Shown piece after piece: positions 1 to 64,000 of a DNA stretch of 64,000 nt. Position 1 is the stretch's first letter; the number at the start of each line of letters is the position of its first letter. The stretch is taken from the NCBI GenBank assembly GCA_963965975.1, contig OZ014411.1, positions 14,152,501 to 14,216,500 of the forward strand, given 5' to 3'. Origin of the DNA: Xestospongia bergquistia (Eukaryota; Porifera; Demospongiae; Haplosclerida; Petrosiidae). Made by a program: the position numbers and the translations under genes. The notes under the pieces were generated by a model that was not told the DNA's origin, did not search any database, and saw only the letters and a list, made by a program, of their open reading frames with translations.

Positions 1-263
1 ACAAGATAGAAATATTTTAATTCTGTGTAATACTTGTTCAACAATTTTGAACTTACTAGGGTATGTGATTTTAAAACACTAATTCACATCTTTATGTTCA
101 ATCAGAACAAGTGGCATATTCATAATTATGTTACTAGACCTTCCTATATCAGTAGAACCAGTAAGAGTATTTTGTAAGGATAAAAGTGGTTAATTTTCTG
201 AAAGCAATAATATATAAGATTCAATTTAAACATTCATTAGCAATGGACCATTTATTTTTCTAG

Positions 264-556
264 ATACTTCAAAGGAAATTCCCAATCACAAGAAAGCACT
301 TGACCTTTTGGCAGATATTAATGCTAATTGGGAAGAGATTGGTCTAGCCCTTGGCGTTTCACAAAATGATTTGAATGGCTTAAAACGTGATAACAACAGT
401 AACATGATCAAGCTTTCACAAGTGATAACTTGGTGGATACAATCCAAGTCATCATCTGTTTCCTGGGAGACACTGATATCTGCCATTGAGGGGCCTATCG
501 TTAACAACAAAATGAAGGCTGAGGAGATACGTAATTCCCTCTATAGTCAACAGTAA
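264..556 (+). CDS. Terminal exon with a death domain
   Basis: The exon follows a good acceptor (pyrimidine tract, then TAG at 261-263) and ends at a TAA stop at 554-556. It encodes one death-fold domain. A lead-in KKALDLLADINANWEEIGLALG gives helices 1-2, then the DLNGLK turn, the WW pair of helix 4 (VITWWIQ), and the last helix region WETLISAIEGP. This is the adaptor module that joins receptors to signalling or death partners through DD-DD contacts. Earlier exons lie outside the window, so the parent protein is unknown. Two more death domains lie downstream (2,162-3,461) and share the W..LI.A.E..GP ending, so this is a local family. Family call is firm; the signalling role is inferred from the domain only. 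Confidence 0.75.
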
Positions 557-767
557 CATTGTAAACGGCACATGTGTTACCACATGATTACATTCTGTGC
601 TTATGCAAAAACTGAAAACTCTTTTGCTCATGTCATGCTATTTATGTTTATTATTAAGACACAATGCTAATTATCTTGCTGCTATTTGTTTGTGTAAAAT
701 GCTGTTTTTTGAAAATACACATGTCAAAAGTTTGGTTGCGAATACATTATTATATTTCCTAGAATAG

Positions 768-855
768 AATTCTGGTCTTAAGGCTAAATTGAGGTTAGAA
801 ACTCTAAGTCAAACAGATGAAATAGAAACTATATCTGAGGAACTTTTCTTAAAAG
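768..855 (+). CDS. Possible coiled-coil exon
   Basis: Between an AG acceptor (766-767) and a GGTTAG donor one frame is open for 29 codons. It is rich in L, K and E (LKAKLRLETLSQTDEIETI) and looks like a short coiled coil. It lies after the stop of the preceding death-domain exon, so it would belong to another transcript or to an alternative 3' end. No family is recognised. Confidence 0.25.
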
Positions 856-2161
856 GTTAGTGTATAATGTTAGTGTCTCTAAGCATTTGTTATAACCAAC
901 ACTGAAGACTGTATTGCAGAGACAGTGTAAAATGTAATAAAAAAACACAACAATTGTTATGGCATAATGTATGCTGTATGTGTAACATGGTTCAATGTAT
1001 GTTGGACTATAACATGCATATCACTTAATACCATAGAAATTGAAATTGATGTTGAAACCCATTATTTGTTGATATAAGGACTATATCTGGATACGAATGT
1101 CACTTTATCAAGTCTGCACACCTTGTCAATACTTTGAAATTCTATCTTATTATGTCATCATTTGTTTTATTAAATAATATGTAATATGTGGATCATTTGA
1201 TAATGTGAGATGATACACCTACCCTGATGAGTATGAACATCATTAGCAATAATTTCACACTGCAATATAATCTCACATGTAACTCTCAGTCTCAAAAATA
1301 TTGAATGAATGTAAAGTAAGAGCTCAAAATACAAGGTCTGCATTACATTTATATGACATATGGATTTTTACAAATTTTAGACTAATTTTGTTGTCGACAA
1401 AGTGTCCAAGGTTAGTAATGAATGTTAAATAACTTGTAAATCCATCAGATACTATTTTATTGGCTTTTTTATTTTTCTGAAGTGCACTAATTGCAGTCAT
1501 AAATGTTAACTGTTACACAGATGTATATAAAGTACATTGCCAGTTAAATTAGCTATTCTTGCTCAACAACGTGTCTTTATTGACATAAGTCATACACTCT
1601 GATATTGCTATAAATCATTACAGTAATGCTCTGTATTTTTGAAGTACACTGAATTCTGAACATAATTTATAATCCAATTTATTATTTAAATGGAAAAAAA
1701 GAATGAAAAGCACAAAAATGCTAAATTTTTTGTTATAGTATATAGTAGCTAAAAACTATTACTTTGTCATGCCAACACTGAGAACTGTCTTAAAAAGTCA
1801 TAACAAAACAGGTAGCAAACTTTGTCTATTCTTAGCTTTACTACAATTGCAATCTTGTGCTAAACCACAGGTGTACATGGCAACAGTTTATTACCATTGT
1901 GTTGTTACATTAGATACAAAGTTAAAAGAATGTATAAATGTTTTTAGAATGGCTTATAAGTTTCACTCTAAGAAAGGTCTGTCAACATTGTTTCTAGTGA
2001 ATAAATTATACATTAAGAAACCCACAATTGTTAGCTATGACTAGCCTTGTGATCTATATGTGTGTATGAAAATAATATAATTACAGTCATCTTATTGTTT
2101 ACTAAAAAAGTTCATTGTGTTATGTCTATACAAACATTCCTTATATTTAATTTCATATCAG
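856..2161. other. Intergenic or intronic AT-rich DNA, no gene seen
   Basis: About 1.3 kb without a convincing exon or repeat. A 91-codon open frame at 1,769-2,044 has no recognisable domain and no matching splice sites. The stretch is most simply the spacer or first introns before the two-death-domain gene. Confidence 0.4.
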
Positions 2162-3461
2162 GTAATATGGTTGAAGGAGTATCAGCTATACCAGATGAAT
2201 CAGCAACCTCCCATTTTAGAAATAACTACACATGCTAAAACTGCAGAGTGGAAACGATTGGGTGTGCAACTAGAACTGGACAATACAAACTTAGATGGAT
2301 GTCATGATTGTACTGACATGTATCTGTTATGGATTATAGAAAAAGCTGAAAAAGCGACTAGAAGGAAATTAATATCTGCTTTAAGAGCAATTCAACAAAA
2401 TAATATAGCATATAACTATGAACATCATCTGAAAACAGTGTCTAAAACAAGTAATGAGTGTACATTTTTTTTATTGATATGTCTTATAATGATAAGATAT
2501 AAGTAGATAAAAGCTGTTTTTCTATATAATTACTCATTGTAATTTTCTCTATATATAGAACATGAAGTTAAACCTGTTACTACAACCACTATGACAAAAC
2601 TACCAAAATCAGGTGAGAACAATGGAAAATACTTTAAGATAATAAAATAATAATGAACTCTAACACCCAAAAGATCATGATAATAATATTCAAATAAAGC
2701 CTTTACTTTATTGATTCTACTTATTATAGATATTACTGGTGCTACTCCACTAGTAGGACAAGAGAATATAATTGATATTTCAACTAATACTGGTAAGTTG
2801 TAGTTTTAATATTAACTAATTTTCTCTCTTATCAGGTAAAGAAGCAATCATTATTCAGCAGCATGAATCAACATTAAAAGAAGTAACGAGAGATAAGAAA
2901 GTAATCTTTGGTCTATATTCCTATAAGACAAAACTGTAGTTATTATCTTAAATTTACATTTGTAATATGTAAATATATGAGTCCTATTTTATGGATTACA
3001 TTATTTTAATTGGAATACCTTCTAGTAGACTGATTACAATAAATCAGTTTTCTACATAGATTATATTTAATTGAACTAAGAATGACACTGCATTGTTTGT
3101 GTCTTTAAGTCATTGTAAATTAGTAATTTAATTATTAATTACTATCTTCTCCTTTAAATATATATTATTTTATCATTAATACAGAGGACAAACGACACCT
3201 TATTCAACTACTAAGTCCTATTTCATATAAATGGAAAAAGTTAGGAGAGGCCCTTGGGATCACATATGGTGATCTGAAGTCTATCCTTAATAAAGGTTAT
3301 GATGCTGCTGATAACCTATCTGAGGTTCTACAGTTGTGGTTTGATAAGCAACCTTCTGAGGTTACCTGGAATGCTCTTATAACAGCTGTAGAATTGGTCC
3401 TGTTAATGATTCCTCAGTGGCAGATAATATTCGTAAATTTCTTTCCGAAAGAAGTAATTAA
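2162..3461 (+). pseudogene. Two-death-domain gene, five exons, frameshifted near the end
   Basis: Five exons join in phase: 2,162-2,450, 2,559-2,612, 2,730-2,792, 2,836-2,900 and 3,187-3,461. The first encodes a death domain (AEWKRLGVQLELDNTNLDG ... LLWIIEKAEKATRRKLISAL). The three small exons give a Thr/Pro-rich linker (KPVTTTTMTKLPKSG). The last gives a second death domain (YKWKKLGEALGITYGDLKS ... LQLWFDKQPSEVTWNALITA). Just after ITAVE (3,391-3,395) the frame is lost. The expected tail, readable as GPVNDSSVADNIRKFLSE up to a TAA at 3,459-3,461, sits in the +2 frame, consistent with one lost base. This could be a true mutation or an assembly error. Death-domain pairs of this kind end ANK-ROC-COR-DD proteins in sponges (family knowledge). 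A ROC-COR relative at 47.4 kb shares this gene's 3' flank. Confidence 0.65.
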
Positions 3462-3489
3462 CATTATTTTATTACAATAGTAATCTAAA

Positions 3490-4031
3490 ATAATTTTATT
3501 AACACTTGTACAGAGAGATTAATGATTTAGTTTTCTACATCTTTTATATTTACTTATTAGCTTTAGTTGAGAAACTATATTAATTTCCCTATTAACATCA
3601 TTAATATTATTTTCATTTATGGAAAATATCAGTGGACTTTGTTAAAAATATATTTATCATTTGTTCACACTTTACATGATGAATAATACAAGAATAGTAA
3701 AGAACCAGGCTCTGTTTGAATACATTGATGAAGAGTAAAATGCCAGTACAACTTAATAGTAGAGCAGAGTATCTGCCTCTCATGACAAAGTATGTTACTG
3801 TGAAGTTCCACATGGCAAGGAGTTACAGTTCACAAACTATTATATAATCATTAACATGTGCATACACACATACACTATAAACAGTAAACACAACAGAATT
3901 TGTAGAAAATCAGTTTCATTTGTAAACTACATGTAGAACAAACTTCTGGAAAGTGGAAAGTATCATTTACTGATGAAAATGTGTTATTTATACAGCTAAA
4001 AAAATATATAAATTAATCACATCAACAATCA
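3490..4031 (+). repeat. 3'-flank repeat, copy 1 (matches 49,416-49,955)
   Basis: About 540 bp that aligns by eye over its whole length with 49,416-49,955 in the same orientation, with scattered substitutions and small indels. It starts about 30 bp after the stop of the death-domain gene. The other copy starts about 55 bp after the end of the ROC-COR pseudogene. It is better explained as the shared 3' UTR or flank of two paralogous genes than as a mobile element, since no terminal repeats are seen. Confidence 0.75.
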
Positions 4032-4507
4032 CTATGAAAAATTATATGTTTCCTATACATTTCCATGAGAAAAATCTTTGCGGAAATACAATAGCCAAAA
4101 TTCCATTCAAATTTTCATATACAACTTTGAAATTTATGTCAAGTTTCCTCTCATCTCAGATTTAAATTTTATAGAAAAATACACAAGTATTTAGAAAGAG
4201 TTATGAGGAATTTAATCAATTAATAAATACGTGGCACTGTAATAAGTACAACTTTCTCGGACACTTAATAATGAGACTTAACAAAAACGAAAATAAACTT
4301 TCAATAGTTATTAGAGTAATAGTTATAATCCAAGTCATCCGCTATTCTGCTGTGAAGTTCTTATTTCAATAATTACAGTGTCCATAGAAAGTGTGGTCGA
4401 GTAAGAAAAAGTCACTATCACTAGCTATTGTATATAATTATGTTTCACAGGTCCTCCCATTCCCAATAAAGATTTGTGTAGAGAATAATCATTTTCCTTG
4501 CTTTCAG
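4032..4507. other. No gene seen
   Basis: AT-rich sequence between the 3'-flank repeat and the next exon. No long open frame, repeat or convincing signal was found. It probably includes an intron of whatever gene ends at 4,733. Confidence 0.4.
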
Positions 4508-4733
4508 ACTCCATAGCTTTGCTTCTCTGTCAAAATCAAAACATTCTATGGTTACTAAAGTGACAGTAATCCCATCATCTCCTTGGAAGAAAAGTTATCG
4601 TTTATTTACCGATGATGAAAGCGTCTTCGGGAGTCAGTTAACTGAACCACCTCGATGGATAAAAGAAGTCAATTGTAAAGAAAGGAACTCAAGTAGTGAT
4701 CAAATCTCAGATTGTGATGAATCACAGATTTAA
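4508..4733 (+). CDS. Terminal exon of an unrecognised protein
   Basis: After a CTTTCAG acceptor (4,501-4,507) one frame runs 74 codons to TAA. The peptide is basic at first (ASLSKSKHSMVTK), has a PSSPWKKSYRLFTDDES core and ends with an acidic Ser-rich tail (SSSDQISDCDESQI). No domain is recognised and no upstream exon was found. It may be the tail of a gene whose other exons are lost or too short to see. Confidence 0.35.
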
Positions 4734-4904
4734 GAGGAAGACCTACAATTGAGCATAAGCACTAAATACAATTCGATCAGTTTCAACCAGACTACCTGTC
4801 TCGAGTTCCTAGTTATGGCTCTCAAACTAGTACCAGGACTGAAAATGATGATTTCATAACAAGTGGTATGTAAATAAAATCTATTAAACAGACTATTCAG
4901 CTAG

Positions 4905-5321
4905 CAGAGGTGGATCTATGGGGGGGGGGGGGGCAGGCCCCCCTAAAATTTTGTCCTACACATGTTACGCCCATGACTCTTAGTCCACTGTTAACACGTT
5001 AGTAACCTTTAGAATTTTTCTTCACTCCTGTCAACCAGCTTGCAACATGCGCTGATTATTAACTAAAATTACGCTTACAATAGCGGTGACTAGTGTTGAA
5101 AGTGAACGATTCTTTTCTGTTCTCAAAAGAATTATGACTCGTCTCAGAACTAGGATGGCAGAGAGGGAGGGGCTGGCTACGTGAGACTAATAAGAATAGA
5201 TGTATTGTTTTGTTTTAGTGATGATTGATAAACCACACCTTAATTAGTTAAGATTAACTGCACCTTTATGAACAATTAGCATCAGGGTCCACCCAAGAAC
5301 TTTTTCCTAGATCTGCCCCTG
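4905..5321 (+). mobile_element. Short hAT-family remnant with terminal repeats
   Basis: The ends are inverted repeats of 14 bp with three mismatches: CAGAGGTGGATCTA on the left, and CAGGGGCAGATCTA when the right end is read on the other strand. They are flanked by 8-bp direct repeats matching at 6 of 8 bases (TCAGCTAG at 4,897-4,904 and CCTGCTAG at 5,322-5,329). CAG-type ends and 8-bp duplications are the hAT signature. Inside, 5,074-5,184 encodes the hAT C-terminal dimerisation motif (VESERFFSVLKRIMTRLRT) before a stop. The rest of the transposase is gone, and a run of 14 G follows the left end. A deletion derivative of an autonomous hAT. Confidence 0.8.
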
Positions 5322-5871
5322 CCTGCTAGTTCTTGCATAATTGCTCAATTTCTTGAAATGTATATTTAATTAACAGCTTTCATAATACAATGTGAGTAGT
5401 TATTTCCCTTGCTACATTTAATTATATATATATATCTATATTAGTTGTTCATAGAGTTAATTAAGAAACATAACTTAAGTTCATACTTGGTGTTCAGTAA
5501 GTTAGAGATAACTATATATAATAATTATATAGAACTTTTGACAAAATTAGTGAAAGAGTTGGAATATAATTGTGAACAATTAAGAAAATAGATAGAAGAA
5601 TCTTTACAGGAAATTAAAAGACATCAAGAAAGAGATTCTGACCCTAATAAACATTCTCTCTAAATTGTCAAGCCAACAACAGAAGTTAGAGTAAGTTGTT
5701 TCATTTATAGGTGATACATTAATTTTAGAATGCTGTTATTTAGTCTATTGAAGGGTGTGATGACTTTGATGATAATAATCTGTGAGACTTTAAGTCATAA
5801 ATATTATCTGTAAAGTTAATGTGATAGATTTCTTACTTTATATCAAATCAATAAAGTGTAAACACAATCAG

Positions 5872-6367
5872 ACAATACTAAAAAAGATATCAGAGGTAAA
5901 AGGATCATTACCAAAGGCTTTGACAGCAATAATTTTGAGTGAGTTCTTAACTATAGTAATACTCTGATTAATTACTTATTGTAAATAGTTGCTGCTCCAA
6001 GTGTACTTCACTAATCTGGCAGTTCAATATAAAATGAGCAACACAGATGTTTACATCCAAAAAAGGAAAGAATAGATTGTTACAGGTAATTGTTTGTTCA
6101 TGTTATTATTATTGTAGTCACCAAAAGTCATCATGGCATAAGAGTGGTCTTAAAAGAATGAATACTATAGCTACAAATGATAAAAGGAACTGTCTCTTGT
6201 ATCTTGTCCCAGAACTAATTACTTCAGAAGATAGTGAAACTGAGCTATACAATGGAAAAGCTTCAAAGAAGATTAGAGTCAGACTGTTGCCTTGGAGGAG
6301 TGATGTGACATCACTTTTTATGAGTATGGACAAAAAACAACTTTATTTAACGTCTTGTAAAGGCTAA
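5872..6367 (+). CDS. Two terminal exons of an unrecognised gene (LPWRS motif)
   Basis: Exons 5,872-5,938 and 6,118-6,367 join in phase across a GTGAGT...TGTAG intron of 179 nt. The first gives NTKKDIRGKRIITKGFDSNN; the second gives a basic stretch, then LVPELITSEDSETELYNGK and KKIRVRLLPWRSDVTSLF before TAA. An LPWRS-type motif near a C-terminus recurs in uncharacterised cnidarian and sponge proteins, some transposon-linked, but I cannot name the family. A coiled-coil-like segment upstream (about 5,590-5,690) may be an earlier exon, although its phase does not fit directly. Confidence 0.4.
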
Positions 6368-6654
6368 ATGATGTTCCAACATCTAGTTGGATTACTATCT
6401 GATCAACATTGTCCAGAAAATGAAGACTGCCAACATGAGCATTCAATTGAATGATATGAACTAAAGTGAGACTAGTTATCATTGATACTGTTACTTTTGT
6501 GTTTATATTGTTTATTTTATATATCACTTATCATAAAATCATGATCATATTTATTTACCTATTATTATTGTCAGTGGCTCATGGTCACAGTCTGTTTTTG
6601 ACTTTGTATAAGTTGACTTACTGGAGTTTCTCTGCTCTGGCTGCAGCGCCAACT

Positions 6655-6951
6655 TTAAGACTGATTTTGACTAGTTGGCAGGCTAACTTGAGTTTGTCTT
6701 TGACGACAATGTGACAACTGTGAAGGACAAGCTTGTTGAAATTCATATTCGGGTTCATAATCATCAGCACTGTCGTTACAGCATGCGTCAGTAGAAGAGT
6801 CTGAATCATACGCTATTATTCTATCTTTAATACATGGTCTTTGACTACCGAAAATGATATCATTGCTTTTAAAAAGTCTCCCACGAGGTCTTCTACGCTG
6901 TGGTGATGGTAAGTAAAAGTCAGAAGCTGCCTTCGAACTGTTGCAGTAAGT
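6655..6951 (-). CDS. Terminal exon, basic then acidic low-complexity protein
   Basis: On the - strand an ACCTAG acceptor is followed by 98 open codons and TAA. There is no internal start, so simple ORF lists miss it. The peptide has a Pro/Arg patch (LPSPQRRRPRGRLFKS) resembling an AT-hook or nuclear-localisation patch. An acidic serine-rich part follows (AYDSDSSTDACCNDSADDYE), then a Gln-rich tail. Codon use and the length of the frame suggest real coding. It may belong to the mobile-element neighbourhood, as an accessory ORF of the Tnp2 element, or to a host nuclear protein. Confidence 0.4.
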   Translation of the reverse strand, partial: TYCNSSKAASDFYLPSPQRRRPRGRLFKSNDIIFGSQRPCIKDRIIAYDSDSSTDACCNDSADDYEPEYEFQQACPSQLSHCRQRQTQVSLPTSQNQS

Positions 6952-7011
6952 CTAGGTAAAAAATAACTATGGTCTATCACTTCTTAACTATTATTAATAA
7001 ACTGGCTGCAC

Positions 7012-9784
7012 CTATTGAATGTGGCTGGAAAAACAAGGGAGAAACCTGTTTTGAGTGATTATATTTATTGCAATCATTGCGAAAATTTCTTGTCTTCTAA
7101 GACATTTAAAGAGCATTATCGCCTATACTTTCATCAAGGAAGATGGCTTAAAGCAGAAGATTCTCGTAGCGGTTCCTCTAGTCCACTTGATGTGTCACCA
7201 CAACCAATATCACTTCTGTGCCAGATGATGAAGGTATAATGATATAAGTTGCTACTGACAGTGAGCCTCAGTTCACTATATTGTTGCTACTTAATTAGCA
7301 ACATGACTTCATGATACCTGCTATAGTTATTTTATGTATCAATTGTAGAGTCTTGTTAGTTAAGTACTTTTTAAATGTAATTTCCTCTAATATGCCTCCA
7401 GTAGATTTTTTTCACAGAAACTGAATATTGGGAAGAATGATATGGATTACTTTACTACTTGGGTTGCACCACCTCAACCAAAGGAATTTAATAATGATAA
7501 ATTGACTTTGGAAGAGGAAGCTACTGTGTGGTGGATTGTTCTTTTCACATATGTTTTTCAAACTCTTCATAAAGTGCCTGCAAGAGCAATGGAATGGCTT
7601 TTAAAATTTCTAGGAGTCTTTTACTTTTTAGGTAAATTTGCTGATCCCATAAAACAGATAGCATCACATTTACCAAACACTAATTACCTCAGAGTTAAAT
7701 ATATTTACAAGAACAAATTGTACAGGCAGAAATCAATTATAGTGTTATATGTCCTAAATGTCACCAGCTTCACAACATAGATAAAAAATTGAAAGGTCAG
7801 GATATTGTTCCTTTATGTAATAGCTGTTCAGTTCCACTTATGAAACAAATTGTGACCTCTTTCCAGTCTTCACATCTATATCCACATTTGCTATTTCCTT
7901 GGTGTTCAGTGATATCTTCATTACAAGTTCTTATCAAAATACCTGGGTTTGTTAGGCTGTGTAATGAATGAAAACTGAGTCATTCACACTCACATATGGT
8001 TGATGTTTATGATGGAAGAGTGTGGACTACATTTTTTGACGATGCAGGTAACCCTTTTTTGAACAAATAAATACTCTTGGACTTATTCTTAACATAGACT
8101 GGTTCAATTCATTTATTCACAAGATCTACTCATTTGCTGTTGTGTATTTAACTATTTTGAAGTTATCCAGAGCATTGAGGTTTAAAAGGGAGAATGTCAT
8201 TTTGTATGGGCTGATTCCTGGTCCTTCAGAACCTTCATTAAATATTAATACTTACCTTGAACCTTTAGTGAAGGATTTGTTGGTTTTATGGAAAGGAGTG
8301 CTGTTGAATACAACAAATTATTCAAAGGAGTCATTTCGAGCAGCATTAGTGAATGTTTCATGTGATCTTGCTGGCAGGAAAGTTTGTGGCTTTTTGTCCT
8401 ATAATGCCAACTTTGGATGTTCTAAGTGTTTTAAGTCGTTTTCTACTGGAAAATTTGGTGTGATGGATTACTCTGGCTTCAATAGAAATTCATGAAAAGT
8501 ACATACTAATGTTGAACACAGAAAGTCAGTTGATATTATTTTAAAAGCAAAGACAAAAGCTGAGAAAGGCAAGTTAGAATCATTGCATTGATGTCACTTT
8601 AGTGTTCTTCTAGATCTACTATATTTTGATCCAATTTCTATGTTAATTGTTAACCCTATGCATAATTTGTACCTTGGCACTGCCAAAAATATAATTTGAG
8701 TAAAGCGAGGTAGCATGGAAATAATAAATGATAGAATTGCTTTCTTTGAAATCCCAGCACATTCTAAAATGTCAAGATTACCACCTTGTGTTGAAGGCAG
8801 TAAAAATTTCACAGCTGAGCAATGGATGATGTGGACAAATTATTATTCTATTTATTGCCTTTTCAACATTATACCTGTGGAGCATTTAGAGCGCTGGAGA
8901 CACTTTGTTTTAGCTTCAAGGCTGCTCACAAAGAATAAACTTACTCAAGATGAACTAAGAATTGCTGATGCTCTTTTTTTGCAATTTGGAAAAAGATTTG
9001 AGCAGCTATATGATAGACTGAGTGTGACACCTAGTATTAACATACATTGTCATCTGTGTTAATGACTATGGTCCAATCAGTTTATTTTGGTTATTTCCAT
9101 TCAAAAGATATAATGGACTACTAGGTGATCAGCCAACAAATAATCATTGCATTGAGGCTCAAATAATGAAACGATTTGTGGAAGATAATTCATATTTACA
9201 GGTACTACATGACATTCCTGATAATCCTGTTTCACATGTTTTTAAAGATATTGTTTACCAGCATGCATCAATGTTTTTGTCAGTAAAGTCATCTGATTTT
9301 AATACAGATCAGCTGTATAGCACAACTTCTGGTGTTCGTTATAAAATGAATTCTAAATACCCTCTTGGTATGTTTCTTTCACATCTAATTGATGAGATAC
9401 ACAACCTATATGAGACTCTATATGCTCGAGCACTGCCAATATCCATTCCTTGCTCATTCAAGAAGATGACGTCCATCACTCTAAATGGTATTTCAATTTT
9501 TTTGGTGATTATGTGTTAGCAAAAATGGCCTCCCAAAAAGATCAGAAGAGCAAATAACAATTTTTACTAATACAGCATAGCGCCCAGCTCATATAAAATA
9601 CTTTGCAGCTCATTCAATTCCATCACAACAAGGACTATCACATGTGTTTCGTGTTGTGGATTGGCCACAAAAACATCCTCTTCACATCAAAATTGGAAAA
9701 CCAGTGGAGGTTTGGTGTAACTCTGTTTTTGAAAATGTAACTCCATCATACCTATTGAGTACATCTCAATGTCACTCTTTGTAG
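7012..9784 (+). pseudogene. Broken Tnp2-type (EnSpm/CACTA) transposase
   Basis: Collinear pieces of one transposase are spread over three frames with stops and frameshifts. In order: a C2H2-like finger (YCNHCENFLSSKTFKEHYR, 7,069-7,125); the N-terminal helical region (7,442-7,700); a zinc-ribbon-like CPKCHQLH ... CNSC (7,750-7,830); DVYDGRVW (8,000-8,035); the core VILYGLIPGPSEPSLNINTY (8,198-8,260); VNPMHNLYLGTAKNII (8,650-8,697), which carries the conserved D/N-PMHN-LG-AK motif; YGPISLFWLFPFKRYNGLLG (9,067-9,126) with EAQIMKRF; and the C-terminal HVFRVVDWPQKHP ... GKPVEVW block ending at TAG 9,782-9,784. These motifs and their order are those of the Tnp2 transposase family. Catalysis is clearly lost. 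I could not find CACTA-type terminal repeats. Confidence 0.8.
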
Positions 9785-11371
9785 CTCACTATAAATTATA
9801 TGATGAAACTGTACTCATTACAGCACCATGTGTATAATTGTAATAATGTTAACTATACTGTATGTTTTTTTCTTTGTTTTTCAAATCTGAAAATTGTTTA
9901 TAATTTTACCATAAAAACATGAAGAATTGTGAAGTTTCCATTATCAGATAAACACATTATAAATATCATAATTTTCATATGGAAATATAAAATGAATTGT
10001 AATAGGTAAGTTTCCATTAAGGTTTCTATTATAAAAATACACAGGAAACATATAATTATTCCCAGTGTTAACTACTTGACCACCATTGTTTTAGATGTTT
10101 AGTAATATAACAACAGCATACATCATCTCAGTATTATGAAGCCTTTATTAGGTACAGTGTCTTGTTTGTTTTGCTTCAAAATGTTAAAGTTCAATTGAAA
10201 GTCTTATTTTAAAAGCTTTTAGCTGTTGACTGAAATATACCAGCAAGCTGCAGCTCTTAATGTGAGCACTGTTAGATTAATGATTGTTGCTAGAATAAAG
10301 GACATGTACCTTTGTTTAGAGGCTTCGACCATTTAGAGATGTGAAAGGAAATGGAATGTTTATCTACTTTCAAGTAGGTTGTAACATATTCTTAGTTTAA
10401 TAATTATTAAATTTAACTACTGTGTGTGACCAAATGACACACATGCATTGTTCTAATGTCATTAGACAGAAATGAAAAAAAATCAAAATAGTTCCTTATA
10501 TTTGATTGCAGATTTCATTGAGAATATGTGAACAACAATTCTATGAAAATAACAAATGTATTTAGAAATAGCACTTGAAGGCAAAGATCATGGCAAATAA
10601 TGACAAGACCTTTAAACAATATATCATAAATGGACGCTCATACAATCCTGTAATAAAGTATATAGAAAGTTAAATGACTAACATTTTCAGATAGTGACAT
10701 ATAAATTCAGGGTTTCATCTCAGAAATATTTGTTTAATAGTGGAAATAAAATAACTATTGTGATAAATGAGGGTATTATGGTTTCATCAAAGAAAAGTCA
10801 GGCTATATGTCACTCTCCTGTATTTGTCAATAATATTAAGTATAATCATAACAATCTTATAACAATCTTGTAATGTATCCTAAGTACTCAGCTAGCTCCA
10901 GTGGAGATACTACAAGGAACACATTATCACTTAAGTGAAAACAAAAATCTTTCCGGAAAAGAGAAATTATGATTTTACCTGTATCAACAACATCCAATGA
11001 TCTAGAATGATACTCAAAAGTATTAACTTTGTGGTAATACTAAATCTGATGGTGTAGAGTCTGAATATATAGATTAGATTGATAAAAATGTGAATGGTTG
11101 GGTGAGCTTTTTGAACTAGTAGTGGTTTACCCTCAAAATGCACAATGCAGTGTTTTTTTTTTCAATAATACAATCTGTTAAAAAATTAACAAATGATAAT
11201 TGTATATAAGTAGTGTAACCTGCTTGAGAGCTAAGTTTGGCAGACTATCTCTTGTTATAACAACAAACACAATAATATGAAAATATCAACCACAAGTGAG
11301 ATGACATATTTACTTAAATACAAAATCATAAAGAACAGAGTTCTTGAGATTACATAACATTTCACACATTA
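9785..11371. other. No gene seen
   Basis: About 1.6 kb of AT-rich DNA between the transposase and the retrotransposon remnant. No sizeable open frame on either strand looks coding and no tandem repeat stands out. It may include the non-coding 3' end of the Tnp2 element. Confidence 0.4.
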
Positions 11372-11488
11372 ATATAGTATTATATAGCACAATGGTTTTC
11401 AACAGAAAATGTTTGTTGTAATACACTCGTTATAGTATTGTATAGCACATGGTTTTCAACAGACAAGGTTTGTTGTAACAGACTCGTT
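11372..11488. repeat. Tandem duplication of a 58-bp block
   Basis: Two adjacent copies share GTATTRTATAGCACA-TGGTTTTCAACAG and a TTTGTTGTAAYA-ACTCGTTA ending, with a few substitutions. They lie at the 3' end of the gypsy remnant, just beyond the end of pol. Confidence 0.7.
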
Positions 11489-12071
11489 AAATTGTCCTTC
11501 TCTCCAAAAGAATTTGTCCCGAATTTGTATGCTCTAGTGAGCAATGGTAGGTGCATAACGATCAGGAGCATTTCTATCTGTTCTTGGATAACTTGGCTCA
11601 GGTGGTCCTGGTCCACTTTCAACAAGCTCCATATCTTGTCCAAAAAATGTCTGGTGCATAGTGATCATTGGAATTCTCTGTAGTTTTGTCAGAACTCTTT
11701 ACAGTTTCAGTAGTATCTGAAGAGAATCTAGTTCCTGGTGTACATAGCTTAAGTCCATCAAAGTGAACCACTTGTAACTTTTCCTTTTTTTTGAACATTT
11801 CTAATTTTGTAGTCACTTTCTGAAATTTGTTTCACAATTTTAAATGGGCCAATCCATAGCTGATGAAATTTTTTAGACTGCCCTTGAAGAACAGGTGAAT
11901 GTACCAGATGAGATCACCTTCCTTGAATGGCTTTCCATGAATACACCTGTCATAATATTCTTTTTGACATCTGTGGGACATAAGTAATTTCTCTCTAGCT
12001 ATATGATGTGCTTCATCTAAACTCTTCTTGAGTTGTGTAGAGTAGTCATTTGTTCTCTACAGTTCCATACA

Positions 12072-12461
12072 TCAAATCAATAGGGAGTCTAGCTTGACAT
12101 CCAAACATGAGAAAAATGGTGTATATCCAGTTGAAGCATATACACTTGTATTATAGGCCATGGAAACTTTGCAAATTTGATTTTCCCATTTAAATGGATG
12201 ATCTTTTGTGGTTGTTGATAACATACTCAACAAGGTGCAGTTGAACCTTTCCACAAGTCCATCACATTGTGGGTGATAAGCCAAAGTTCTGGTTTTGTTA
12301 ATTTTTAAGATGTCACAAATTTCTTTCATTGGAGTCGTTTCAAACTGTCCACCCTGATCTGAATGTAACTGTTCAGGGGGCAAAAATCTACAGGACATCT
12401 TATCCACTAGCTTCTTAGCAATTGTTGCTGTTTCTTGATTAGGTATCACGTATGCCTCCAT
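12072..12461 (-). pseudogene. Gypsy integrase core domain
   Basis: The core contains the second catalytic aspartate context LHSDQGGQFE and the third catalytic position in YHPQCDGLVERFN, both at normal spacing. The first catalytic aspartate (VDILGP) lies in the next piece upstream (12,478-12,840), separated by a frame break and stop near 12,465. Confidence 0.85.
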
Positions 12462-12477
12462 CTATTTAGTAAAATAG

Positions 12478-12840
12478 TCACCAGCGACCAAGATGTATGA
12501 ATTTTAGTGGTCCTAGAATATCAACAGCAACAATTTCCATTGGATAACCAGTTTTTATTTTCTGCAATGGAGCACATTTTTTCTTAGGAGCAGATTTCTT
12601 AGTAGCAGACACTTTACAGATCTTACACCAATTATGGATGTCTTGTTGCATGCCAGGCCAGTACAACCTTTCCTTAAGTTTGTGTAATGACTTCTCTTCT
12701 CCTAAATGACCTTTGAGTGCTCTTTCATGTATTTCTTCTAGGACCTCTTCCCTAAGAGTATGTGGAACCACTAACTGTAACCAGTTAGAGCTACTATGTG
12801 TATCTTCATATCTCTCTCTGTTCAGATCTTGGTTTCTCAT
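12478..12840 (-). pseudogene. Gypsy integrase H2C2 zinc-binding region
   Basis: The H2C2 finger is seen as EIHERALKGHLGEEK (two His) with WCKICKVS (two Cys) and the LKERLYWPGM signature between them. The segment ends with VAVDILGPL, the first catalytic Asp of the integrase core. Confidence 0.85.
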
Positions 12841-12844
12841 TCTT

Positions 12845-13105
12845 TTAAAGTGACTGTAGAATCAAACTAATTGGACCATCACCAAGCTGCACCTGATGTA
12901 AATTTTGTAATGATTTTTCTGTTAATACCATGATAGCATGCTCTTTCTCTATGTCTACAACTTGTGATGATGAGTCAGTATTGCTTTCAGTTCCACACTG
13001 TGTAGATTGCCATCTAGACAGTGCATCAGTATTTTGGTGTTTTTGTCCAGGCCAATGAGAGATTATAAAATCATACTCCTGTAAACTTTCCATCCACCAA
13101 GCCAA
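12845..13105 (-). pseudogene. Gypsy RNase H C-terminal end
   Basis: This piece starts AWWMESLQEYDFIISHWPGQ and continues to the HQNTDALSR motif that closes RNase H in gypsy elements. The catalytic front half of RNase H is missing because of the internal deletion at about 13,110-13,190. Confidence 0.8.
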
Positions 13106-13140
13106 CTGACCTTCTGGCTGTTTAAAGTTCCGTAGCTATG

Positions 13141-13431
13141 TTAAGGATCCATGGTTGGTATGAAGCCAAAACTTCCTTCCCAGGGATCATGTCTATTAAT
13201 CTCTGGAATGTAGCTGGAGTATTGCAAAAAACCAAAGGGCATCACATTAAACTCAAACAACCCTTCAGTTGTACCAAATCCGGTCTTCTCTCGATGTTCT
13301 GGACTCATTTCCACTTGCCAGTATCCGCCTATCAGGTCTAATGTACTGAACCAACTTGAACTGGCTAAAGAAAGTATCCAGAGTGTCATCCATTCTGGGT
13401 AGAGGATAGGCATCTTGTCTTTTGACAGCAT
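13141..13431 (-). pseudogene. Gypsy reverse transcriptase, palm fragment
   Basis: Shows FSTLDLIGGYWQVEMSPEHR, which carries the first catalytic Asp, then EKTGFGTTEGLFEFNVMPFG. A frameshift follows after MPFGF. The YxDD box is absent, so polymerase activity is impossible. Confidence 0.85.
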
Positions 13432-13893
13432 TTACTGTCCGATAGTTAACACAAAATTATGTAGTCTCATCCTTCTATAGAGTGAGTACTACTGGAGAAG
13501 CCCAGGGACTATCCGATGTCTTAATGACATTTTTGTCCAGCATTTCTCTTAGCAATTACTTTCATTGGCCTTTAGAAAAGGTGGGATCCTGCCTACAGGT
13601 TGATGAGACTCTCCTGTAACAATTCTATGTTTGATTTTGCCTGTCCTCCCCAAATCATTAGATCCTTTACCAAACAGGTCATGGTATTCCAGAAGTAGTG
13701 CAAGAGGTTGATCTTGTTGTTGTAAGTTTAGTCTGTCACCTGACCTATTGACAATTTTCCATTAGTTATCACGTTGGGCATCAGTGAATCTGGAAATTCC
13801 CCTTACCTTTTTGTTAACTGTTGTAACTGAATCAACTGGCAGAAGTTCCATCCTTACTATTGTTGTGACTTTAGAAATATTTACAACTTCTTC

Positions 13894-14145
13894 TCATGGG
13901 TTTAGTAGTTGTATAGGAATTTGTGCACCTTTAGGCTGGACAACAGCTTTGACAACCATAACAGCATTATGTACTTTCTTTTCTCCTTCTAGGATCCAGG
14001 TTTTGTGGATAGAGTATTTTGGAATTATTCCCAAGATCTCCATCTCACTATATGGAGGTATCTTCTGATCACTATTTAGAACGACATCAACAGGTATGTC
14101 TTGTGTTGAATTTGACTGTTTGCTTTTAACTGGGGCAACTTCCAT
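13894..14145 (-). pseudogene. Gypsy protease-RT linker fragment
   Basis: A linker-type segment with IPPYSEMEILGII and QPKGAQIPIQLLNP, matching the part of gypsy polyproteins between retropepsin and RT in style and position. The retropepsin active-site triad was not found; the segment abuts the leader-like block directly. Confidence 0.5.
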
Positions 14146-14830
14146 GTTGTAAGAACATCAGAGAACTGTCAAGAATATCAGGGAACATCAGAGAAGAACA
14201 AGTCAAGAACATCAGAGAAAAACAGTCAAGAACATCAGAGAACAGTTGAGAACACAGTAAGATCTTCCAAGTTGAATTCTGAGGAAAGAAGAAATTTAGA
14301 GAAGAAAGAAGAAAAAAGAAAATTTTACTAAAATTAAAAAAAATAAATATAAATTGAGAATAAAAATGAAAAATGAGAAGATAAGAATGACAAAAATGAA
14401 ATAAAAGATGATCTAGTGATAAGAGGGGTGAGATGATCCAATGATGACTGGAATCGTAGAGAACATAGAGAAAGAAAAAGTTATTTATAACAAATGAAAA
14501 ATGGATGAGAGATGGATAGATGGAGAGATAACTCACCTTATACTTAAAAGTTTGAAAAATGGAGTCCTTTTATATTATCAAGAGATCTTATCATTGACAA
14601 ATTGGGCGGGAAATGTCACACGTGTGACTAACGTTAATTAATTTTTTATTGATTTTTAATTAATAACTAATCAAGGTCTTCAAAGTACCTAAGTCCTTTA
14701 ACTATTCTATAAGTAGTTACGGGAAAGAAATATAGTTGTAAGGTAGTGTCTATATATGATATAATGTACAATATTTCTATCAGAAACTTTAAACTAGACA
14801 GTTTAACAGTCTCAATAATTTTCTATTACA
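14146..14830 (-). repeat. Leader/LTR-like block, - strand copy
   Basis: Read on the - strand, this starts near TGTAATAGAAAA (14,830) and aligns with the blocks at 21,097, 31,067 and 41,162 in the tandem array. Shared features, in order: ACTGTTAAACTGTCTAG; a CCCGCC box; a TATA-like ATAATATAAAAGGACTCC; a splice donor AAGGTGAGTTATCTCTCC; an acceptor ending CCTCAG; and degenerate short repeats of the GTTCTTGACTGTTCTTCTC kind. Its position 5' of the gypsy pol on the same strand suggests it is the LTR and leader of that element family. This is inference, since no matching 3' LTR is present. Confidence 0.65.
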
Positions 14831-14941
14831 ATATGTGTGTATTAATATATATTATGAATTAGTTAGTAAAACTATATATGTATATAGGAAGCAACTATTA
14901 TTAATATAATAAACAGAAATTTAAGAAGATATTGTTGCTCT

Positions 14942-14960
14942 TACTCTCTCTCTCTCTCCC
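14942..14960. repeat. (TC)n microsatellite
   Basis: A short pure CT/TC run, also polypyrimidine tract for the acceptor at 14,977-14,978. Confidence 0.8.
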
Positions 14961-14978
14961 GCATGCACACACATCCAG

Positions 14979-17475
14979 ACATGTTTGACTTCCTTTGATC
15001 TTGATCATGACACTGTGGTGACATCAGAGGACTTACCTCTTCTTCTTGACAATGATAGACTTGTAGCTAGGTTAGTTAGGTCTAATGTACACTGATATAT
15101 ATTGTATCTAACATACAAAACAGTATGTCTGTTAATATGTATATTATCTGGAGTTGTAGGTAGTCCATATTGTTCATGTAAGTCCTATTACAACTTAATG
15201 TAAAGATAGAAATATTTTCATTAATTATGTTTATATCCAGACATTCATGTAACTTAATTATTTATCATGTGATCTATTGTCTCTTGTTTATATTAACAAA
15301 TGTTATATTACAATATGATGTGACCTGTCCTGATCTTGTAGAGTTACAACATAAAGCGTCTCCTTCCACTTTGACAGAAGAGAAAAGAGTTAGCATTATT
15401 AATGCTATTAGGTGAGCACTTTAACTTGTAGATGTTTTAAAATTCTTAACCAGTTTAGTTAAAATTTTATCAGAGAGTCCTAGTCAATGTCCAAAGCCTG
15501 TTAACTTACCTCATCAAACTTCAGTTACTTAGAGCCTGGATAATCAAATTGTTAATAAGCTACATGGTATCATTGTTAGAAGTGGGCAGGGGACACACAC
15601 AGAGAGAACATACATCATCTAGTTTATCTCTAACAACTGGAGAGGTAGTTCTGACAGAAATCACAATGAGGAAAAAGAAGAGGCAGAAATAAAGAAATCT
15701 GTCACTGATAATGATCTTAAATATTTTGTTGATCACTTTGCCAATTATATTATCATACCTAATCAGTCATATGACCAATGGTCATGTAACAGGGAACAGT
15801 GTCAAAACCAATAATTTAGCACTGTTTGATAACTATGTTCAGAGTCATCGACACAATAGAGGTATTCCGAGCACACCCTCTGACGGGATATCATCCTCAG
15901 GTATCTTTTGAGTATGCTCCTTTAATGTTGCCTAATAATTAAATAGTCAGCTGCTTGACATAATAGTTTACTATTTTGTTGTTTTCTCTATTAGCTGAAT
16001 CACATGAATTTTCTAATACTGATCAGTGTTGAAATTGTCTCCAAACCACACCCACTTAATCAGCAAGAAGATGAAACACTTGTAATTTCTAAAGAGTGTG
16101 TCATTCCTTCTCTTGACTCCACCCTCTTGACTCAAGTCAGTACACATGTTGTTCAATATTAATATAAATTATAATGTAGGATGAGGAAACTGATACCAAA
16201 TCCACTTCACATAATGTGGTCCCAAAAGTTGGTGAACAAAGACAATCAAAGCCTAAAACAGTGGTATGTTTATATTATCATTTTGATCTGCATCTCAAAT
16301 ACGTTCTCTCTCTCCTTCCCCTCTTAGACTGATAGAATAATAAAATTCAGCTATTCCAAGTTTGTATTACAGTTATGAAGATAGTCTAGATTGAGGGTAC
16401 ATGTTAACACATAATAATATATAATAACCTTTATTATAAATATCTAAGGTTAAGTATATGTTAGGTAGCAGTCCTGACGTCAAAAATAACATTGAAGAGA
16501 ACACTCATATTACTAATCTATGTGATCTCTGAGAGAATATGGGGACATGGCTTGAAGAAAAGAGAGAGTAAATCACCATTATGGGCCAATTGAGGTATAA
16601 CCCCTGTTATAATATTGATTAATTAGTTTCTGATATAAATATAGAAATAAAATTACAGCACAAAATCAAGAAGCTTACCAGACTATTTATTGTTCTCTAC
16701 TTTGTATAATTTATCTCTTATTTTCCATGTCTTTCTTTCAAAGGACTGGATGAAACAACACATACTTCACCAAAATCTCATTGAAGATCTATTAATTGTA
16801 TTTACATGTGATAATCATGTTTTCAGGTATGTAGACAAGACTGATTCTCATAAATTGAAGTCTTTGTTAATTCATTCCAGATGTCCTGCAGTCTTTGAAA
16901 TCCATTTAAGAATTTTAATTGCTAACTCATCAGTCTTCAGCTGTATATGACTATTAGAACTAGTCCACATTCTTAATTGTATAATCATAGCAGTGTTGAA
17001 CTATCTTCAGGTATTCCATTCCTAGTCTCACTCCCAATATGCCTAATTTCATTCCTATATTGTATGTTTTAATCCCATACCATACAGTCTCACTCCCATA
17101 CTGCATATTCTCAATACAATACTGTCTATACTCAATCCCATCTTATTCCTATAATAACATCCATACCATATCATGTTAGCCTCACTCCCATACCATACAG
17201 CCTTAATCCCATATTGTTCATTTCAATCCCATACATATCCTTATTCCAATACAATCCAGTCTTACTCATTCCTATATTATCCATTATTTTTCAGTATATT
17301 TCCAGTCTCAGTTCCAATAACTCATTCCTATCTTATTCTAGGTCAACAATTAAATGGACAAGAGAAGGAGGAAGTCAGGATTACACTAACAGCTGTTGAA
17401 GAGAGTAACATGATACATCTATTATTAGAAATATATCTACCTAAGAATAAGATTTTAAAGTTTAGAGATCACTAA
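14979..17475 (+). pseudogene. Exon-like segments of an unrecognised gene
   Basis: Several short open segments bounded by splice-like signals are visible: 14,979-15,070 (FDLDHDTVVTSEDLPLLLDN), about 15,320-15,414 (CPDLVELQHKASPSTLTEEK, donor GGTGAG), 15,670-15,810 (KYFVDHFANYIIIPNQSYD, then a frameshift), 15,995-16,160 (PLNQQEDETLVISKECVIPS), 16,170-16,263 (VVPKVGEQRQSKPKTV, donor GTATGT), 16,690-16,947, and a terminal exon 17,342-17,475 (NGQEKEEVRITLTAVEESNM, stop TAA). Phases between the first two do not match and at least one frameshift is present, so this is a remnant or an incompletely visible gene. No family is recognised. Confidence 0.35.
17020..17345. repeat. Degenerate minisatellite (CACTCCCATAC type)
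   Basis: Many imperfect copies of a roughly 20-30 bp unit built on CTCACTCCCATAC, CATACAGTCTCA and TTCATTCC. It sits inside the gene remnant, just before its last exon. Confidence 0.65.
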
Positions 17476-18007
17476 ATTGAGATATTAATTTGCTAGTTTC
17501 TCTGTCACATAGGATATAACTGTTAATTAGAATATATTGATACTAGTGGACATATATGTGTCATTTTTACTTAATTACTAGTTCCCCTGTCCTTGTCCAT
17601 AACATGTGTGTCATGTACTGTAGTTTATTCCACATTTCAATATTTACTAGAGGACATGACTGATGATATTAAATATGAATTCTTTACTACTACAGTGTAA
17701 TTCCATATAATAATAAATATTATTATAATTATATAGGTCCATATAAAACTAGGTACTTTACTAACATAAAGATGATACCAATGAGTAAGTAATCTATTGT
17801 ATTCTCTAATTAATAGTATTATGTATTTTAAATACAATAGAAGTTACAGATTGTAACTATACATTTGTCAGAGGTGGAATATTAAAAGTTTAAAACCTAC
17901 CAAATAAGTAAATTGAACACATCTCTTGTGAAGCTTGTCTGTTGATTTTTTTAATTTTGACAATAGAAAATTTTGACAGAAAACATACATCAAGTTATGG
18001 AAATTGA

Positions 18008-18745
18008 GAAGATGCTCTTGATTTACAAGTACCTGAGACCCAAGCTATTGTATTGTTTGAAGATAATGTTATTATCCAACAACTGAAGAAGTGTATGGAC
18101 CTGATGTTGAGGTAAGGATTAATTAGACTATTACCTTATTTGGGCATATTTTAGATGATAATACAAGAAGCCACTTACTGGTTAGTTAATGTTTGTTACT
18201 ATAGTAACCTGACCACACCTCCTTTAGAACCAGTCATTGCTCCTGTTAAAAAGTGAATTTATTTTCACCAAGAGGAGGAGTTAACATACAAAATAAATTG
18301 AGTTAAACAGGTTTGCAAATAATCTTTAACTTGTCTGACAGGGTTTAGTTGATATAATTGATAGTTTAGAGTTAATACAAAATGTATCTATTATAGGACA
18401 TCATCATCATTACAAGGTAAGTGTTACATGTCAATATGTACATGTTTATATGTTTTGTTTGTTGACAAGTTTTTATTTAGACTCATCTTAATATGTTTGT
18501 AGGAGGAAATAAAAATATGAGTTGTATAATTATATTAATAATTAAAGGAGTTCATCTCATTGTGATTAGTTGAGATATATGGATACACTGTTCACAGTAC
18601 AAGAGGTTAGTATTTCAGATACCACCCCCTCAATAATTAACATGTAAATTCTAGCATGGAGTTAGTATAAAGTGTGTGCCCCTCTCATTAGTTCCACTTG
18701 ATTCTAAAGACAAGTCATGTCTCATCAATGTATATGACAGTCCAG
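18008..18745 (+). pseudogene. Snu114/EFTUD2-like spliceosomal GTPase fossil, copy 1
   Basis: Exon pieces follow the order of the N-terminal and G-domain part of the U5 snRNP GTPase Snu114/EFTUD2, which drives spliceosome activation. At 18,008-18,111: an acidic lead-in, then (after a frameshift) YYPTTEEVYGPDVE. At 18,205-18,252: TPPLEPVIAPVKK. At 18,342-18,416: DIIDSLELIQNVSIIGHHHH, which is the P-loop segment but with the GK of GKT replaced (HYK). At about 18,560-18,605: LRYMDTLFTVQE, preceded by a stop. At 18,655-18,745: GVSIKCVPLSLVPLDSKDKS and INVYDSPG (G3). Exon 5 ends in phase for the GHVNFSDEV exon, which units 2 and 3 keep but this copy has lost. G4, G5 and domains II-V are absent. It is a dead 5' fragment. 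Confidence 0.75.
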
Positions 18746-19974
18746 GTCAGTAGGTGTGGTTATTTATATAATCATGTCATGGTCAATATAATGCTCTCTA
18801 ACTATGTGATGATCTACAATTAATGCTAATATTAATATCAACAGATTAATTATCACTGTATTAATTTGTATTTGCATGTCATAGTCACCTGATGAACATG
18901 TTGTTAGTGTAATAGTCACATGACTTGTCATGACATGTTAATCTATCTATACCCAACCATTTGAATATCATAAAACTTGTAATAATGATTTGGGCTACTG
19001 TTAACAATAAGAAGTTCAACCTTCTGTACTCCATTACCCATTATATGAGCAGTTATATCTAATAAAGAGGAAAAAACCTTATTCAATATGTATAAATGCA
19101 CTTTTCAAACAGAATGATATAAGAGATGTAAACAATGTGATAAAGTAATGAGTTATTGCCTGTTAACAGTATTATGAATAATTAATTAGTAATGTCTGGT
19201 GGGTGGAGCTAATTATTGATGTGGTTTGTTCTAATAAATATAGGAAAAAACTTTATTCAATATGTTCAAGTTTATCTAATTTATTCACTGACCTATATAA
19301 GAGATCTTGTTCATTCAAAATAAAATGGTAAAGTAACCATGAATGGTGGGAAATTATTGCTATTTACATGTAGTTCTATCTTAGTCTCTCAAGGGGATGA
19401 CCTCACTAGACTAGTTCTGCAAAGCAGAATACATCTGTAGACTCTACTGGTAATGCTGGTTTTCATAAGCTAATATACAGGTATAGTTATATTGGTGTCT
19501 GTTGGTATTTTAATATTCTTATCAACTATACATGTACATAGATGTCTCAGTACATGTAGTTAATATATATGTCTTGTACTTCTCTCATTATGTGAGTGGG
19601 TAGTTATAGTTTATCAAGATCTGATCACATGATGTGGCTGTGTCCATTTCTGTAGGGATCATCTGAAGTTGATGTTACTGCTTTGTAAGCAGAGAACAAA
19701 TGTTTTCAAACTAATTTAGAATGAGTCTCTGCACAATGGGAGGGGCATGTCAAATGATTAGAAGGAATATTAAAAGAATATGAAAGTGAAAAAGAACTGT
19801 TAGAAGTCGTACGTTTGGTAGGTGTGGTTAAGATCTTAATCCATTTCATCATTTGTTATGTTCTACTATGAATCCATTTAACATATCATACACCATTAAT
19901 ATACTATACATCCATTAATATACTATACATCCATTCAACATTACATTTGTCCATTTAGCTGTCATATTACTCAG

Positions 19975-20148
19975 TCTATGACAAGACTAACAAAACTAAA
20001 AGAGACAAGAGAGAGACAGAGAGTTCTAGAGGCTAAAGATTCAGTCCTGGGCACCAAGGAATAAGAACTTGTAGAATGTAAAGATCATATCACAGCACAA
20101 GAGAACCAGTTAGCGAAGTATGCTACCATGAAGAATGACCAACATAAT
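19975..20148 (+). pseudogene. Coiled-coil exon, copy 1
   Basis: Between TCAG and GTAAGT one frame encodes a highly charged helix (MTRLTKLKETRERQRVLEAK ... NQLAKYATMKNDQHN) with one in-frame TAA at 20,062-20,064. Heptad-like spacing suggests a coiled coil. Copies 2 (30,138-30,313) and 3 (ending 40,205) keep the same TAA and donor but have a frame-changing replacement in the middle. A second coiled-coil exon at 25,166-25,233 (TLKQLHCEIERLKLENK) may belong to the same lost gene. No family named. Confidence 0.45.
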
Positions 20149-20384
20149 GTAAGTGTGTTGCTAGTAATGATTCATTCCCATGTTTCATTCTGGTTCTATA
20201 AATTTCATTATTTATTCTCATGGTTCAGAACTATCATTCTAATCTTTTCAGGTTATTTTTCAATCTCACATACATCACAAAACATCACTATACTAAAATA
20301 TTAAAATTATATCAAATACTGTAGAGTTCTCTAAGAAATAATAAAGAATTTCAAGTAAAACTGTCTACATTTGAAACAAACCTC

Positions 20385-20745
20385 AATAGGTATATATACA
20401 TATACATATAATATGATAATAAAGGTATGGAAGCTACCCTCAATAAGTAGATGTAATATGTTAGTAATGGTATGGGACTATCCTCAATAGATATACATAT
20501 ATATGTAATCTGATAATGATAGTAGGTGTACATGTATATGTAATACAGTATGGAAACTAGCATCAGTTGGTGCACATATATATTTAATATGGTAATAACA
20601 GTATGGAAGCTGCCCTCAATAGCTATCGAGGGTAGCTTGCATACCATATTACATATACATGTACCTATTGAGGGTAGCATGCATATCAATATTACCATAT
20701 ATACAACATGTACATGTACCTAGGTACACGTACATGTACATGTAA
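20385..20745. repeat. Minisatellite, about 60-bp unit, copy 1
   Basis: Imperfect repeats alternate CCTCAATAGGTACATGTAC-like segments with TAATATGGTAATA-like and GGTATGGAAGCTACC-like segments. One internal pair is inverted (CCTCAATAGCTATCGAGGG at 20,613-20,631), so later units read in the opposite sense. Confidence 0.8.
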
Positions 20746-21096
20746 TTTGCTTATAAAGAAATAATGACAAATTGTAAGTTTAATACAAAGATGTGCACGT
20801 TGAAAAGTAGCTAATTATGTTCCAGTTTTAAATTCCATTTCCCTCTCTTTCATTCTGATAACCTCACTTGTATAGAATGGTTCACAATATATGGCAGAAT
20901 GAAGGCAGCAGCTTCTGCTAAGGGTGGAAAAATCAGAATTCAAACGACTTCCATTTACTTGTTATAGGTAAGTACATATAATACAACTGGTGTGATAATA
21001 TTGTGTCTAGTTTATCTCTTCAGCCATTTGAACATCAATAGCTGTCTCCTTCATATCTATACTACTTTCACTAATTCATAATATATACAAACATTT

Positions 21097-21960
21097 TGTT
21101 ATAGAAAAAGCGGAAACTGCTAAACTGTTTAGTTTGGAAGTTCCTGATAGAATATATTATACCTTTTATTGTATATACACATTGCTTTAAAACTATAGTT
21201 CTTTCTACTAACAACTTGTAGAATGTTAAAAATACTTGTATATTTTGAAGATTTCAATTAGTTGTTAATCAAATCAATTAAAAATCAAATAATGTTGATC
21301 ACGCGTGTACTTGTTTCCCGCCAAATTTGTCACAAGCTTGTGTTGACTGGTTGTCAATTTCAAGCATGACGAGATTTCTTGATATTATATAAGTACTCCA
21401 TTTTGCTTACTTTAATTATAAGGTGAGTTATCTCTCCATCCATCTATCTCACATCTATTCAGCAGTTGTTACAAATAACTCTCTCTTTCTTCCTCTATGT
21501 TCTCTACGATTTGCCTCATCGTTGGATCATCTCGTACTTCGTTGGATCAACTCGTCTCATCGTTGGATAACCTCTCGTCGCTGGATCATCTTTTTCATTT
21601 TAGTTATGTCATTTTTATCTTTTCTTTTTTGTTCTCAAACGTTTTGGTTTTATTTTATAATTTTTGTCAATTGATTTTTTCAATTTTTAAATAAATTTTT
21701 TCCTTTCACTTCGTTTCTACAGGACTCAACTGTTCTTCTCTGACGTCTTCTGATGATCTTGACTGTTCTTCTCTGATGTCTTTTGATGTTCTTGACTGTT
21801 CTTCTCTGATGTCTTCTGATGTTCTTGACTGTTCTTCTCTGACGTCTTCTGATGTTCTTGACGGTTTTTCTCTGATGTCTTCTGATGTTCTTGACTGTTC
21901 TTCTCTGATGTCTTCTGATGTTCTTGACAGTTCTTCTCTGACGTTCTCTGGATGTAAAAG
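21097..21960 (+). repeat. Leader/LTR-like block, array copy 1
   Basis: Homologous to 14,146-14,830 read on the other strand. In order: TGTTATAGAAAA start, ACTGCTAAACTGTTTAG, TTTCCCGCC, a TATA-like box (TTATATAAG, 21,384-21,392), a donor at 21,422 (ATAAG then GTGAGT), a pyrimidine-rich 300-nt intron ending TTTCTACAG at 21,722, then the 33-bp minisatellite. A second copy of the donor block (GAAG then GTGAGC, followed by the same GTTGTTACAA and CTCTCTCTTTC stretch) lies at 22,336-22,432. A 20-nt mini-exon (22,319-22,338) precedes it. Probably the promoter and spliced 5' leader of the gypsy-like family; no coding sequence follows. Confidence 0.6.
21727..21948. repeat. 33-bp minisatellite, copy 1 (about 7 units)
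   Basis: Repeats of CTGTTCTTCTCTGATGTCTT plus CTGATGTTCTTGA. The 33-bp period keeps 11-residue repeats open on both strands (EEQSRTSEDIR on -, VLDCSSLMSSD on +). The frames have no other gene context, so coding is doubtful. Confidence 0.85.
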
Positions 21961-22102
21961 ATGAGTCACTCTCCTGCTAGGTCTCTTCTGTCTTCCTTCA
22001 AGCCTTCTTTCCTTTTCTTTTTTATTTTTATTTTTTAAAATTTTATTTTGGGCTATTCAGTCCATACATCATACACACACTCATACAAATCCTATTAATT
22101 AT

Positions 22103-22173
22103 CTCCTCCCTGCCGCTCGGCAGCCAAAAAAAATTTTTTTTAATATCTCAGGCCGCCGAGTGGCGGGGAGGAG
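22103..22173. other. GC-rich stem-loop, copy 1
   Basis: A 23-nt left arm (22,103-22,125, CTCCTCCCTGCCGCTCGGC...) pairs with 22,151-22,173. There are 20 Watson-Crick pairs, two G-U pairs and one A-C mismatch. The loop is an A-run followed by a T-run. Very GC-rich inside AT-rich flanks. Confidence 0.8.
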
Positions 22174-23167
22174 CTCTGATCTTCTAGGGTGCGTGTGTGT
22201 GTGTGCTGTGTGTGTATGTGTTGTTGGCCCCTTTTCACTTCCTCTGTCTCTCTTCACTTTCTATCCATTCATTGTCTTCACCAGTTCAGTTAATAACTAC
22301 TTTTTTCTTTCCTTGCAGGAGCGGCACTGTTGAAGAAGGTGAGCTATTTTTCCATCCATTCATCTTATTCACTCTTTAGCAATCCAGTTGTTACAACTAA
22401 CTCTCTCTTTCTTTCTCTATGTTCTCTACTTGTGGAGTGACTGGACTCTTGGGGACTTTCAACTACTAAACTGTCTTATTTTTTTGTTTTTTTACTTTTT
22501 TATTGTATTTTTTCATGTTTATAGTTTGTTAGTATGTTGTTTTTAATTTATTATATTGAGCTTCTCCAAAAAAATATTAATTTTTTTACAAAAAATTGTC
22601 AAAAGTCAATTAACTTAATTTCAGCTATACTTTAACTTGATTCTCTAGTCACCAACTGAGTCAGTTAAAAATTCAATTTTGATCTTTACTAAACAACTAC
22701 AATCATACTGAATGAATTCCTATCAATTTTTTTACAACCATTGTATATTACTAATTCTTTAGATCATATTATTATGACTATTTTTTAACCAAAAGCTAAA
22801 TTATTTAATTAATTTTTTTAAATAATTAAATTAAAAACCTGTTAAAAGTGTTTTCCTGTTCTTGCAAACTTTTTGCTGAACACGTGTGCAGCTGTTATGT
22901 TTTCCCGCCATAATGTCATATTTTCCCGCCATAATGATAGGTCACGCGTTTGCTGTTCCTCGCTAGTCGTGTGCTGATAATCTAGTAATAGATTATCTGC
23001 AGACCTTCTTTGATTGAACTCTTCACCAATTAAAATTTTAATTTCTGTTTCAACGTTAATTTTTAATTAAGTTTTTTCAGGTAATTATTTTTTTATTCTT
23101 GCTTTTAATCATTAAAATAAATGTTTATTCGCCATTTAACTTGTTTGTTGTATTTTACAATGTTCAG

Positions 23168-23286
23168 TACTCTCACAAGATATCAACAAACTGGATGAGA
23201 TCAATAGAGATCAGAGAGACTGCATAATCACTGTCAACTTCCAACTCAAAGATCTTCCTCTCTGTATATTAAGTGTTACTACTTGA
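23168..23286 (+). CDS. Conserved terminal exon, copy 1
   Basis: After TGTTCAG one frame encodes 39 residues (LSQDINKLDEINRDQRDC ... NFQLKDLPLCILSVTT) to TGA at 23,284-23,286. An AATAAA at 23,374-23,379 gives a plausible poly(A) site. The frame is intact in all three units, with only one residue changed in unit 3. It is the 3' end of a gene whose upstream exons I could not define; the leader block at 21.1-22.4 kb on the same strand may be its promoter. Family unknown. Confidence 0.4.
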
Positions 23287-24130
23287 TGATATATACTAGT
23301 ATAATGCAGTAACATGTCTAAATAACAAATATACAATTTTATTTATGGTAAATATAAAAATGTAAAGTTTGGCAATAAAACAGTTTTAATTGGAATTGTA
23401 TTAAGTGATACATTTAAACTACAGACAGTGTTGGGCACTTGTGGTTAAAGAGTGCAGTTTATGGTCAATGGAATTGGGTGTGGCCAAATGATGTTGTACT
23501 TGACTGGTTGGTATTGGTGATAAAAAAAATGTCTCGACTTGATGATACACACAACATGTCTTCTAGACAAAATGTACCAGTACTGTCTGGACAGTGGTAG
23601 GATTGTCACCAATGTCATGAGAATAAATACAACGAGTCATAATGTTACAATCAATACTATAGTCACATGATGACATAGAAGACACTGGAAAGTATTGAGT
23701 GTTGAGATGATCAGTTAATATATTTTGAGTTAATACATGTCTTATTACAGCCACTTACAAGATAACAAGAGTTTTCTGTTAGATGACATATACAGTGAGG
23801 TCCACAAACCTGCGTAGCATAATAATTAACTAGAACTCCACCTACTATTTATGAGTATTATTAAATAGTTATATAATTTGTGACAATCAATAGATACTGG
23901 TATCAATGGAGTGTCCTGATAGTACATTTTGTCACAACAATTTTATTGACTTTGTAGTCATAACATATGTTTATACTGTCACTATTATTTTCATTCAATA
24001 GTCATCTCTGCATTAATAATTTTTTTCAAACAAAATCAATGGGACCAGTCTACATGAAATATTAATAATACACAAAGCTTTGGTCTTCAAAGAATAATCC
24101 AATAATTACTCTTTAAATTTTGGATTACCT

Positions 24131-24469
24131 TTATTCCATTCCAGTGTCCTCAACATTACTATGATCACCATGACAAGCATACCTCCAAGGATGAGTCTCT
24201 GCATAAGTTTTATATCGTATTGTCTCACATACATAAGGAATTAACTTATTCTGCTGTAGTATACACAAATATCACTTTAATGAATTTGGGTTGACTTTCT
24301 TTGTCGACACTTTAGCAGCAGTAGCTCCAAGTTCACCAGATACCACAGTCTGACTTATTGTCTCCCAGAACTGATCAATACAGGAGATATGTTTGAAGAT
24401 CAACCATTTGCCTAATGTTGGTCCTCTGGCATTGCAGTGAGCTGGACCATTGACATAAATCCAGTAATA
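24131..24469 (-). pseudogene. DUF1917/BLES03-like exons, copy 1
   Basis: Two - strand segments. 24,469-24,272 encodes YWIYVNGPAHCNARGPTLGK, WLIF, a DQFWETISQ helix and GELGATAAKVSTKKV. 24,250-24,131, after a CTACAGCAG acceptor, encodes LIPYVCETIRYKTYAETHPW ... and stops. The GKW-hydrophobic, W..I...V..G.LG..AKVST and YKT.A.T pattern resembles the DUF1917 (UPF0696, C11orf68/BLES03) family of unknown function. Upstream, EDPQG lies one frame off YYWIY, and no phase-matching donor joins the two exons, so it is probably a pseudogene or lacks an exon. Family call is from memory of the motif and moderate. Confidence 0.45.
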
Positions 24470-24975
24470 CCCTGAGGATCTTCATTAAAGTAGGCGGGCC
24501 TTTACTTTTTAACTCCTTTCTAATTGTCCCTGTGTCAGTATGCGTAAGAAGCAGCGTTGAAAGACAATTTATAAGTTTAATACAAAGATGAACAGGTCTG
24601 AAAGTGGCTTGATTGTGTTCCTATTTTAAATTCCATTTCCCTCTCTTTCATTCAAATGCTTCACTTCTACAAAATGTTGTAAGTTATTATTAATTAACCA
24701 CCTTGTTACTATGACAACTGTTGCTGTAGTAACCCTATCTCTAGGCTCATTATTTAATAGGAGCTGTAGCATAGTCCTTTACATCTACAATATCTACTCC
24801 AGTAACAGAGAATGGAGCTGCTAATAGAAGAGTAATACACTGTATGTACATGTACATGTATATCATTACATGTAACCAACTATAGCCATTAATGAGTGAA
24901 TTGTTTATATATAATAATTATTACTGGCTATACAGTAGTAATAGTTAGATGCTGTGTATAAAAGTGCCAGTAATT

Positions 24976-25077
24976 GAATGCCATACTTTAATGTGAAATT
25001 AGTACATTTAGGTTCCAATGTTTAAGGTTTAGGGTCTGGAGTATATAATATTAATTTCACATTAAAGTATGACGTTC
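24976..25077. repeat. Long perfect inverted repeat, copy 1
   Basis: ATACTTTAATGTGAAATTA (24,983-25,001) is exactly repeated in inverse at 25,052-25,070; weaker pairing extends each arm to about 26 bp. A small foldback (MITE-like) element is possible. Copy 2 is at 34,847-34,948. Unit 3 keeps only the right arm. Confidence 0.85.
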
Positions 25078-25960
25078 TACTACCAGTACTCTAGACACTG
25101 CCATAATTATATGTCATTGTAAATATAACATTGATTTTTACTCTGTTCTTGTTTCATGATCATAGAACTCAACATAGTGATACTCTCAAACAACTACACT
25201 GTGAAATTGAGAGACTTAAATTAGAGAACAAAGGTAATGTTACTGTATTCCATTATGTATGTGATATTGATGTCTTTGTTTAGAGTTAAATTTTAAACTA
25301 ATCATGTGCTGATGTGGTCAAACACAATCAAATTAAATTACTAGTTATTGAATGTATTTTACATGTAACTGGGTCAATGTAGATTGTGACTACCCACATT
25401 TGTATATACATACTTTAGATTGAGTTCTCTTATTATTATAGACTTTTCAGACTAAGTCTTTTCTATAGCTACAAAGAGTAGACAGAGTTATATTGAACTG
25501 CTTTTACTCGGCAAACACAGCACTGATAGCCACCAAACTATTGTGGACGGTAGAAAAATTTCTGTACTCCTTAAGAATACTGCCAAAAGGAGCGTCAAAC
25601 GAACAAAAAGCTTTAAAAGTCTGAAAAACCTTTGAAAAAAGCACAGCTTTCAGTGAAGACTCGAGAATTCACGAAAAACCTCCTGCATATAGGTTATGAC
25701 ACTTTCTAAATTTAAAAGAAAACTTTAAAGAATTAGCTTATCAATTTAGACAGGACATTTCAAGTGATGACTTACCTGGTAAATGGCTAATTATAGAATG
25801 TACATATAAATTATATTAACTATTTATTAACTATATATTAACTATTTATTAACTATATATTAACTTGGTAGCATGTTAGGCCTGGGCAGATTATTCCCAA
25901 ATTTTAACCCATTATTCTATTCCCTTATTCCTAGTAAACTATCCTATTATTCCCTTATAC

Positions 25961-26927
25961 CAGGAGCGCATGAGCGTCAAACTGCCATTATATTTGTATT
26001 CTAACCATTGTCGTAACATGGTTAGGGGATTATTCCATATAAGGAAAATACACTTAAGTAACATAAGTACTGTTAAGTACGTGACGGAGCAATGAATATT
26101 ATTACAATCATCAATGGTGAGTAAAATGAAAAAACTAAAAAAGAAAGAAGTTATGTACATCGAGAAACGTTTAAAAGAATTAGACTTGTAGGTTATGGAG
26201 GCTTTTGTCATTAAAGAGGTGGAAACAGTTGAACAACATATCTCTTTATTCACCTGTGTTATTAAAACCTCCTTTTCCTATTAAGGTTAATATTATCTGA
26301 TATTATAGCATTATTAATACAATGAACAATTACTACTTCTTTCGGTTGCATGGCTTATGTTTCAAATCATGTTTTCATATAAAGAGTGGTGCATTTCTAT
26401 AATCTCCACGGTGATGCCTCAGCTTGCCATGAACACTTCCTCTAGTTATAACTGCACCTCTGGCAATTCAGTGATGATAATTGACCTGAGGTGGCGTGCT
26501 TCACCTGGCTAAAGAAAGTCTCAACTGCGCTACCATTGAGACCTACTGAATATATATTGTGTACTCAGGGTGGGCAGAAGTGAAATCAGCACATAAGTTC
26601 TTAAAGCCATACTACATGAGCCGAGTAAGTCCCAGGTTTGCCAGCAGTAACCCTGAAATGTCCCGTTTGTTCAGCCATTCGTGGGTCCATTGAGCCGCTG
26701 TTTTCGTGTAGCAGTGGCTTCCGTGTCTTCAGAAGGTCGCTTCTCTAAAATTTTATATATTTAAAGCACACCTAACTAAAATGTTACAGCCCAGAAGCTA
26801 TTAAAATGCAAAACACTTTGCAGTTATGTCTATATATGGACATATGTTCTAAGCCTTGATTCGACAACAGTTGGTTAAGGGAGTTTGACGCTCCTTCTCG
26901 TCGCTTCACGAGGCTCATGCGCTCCTG
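25961..26927. mobile_element. 967-bp non-autonomous DNA transposon, copy 1
   Basis: Ends are perfect inverted repeats CAGGAGCGCATGAG / CTCATGCGCTCCTG, flanked by direct repeats CTTATAC (25,954-25,960 and 26,928-26,934). The inverted similarity resumes with GCGTCAAACT after a 22-bp insertion on the right side. CAG ends and a 7-bp (possibly eroded 8-bp) duplication suggest a hAT-like element. No transposase is encoded. The GGAGCGTCAAAC motif recurs outside the element at 25,590. Confidence 0.75.
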
Positions 26928-27387
26928 CTTATACATAGCTAGTATTACCAATTATTCTCAATAATTATGATGTGTTCACATTTTCTATTAAGAGGTAGAA
27001 AAATACAAAATTATCTGTTAAACTATGACATTAAGGAGGCTTCCACATAATCACAGAGAGAAGCATCTTACATGTTGCAGAAAGTGTTATTTAGTAAAGA
27101 GAAGCAGATATTAAAATGGAATCTGAATCCATCCAGTAGCCACTCTCATCCATTTCTGTTAGTCTACATGACGAACATGTGTTAGCTCATGTGATTAATT
27201 AAACTGCCTACCCAGTAGGCCAGTGGCCCAGTACCCACCTATTTGAAAATATGAAAATTCCTAAGTCTAGTGTATATATATATGGACATAACTGAGAGTG
27301 TATGAGATTTCAGCTTCATGTCAGACCCCTTGATTCCACATTATAAATCTAATTTACATATTTACATTATTTTAATTACTATTATAG

Positions 27388-27518
27388 TGAGGATGATGTA
27401 GTTGTTCCCTCACTATCACATTATGATGATTTTACTGAACAAGTTAAAAAAGAGATGATGTTTGATTTTGAAGCGAGTAAAATTATGAAATTCCAACAAA
27501 ATTTTGTATTATATAGTG
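27388..27518 (+). pseudogene. Exon of unrecognised gene, copy 1
   Basis: From a TTATAG acceptor to a GGTACA donor, 43 open codons read EDDVVVPSLSHYDDFTEQ ... KKEMMFDFEASKIMKFQQ. Acidic then helical; no family is recognised. Copy 2 is at 37,259-37,389; unit 3 lacks it. Confidence 0.35.
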
Positions 27519-28077
27519 GTACAGTATAATGTTATTATTTCACAATGATAGTCTTCTTAAATCTACATACAAATTATAATTGAATAATTTGCTGTATTAG
27601 TAGATATTGATATTTCAGGTAAACCATGTGTCATTTTTACTTAATTACTAGTTCCCCTGTCCTTGTCCATAACATGTGTGTCATTTACTGTAGTTTATTC
27701 CACATTTCAATATTTACTAGAGGACATGACTGATGATATTAAATATGAATTCTTTACTACTACAGTGTAATTCCATATAATAATAAATATTATTATAATT
27801 ATATAGGTCCATATAAAACTAGGTACTTTACTAACATAAAGATGATACCAATGAGTAAGTAATCTATTGTATTCTCTAATTAATAGTATAATGTATTTTA
27901 AATACAATAGAAGTTACAGATTGTAACTATACATTTGTCAGAGGTGGAATATTAAAAGTTTAAAACCTACCAAATAAGTAAATTGAACACATCTCTTGTG
28001 AAGCTTGTCTGTTGATTTTTTTAATTTTGACAATAGAAAATTTTGACAGAAAACGTACATCAAGTTATAGAAATTGA

Positions 28078-29058
28078 GAAGATGCTCTTGATTTACAAGT
28101 ACCTGAGACCCAAGCTATTGTATTGTTTGAAGATAATGTTATTATCCAACAACTGAAGAAGTGTATGGACCTGATGTTGAGGTAAGGATTAATTAGACCA
28201 TTACCTTATTTGGGTATATTTTAGATGATAATACAAAAAGCCACTTATTGGTTAGTTTATATTTGTTACTATAGTAACCTGACCACACCTCCTTTAGAAC
28301 CAGTCATTGCTCCTGTTAAAAAGTGAATTTTTTTACCAAGAGGAGGAGTTAACATGTAGTAACAACATACAAAATAAATTGAGTTAAACAGGTTTGCAAA
28401 TAATCTTTAACTTGTCTGACAGGTTTTAGTTGATATAATTGATAGTCCAGAGTTAATACAAAATGTGTCTATTATAGGACATCATCATCATTACAAGGTA
28501 AGTGTTACATGTCAATATGTACATGTTTATATGTTTTGTTTGTTGATAACTTTTTATTTAATTGAACAGACTCATCTTAATATGTTTGTAGGATGAAATA
28601 AAAATATGAGTTGTATAATTATATTAATAATTAAAGGAGTTCATCTCATTGTGATTAGTTGAGATATATGGATACACTGTTCACAGTACAAGAGGTTAGT
28701 ATTTCAGATACCACCCCATCAATAATTGACATCTTAATTCTAGCATGGAGTTAGTATAAAGTGTGTGCCCCTCTCATTAGTTCCACTTGATTCTAAAGAC
28801 AAGTCATGTCTCATCAATGTATATGACACTCCAGGTCAGTAGGTGTGGCTATTTATATAATCATGTCATGGTCAATATAATGCTCTCTAACTATGTGATG
28901 ATCTATAATTAATGCTAATATTAATATCAACAGATTAATTATCACTGTATTAATTTGTATTTTCATGTCATAGTCACCTGATGAACATGTTGTTAATGTA
29001 ATAGTCACATGACTTGTGATTTATAGGTCATGTGAACTTTTCTGATGAGGTGAAGCAG
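28078..29058 (+). pseudogene. Snu114/EFTUD2-like fossil, copy 2
   Basis: Same exons as copy 1 at 28,078-28,181, 28,275-28,322, 28,423-28,497, about 28,650-28,694 and 28,744-28,834. It is better preserved: DIIDSPELIQNVSIIGHHHH keeps the Pro expected in the NPEL/SPEL motif, and G3 reads VYDTPG. A sixth exon (29,027-29,058) after a TTATAG acceptor reads GHVNFSDEVKQ and joins G3 in phase, giving DTPGHVNFSDEV, the hallmark of this GTPase. The YYPTTEEV frameshift and degenerate P-loop are shared with copy 1, so decay began before duplication. Confidence 0.8.
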
Positions 29059-30137
29059 GTTATCATCTCTGAAGTAGTAGTCACATGACTTGTCATGACA
29101 TGTCAATCTATCTATACCCGACCTTTTGAATATCATAAAACTTGTAATAATGATTTGGGCTACTGTTAACAATAAAAAGTTTAACCTTCTGTGCTCCATT
29201 ACCCATTATATGATCAATTATATCTAATAAAGAGGAAAAAACCTTATTCAATATGTATAAATGTACTTTTCAAACAGAATGATATAGGAGATGTAAACAA
29301 TGTGATAAAGTAATGAGTTATTGCCTGTTAACAGTATTATGAATAATTAATTAGTAATGTCTGGTGGGTGGAGCTAATTATTGATGTGTTTGTTCTAATA
29401 AATATAGGAAAAAACTTTATTCAATATGTTCAAGTTTATCTAATTTATTCACTGACCTATATAAGAGATCTTGTTCATTCAAAATAAAATGGTAAAGTAA
29501 CCATGAATGGTGGGAAATTATTGCTATTTACATGTAGTTCTATCTTGGTCTCTCAAGGGGATGACCTCACTAGACTAGTTCTGCAAAGCAGAATACATCT
29601 GTAGACTCTACTGGTAATGCTGGTTTTCATAAGCTAATATACAGGTATAGTTATATTGGTGTCTGTTGGTATTTTAATATTCTTATCAACTATACATGTA
29701 CATAGATGTCTCAATACATGTAGTTAATATATATGTCTTGTACTTCTCTCATTATGTGAGTGGGTAGTTATAGTTTGTCAAGATCTGGTCACATGATGTG
29801 GCTGTGTCCATTTCTGTAGGGATCATCTGAAGTTGATGTTACTGCTTTGTAAGCATAGAACAAATGTTTTTAAACTAATTTAGAATGAGTCTCTGCACAA
29901 TGGGAGGGGCATGTCAAATGATTAGAAGGAATATTAAAAGAATATGAAAGTGAAAAAGAATTGTTAGAAGTCGTACGTTTGGTAGGTGTGGTTAAGATCT
30001 TAATCCATTTCATCATTTGTTATGTTCTACTATGAATCCATTTAACATATCATACACCATTAATATACTATACATCCATTAATATACTATCATCCATTCA
30101 ACATTACATTTGTCCATTTAGCTGTCATCTGACTCAG

Positions 30138-30313
30138 TCTATGACGAGACTAACAAAACTAAAAGAGACAATAAAAAATTATATTTTGTTCTAGAGACTA
30201 AAGATTCAGTCCTGGGCACCAAGGAATAAGAACTCGTAGAATGTAAAGATCATATCACAGCACTAGAGAACCAGTTAGTGAAGTATGCTACCATGAAGAA
30301 TGACCAACATAAG
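30138..30313 (+). pseudogene. Coiled-coil exon, copy 2
   Basis: Aligns with 19,975-20,148, but AGACAATAAAAAATTATATT replaces the AGAGAGAGACAGAGAG part, shifting the frame. The downstream TAA is shared. Confidence 0.45.
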
Positions 30314-30535
30314 GTAAGTGTGTTGCTAGTAATGATTCATTCCCATGTTTCATTCTGGTTCTATAAATTTCATTATTTGATTCTCATCGTTCAGAACTAT
30401 CATTCTAATCTTTCCAGGTTATTTTTCAATCTCACATACGTCACAAACACATCACTATACTAAAATATATCAAAATGCTGTAGAGTTCTCTAAGAAATAA
30501 TAAAGAATTTCAAGAGAAACTGTCTACATTTGAAA

Positions 30536-30712
30536 CAAACCTCAATAGGTATATATACATATAAATATAATATGATAATAAAGGTATGGAAGCTACCTTC
30601 AATAAGTACATGTACTTGTACATGTAATATGTTAGTAATAGTATGGGACTATCCTCAATAGATATACATATATATGTAATCTGGTAATGATAGTAGGTGT
30701 ACATGTACATGT
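30536..30712. repeat. Minisatellite, about 60-bp unit, copy 2 (contracted)
   Basis: The same repeat with about three units; the inverted part present in copies 1 and 3 is missing. Confidence 0.8.
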
Positions 30713-31066
30713 AATTTGCTTATAAAGAAATAATGACAAATTGTAAGTTTAATACAAAGATGTGCAGTTTGAAAAGTAGCTAATTATGTTCCAGTTTTAA
30801 ATTCCATTTCCCTCTCTTTCATTCTGATAATCTCACTTGTATAGAATGGTTCACAATATATGGTAGAATGAAGGCAGCAGCTTCTGCTAAGGGTGGAAAA
30901 ATCAGAATTCAAACAACTTCCATTTAATTGTTATAGGTAAGTACATATAATACAACTGGTGTGATAATATTGTGTCTAGTTTATCTCTTCAACCATTTGA
31001 ACATCTATAGCTGTCTCCTTCATATCTATACTACTTTCACTAATTCATAATATATACAAACATATT

Positions 31067-31830
31067 GTTATAGAAAAAGCTGAAACTGCTAAACTGTTTA
31101 GTTTGGAAGTTTCTGATAGAATATATTATACCTTTTTTGTATATACACATTGCTTTAAAACTATAGTTCTTTCTACTAACAACTTGTAGAATGTTAAAAC
31201 TACTTGTATATTTTGAAGATTTCAATTAGTTGTTAATCAAATCAATTAAAAATCAATTAATGTTGATCACGCGTGTAGTTGTTTACCGCCAAATTTGTCA
31301 CAAGTTTGTGTTGACAAGTTGTCAATTTCAAGCATGACGAAATTTCTTGATATTATAAAAGTACTCCATTTTCCATACTTTAATTATAAGGTGAGTTATC
31401 TCTCCATCCATCTATCTCACATCTATTCAGCAGTTATTACAAATAACTCTCTCTTTCTTCCTCTATGTTCTCTACGATTCGCCTCATCGTTGGATCATCT
31501 CGTACTTCGTTGGATCAACTCGTCTCATCGTTGGATAACCTCTCGTCGCTGGATCATCTTTTTCATTTTAGTTATGTCATCTTTATCTTTTCTTTTTTGT
31601 TCTCAAACTTTTTAGTTTTATTTTATAATTTTTGTCAATTGATTTTTTCAATTTTTAAATAAATTTTTTCCTTTCACTTCGTTTCTACAGGACTCAACTG
31701 TTCTTCTCTGACGTCTTCTGATGATCTTGACTGTTCTTCTCTGATGTCTTTTGATGTTCTTGACTGTTCTTCTCTGATGTCTTCTGATGTTCTTGACTGT
31801 TCTTCTCTGACGTTCTCTGGATGTAAAAGA
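31067..31830 (+). repeat. Leader/LTR-like block, array copy 2
   Basis: Same order of elements. The TATA-like box reads ATTATAAAAG, the CCCGCC box is changed to TACCGCC, and the minisatellite is shorter than in copy 1. Confidence 0.6.
31691..31818. repeat. 33-bp minisatellite, copy 2 (about 4 units)
   Basis: The same unit as at 21,727, contracted by about three repeats. Confidence 0.85.
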
Positions 31831-31972
31831 TGAGTCACTCTCCTGCTTGGTCTCTTCTGTCTTCCTTCAAGCCTTCTTTCCTCTTCTTTTTTTATTTTTA
31901 TTTTTTTAAATTTTATTTTGGGCTATTCAGTCCATACATCATACACACACTCATACAAACCCTATTAATTAT

Positions 31973-32044
31973 CTCCTCCCTGCCGCTCGGCGGCCAAAAA
32001 AAAATTTTTTTTAATATCTCAGGCCGCCGAGTGGCGGGGAGGAG
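31973..32044. other. GC-rich stem-loop, copy 2
   Basis: As copy 1, but the A-C mismatch is a G-C pair, so the whole 23-bp stem can pair in RNA, counting two G-U pairs. Confidence 0.8.
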
Positions 32045-33038
32045 CTCTGATCTTCTAGGGTGCGTGTGTGTGTGTGCTGTGTGTGTATGTGTTGTTGGCC
32101 CCTTTTCACTTCCTCTGTCTCTCTTCACTTTCTATCCATTCATTGTCTTCACCAGTTCAGTTAATAACTACTTTTTTCTTTCCTTGCAGGAGCGGCACTG
32201 TTGAAGAAGGTGAGCTATTTTTCCATCCATTCATCTTATTCACTCTTTAGCAATCCAGTTGTTACAACTAACTCTCTCTTTCTTTCTCTATGTTCTCTAC
32301 TTGTGGAGTGACTGGACTCTTGGGGACTTTCAACTACTAAACTGTCTTATTTTTTTGTTTTTTTACTTTTTTATTGTATTTTTTCATGTTTATAGTTTGT
32401 TAGTATGTTGTTTTTAATTTATTATATTGAGCTTCTCCAAAAAAATATTAATTTTTTTACAAAAAATTGTCAAAAGTCAATTAACTTAATTTCAGCTATA
32501 CTTTAACTTGATTCTCTAGTCACCAACTGAGTCAGTTAAAAATTCAATTTTGATCTTTACTAAACAACTACAATCATACTGAATGAATTCCTATCAATTT
32601 TTTTACAACCATTGTATATTACTAATTCTTTAGATCATATTATTATGACTATTTTTTAACCAAAAGCTAAATTATTTAATTAATTTTTTTAAATAATTAA
32701 ATTAAAAACCTGTTAAAAGTGTTTTCCTGTTCTTGCAAACTTTTTGCTGAACACGTGTGCAGCTGTTATGTTTTCCCGCCATAATGTCATATTTTCCCGC
32801 CATAATGATAGGTCACGCGTTTGCTGTTCCTCGCTAGTCGTGTGCTGATAATCTAGTAATAGATTATCTGCAGACCTTCTTTGATTGAACTCTTCACCAA
32901 TTAAAATTTTAATTTCTGTTTCAACGTTAATTTTTAATTAAGTTTTTTCAGGTAATTATTTTTTTATTCTTGCTTTTAATCATTAAAATAAATGTTTATT
33001 CGCCATTTAACTTGTTTGTTGTATTTTACAATGTTCAG

Positions 33039-33157
33039 TACTCTCACAAGATATCAACAAACTGGATGAGATCAATAGAGATCAGAGAGACTGCATAATC
33101 ACTGTCAACTTCCAACTCAAAGATCTTCCTCTCTGTATATTAAGTGTTACTACTTGA
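33039..33157 (+). CDS. Conserved terminal exon, copy 2
   Basis: Identical to copy 1 by eye, including the downstream AATAAA. Confidence 0.4.
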
Positions 33158-34001
33158 TGATATATACTAGTATAATGCAGTAACATGTCTAAATAACAAA
33201 TATACAATTTTATTTATGGTAAATATAAAAATGTAAAGTTTGGCAATAAAACAGTTTTAATTGGAATTGTATTAAGTGATACATTTAAACTACAGACAGT
33301 GTTGGGCACTTGTGGTTAAAGAGTGCAGTTTATGGTCAATGGAATTGGGTGTGGCCAAATGATGTTGTACTTGACTGGTTGGTATTGGTGATAAAAAAAA
33401 TGTCTCGACTTGATGATACACACAACATGTCTTCTAGACAAAATGTACCAGTACTGTCTGGACAGTGGTAGGATTGTCACCAATGTCATGAGAATAAATA
33501 CAACGAGTCATAATGTTACAATCAATACTATAGTCACATGATGACATAGAAGACACTGGAAAGTATTGAGTGTTGAGATGATCAGTTAATATATTTTGAG
33601 TTAATACATGTCTTATTACAGCCACTTACAAGATAACAAGAGTTTTCTGTTAGATGACATATACAGTGAGGTCCACAAACCTGCGTAGCATAATAATTAA
33701 CTAGAACTCCACCTACTATTTATGAGTATTATTAAATAGTTATATAATTTGTGACAATCAATAGATACTGGTATCAATGGAGTGTCCTGATAGTACATTT
33801 TGTCACAACAATTTTATTGACTTTGTAGTCATAACATATGTTTATACTGTCACTATTATTTTCATTCAATAGTCATCTCTGCATTAATAATTTTTTTCAA
33901 ACAAAATCAATGGGACCAGTCTACATGAAATATTAATAATACACAAAGCTTTGGTCTTCAAAGAATAATCCAATAATTACTCTTTAAATTTTGGATTACC
34001 T

Positions 34002-34340
34002 TTATTCCATTCCAGTGTCCTCAACATTACTATGATCACCATGACAAGCATACCTCCAAGGATGAGTCTCTGCATAAGTTTTATATCGTATTGTCTCACA
34101 TACATAAGGAATTAACTTATTCTGCTGTAGTATACACAAATATCACTTTAATGAATTTGGGTTGACTTTCTTTGTCGACACTTTAGCAGCAGTAGCTCCA
34201 AGTTCACCAGATACCACAGTCTGACTTATTGTCTCCCAGAACTGATCAATACAGGAGATATGTTTGAAGATCAACCATTTGCCTAATGTTGGTCCTCTGG
34301 CATTGCAGTGAGCTGGACCATTGACATAAATCCAGTAATA
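34002..34340 (-). pseudogene. DUF1917/BLES03-like exons, copy 2
   Basis: Equivalent of copy 1 at an offset of 9,871 with no difference seen. Confidence 0.45.
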
Positions 34341-34846
34341 CCCTGAGGATCTTCATTAAAGTAGGCGGGCCTTTACTTTTTAACTCCTTTCTAATTGTCC
34401 CTGTGTCAGTATGCGTAAGAAGCAGCGTTGAAAGACAATTTATAAGTTTAATACAAAGATGAACAGGTCTGAAAGTGGCTTGATTGTGTTCCTATTTTAA
34501 ATTCCATTTCCCTCTCTTTCATTCAAATGCTTCACTTCTACAAAATGTTGTAAGTTATTATTAATTAACCACCTTGTTACTATGACAACTGTTGCTGTAG
34601 TAACCCTATCTCTAGGCTCATTATTTAATAGGAGCTGTAGCATAGTCCTTTACATCTACAATATCTACTCCAGTAACAGAGAATGGAGCTGCTAATAGAA
34701 GAGTAATACACTGTATGTACATGTACATGTATATCATTACATGTAACCAACTATAGCCATTAATGAGTGAATTGTTTATATATAATAATTATTACTGGCT
34801 ATACAGTAGTAATAGTTAGATGCTGTGTATAAAAGTGCCAGTAATT

Positions 34847-34948
34847 GAATGCCATACTTTAATGTGAAATTAGTACATTTAGGTTCCAATGTTTAAGGTT
34901 TAGGGTCTGGAGTATATAATATTAATTTCACATTAAAGTATGACGTTC
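34847..34948. repeat. Long perfect inverted repeat, copy 2
   Basis: The same 19-bp perfect arms as at 24,983-25,070. Confidence 0.85.
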
Positions 34949-35831
34949 TACTACCAGTACTCTAGACACTGCCATAATTATATGTCATTGTAAATATAAC
35001 ATTGATTTTTACTCTGTTCTTGTTTCATGATCATAGAACTCAACATAGTGATACTCTCAAACAACTACACTGTGAAATTGAGAGACTTAAATTAGAGAAC
35101 AAAGGTAATGTTACTGTATTCCATTATGTATGTGATATTGATGTCTTTGTTTAGAGTTAAATTTTAAACTAATCATGTGCTGATGTGGTCAAACACAATC
35201 AAATTAAATTACTAGTTATTGAATGTATTTTACATGTAACTGGGTCAATGTAGATTGTGACTACCCACATTTGTATATACATACTTTAGATTGAGTTCTC
35301 TTATTATTATAGACTTTTCAGACTAAGTCTTTTCTATAGCTACAAAGAGTAGACAGAGTTATATTGAACTGCTTTTACTCGGCAAACACAGCACTGATAG
35401 CCACCAAACTATTGTGGACGGTAGAAAAATTTCTGTACTCCTTAAGAATACTGCCAAAAGGAGCGTCAAACGAACAAAAAGCTTTAAAAGTCTGAAAAAC
35501 CTTTGAAAAAAGCACAGCTTTCAGTGAAGACTCGAGAATTCACGAAAAACCTCCTGCATATAGGTTATGACACTTTCTAAATTTAAAAGAAAACTTTAAA
35601 GAATTAGCTTATCAATTTAGACAGGACATTTCAAGTGATGACTTACCTGGTAAATGGCTAATTATAGAATGTACATATAAATTATATTAACTATTTATTA
35701 ACTATATATTAACTATTTATTAACTATATATTAACTTGGTAGCATGTTAGGCCTGGGCAGATTATTCCCAAATTTTAACCCATTATTCTATTCCCTTATT
35801 CCTAGTAAACTATCCTATTATTCCCTTATAC

Positions 35832-36798
35832 CAGGAGCGCATGAGCGTCAAACTGCCATTATATTTGTATTCTAACCATTGTCGTAACATGGTTAGGGGA
35901 TTATTCCATATAAGGAAAATACACTTAAGTAACATAAGTACTGTTAAGTACGTGACGGAGCAATGAATATTATTACAATCATCAATGATGAGTAAAATGA
36001 AAAAACTAAAAAAGAAAGAAGTTATGTACATCGAGAAACGTTTAAAAGAATTAGACTTGTAGGTTATGGAGGCTTTTGTCATTAAAGAGGTGGAAACAGT
36101 TGAACAACATATCTCTTTATTCACCTGTGTTATTAAAACCTCCTTTTCCTATTAAGGTTAATATTATCTGATATTATAGCATTATTAATACAATGAACAA
36201 TTACTACTTCTTTCGGTTGCATGGCTTATGTTTCAAATCATGTTTTCATATAAAGAGTGGTGCATTTCTATAATCTCCACGGTGATGCCTCAGCTTGCCA
36301 TGAACACTTCCTCTAGTTATAACTGCACCTCTGGCAATTCAGTGATGATAATTGACCTGAGGTGGCGTGCTTCACCTGGCTAAAGAAAGTCTCAACTGCG
36401 CTACCATTGAGACCTACTGAATATATATTGTGTACTCAGGGTGGGCAGAAGTGAAATCAGCACATAAGTTCTTAAAGCCATACTACATGAGCCGAGTAAG
36501 TCCCAGGTTTGCCAGCAGTAACCCTGAAATGTCCCGTTTGTTCAGCCATTCGTGGGTCCATTGAGCCGCTGTTTTCGTGTAGCAGTGGCTTCCGTGTCTT
36601 CAGAAGGTCGCTTCTCTAAAAGTTTATATATTTAAAGCACACCTAACTAAAATGTTACAGCCCAGAAGCTATTAAAATGCAAAACACTTTGCAGTTATGT
36701 CTATATATGGACATATGTTCTAAGCCTTGATTCGACAACAGTTGGTTAAGGGAGTTTGACGCTCCTTCTCGTCGCTTCACGAGGCTCATGCGCTCCTG
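35832..36798. mobile_element. 967-bp non-autonomous DNA transposon, copy 2
   Basis: Same insertion site and same flanking CTTATAC duplications as copy 1. It was therefore copied with the array unit, not by a second transposition. Confidence 0.75.
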
Positions 36799-37258
36799 CT
36801 TATACATAGCTAGTATTACCAATTATTCTCAATAATTATGATGTGTTCACATTTTCTATTAAGAGGTAGAAAAATACAAAATTATCTGTTAAACTATGAC
36901 ATTAAGGAGGCTTCCACATAATCACAGAGAGAAGCATCTTACATGTTGCAGAAAGTGTTATTTAGTAAAGAGAAGCAGATATTAAAATGGAATCTGAATC
37001 CATCCAGTAGCCACTCTCATCCATTTCTGTTAGTCTACATGACGAACATGTGTTAGCTCATGTGATTAATTAAACTGCCTACCCAGTAGGCCAGTGGCCC
37101 AGTACCCACCTATTTGAAAATATGAAAATTCCTAAGTCTAGTGTATATATATATGGACATAACTGAGAGTGTATGAGATTTCAGCTTCATGTCAGACCCC
37201 TTGATTCCACATTATAAATCTAATTTACATATTTACATTATTTTAATTACTATTATAG

Positions 37259-37389
37259 TGAGGATGATGTAGTTGTTCCCTCACTATCACATTATGATGA
37301 TTTTACTGAACAAGTTAAAAAAGAGATGATGTTTGATTTTGAAGCGAGTAAAATTATGAAATTCCAACAAAATTTTGTATTATATAGTG
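37259..37389 (+). pseudogene. Exon of unrecognised gene, copy 2
   Basis: Identical by eye to 27,388-27,518. Confidence 0.35.
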
Positions 37390-37948
37390 GTACAGTATAA
37401 TGTTATTATTTCACAATGATAGTCTTCTTAAATCTACATACAAATTATAATTGAATAATTTGCTGTATTAGTAGATATTGATATTTCAGGTAAACCATGT
37501 GTCATTTTTACTTAATTACTAGTTCCCCTGTCCTTGTCCATAACATGTGTGTCATTTACTGTAGTTTATTCCACATTTCAATATTTACTAGAGGACATGA
37601 CTGATGATATTAAATATGAATTCTTTACTACTACAGTGTAATTCCATATAATAATAAATATTATTATAATTATATAGGTCCATATAAAACTAGGTACTTT
37701 ACTAACATAAAGATGATACCAATGAGTAAGTAATCTATTGTATTCTCTAATTAATAGTATAATGTATTTTAAATACAATAGAAGTTACAGATTGTAACTA
37801 TACATTTGTCAGAGGTGGAATATTAAAAGTTTAAAACCTACCAAATAAGTAAATTGAACACATCTCTTGTGAAGCTTGTCTGTTGATTTTTTTAATTTTG
37901 ACAATAGAAAATTTTGACAGAAAACGTACATCAAGTTATAGAAATTGA

Positions 37949-38929
37949 GAAGATGCTCTTGATTTACAAGTACCTGAGACCCAAGCTATTGTATTGTTTG
38001 AAGATAATGTTATTATCCAACAACTGAAGAAGTGTATGGACCTGATGTTGAGGTAAGGATTAATTAGACCATTACCTTATTTGGGTATATTTTAGATGAT
38101 AATACAAAAAGCCACTTATTGGTTAGTTTATATTTGTTACTATAGTAACCTGACCACACCTCCTTTAGAACCAGTCATTGCTCCTGTTAAAAAGTGAATT
38201 TTTTTACCAAGAGGAGGAGTTAACATGTAGTAACAACATACAAAATAAATTGAGTTAAACAGGTTTGCAAATAATCTTTAACTTGTCTGACAGGTTTTAG
38301 TTGATATAATTGATAGTCCAGAGTTAATACAAAATGTGTCTATTATAGGACATCATCATCATTACAAGGTAAGTGTTACATGTCAATATGTACATGTTTA
38401 TATGTTTTGTTTGTTGATAACTTTTTATTTAATTGAACAGACTCATCTTAATATGTTTGTAGGATGAAATAAAAATATGAGTTGTATAATTATATTAATA
38501 ATTAAAGGAGTTCATCTCATTGTGATTAGTTGAGATATATGGATACACTGTTCACAGTACAAGAGGTTAGTATTTCAGATACCACCCCATCAATAATTGA
38601 CATCTTAATTCTAGCATGGAGTTAGTATAAAGTGTGTGCCCCTCTCATTAGTTCCACTTGATTCTAAAGACAAGTCATGTCTCATCAATGTATATGACAC
38701 TCCAGGTCAGTAGGTGTGGCTATTTATATAATCATGTCATGGTCAATATAATGCTCTCTAACTATGTGATGATCTATAATTAATGCTAATATTAATATCA
38801 ACAGATTAATTATCACTGTATTAATTTGTATTTTCATGTCATAGTCACCTGATGAACATGTTGTTAATGTAATAGTCACATGACTTGTGATTTATAGGTC
38901 ATGTGAACTTTTCTGATGAGGTGAAGCAG
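37949..38929 (+). pseudogene. Snu114/EFTUD2-like fossil, copy 3
   Basis: Base-for-base equivalent of copy 2 at an offset of 9,871: exons 37,949-38,052, 38,146-38,193, 38,294-38,368, 38,615-38,705 and 38,898-38,929. No difference from copy 2 was seen by eye, which is part of the evidence for recent exchange between units 2 and 3. Confidence 0.8.
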
Positions 38930-40009
38930 GTTATCATCTCTGAAGTAGTAGTCACATGACTTGTCATGACATGTCAATCTATCTATACCCGACCTTTTGA
39001 ATATCATAAAACTTGTAATAATGATTTGGGCTACTGTTAACAATAAAAAGTTTAACCTTCTGTGCTCCATTACCCATTATATGATCAATTATATCTAATA
39101 AAGAGGAAAAAACCTTATTCAATATGTATAAATGTACTTTTCAAACAGAATGATATAGGAGATGTAAACAATGTGATAAAGTAATGAGTTATTGCCTGTT
39201 AACAGTATTATGAATAATTAATTAGTAATGTCTGGTGGGTGGAGCTAATTATTGATGTGTTTGTTCTAATAAATATAGGAAAAAACTTTATTCAATATGT
39301 TCAAGTTTATCTAATTTATTCACTGACCTATATAAGAGATCTTGTTCATTCAAAATAAAATGGTAAAGTAACCATGAATGGTGGGAAATTATTGCTATTT
39401 ACATGTAGTTCTATCTTGGTCTCTCAAGGGGATGACCTCACTAGACTAGTTCTGCAAAGCAGAATACATCTGTAGACTCTACTGGTAATGCTGGTTTTCA
39501 TAAGCTAATATACAGGTATAGTTATATTGGTGTCTGTTGGTATTTTAATATTTTTATCAACTATACATGTACATCGATGTCTCAATACATGTAGTTAATA
39601 TATATGTCTTGTACTTCTCTCATTATGTGAGTGGGTAGTTATAGTTTATCAAGATCTGGTCACATGGTCTGGCTGCGTCATTTCTGTAGGGATTATCTGA
39701 AGTTGATGTTGTTGCTTTGTAAGAGGAGAACAAATATTTTCAAACTAATTTAGAATGAGTCTCTGCACAATGGGAGGGCCACGTCAAATGATTAGAAGGA
39801 AAATTAAAACAATATGAAAGTGGAAAGGAACTGTTAGAAATCATAAGTTTGGTGGGTGTGGTTAAAGTCTTAATCCATTTCATCATTTGTTATGTTCTAC
39901 TATGAATCCATTTAACAAATCATACATCCATTCAACATACCATACATCCATTTAACATACTATACATCCATTCAACATTACATTTGTCCATTTTGTTGTC
40001 ATCTGACCC

Positions 40010-40205
40010 AGCCTATGGTCCATCTCACATCTATTCTGAGACTAACAGAACTAAAAGAGACAATAAAAAATTATATTCTGTTCTAGAGCCTAAAGACTCA
40101 GTCCTGGGCACCAAGGAATGAGAACTCGTAGAATGTAAAGATCATATCACAGCACTAGAGAACCAGTTAGTGAAGTATGCTACCATGAAGAATGACCAAT
40201 ATAAG
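40010..40205 (+). pseudogene. Coiled-coil exon, copy 3
   Basis: Aligns with copy 2, including the AATAAAAAATTATATT variant, but its 5' edge carries an extra insertion (CATCTCACATCTATTC) that breaks the acceptor context. Confidence 0.4.
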
Positions 40206-40439
40206 GTAAGTGTGTTGCTAGTAATGATTCATTCCCATGTTTCATTCTGGTTCTCTAAATTTCATTATTTGATTCTCATGGTTCAGAACTATCGTTCTAA
40301 TCTTTTCAGGTTATTTTCTATCTCACATACATCACAAACAAACACATCACTTACTAAAATAGAAAAAATTATATCAAAATGTTGTAGAGTTCTCTAAGAA
40401 ATAATAAAGAATTTCAAGAGAAACTGTCTACATTTGAAC

Positions 40440-40815
40440 CAAACCTCAATAGGTATATATAATATGGTAATAAAGGTATTGAAGCTACCCTCAATAAGTA
40501 CATGTACTTGTACATGTAATATGGTAGTAATGGTATGGGACTATCCTCAATAGATATACATAATCTGGTAATGATAGTATACAAGCTATCCTCAATAGGT
40601 GTACATGTACATGTATATGTAATACAGTATGGAAACTAGCCTCAGTAGGTGCACATGTACATTTAATATGGTAATAACGGTATGGAAGCTGCCCTCAATA
40701 GCTATCGAGGGTAGCTTACATACCATATTACATATACATGTACCTATTGAGGGTAGCTTGCATATCAATATTACCATATATACAATATGTACATGTACCT
40801 AGGTACATGTACATG
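40440..40815. repeat. Minisatellite, about 60-bp unit, copy 3
   Basis: Similar length to copy 1, including the inverted junction CAATAGCTATCGAGGGTAGC at 40,698-40,717. Confidence 0.8.
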
Positions 40816-41161
40816 TAATTTGCTTATAAAGAAAGAAAAATTGTATGTTTAATACAAAGATGAACAGTTTTAAAGGTAGCTAATTATGTTCCGGTTTTAA
40901 ATTCTATTTTCCTTTCTTTCATTCTGATAACCTCACTTGTACAGAATGGTTCACAATATTATGAATTAATGAAAGTAGTGTAGATATGAAGGAGACAGCT
41001 ATGTTCAAATGTTCTAATGGCTGAAGAGATAAATTAGACACACAATATTATCACACCAATTGTATTATATGTACTTATCTATGACAATTAAATGGAAGTC
41101 ATTTTAATTCTCATTTTTTTCCACCTTTAGCAGAAGCTGCTGCCTTCTTTCTGCCATATAT

Positions 41162-41987
41162 TGATATAGAAAATGCTGAAACCACTAAACTGTTTAGTTT
41201 GGAAGTTTCTGACAGAATATATTATACCTTTAATTGTATATACACATTGCTTTAAAACTATATCTCTTTCTACTAATAACTTGTAGAATGTTAAAAGTAC
41301 TTGTATATTTGAAGATTTCAATTAGTTGTTAATCAAATCAATTAAAAATCAATTAATGTTGATCACGCGTGTACTTGTTTCCCGCCAAATTTGTCACAAG
41401 CTTGTGTTGACTGGTTGTCAATTTGAAGCATGACGAGATTTCTTGATAATATAAAAGTACTCCATTTCGCTTACTTTATTATAAGGTGAGTTATCTCTCC
41501 ATCCATCTATCTCACATCTATCCAGCAGTTGTTACAAATAACTCTCTCTTTCTTCCTCTATGTTCTCTACGATTCGCCTCATCGTTGGATCATCTCGTAC
41601 TTCGTTGGATCAACTCGTCTCATCGTTGGATAACCTCTCGTCGCTGGATCATCTTTTTCATTTTAGTTATGTCATCTTTATCTTTTCTTTTTTGTTCTCA
41701 AACTTTTTAGTTTTATTTTATAATTTTTGTCAATTGATTTTTTGAATTTTTAAATAAATTTTTCCTTTCACTTCGTTTCTACAGGACTCAACTGTTCTTC
41801 TCTGGCGTTCTCTGATGTTCTTGACTGCTCTTCTCTGATGTCTTCTGATGATCTTGACTGTTCTTCTCTGATGTCTTCTGATGATCTTGACTGTTCTTCT
41901 CTGATGTCTTCTGATGTTCTTGACCGTTCTTCTCTGATGTCTTCTGATGTACTTGACGGTTCTTCTCTGACGTTCTCTGGATGTAAA
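41162..41987 (+). repeat. Leader/LTR-like block, array copy 3
   Basis: Same order of elements with TTTCCCGCC intact and TATA-like ATAATATAAAAG. Its upstream neighbour is the inverted 200-bp segment described in the findings. Confidence 0.6.
41786..41971. repeat. 33-bp minisatellite, copy 3 (about 5.5 units)
   Basis: The same unit with its own pattern of variants (several GATGATCTTGA units). Confidence 0.85.
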
Positions 41988-42131
41988 AGATGAGTCGCTC
42001 TCCTGCTTGGTCTCTTCTGTCTTCCTTCAAGCCTTCTTTCCTCTTCTTTTTTTTTTTTTATTTTTTAAAATTTTATTTTGGGCTATCAGCCCATACATCA
42101 TACACACACTCATACAAACCCTATTAATTAT

Positions 42132-42203
42132 CTCCTCCCTGCCGCTCGGCGGCCCAAAAAAATTTTTTTTTAATATCTCGGGCCGCCGAGTGGCGGGGAG
42201 GAG
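42132..42203. other. GC-rich stem-loop, copy 3
   Basis: As copy 2, with one more pair at the loop end (GGCCC facing GGGCC). Confidence 0.8.
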
Positions 42204-43240
42204 CTCTGATCTTCTAGGGTGCGTGTGTGTGTGTGCTGTGTGTGTATGTGTTGGTGGTCCCTTTTCACTTCCTCTGTCTCTCTTCACTTTCTCTCTATTC
42301 ATTGTCTTCACCAGTTCAGTTAATAACTACTTTTTCTTTCCTTGCAGGAGCAGCACTGTTGAAGAAGGTGAGCTATTTCTCTATCCATCCATCTCATTCA
42401 CTCTTTAGCAAACCAGTTGTTACAACTAACTTCTCTTTCTTTCTCTATGTTCTCTACTTGTGGAGTTACTGGACTCTTGGGGACTTTCAACTACTAAAAC
42501 TGTCTTATTTTAAGTTTTGTTTTTTTTTCTTTTTAATTGTATTTTTTCATGTTTGTAGTTTGTTAGTATGTTGTTTTTAGTTTATTATATTGAGCTTCTC
42601 CAAAAAAATATTAATTTTTTTACTAAAATTTGTCAAATGTCAATTACCTTAATTTCAGTTAAAATATAACTTGATTAACTTTAGAGAACCACCAACTTAG
42701 AACTTTTGATTCTAGATTTAATGTAACTTTGAAAACTGAATCAATTTTAATCTTTACTAAACAACTACAATCATACTGAATGAATTCTTATCAATTTTTT
42801 TACAACCATTGTATCATGATATTACTAATTCTTTAGATGATATTATCATTAATATTTTTTAACCAAAAGCTAAATTATTTAATTAATTTTTTTAATAATT
42901 AAATTAAAAACCTATTAAAAGTGTTTTGCTGTTCTTGTAAGCTTTTTGCTGAACACGTGTGCAGCTGTTATGTTTTCCCGCCATAATGTCATATTTTTCC
43001 CGCCATAATGATAGGTCATGCGTATGCTGTTCCTCGCTAGTCGTGTGCTGATAATCTAGTAATAGATTCTCTGCAGACCTTCTTTGATTGAACTCTTCAC
43101 CAATTGAAATTTTAATTTCTGTTTCAGCGTTATTTTTAATTAAGCTTTTTCAGGTAATTATTTTTTTATTCTTGCTTTTAATCATTAAAATAAATATTTA
43201 TTTATCATTTAACTTGTTTGTTGCATTTTACAAAGTTCAG

Positions 43241-43359
43241 TACTCTCACAAGATATCAACAAACTGGATGAGATCAATAGAGATCAGAGAGACTGCATAA
43301 TCACTGTCAACTTCCAACTCAAAGATCTTACTCTCTGTATATTAAGTGTTACTACTTGA
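43241..43359 (+). CDS. Conserved terminal exon, copy 3
   Basis: The same exon with LKDLT in place of LKDLP. Frame, stop and poly(A) signal are kept although flanking non-coding DNA has diverged with indels. This favours selection or recent activity. Confidence 0.4.
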
Positions 43360-44198
43360 TGTATATACTAGTATAATGCAGTAACATGTCTAAATAACAA
43401 ATATACAATTTTATTTATGGTAAATATAAAAATGTAAAGTTTGGCAATAAAACAGTTTTATTTGGAATTGTATTAAAATACATTTTAAAGTACAGAGTGT
43501 TGAGCATTTGTGGTTAAAGAGTGCAGTTTATGGTCAATGGAATTGGGTGTGGCCAAATGATGTTTTACTTGACTGGTTGTGATAAAACAAATGTCTCGAC
43601 CTGATGATACACACAACATGTCTTCTAGACAAAATGTACCAGTACTGTCTGGACAGTGGTAGGATTGTCACCATTGTGATGAGAATAAATACAATGAGTT
43701 ATAATGTTACAATCAGTACTATAGTCACATGATGACATAGAGGACACTGGAAAGTATTGATTGTTGAGATGATCAGTTAATATAGTGGAGTTACTACATG
43801 TCTTATTACAGCCACTTACAAGATAACAAGAGTTTTCTGTTAGATGACATATTCAGTGAGGACCACCAACCATATATGGTGCATAGCATAATAATTAACT
43901 AGAACTCCACCTACTATTTATGAGAATTATTAATAGTTATATATTTTTGACAATCAATAGATACTGGTATCAATGGAGTGTCCTGATAGTACATTTTGTC
44001 ACAACAATTTTATTGACTTTGTAGTCATAACATATGTTTATACTGTCACTACTATTTTCATTCAATAGTCATCTCTGCATTAATAATTTTTTTTCAAACA
44101 AAATCAATAGGACCAGTCTATATGAAATATTAATAATACACAAAGCTTTGGTCTTCAAAGAATAATCCAATAATTACTCTTTAAATTTTGGATTACCT

Positions 44199-44531
44199 TT
44201 ATTCCATTCCAGTGTCCTCGACGTTACTCTACAAATCACCATAACAAGCATACCTCCAAGCATGAGTCTCTGCATAAGTTTTATATCATATTGTCTCACA
44301 TACGTAAGGAATTAACTTATTCTGCTGTAGTATACACAAATATCATTTTAATGAGTTTAAGTTGACTTTCTTTGTCGACACTTTAGCGGCAGTAGCTCCA
44401 AGTTCACCAGATACGGCAGTTTGACTTATTGTCTCCCAGAACTGATCAATACAGGAGATATGTTTGAATATCAACCATTTGCCTAATGTTGGTCCTCTGG
44501 CATTGCAGTGAGCTGGACCATTGACATAATA
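44199..44531 (-). pseudogene. DUF1917/BLES03-like exons, copy 3
   Basis: Exons 44,531-44,343 and 44,321-44,199. Both frames stay open despite a 9-bp deletion removing WIY after GYY and a 3-bp insertion in the second exon. Indels that are multiples of three hint at past constraint on the frame. Confidence 0.45.
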
Positions 44532-45230
44532 CCCTGGGGATCTTCATTAAAGTAGGCGGGTCTTTACTTTTTAACTCCTTTTTTAATTGTCCCATGTGTA
44601 AGAAGCAGCGTTAAAAGACAATTTATAAGTTTAATACAAAGATGAACAGGTCTGAAAGTGGCTTGATTATGTTCCTATTTTAAATTCCATTTCCCTTTCT
44701 TTCATTCAAATACTTCACTTCTACAGAATGTTGTAAGTTATTATTAATTAACCACCTTGTTACTATGACAACTGTTGCTGTAGTAACCCTATCTCTAGGC
44801 TCATTATTCAATAGGAGCTGTAGCATAGTCCTTTACATCTATGATATCTACTCCAGTAACAGAGAATGAAGCTGCTAATAGAAGAGTAATACACTGTATG
44901 TACATGTACATGTATATCATTACATGTAACCAACTATAGCCATTAATGAGAGGTTCCAATATTTGAAGGTTTAGGGTCTGGAGTATATAATATTAATTTC
45001 ACATTAAAGTATGATGTTCTATTACCAGCACTCTAGACACTGCCATAATTATATGTCATTGTAAATATAACATTGATTTTTACTCTGTTCTTGTTTCATG
45101 ATCATTGAACTCAACATAATGATACTCTCAAACAACTACACTGTGAAATTGAGAGACTTAAATTAAGGTAATGTTACTGTATTCCATTATGTATGTGATG
45201 ATGATGTCTTTGTTCAGAGTTAAATTTTAA

Positions 45231-45585
45231 CAAGCTATTGAAAGGTATAGGCCTAGGGTGAATGGTGAATTTTACTTAACACTCTATAGTATTGTCTTAG
45301 AATTAAAGGGATAAGTAGTTTAGCATCTAGAAGCGTTTGTGTCCTGGCAATCTTACCAGTAGACAAAAGCAACAAGTTTAACTACTCTTTAATTTTAGTA
45401 GCATAATGCGTTGCTATTATTTAGCTTACAATGTCCTGCTGTTTGATCTTGTAAGATATATATATATATATAATTATATATATATCTATATATATATATA
45501 TATATATGTAAACATTCTGTAGCGCTAGCTATATTTTATTTTAAAAATAAATGCAGTGGATCAAAGTTTTTAACATCACTTATAG
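45231..45585. other. Array exit, with (TA)n microsatellite
   Basis: Unique sequence after the array. It contains an AT dinucleotide tract at about 45,452-45,507, just before the acceptor of the next gene. No exon seen; a 5' exon with the start codon of the next gene could lie here but could not be fixed. Confidence 0.5.
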
Positions 45586-46668
45586 CATTATATTTTCTTG
45601 TGCAATGGAAAAATGAAGATGATGTCCTCTATGATGTTGTACCAAGCAAACATATACCATCTGAAGGAGTTGACATTATTGATATTACAGTAGAAAGTAT
45701 TTGTAATACCCTATATCATGGAAAACCCTTTCCTGCTAAAGTAATTGGAAGAGGTAATTTTAATAACTCATGCTTGTGATTAGGATATTACTTATAGATA
45801 TGTATGTAGAAATGCAAAAGTTGTTGCATGTTAAGGAAGCTTTATTAGACAATAGTGACTCAGTCCCACAGACAGAAGCTTTCTCAGAACAATTAGATGA
45901 TAGCATTACAACAGGTATATTTGTAAATAATGTTAGATCATGAATGAGTTGTCGATTAATCCTATAGTTGCAGATAAACTCAAGTTACCCCAAGTGTCTT
46001 TTCTAAAAGATTTCAGCCCAAAATCTAAAGGTAATATTACTAATATTATCAATTGTATACTAACATTTAGTAATTTTCAGGTAAATCAAAAAAAGGGCAA
46101 AAAGCCAAGATGCCTGGTATGTGCTATATATGGTATATGTGTTGCCATTAATTAGTGTGTTAGATAAACATTAGCATTTTTGTAGTCTATAATTTGCAAT
46201 ATCTTTGGCCAGTATTTTAATAGCAAATTTTCTACTTTACAATAAATTATGTTAGTCTATGTATTTCTTGTAATAGGTACCCCAAGAAAAAGGACCCCAT
46301 TCAAGAGTCCTTCACAGAAGAGTATTGCTTCAAGTAAGTTAGCTTCTTTGATATGTCAGTATCATTGCTTTTCCTAATTGGCAGATGATACCCCAAAAAA
46401 GAGAACCTCTCAGAAAGATGAAAATGCCCTCACTGTCACATTAGGTACAGCTTTTTATTCATTTCAGTCTTACAATGTTTTGTAGATTCTGATACTAGCT
46501 GTGACATGAATCAGGCTTCTCTGGCAAAGGTATATGAATGATATAAGTATGTAGATGCCTTACAGTAACATGTACTTCATTTAGAAGGCTAAGCGTTCAA
46601 GATCAGAATATCCATACAACTCGTATTCTGATTCTGATTCAGTACTTCATGAGCTTGATCTCAGCTAA
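45586..46668 (+). CDS. Eight-exon gene, nuclear-type basic protein, 5' partial
   Basis: Eight exons join in perfect phase: 45,586-45,753, 45,798-45,914, 45,968-46,030, 46,081-46,116, 46,277-46,333, 46,385-46,444, 46,486-46,529 and 46,585-46,668 (TAA). The N-terminal part (LYFLVQWKNEDDVLYDVVPS, then GKPFPAKVIGRG) has the look of a small SH3/Tudor-like barrel, as found before BEN domains in invertebrate proteins. The middle and C-terminal parts are basic and Pro/Ser-rich (GKSKKGQKAKMPG, GTPRKRTPFKSPSQKS, NDTPKKRTSQK) and end SYSDSDSVLHELDLS. No BEN domain is seen. A start codon must lie in an exon upstream. All frames are open and all splice sites are GT-AG, so it looks functional. A chromatin or DNA-associated role is inference. 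Confidence 0.6.
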
Positions 46669-47407
46669 GGTTATATGTTACTTAATGTAGTTTATTCATG
46701 TAGCATAGTATAAAATCACACTTCCTGACTAGGTGGGGTGAAAAATTTTAACAAGGCAACCACTTTAAAGCTAATGTTCAGACTTGGAATCTATTGAAAA
46801 GAGTCCAAAGGATTACTAATGTCAAAAGATGTCCTTAACCTCTCACTGATAATTTATTGTTTGTCTTTTCCCTCCTCATGCAGAGAACTAAATCTAAAGT
46901 GAATTCTACTAAAGATATCGATGATTAGTGATGGTAGGCGATAAAATGCGATTTTTTGCGCGGGTATTTAAGTTTTTTATGCTGGAACGCGATTTTGGGC
47001 GACTGATTCCTTCGCCTTTAGACGCGTATAAGCGCGCTTCGACGGATACCTTTTCTGCACGGGTTGTCATTTAGGACTTATGGCATGCACAATGATTGAT
47101 ATCACAAATAATGATTTGAAAGTGTATTCATGTTGAATAAAGGATCTTTAAAAGTAGTCTAAATCATAAGAATAAGTTGACATGATTTTAAAATCCTCTT
47201 TCCTTCCAAGATTATACATCAATGTCATTTGAATTTTCTTATTGTTTGTTTGCCACACAAATAATTAATGAACTAAAACACATAGCTAGCTATAGTATTA
47301 GCATTATATATGAGGTAAATGTTAGTAAGAGAATGGAGTAATTCTAACAACATGGTTTGTTCTGAACTATATGGAATGTCACTTACTAATATATTTTATT
47401 TTTTTAG
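46669..47407. other. Spacer with a CpG-rich patch
   Basis: No gene. A patch at about 46,930-47,060 is unusually rich in CG and GCGC (GCGATTTTTTGCGCGGG, GAACGCGATTTTGGGCG, ACGCGTATAAGCGCGC) in an otherwise CpG-poor region. It may be a promoter-type island or a fragment of a foreign repeat. Confidence 0.5.
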
Positions 47408-49363
47408 TTTGGTAACACACCCCTTCATGGTGCCTGTAAGGGTTGTCATGGTGATGTTATGAGATCTCATTTGTCATCAGGAAAGATCAACCCAATGGCT
47501 AAGAACAGGCATAATCAAACAGCCATGGAGCTTGTTTATTGTGACGCTGAAGATCGCTTTCATATTTTAAAGATGTTTGAACCATTTGAGCAATGTTGAA
47601 AAAACTACCCAGTGGAATCTTACAGTAAAGTCTTTTTCTGTGGTAATAGTGATGCAGGTAAAGTTCACTTGCAGCAGTCATTATGGAACAAGCTGAGAAA
47701 CCACTTAACTACAAGTTTAGTACATCTGATCCTATTCCAGTAGAACTGCTAACTACTGGTATTAATGCACACACCATTACAAATCATGAAGTAGCCAATA
47801 TTGTCCCTTATGACCTTGCAGGTCATAAGGAGTATTATAGCAGTCATGCACCAATTCTAGAAAATCTTATGCTAAGCACACCTGCTGTTTTTGCCATCCT
47901 GACTGACAATCTAGATGTCATTAAAAGTGATTTGTACTACTGGTTCAATTTTATAAAGAATGCCAATCATAAATTATCAAGGCCATCTCAAATACTCGTC
48001 ATTGGAAGTCGACTTGATGAAATGAGTGATGATTATGAGAAAGTTTCTGAAGTAGTTGGTGATGTCACTCCAAAAGCTGACCATTCACAAGAATATCGTG
48101 GATTTCTACCAATGGAATGTCATCATCCCGGAGGAAAAAATGTTAAAGAGTTTATTGCTATGCTTTCTTAAAGCTACAAAGCTGTACTTGATTGATCTGA
48201 TAAAATAAGCTTTTATTGACACATTCAATTCTCCTTTTTGCAATTGCTCAGAAATAAAGAGAATACTATAGCCATTAGCATGATGAAGCTATGTGCTGTA
48301 TTACAAAAGAATTATGACCCTTCGCTTCCTTTTGGAAGGTCAGTAATATTGGAATTCCTAGCCAATTTAAGTGACAAAGGTCTTATTTTATTCCTTAAAA
48401 TGAGGATGATGCTCAAAGTTGGATAGTTATTGACAGAGCTACTCTTATAACCAAAGTCAATGGTGTTCTATTTGCTCCTAAGGAAATCAAGCATGTCCAT
48501 CAAAATATTGCCAGTAATACTGGTATTGTGCCTAAGTCTATTCTGCAAAAATTATTTCCAGAGCACAATACTGACATGTTGATTGGGTTCCTTAGATATC
48601 TTCAGTTCTGTCATGTTTTAGAATCAAAAACACTGCAAAAATATTAAACCAACATATCAACTTTGATTCCTCTGCCATCAGATGAGCTCTTATTTTTTCC
48701 ATTTCTCATTAATACTGAGCCACCAACAGATATTATAATAGAAAATGGGTTAGGATGGTGTCTCTGATGTCCTGATCGTAATCAATTTCTTTCTACACGA
48801 TTTCTTCTCCTCCTTCTTTTTACCCTTTCCTATACAAATTTTGTTTACCATGTCGCAATAGAGCCGGCACAATTGCTGATGGTGATCCTCAAATCGAATT
48901 GTTGGCTCGCCGTTGTCATATATGGACAACTGGCATTTATTGGAAAAATGATGAAGTTGAAGTTATAGTTGAAATAATTGAAAACTATCGTTGTGTTACA
49001 GTAATTACATCAATGATTGACATCATGAAAAGCCGAAATATTTTTAATAATGTTATTAAGAGGATATTAAAGTTGAGTGAGATGCATGCATTTAATTGTG
49101 AGGAATACCTCATTGCTCCTAGTGATGTAGCAAAAGCTCGTAGTCTTCTTGTCCATGAATGCACACTTTATCATATAAGTGATGTTGCTCGATCAGTACT
49201 TGCAAAATGTAATGTTAGTGATGACAGTGACACCAAAAAGGTGGGCATTGAACAAATTGTAGGAGCTGACGATCCTTATTTCTGCATTGCTCCTTCAGTG
49301 ACAAAAACACTTTTCCGTGCTAAGTCAATGCTTCGAGAAGACCACCTTCAACACATACAGTAA
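47408..49363 (+). pseudogene. Ankyrin-ROC-COR protein pseudogene
   Basis: From a TTTTTTAG acceptor: an ankyrin repeat (FGNTPLHGACKGCHGDVMRS), a TGA stop at 47,597-47,599, then the ROC P-loop VFFCGNSDAGK with KVH where K-S/T-T is expected. A one-base frameshift near 47,680 leads into the rest of ROC (47,683-48,171): G3 as DLAGHKEYYSSH and G4-like ILVIGSRLDEM. COR follows (YDPSLPFGRSVILEFLANLS, then a frameshift at about 48,400 into EDDAQSWIVIDRATLI and FLRYLQFCHVLES), with stops at about 48,645 and 48,766. The post-COR region (CHIWTTGIYWKNDEVEVIVE) runs to TAA at 49,361-49,363. ROC-COR proteins are Ras-like GTPases of the LRRK/DAPK/MASL class. Stops, frameshifts and the P-loop change show it is dead. 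No death domain follows, unlike complete relatives. Confidence 0.8.
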
Positions 49364-49415
49364 TTACGGAAGCCTCAGACGGACATTCCTATTCCTGTTT
49401 CCAATTTCAATTAAA

Positions 49416-49955
49416 CGGAGTTTTGTTAGCGCTTGTACACTGAGATTAACGATTTTGTTTTCTACGTCTTTTATATTTACTTATTAGCTTTAGTTGAGAA
49501 ACTATATTAGTTTCCCTATTAAGATCATTAATATTATTTTCATTTATGGAAAGTATAAATGGACTTTGTTAAAAATACATTTATCATTTGTTTACACTTT
49601 TGAATTATGAATATACACAAGAATAGTAAAGAACCAGCCTCTGTTTGAATACCTTGATGAAGAATAGAATGCCAGTACATCTTTATAGTAGAGCAGAGTA
49701 CCTACTTCATGACAAAGTATGTTACTATGAAGTTCCACATGGCAAAGAGTTGTAGTTTACAAACTATTATATAATCATTAACATATGTATGCACACATAA
49801 ACTATAAAACAATAAACACAACAGAATTCATAGAAAATCAGTTTCATTTGTAAACTAGATGTAGAAAAACTTCTGGAAAGTGGAAAGTATCATTTACTGA
49901 TGAACATGTGTTATTTATACAACTATAAATATACATAAATTAATCACATCAACAA
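49416..49955 (+). repeat. 3'-flank repeat, copy 2 (matches 3,490-4,031)
   Basis: Second copy of the block that follows the death-domain gene. Its place directly after the ROC-COR pseudogene suggests both genes descend from one ancestor whose 3' end was GTPase-COR-DD plus this flank. Confidence 0.75.
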
Positions 49956-50233
49956 TAATACATCTTCCTAGTTTGGTAGTTGTCAGATCCACTTAAGAAT
50001 ACTCAAATAGAGTGACAGGGACTGCTCTATTAGTGACCTACTTTAAAAAGGACAAATTGTAAAGTACTAAAAATAATTGTATAAAATAATGGTGTTAGGA
50101 AGCTTAAGTTTATAATTACAATTATAATTATATTTGTCTGCTTTTCAGAAACTCTCTTGTAAACATAAAAATAACAGAACAAAGTACACAAAATATGAAA
50201 CAATATAGACATATTAAAGTAGATTTTGACATT

Positions 50234-52294
50234 TAGCAATTTAGATATTACACATAGACTAACATTGTACACATATACTGTTTTGTTTGAACAAGTTTAA
50301 TGACACATTTGATGGGAGGGACATCTCCAATTAAGAAACTACTAGTGTCATATATTTAAGATAATGAATAACTACATAATAATACAGGTTCAATTCCTTC
50401 AGGCTTTTGGACAAATACTTCATTTCCTCCTTTAAGTGACAGGACATGATCATGAAGGAAAGAGGAATTTAGGAACACTCTACATGTATTTGTATAACAC
50501 AATTTCATGGAAAATGTACATGTCTATACAACTGAGACACAGACTGACAAGTTAAGACATATTATCTTAAGGTAATTGTTACATAATCTATCCAAGAGAG
50601 AATGTACTTCAGTCTCTAGTCATGTGCAGCCAGCCCTTCCCTCAAAATAACAAGAGGGCTGTCTACCTAATTGTTTGATTTTAAAAACAATTGCAAATCA
50701 CTATGTAACTAGATCTAATCTTCAGATAATTGGTTTTGTTACTGATGAAGGGCAGAATTTGACCAAAAAAGTATTAAAATTTGTTAAGGGGTGGACACTA
50801 ACAATCGGTTTAAAATAACTGCTCATCAATAAATAAATGTTTTGTCCATAAGTGGAAAATGAAGATAATATATTGTTTATTTTTGTAAGCATAATGTCAC
50901 AATATGTTCTGTTCATGTTTACAACATATCACTCGCTTATTGTATACGAAGATAGCATGAAAAAGCTGACTTTTATACTATATATGTCCATACCAATGTG
51001 TGTAATATACTGTTATGTCTTTTCAGTGAAGTGTTATGAAACTCTATAACATTACAAGTACAATATAAAATGTACATGTAACTCTACAATAATACATGTA
51101 CATGTAACTATACAATAATACATGTACATGTATTATATTTGTGTGACTGTTGTTATGTTATAGATTTACTTGATAATGTTAGAATAAAGTGATTGTTACA
51201 CAACACATTTTCAGAGAATATGAGAGAAGACATTAATATATCTTAGAGAGTAATAATTCACATGTCTTTTTTAAGTCAATACCATACTGGCTTCTGTAAT
51301 AGTATGGAGTGTAGTCTAAATAGTGGTATTGAGAAGTCTTTTGTCATATTTGACATCAGGACAAGACTGCAATTGATTACAATGAAATTGATATTCATAT
51401 TTTAAAGATTATGCCGTCATAAGAATAATGTTAAGATCAATACTAAATGATATTACCAAACTAGAGGTATGAAGTACTAACTGAATCTCAAAATTGCAAT
51501 GATGCATTGATACAGGAACTATTTACACTAATAATTATTGATCTGTGAATAGGAAATATGCAACTTTGTATCAACATGCAATCTCATGAGTATGAAGGAA
51601 TTCATGAATGTTACTGTACCATGAATAAACTTGCATCATACAAAACTAAATACACTAGAACACAGACACGTGCAAGAGGATTATATATGTAGTGTATATA
51701 AATTCATACATATACTTGCTTAGAATACAAGTTCCTTGAAATCACACCATGTAGTTTACATTGTATTCACTTATGGGTTTGGCTAAGAGAGAATGTACTG
51801 CTAAATTTCCTGGAGACATGGAATGTGTCATGTAAGCACTTGGTGTTTTCTTAAAGGCTATGTACACCCAAGAAAGTGTCCAGGTAAGAGAGAATTGTAT
51901 GTTCAATAGTACCAAGAAACTAATAATATTAATAAGAATCATGTGTTAGGAATATTAGTAAGAAATATGAATGCTATTAGGTACTTATTGAATTATTGTG
52001 AATTACTCGTGAATTCTATTATAACTAAAGTATAGGAACGATTTAGAATTTGCAGTTGCTTGTTGTTAGTATTTTATTTAACTTAATATCATTTTTGATA
52101 GCATTGAAGAATAGGTATTGGATTACTCTTGTAGCTGTAAGTCATATAAGTACTATTGACTATGTCAACATCAGATGAAACCATTAAAGTTAGTAAATGT
52201 CCAGAGAATAAACAATTTGATCTTACTTGTTTAATTAGAACATTTTGTATATTGCAAGATGTTGTAAAGAATGGGGTCTACTTTTGAAACAATA
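50234..52294 (+). repeat. Promoter/first-exon duplication, copy A (truncated)
   Basis: Direct tandem copy of 52,345-55,124. It ends inside exon 2 of the TRANK1-like gene. It keeps an ATG exon (52,162-52,188, MSTSDETIK) and the same 50-nt intron and acceptor, then the first codons of exon 2 (NILYIARCCKEWGLLLKQ) before diverging. It lacks about 530 bp present in copy B (52,876-53,400). Confidence 0.85.
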
Positions 52295-52344
52295 TATTCA
52301 TAGAAATAATATAGGCAAATTAGACTAAATGTTCTACCTTTATT

Positions 52345-55124
52345 AATTTAGATATTACATATTGACTAACATTGCACACATATATTGTATTGTTTGAACA
52401 ACACACTTGATAGGAGGGGCATCTCCAATTAAGAGACTATCACTCCATATATTTATGATAATGAATAACTACATAATAATACAGGTTCAATTCCTTCAGC
52501 CTTTTAGATAAATACTTCATTTCCTCTTTTAAATGACAGGGCAGGATGATGAAAGAAAGAGGAAGGTAAAAACACTCTACATGTATTTGTATAATATAAT
52601 TTTATGGGAAATGGACATGTGTATACAATTGAGACACAGACTGACAGGCTAAGACATAATATATTATCTTAAGGTAATGATTGCATAATCTATCCAAGAG
52701 AGAATGTACTTCAGTCTCTAGTCATGCGGAGCCAGCCCCTCCCTCAAAATCACAAGAGGGCTGTAGGATACCTAATTGTTTGATTTTAAAAACAACTGTA
52801 AATCAATATGTAACTAGATCTAATCTTCAGATGATTGGTTTTGTTACTGATGAAGGGCAGAATTTGACAAAAAAAGTAAATTATGTCACTATGTCTCAGT
52901 ATTATATACTGATGTTCCTCAACTGTTTTATTGCAAAGACATTACTGAGAAAGGTTCAAAGTGGTTTTTATTTGCACTTCCATGAATTTTGAATGTTCCT
53001 TATGCTTATGGTATCATGTCAATATGAATGATGAATGGCTGTTGTTTGCTATAGAGGGAATTGTGTTTTTGTTTAGACTACACTGTAGTACAATGATGCT
53101 TTGTCTGTTTGTTATATTATTCAGTGGAGAAGGAATGGGGGCAAAGAGACAGTCATACCCTTCCTCCACTTACCCAAAAATTATACAATAGTGGCACATA
53201 GACCACCAACCTGCATGATTAACTATCAATTATTTCTGAATACAGTCTAATTGTCCATCCCCCTTCCTATTCTTATCTATCTTCCTACTCCACTGTTATT
53301 ACTGTCATTATTTTATAGATTTTGAGAGAGCTAATAAAATGTCTGTACTGTCCTTGATATGAAGATACAGGACTTAAGGGTATAACTCATCTACTTATTG
53401 AAATTTGTTAAGGGGTGGACACTAATAATGGGTTTACGATAACTGCTCATCAATAAATGAACATTTGTGTCCATAACTTGAAAGTGAAGATAATATTTTG
53501 TTTATTTTTGTAAGCATAAATGTCGTGATATGTTCATGTTTACAACATATCACTTGCTTATTGTATATAAAGAAAGTATGAAAAAGCTGACTTTTATACT
53601 ATATATATGTGTCCATGCATATCAATGTGTGTAATATACTGTTATGTCTTTTTAGTGAAGTGTTAATGAAACTCTATAACATTACAAGTACAATATAAAA
53701 TGTACATGTAACTCTACAATAATACATGTACATGTAACTATACAATAATACATGTACATGTAACTATATAATAATACATGTACATGTAACTATACAATAA
53801 TACATGTACATGTAACTATACAATAATACATGTATGTGTACTATATTTGTGTGGCTGTTGTTATGTTATAGATTTACTTGATAATGTTAGAGTAAAGTGA
53901 TTGTTACACAACACATTTTCAAAGAATATGAGACAAGACATTAATATATCTTAGAGAGTAAAAATTTACATGTCCTTTTTAAGTCAATACCACACTGGCT
54001 ACTGTAATAATAGGGAGTGTAGTCTAAATAGTGGTTTTGAGAAGTCTTTTGTCATATTTGACATCAGGACAAGATTGAATGTGGTTACAATGAATTTGAT
54101 ACTCATATTTTAAAGATTATGCTGTCATAAGAATAATGATAAGATCAATACTAAATGATATTACCAAACTAGAGGTATGACGTACTAAATGAATCTCGAA
54201 ATTACAATGATACATTGATACAGGAACTATTTACACTAATAATTATTGATCTGTGAATAGGAAATATGCAACTTTGTATCAACATGCAATCTCATGAGTA
54301 TGAAGAAATTCATGAATGTTACTGTACCATGAATAAACTTGCACTCATATTTCATCATACAAAAATAAATATACTAGAACAGAGACACATTCAAGATTAT
54401 TATATATATGGTGTATATACATTCATACATATACTTGAAATCACACCATGTAGTTTACATTGTATTCACTTATGGGTTTGGCTAAGAGAGAACGTAACTT
54501 CCTGGAGACGTGGAATGTGCCATGTAAGCACTGGGTGATTTCTTGAAGGTTATGTATACCCAAGAAAGTGTCCAGGTAAGAGAGAATTGTATGTTCAATA
54601 GTGCCAAGAAACTAATAGTATTAATAAGAATCATGTGTTAGGAGTATTAGTAAGAAATATGAATACTATTAAGTAGTTATTGAATTATTGTGAATTACTC
54701 GTGAATTCTATTATGAGTAACAGTGCATCACTATTTCTAGGAGGAATGATTTAGAGTTTGTAGTGGCTAGTTGTGAGTGTTATATTTTACTTACTATCAT
54801 TTAGATTGTATTGAAGAGTAAGTACTGAATAATTGTTTTAGTTAACTAAAGTATTTTAAAGAGGAATGATTTAGAATTTGTAGTTGCCTGTTGTTAGTAT
54901 TTTATCTAACTTACTATCATTTTTGATAGTATTGAAGAATAGGTATTGGATTACTCTTGTAGCTGTAAGTCAAGTACTATTGACTATGGATAATACAAAA
55001 TCAGATGAAACCATTCAAGTTAGTAAATGTCCAGAGAATAAATAATGTCATCTTACTTGTTTAATTAGAACATTTTGTATATTGCAAGATGTTGTAAAGA
55101 ATGGGGTCTACTATTGAAACAATG
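52345..55124 (+). repeat. Promoter/first-exon duplication, copy B
   Basis: The copy directly attached to the full TRANK1-like gene. Differences from copy A include an extra segment (52,876-53,400) and an expanded minisatellite. Besides exon 1 no coding sequence is seen. Confidence 0.85.
53697..53835. repeat. 26-bp minisatellite (TACATGTACATGTA core), about 5 units
   Basis: Unit AATACATGTACATGTAACTA plus TACAAT. Copy A of the duplication has about 2.5 units at 51,069-51,131. The core is self-complementary. Confidence 0.9.
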
Positions 55125-58100
55125 GAATATCAATGACATTGCTCAAAAATTATTAGAAGTGGCAGTATCAAAGTTCTGTTTACTATACTCAGACATACCA
55201 GATACTGTAGTTGGCAAAAGAATAAATGCTCTCATTGAAGCTATTGATGTTGCTGTTGAGTATGGTGAGTTATTTTGGATTTCCAACCACATCATGATGC
55301 TATTTATTTATTATAGAATGCACTTTTCTTCTTCCTGTAATATCTCCAGTTGTCACAGCTGAACTGTTGGTAACTGTGTTAACAGTTTTCCCATATCTAT
55401 ACACAAAAGAGAAAGTTCTACAGTATCTTATTACTAAAGTTCAGTCTCCATTAGAGTTACTATGTGATCAGAAAGTATCTTCGCATGCTGTATACAGAGC
55501 TCTTCTTTGCAAGACTGGTTTGCATACTACATCTGATTTGTTGAAAAAATTTATTGCATCATTTGGAGATGAACACCTTGCCACGTTTTTTGTTCTGTTT
55601 GAGAATCGACAGAATGTATCTTGTAAGAAGTTGGCTGAGTTTGCAGTTGAGCAAGGAAAGACACAAATTGCCTTCTCCCTCATGTGCAAATCCAAATCGA
55701 GGGAATGTTACAACATCTTGAAGAAAGTAGCTGTGCAGTTTGATGAAAAGCTCATTGCAGCATTCGTGTTAAATTGTAGTCCAAAGATGAGAAGAGATTT
55801 GATTAGAATAGCTCTGTTTTCTTGTGAAAATTTTGAAAAAAGAAAATCCATTATATATCATGTGCTAAATTCTTCTGATTCAATTGATACAACTGAAGCA
55901 ATAGATTTCATGAAAGTTTTACGACACTCTATGGATTTCCTTCTCTCTGACCCAAATGTCTTAAAAGCTTTGTTACAGATTGGGTTTAGTTTCGGGAAAT
56001 CTACCAAAGGTTTGACAAAGTTGATTTTGAAGAACCAAGATCAACTAAAAGAACGCATTGATATATTGTGTATTCTACTTGAGAATGGAGTGGATATTGA
56101 TGACTTGTCCTTTGCTTATAGTCAAGCTGGAAAAGGAACTCCATTTCATGCTGCTACAGAACTCGCACTTAAGACTGGTGAGTTGTTTATTAATTGTTGG
56201 GATAGAAAATAATATTATAGTGTAATAATTTGAGATAATTTAGTAACACACAAACTATATAGCTTTGCTTTTATATTACATTCTTTAGGTGACATCTGCA
56301 TTCTGCATCTTGTTTGTGAAATTTACAAATGTGATGATTCAATTTGTGATCAATCTGGTGCTTCTCCCCTTCATCTCATTGCTCAGGAGGAGTGCAACGA
56401 GATCACTGTGAAAATATGCAGCATTCTATGTTCAAAAACTACAATTTGCCCTTTCTTAAAAGACTCTAAGCAAAAAACTGCCTTAGACTACTGCTGTGAT
56501 CCAAATGATGTTCGGACACAAATTCTCAAGAAAGCAATGCAAACCAAGTCAGGCACATCTAGTCCTTTATCTCCAATTGAGGCAACAGATTTTTCAAATT
56601 CGCATTGCAATGAAAATGATCGACTCCTGATTCCCCAGACAGAAAATGATAGTAGTACCAACAAGTATGTTCCCAGAGACGATAACATAGCAAATGATTC
56701 AATGGTTTATACTTACACAGAAAGCATAGATTCATCGGAAGATTTGTGTCATCTTCTTGCCTGTATTCTTAAAAAGGATGACCAGTATTTTGTTTCTGGC
56801 CAAAAGAGATTGTCCCAGTTGCCTTATGATGACCAAATTATTCAAGAAAGACAAGCTGTTGTATTAGATAATGGAGGTTGTGAAAGCTTTGAAACCAACA
56901 GGGAAATTTCTGGCCAATACGATGTCATTTATTCACATAAAGCTATAGAATTTCTCCAATCTACTCATGAACTTGTACCAAGAGCAAAAGAAATTATCAA
57001 GAGGCTTGCATGTGGAGAAAAATCCCATACTCTTTCAAGGAAATTGAAAGGACGCAAAGAGAAAATCTATGAAGCCAATCTTGATGAAGCCAAGAGGATT
57101 CTTTGGTGCAAAGAAGTTGCATACTCCCAAAAAAAGAAAAATTATTCGAAAGTTATCTTCATTTTGCATGTTGTTCTTGAGCATGACAAAATTTCAAAGT
57201 ATGCTCAAATTGCAGAAAAATGGATTCAACAAGGGAAAATAGAAGGAGGCACTTTTATTGTGAAGCGTATTGTCAAAGGTAATCCATCTTATTATGAGCA
57301 AGTACCTGAAAACTCAGCAGACTCTGAAGTGAAATTAAAAACTGTACCATATATGATGAGAGATGAATATGGAGCTGTTCCTATGTATTCCTTACCTGAA
57401 TATGTATTAAAGAGTATTCATAACGTGGCAAACAGAGGTCTTAAACGTTTTGGATTACCTCTTCGTCTGTCTCATGAAGAACATAAATTAATTGATTTAC
57501 ACATTGAAGAAAAAAACATAGTAAACATGTCATATCATGAAAAAACTCTATTAGTTGTTGGTAGAAGTGGAACTGGTAAGACCACATGTTGTCTTATGCG
57601 TCTTTGGGAGGAGTTTCGACACTATTGGGAAATACTTAATGATGACAAGCACCCAATTATTCCGCAAATAAAGACCACATCTAAGGTACTTCAAGAGACT
57701 GACTATAGTGAAGGAGCAAAGCCATTTACACAGCCTGGAATTGCGATTGAAGAACCAGGTTTATTACAAGATGAACAGAGCAAAGATTCTGAAGTCACAA
57801 ATATTGCTTTAGAAGAGAGAGTCCCTACAAATGAGTCCTCTAATGAGTTATGTAATCACATTCATCAAGTGTTTGTAACAAAGAATCCATATTTGACTCG
57901 AGAAGTAAAAAGTAGATTCTATGATTTTGTGTCCAGTCATGACAAGTTGCAAGATCATTTGTCCTATGAGTCTAAACCACTCCCACATTCCCTTAAAGAT
58001 ATAGATGAACTTCATTATCCTCTTTTCCTTACATCTAGAGAACTTCTCATTTTAATTGACGGCACATTAGATGGCGAAAAGTTTTTTCGAAGAAAGCAAG

Positions 58101-61100
58101 ATGGCAAGCTAAATGACAAAATCTATAACTCAGAGTTGGTATTTAGTGACATTGAATTTGGAGATGTGATATTTGAAGATGAAGATGATGAAGATGAAAA
58201 TGATGATTATAATGATGAAATTGAACGTGGTGATGAACAAAGAGTACTAATGGATGATGATACATGTTATGAAATGGTAGAAATTACTGCCTCTTACTTT
58301 GAGAATGTCATCTGGCCTGAGATTTCAAAGGGTAATGATGAAGTTAATATTGATCCCATTCTTGTTTGGCAAGAAATCAAGTCTTTCATTAAAGGTTCTA
58401 TGAATGCTATAAAATCAGACAAGGGATATTTGTGTCTGAATGACTACCAAAAGGTTGGTAAAAGCAAAGCTCCGAATTTTGCTAGCAGCCGTGACAAAAT
58501 TTATGAGTTGTTTTTGAAGTACCATAAATATTGTCATTCACCGGTGCAGTCAGGAAAGAGATTTTTTGATGAAAGTGATCTTGTATTTAATCTTTATAAC
58601 CGACTTAAAAGAAGACCAACATTCCCTTGGGTAGTTCACAATTTTTACATTGATGAAGTACAAGACTTTACAGAAGCAGAGTTGTATCTTTTGCTTAGTT
58701 GCTCCCAGTGTCCAAATGGTAACTTTCTCTGTGGTGACTCTGCACAAAGTATAATGCGAGGGGTTTCATTTAGGTTCACAGATGTTCGTTCTCTTTTTTA
58801 TGAACTTAATATGAACAGTAAAGCAAGTATTCCTGGTAAACCGTGTTATCTCACAATTAATTACCGAGCACATGCCGGGATTCTCAAAGTTTCTGATAGT
58901 GTAATTGAACTTATGAGACATTTCTTTAAAGAATCATTTGATGCTATCCCTGAAATGTGCCAAATTCAAACTTGCTGTGCAGTTAATATACAAAAGCCAT
59001 TCATTGTATACTATAATGATCCTGAACAGTTGCAATATATTTTATCAGGACATCAAAATCAAGAAAGAAAAATAGAGTTTGGAGCTCATCAAGCTATAAT
59101 TGTACCATCAGAAGAAGTTAAGAAGAAATTGCCTAAATTTCTACTACAAGGTGCAATAGTGTTGACAGTATTTGAAGCAAAGGGTCTTGAATTCAATGAT
59201 GTGTTGTTGTTCAACTTCTTTACAGACTCAACGGTGTGTAAATCAAATTAATTTACTAAAAGTAGATACTTAGGCATTTTATTTAATATATATTATCTAA
59301 ACATATTCTTTCACTGACAGGTTCCTCAAAAGAGCTGGGAACTAGTTAATGCTTACACATTTGTAAAAGTCACAAATTCACTTGAGAAAAAAAGACCAAA
59401 ATATGAGCACGATCTCAAAAAATTCGATGAAGGTCAACATAAAGGTCTCAATGCTGAATTAAAATATTTATATACTGCCATCACTCGAGCAAAACGAAAT
59501 TTATGGATTTGTGATCAAGGCAATTCAAGTAGTGCTGACCAGGTGCATCCTATGTACAATTTCTGGTTGACCAAGTCTCTTGTAAAAGTAGTTACACTAG
59601 AAGACTCTGGTGAGTCATTTCAATCAACTGCTAGTACACCAGAAGATTGGAAGAAAGCAGGAGATTATCTTTTACTAAAACATTTATGGGAACAGGCTGA
59701 AAAATGTTACAGAAAAGCCAAATCAGAAGCTCGTGTCAATGAAGTGCATGCCTATGTTGAACTAGGCAAGAAAAATTATAAGGAGGCAGCAAGATATTTT
59801 TTGATAGCTGATAAATGTGACCACGAAAGAAGACTACTAGCTAAGGGAGCCGTTTGCTTAAAGGCTGGAAAACTGTACTCTGAATCAGCACAACTATTTG
59901 AAAAGCTAGGCAAAGTAAGTTTTTCTATTTTGTGACTGACTACATTCATGACATACTTAGCAAGTCTTAGCACTTTACATATCTATGTTTTCATTCAAAG
60001 TATATAGTATTTCTTTTGTTTTTTTCTTTAAGTTTACATTTACAGTTTTTTATATTTTTTCACAGATTAAACAAGCTAGTGATGCATATTTTCTTGCAAA
60101 AGATGTTGAAAATTTCATTAGAATGTGTGAACTAAAGCAAATGTACAGAAGGGTTGTCAATGGATTGCTTTCTCTGGGATATAAAATTAAAGCTTTAGAG
60201 AAAGTTGTGGAATATGGAGATAAGCTTAACTTGAGAGGCTTTCAAATTGATAAATTTGCTTATGAGTGTGTTAAATATTACACAACTTCTGGAGATAAAG
60301 ATGCAGTAAAAGTAGCCATTAACCATCTAGGTGATAATTTCCTTAAAATCAAGTATTTGGGATTAAATGGTTTCTATGAAGATATCTTACCCATACAAGT
60401 TGAGCTAAAGAATTATGAGGATGCATTTCTACTTGTTTTTCATCATGGGTTTTATAGACGTGGAATAGAAATTGCAGAAGAATGTGGAAAGAGAAAACAA
60501 CTGTTTCAATTTTTGTTGTGTCAAATTTATGCTCAATTAAAACAAGAAGAATCTGATCATGACATAAAGAGCACATTGACATTCATGCAGAACAAATGTT
60601 CTGATTTTCCATTTATATTAGCCCAGACATTTTTGCTTCAGGGAAAGTTAAGTCAAGATGTTCAAGCATGCCGAAAGGCAAAGAAACTATTTCAAGAATT
60701 ATAGGACAAAAAATTAAAGGTGGAATCCGGTTTACTGGAGACTGTCCATATTCTTCTGCAAATGGAAGACTGTAAAATATCTCCAAATGAAGTGTTAGAG
60801 TACTGTTTAAAATCGTTGCGATTGTCTAAAACATTTTGCAAGAAGTCTCAGAATATGACAGATGATGAAAATAGCCAGATGAGTTATTGTTTTAAGTTAA
60901 ATCAAGTGCAAAAGCTAATTAATGGTCGCTATTTAATTCCACCTTACCAAGCTTATTGGCTTGAGCTTCCATCATCTGAAGTAATCACTGAACTGAATGA
61001 AAAAGAATTGCATGCTCATTGTGAAAAACATTTTTCTCAATATTGTATAAAATGGTTGCAATCTAGTCGAGCCATAACTAAAGCTTTGTCCAAGTTCAGG

Positions 61101-63002
61101 CTTCATAAAAAAGTACAGCAACAAGGTTTAATTCCACAAAGTGCGCAAGTGTTATTTACTGAGTATCTCCAGACACTTAGTGTTATTGTAGAATTAAATG
61201 AGAGTCTAAACTGTTATCCTGAATCTAGGGAAATTTTAGTTAATCTTTTCTCTCCACTGAGTGTCATTCATAATCATGCTTGGAAGAAACATCATCTTCT
61301 TTCACTTCAAAATCTAACTGCTATTAATAATGTGTTGAAAATGGAATGCACTGGTATGCTTCAGAACCCAGCAACAGTAATATCTCTTGATGATTTAATG
61401 AAAACATGGAGACTATGTTTGATAGCATACAGCAGCACAAAAGCTTTATATGAACAGCTATCATCTTCACTTCAATCAACACAATTTGTGACTGGTATAA
61501 ATAGTACAACCCCACGTCACATTTTTTACTATTGGATTAGATCTTGTGATGGAATTGCTTCTGAAGGTAATGTCATGATAGCTATAAAAATGGTTTATGA
61601 GAAGATGATTACATCAGTAGCCTTTTCAAAGGAAATACGAGAATCTATATCAGATGATAATCTTTTGTATATTGTTATTATTCAGACTACTGCCTTGCTA
61701 TATCTTGCTTCTCTTGCAATGAAGAAAGTGTTCTTTATCCCTAAAATATTTAAGCATGTCATAAAAAGTTTTGATTTATTAAACAATTAAGGCAAATCAT
61801 TTTCGCTTATAAAAGCATGTGTGAAAGAAGCTCAACAGAAGAGAAGTAGTTTATCTGACTTAGGTTGCTCAGCACTTAATCTTTTAGAGCATATTTTGAA
61901 CTTTTTACTCAGACAACTTAACAGGGATTGTAATATCCTAGCTCGGGCTTTAAGGAGTGAAAATGAAATAATACCTTTATATTATATTGTTTTAATTTTA
62001 ACATCAGCTGCAAACCTCTACATAGCTAGACCCGATCTTGAAAATGAATGTGTCAACAGATGCTTGGTTTTGTTACTAACAAAAATGGAAACTTTGCAAA
62101 ATGTAACAAGAAAACCAAATTATGCAAACTATGTCTATTATACACTTAACTCAACTTCAAGTGTTCCTCGGCTATTTTTGATGGTACAGACCCTACTGAG
62201 TAGAGTAAAAAATAGGGAAATGTGCCAAGTTTTTCCATCACATGATCTGCATGTAGAACAACAGACATATGAATTCCCACACGTTCAATTTAAACCAGTA
62301 GAAGTAGACTATAGTTTGCTTGATGTATTTAAAACTATAGAAGAAGAAGAAGCTGAAGAAAAAGTAATGTCTTCAGATGCAGCTTTAGATATTGATATAG
62401 ATGCTCTTCCACAATTTAAAGAAAATGATATACTTGTAAAATTGAAAGAGAACATGATTGAAAACAATTTCTGCAAGGTTTGTAAAGTTAACATTTCGAG
62501 TATTCTCAGTGGAAATGCACAAGCACAAGCCTCTCTGGAACGGCAAGATAGTAATGAAAGTGAATATGAAATTCACATCAATAGTTTAGATCATAAAGAA
62601 AATAAAGCCAATTATGAACATTACCATATATGCAAAAAAGAATACCACAATCTCAAATCAAATGCATTAAGTATCATTGAACAATTGAAGAAGATACCAT
62701 TACTATCATCTGAAGACGATAGTACAATTACAACCTATGAAAAGGAATTATTGGTAATTCATCAAGATGTTGATAGTATCACTACTAGTGGTGATACATG
62801 GTTGAACATGTTAAGGACATTGGCTATTCAATTAGAAAAGTTACAACAAATTTACCAAAAATTGCAGGACCTTAGATATGATGATCAAAACAAAGCAAAA
62901 GATAAAATTGAACAGATGGATGTCATAAAACATGATACTGATATAGATGAGATTTATCCTAAAACTATGGTAAAACCAAGGCAGAAGAAAAAGAAACAAT
63001 AG
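54986..63002 (+). pseudogene. TRANK1-like ankyrin/TPR protein with UvrD-type helicase; two in-frame stops
   Basis: Six exons join in phase: 54,986-55,018, 55,069-55,264, 55,317-56,177, 56,289-59,233, 59,321-59,914 and 60,066-63,002. They give 2,521 codons, a little shorter than vertebrate TRANK1. Ankyrin-like repeats are at about residues 345-445 (GASPLHLIAQEE). The SF1A helicase core is complete: Walker A VVGRSGTGKTT (about 788), Walker B IDEVQDFTEAE (about 1152), LTINYRAHAG (about 1219), FEAKGLEFNDVLL (about 1325) and YTAITRAKRNLW (about 1396). TPR-like helices follow (about 1445-1560, AEKCYRKAKSEA). The acidic run EDEDDEDENDDYNDE lies before Walker B. Exon 6 has two in-frame stops, TAG at 60,702-60,704 (codon 1756) and TAA at 61,788-61,790 (codon 2118), with no frameshift. 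It is therefore a very young pseudogene, a null allele, or makes a protein truncated after the helicase and first TPRs. The start is the only ATG giving an in-phase exon 1. Confidence 0.85.
56289..59233 (+). CDS. Exon 4 of the TRANK1-like gene (helicase core)
   Basis: A single 2,945-bp exon, fully open, holding the second part of the ankyrin region and helicase motifs I to V. All catalytic residues of an active SF1A ATPase seem present (GKT, DExxD as DEVQD, and the Arg of the next exon in TRAK). It is unusually long for this window and shows no decay. Confidence 0.85.
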
Positions 63003-63286
63003 ACAATTTACATCATGACATTGATAATAATTAGTAAACATGCATGACATCATTTTTGCTGCTACAACTGCTGTAATAATAATATATATACATGCATACA
63101 TGAGATAGTTGGTAGTGTTAAATTTTTTATAATGGCTTAATAACCATGCTACTCAATTTGCTTATACTAACTTAAGCTTTTCATATTGCTGCATATTTTT
63201 CAAACATTTCTAATATATGACTGATGATTTAGAAGCTATTATATATGTATTGTGCTAACATATGTGCCTTGCTTTACAAATATGAA

Positions 63287-63292
63287 AATAAA
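63287..63292 (+). promoter_or_regulatory. Candidate poly(A) signal of the TRANK1-like gene
   Basis: AATAAA about 285 bp after the final stop, followed by GT-rich sequence (GTGTTGTACATTG). Confidence 0.5.
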
Positions 63293-63514
63293 AGTGTTGT
63301 ACATTGACTGTTAAATATCAAGATCTAGAGTCAAGGTCAAAATTTTAATCCAAACAAGTAACATAATTATAATTTTTGTTACTAAATTGAATATCTGCTT
63401 CATCTACTGAATTAACCTTGTTATAAAATTATATCTTCCATTAATATGTCCAAATGGTTGCATACAAAAGAGATCACTTATCAGGCCTCAGCATTAGACT
63501 TTATGTTTTAGTAC

Positions 63515-63790
63515 AACCAAAATGAAAGTTTTACAGTGTCTTACAAGAGAGCCTAATTATACCAACCATGTCCATGGTACACTTATTTCAATTTGATTTG
63601 TTCCACAATTATTGTTAATGACATATGATTTGAACTATTTGTAACTTGGAGGATCTGCTAACATTGCTAAACTTTCTATTGAAAACAGTAGAAGTAGTTA
63701 TAATTTGCTCAAACATTATTGAAGAAGGAGAACAAGATGGAAAAAGTTGAAAGAGAAAGAGGACTAGAAGGAAAAGAACAAGGAGAAAAC
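63515..63790 (+). pseudogene. Decayed fragment of a second TRANK1-like 3' end
   Basis: AAAATGAAAGTTTTACAGTG and the following AACCATGTCCATGGTACACT resemble 62,086-62,160 of the main gene, and CAGTAGAAGTAGTTATAATT with TTATTGAAGAAGGAG resembles 62,297-62,350. The intervening part is deleted and the frame is broken. It marks an old tandem copy downstream. Confidence 0.55.
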
Positions 63791-64000
63791 AGAAAGAAAA
63801 AGAAGGACATGTGCATGTAGGACAAGGAGGACTGGAGATGTACCACAAGGAGGAGGAGATGAAGAGGAGGAAGTAGTTGTATATTCTTCATAATTTAATG
63901 ACGTAAATAACTTACTAGCAATAAGTCAATATTTCAAACAGAATAAGTTGTAAAGTTGAGACACAAACTACCAAATGTGACCTTGAATGGCAAGATAAAA

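Follow-up and report, generated by a model that had tools for sequence, protein, structure and literature searches.

Lepore-type globin fusions are hybrid tandem-gene units that result from unequal crossing-over. The middle unit of the direct tandem array described here is built likewise: it combines the left part of one unit with the right part of a different one. In a simple crossover hybrid, parental sequence flanks a single switch point on both sides, whereas this unit contains a 2.3-kb middle that matches neither parent. As in the concerted evolution of tandem arrays, near-identical tracts are common to units within the array; however, homogenization is patchy here, and other parts of the units are up to several percent apart. 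For interlocus conversion in human segmental duplications, a survey gives a mean length of 6.26 kbp, with the top 10% of tracts above 14.4 kbp (PMC10172114). The survey likewise describes kilobase-scale tracts between diverged duplicates, and the mean is near the 7.6 kb found here. The human survey compared many haplotypes, whereas we used one assembly and inferred donor and recipient from the tract edges.

The window, a stretch of 64,000 bases of Xestospongia bergquistia DNA (C1:14,152,501-14,216,500), lies within a 146.46-Mb assembly of 21 contigs and contains no N. Self-BLAST and a three-way alignment revealed three direct tandem copies of about 10 kb each, and each of these contains a 33-base minisatellite. 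Positions are those of the window unless a contig is named.

17,556-27,625, forward strand: unit 1, 10,070 bases
27,626-37,496, forward strand: unit 2, the hybrid, 9,871 bases
37,497-45,230, forward strand: unit 3, to the point where similarity to units 1 and 2 ends
21,729-21,941: 33-base minisatellite in unit 1
31,697-31,813: 33-base minisatellite in unit 2
41,791-41,970: 33-base minisatellite in unit 3

The 55 bases to the left of 17,556 are unlike the bases that precede the starts of units 2 and 3, and the copy number of the minisatellite differs among the three units. A 536-base repeat (3,494-4,029 and 49,421-49,956, 90.5% identical) flanks the array on both sides. Further direct repeats, forming a second set that is more diverged (86-92% alike), occupy 50,193-55,123 and have a 26-base tandem repeat among them (53,689-53,845).

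Two copies of a near-identical tract, each of which crosses a unit boundary, are present in the array.

22,126-29,703, forward strand: tract copy 1 (probable donor), made up of the right part of unit 1 and the left part of unit 2
31,997-39,574, forward strand: tract copy 2 (probable recipient), made up of the right part of unit 2 and the left part of unit 3
29,704-31,996, forward strand: mosaic middle of unit 2 (2.3 kb), identical to neither neighbour

The tract copies are 7,578 bases long, are offset throughout by 9,871 bases and differ at three sites (26,117, 26,751 and 29,682). The tract is contiguous and sharp-edged, and it is found amid otherwise diverged paralogues; in units 1 and 2, the minisatellite sits 184-185 bases to the left of its left edge. 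This single tract accounts both for the match between the right parts of units 1 and 2 and for the match between the left parts of units 2 and 3. Unit 2 appears to be a hybrid because its left part lies in one tract copy and its right part in the other.

The initial annotation, made from the letters of this DNA, had described a direct repeat of about 7.5 kb around a 2.3-kb mosaic, and both the block and its mosaic middle are real. The almost perfect match it gave for the left part of unit 2 (27,626-29,690 against 37,497-39,561) contains one difference, at 29,682, and the two substitutions it noticed between the right parts of units 1 and 2 were found at 26,117/35,988 and 26,751/36,622. Its block coordinates hold except for a one-base slip: with the offset of 9,871, the partner of 22,145 is 32,016, not 32,015. 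The other pairings are more different, as it had said, but its figure of several percent is too high for the left parts of units 1 and 2, which are nearer 2% apart by substitutions.

We read unit-to-unit identity in windows of 250 columns. The left parts of units 1 and 2 have 96.8-99.6% identity per window, with 38 substitutions and 100 gap columns up to 29,690. For the right parts of units 2 and 3 the range is 88.6-98.5%, and the differences total 131 substitutions and 218 gap columns. Units 1 and 3 range from 88.3 to 99.6%, with the exception of one window at about 54%, which is low because a local inversion in unit 3, found by self-BLAST and in the genome search, misaligns.

40,956-41,163, reverse strand: 208-base piece of unit 3 in the opposite orientation to that of units 1 and 2

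Among the matches listed, five copies on C7 have this 208-base piece in the same orientation as unit 3. The common orientation hints at exchange, or at shared ancestry, between the chromosomes.

The middle of unit 2 was aligned with the inverted piece of unit 3 turned round, which gave 2,238 ungapped columns. Unit 2 agrees with unit 1 only at 117 sites and with unit 3 only at 37; a further 23 sites are private to unit 2 and four are three-state. Of the 33 indel events, 18 are in the unit 1 state, nine are in the unit 3 state and six are private. The 154 unit 1-like and unit 3-like sites cluster, forming 38 runs where 57.2 are expected (0 of 10,000 shuffles gave as few). When the middle is cut into 100-base pieces, the best match switches among members of the family, with some pieces at 99-100%. 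In the genome-wide search, no near-identical full-length donor for the middle was listed among the best 40 of 332 candidates, and the family copies compared piece by piece did not include one either; within the 40, the best other single-row match has 90% identity, and unit 1 matches the middle in three pieces at 94-97%. The divergence of the middle from units 1 and 3 is at the ordinary level of paralogues, with private sites.

According to the initial annotation, one unequal crossover between two diverged units, A-B, had given A-(B left/A right)-B, exactly the pattern seen. Recent ectopic recombination of misaligned neighbours and the polarity described are supported: the left part of the hybrid matches the downstream unit and the right part the upstream unit, as a single crossover predicts. 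The single crossover between A and B is not. It predicts identity over the whole period, and identity covers 7,578 of the 9,871 bases. It also predicts one switch point with parental identity on both sides and a middle that is identical to A or to B on either side of the breakpoint; the middle is much further from both neighbours than the flanks are. The best single breakpoint in the middle leaves 63 substitutions unexplained in 2,238 columns, whereas the flanks have 3 in 7,578 bases, which gives an odds ratio of 73 (Fisher P about 4e-37).

Interlocus gene conversion predicts a contiguous, sharp-edged tract within diverged paralogues, and such a tract is found here. The simplest reading, to which we give a probability of roughly 0.6, combines three units of greater age with a single gene-conversion tract of 7.6 kb, which crosses a unit boundary and has the junction of units 1 and 2 as its probable donor. 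Three diverged units would already have been standing in the array before the event. One ectopic, non-crossover and presumably non-reciprocal gene conversion would then have copied the contiguous tract, unit boundary included, to the position one unit along, and the middle of unit 2 would be the unconverted remnant of the old unit. As an untouched piece of the old unit, the middle would require no donor.

We compared the sequences past the right tract edge with outgroup copies in windows of 200 bases, using a limited panel. Past this edge, unit 2 is 95-98% identical to the C1:14.62 and C1:16.28 Mb arrays over 1,000 bases and 90-92% identical thereafter. The corresponding values are 92-99% for unit 1 and 86-95% for unit 3, to which the C7 copy is the closest in two windows, at 200 and at 400 bases. 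At this one edge, and with this limited panel, outgroup affinity is continuous in units 2 and 1 and shifts in unit 3, which makes unit 3 look like the recipient. No clear affinity signal to the outgroup copies was found at the left edge. The affinities weakly suggest the junction of units 1 and 2 as the donor and that of units 2 and 3 as the recipient.

Units 1 and 2 also share an insertion that resembles a DNA transposon; the copy in unit 2 was recognized by alignment and in the genome search.

25,961-26,927, no strand assigned: 967-base DNA-transposon-like insertion in unit 1, bounded by inverted ends and by a 7-base target duplication
35,832-36,798, no strand assigned: matching insertion in unit 2, at the corresponding site

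The insertion site is empty in all three of the other copies compared, each time with the 7-base overlap of the target duplication, and unit 3 stops short of the site. Related copies of the 967-base element occur elsewhere in the genome. Most simply, the insertion happened once and was then copied along with the tract. Of the three sites at which the tract copies differ, two fall inside the insertion, and a conversion leaves both of them unexplained.

Three other explanations were weighed. Unit 2 may have arisen through unequal crossing-over of two units, with its middle overwritten later by at least one conversion, or the crossover may have joined homologues that already differed in their middles; a crossover followed by conversion of the middle leads to the same final sequence as a single conversion. 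The expected polarity (unit 3 on the left, unit 1 on the right), the short-scale mosaicism of the middle and a sister array that holds an alignment longer than its period (see below) all fit such a history. We nevertheless think it unlikely, since it calls for two or more events in place of a single one and a near-identical donor for the middle is not among the matches listed (best 40 of 332); a plain crossover moreover leaves the 63 substitutions in the middle unaccounted for.

That the assembly is at fault, with a haplotype switch or a mis-threaded repeat having placed one 7.6-kb sequence twice, is a possibility that the initial annotation had raised and that we consider unlikely. The middle joins a unit 3-type left part to a unit 1-type right part and is near-identical to neither neighbour, so that a single haplotype switch would probably not produce it by itself. 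Assemblers can fail at near-identical direct repeats of 7.6 kb, and the family has many tracts of this kind; on the other side, the window is without N, and a further near-identical copy of the locus is not among the matches listed (best 40 candidates per search). Similarity through chance or through selection on the sequence has next to no probability, given 3 differences in 7,578 bases, sharp tract edges, an insertion that units 1 and 2 have in common at one site, and little coding signal in the sequence. One conversion tract across a unit boundary is the reading that we prefer.

Six-frame Pfam scans covered 17,601-27,400 and found two exon-sized matches in unit 1, both with counterparts in unit 2.

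24,281-24,418, reverse strand: Bles03-like exon-sized stretch in unit 1 (PF08939, E 2.7e-6, above the curated cut-off)
34,152-34,289: Bles03-like exon-sized stretch in unit 2, the same as in unit 1
25,164-25,232, forward strand: CCDC92-like exon-sized stretch in unit 1 (PF14916, E 3.6e-4, below the curated cut-off)
35,035-35,103: CCDC92-like exon-sized stretch in unit 2, the same as in unit 1

Bles03-like matches number at least 40 genome-wide and are repeated across arrays. The stretch is without an internal stop in units 1 and 2 and has one stop in unit 3. In units 1 and 2 the CCDC92-like stretch is open, as it is at four C11 loci (L030, L031, L037 and L039; since L039 overlaps L031, these are not all separate). 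An in-frame stop interrupts it in unit 3 and in three further C1 copies (14.08, 12.81 and 12.88 Mb), and the C1:16.28 and C1:14.62 Mb stretches gave no match to it. In windows of 60 bases, identity to other copies, those on C7 and C11 among them, is rather uniform along the unit; the few short stretches that are better conserved include 23,256-23,375 and the Bles03-like stretch. A codon-substitution scan of unit 1 was noisy, with many of its top rows on the minisatellite, and Rfam gave no match at its gathering thresholds. A mucin-like Pfam match just above the cut-off falls on the 33-base minisatellite and was discarded as spurious. Judged by these profile matches, the units hold putative Bles03-like and CCDC92-like exon-sized pieces, and we claim no full gene model.

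Outside the array, the window contains two death-domain exons upstream (2,081-3,480, above the cut-off). A Transposase_21 match (8,052-8,492, above the cut-off) and an integrase-like match (12,072-12,461, below the cut-off) are probably mobile-element fragments. The large reading frames downstream (55,298-63,002) have ankyrin-like and UvrD-helicase-like matches, all below the curated cut-offs.

Among the matches listed, related sequence is found on C1 (10.65-16.37 Mb), C7 and C11, with pieces on C4, C9 and C12. One region, C1:16270001-16390000 (L009-L020), is an array of some nine units that belong to this family. An all-against-all comparison covered nine stretches, namely the window and eight others built from L009-L026 and L029-L033. 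It did not include L001-L008 (overlapping or elsewhere), L027-L028 (the flanks of the window) or L034-L039, which are short. Tract pairs were defined as at least 1 kb long with less than one difference per 400 bases. The nine stretches contain 30 such pairs, 28 of them in the C1:16.28-16.37 Mb array and one each in the window and the C1:14.62 Mb array; many of the 30 share sequence and are not independent events. None of the 30 joins different arrays. The tract is shorter than its own offset in all 30 pairs, a result towards which the definition is biased, as it fragments older duplications into short tracts. The longest tract, in the C1:16.28-16.37 Mb array, has 17,169 bases, 3 differences and an offset of 61,064.

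The C1:16.28 Mb array also contains a 14.5-kb alignment at 99.1% identity with an offset of 10.8 kb. Since this alignment is longer than the period of the array, crossovers probably occur in the family; duplication of units by unequal exchange would then happen here as well, which counts against the conversion reading of the window.

For 10 of the 30 pairs, the tract edges (20 in all) were placed on the coordinates of unit 1. Four edges have no unit 1 position within 400 bases and three lie 35-199 bases past the unit start; the other mapped edges are scattered. An edge at 24,889-24,892 repeats in three pairs, and edges at 17,741 and 22,703 each repeat in two, in pairs that have array sequence in common. 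The edges of the window tract (22,126, and 19,517 in unit 1 coordinates) are not repeated among the 10 mapped pairs. We claim no general hotspot for edges.

The locus offers a clean worked case of an apparent crossover hybrid for which a conversion tract across a unit boundary is the better reading, and the unconverted middle is what distinguishes conversion from crossover here. Patching by recombination is a known process and belongs to the ordinary evolution of tandem repeats. A broader idea, which we put forward tentatively and consider rather doubtful, is that the dispersed family of units of about 10 kb, which is found on at least C1, C7 and C11 and has the Bles03-like and CCDC92-like exon pieces, is homogenized within arrays by unusually long tracts (up to 17 kb, more than a whole unit), and that this keeps the open exon versions of units 1 and 2 alike while copies next to them decay. 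If reads confirm the array, the family would be a useful place for measuring long conversion tracts.
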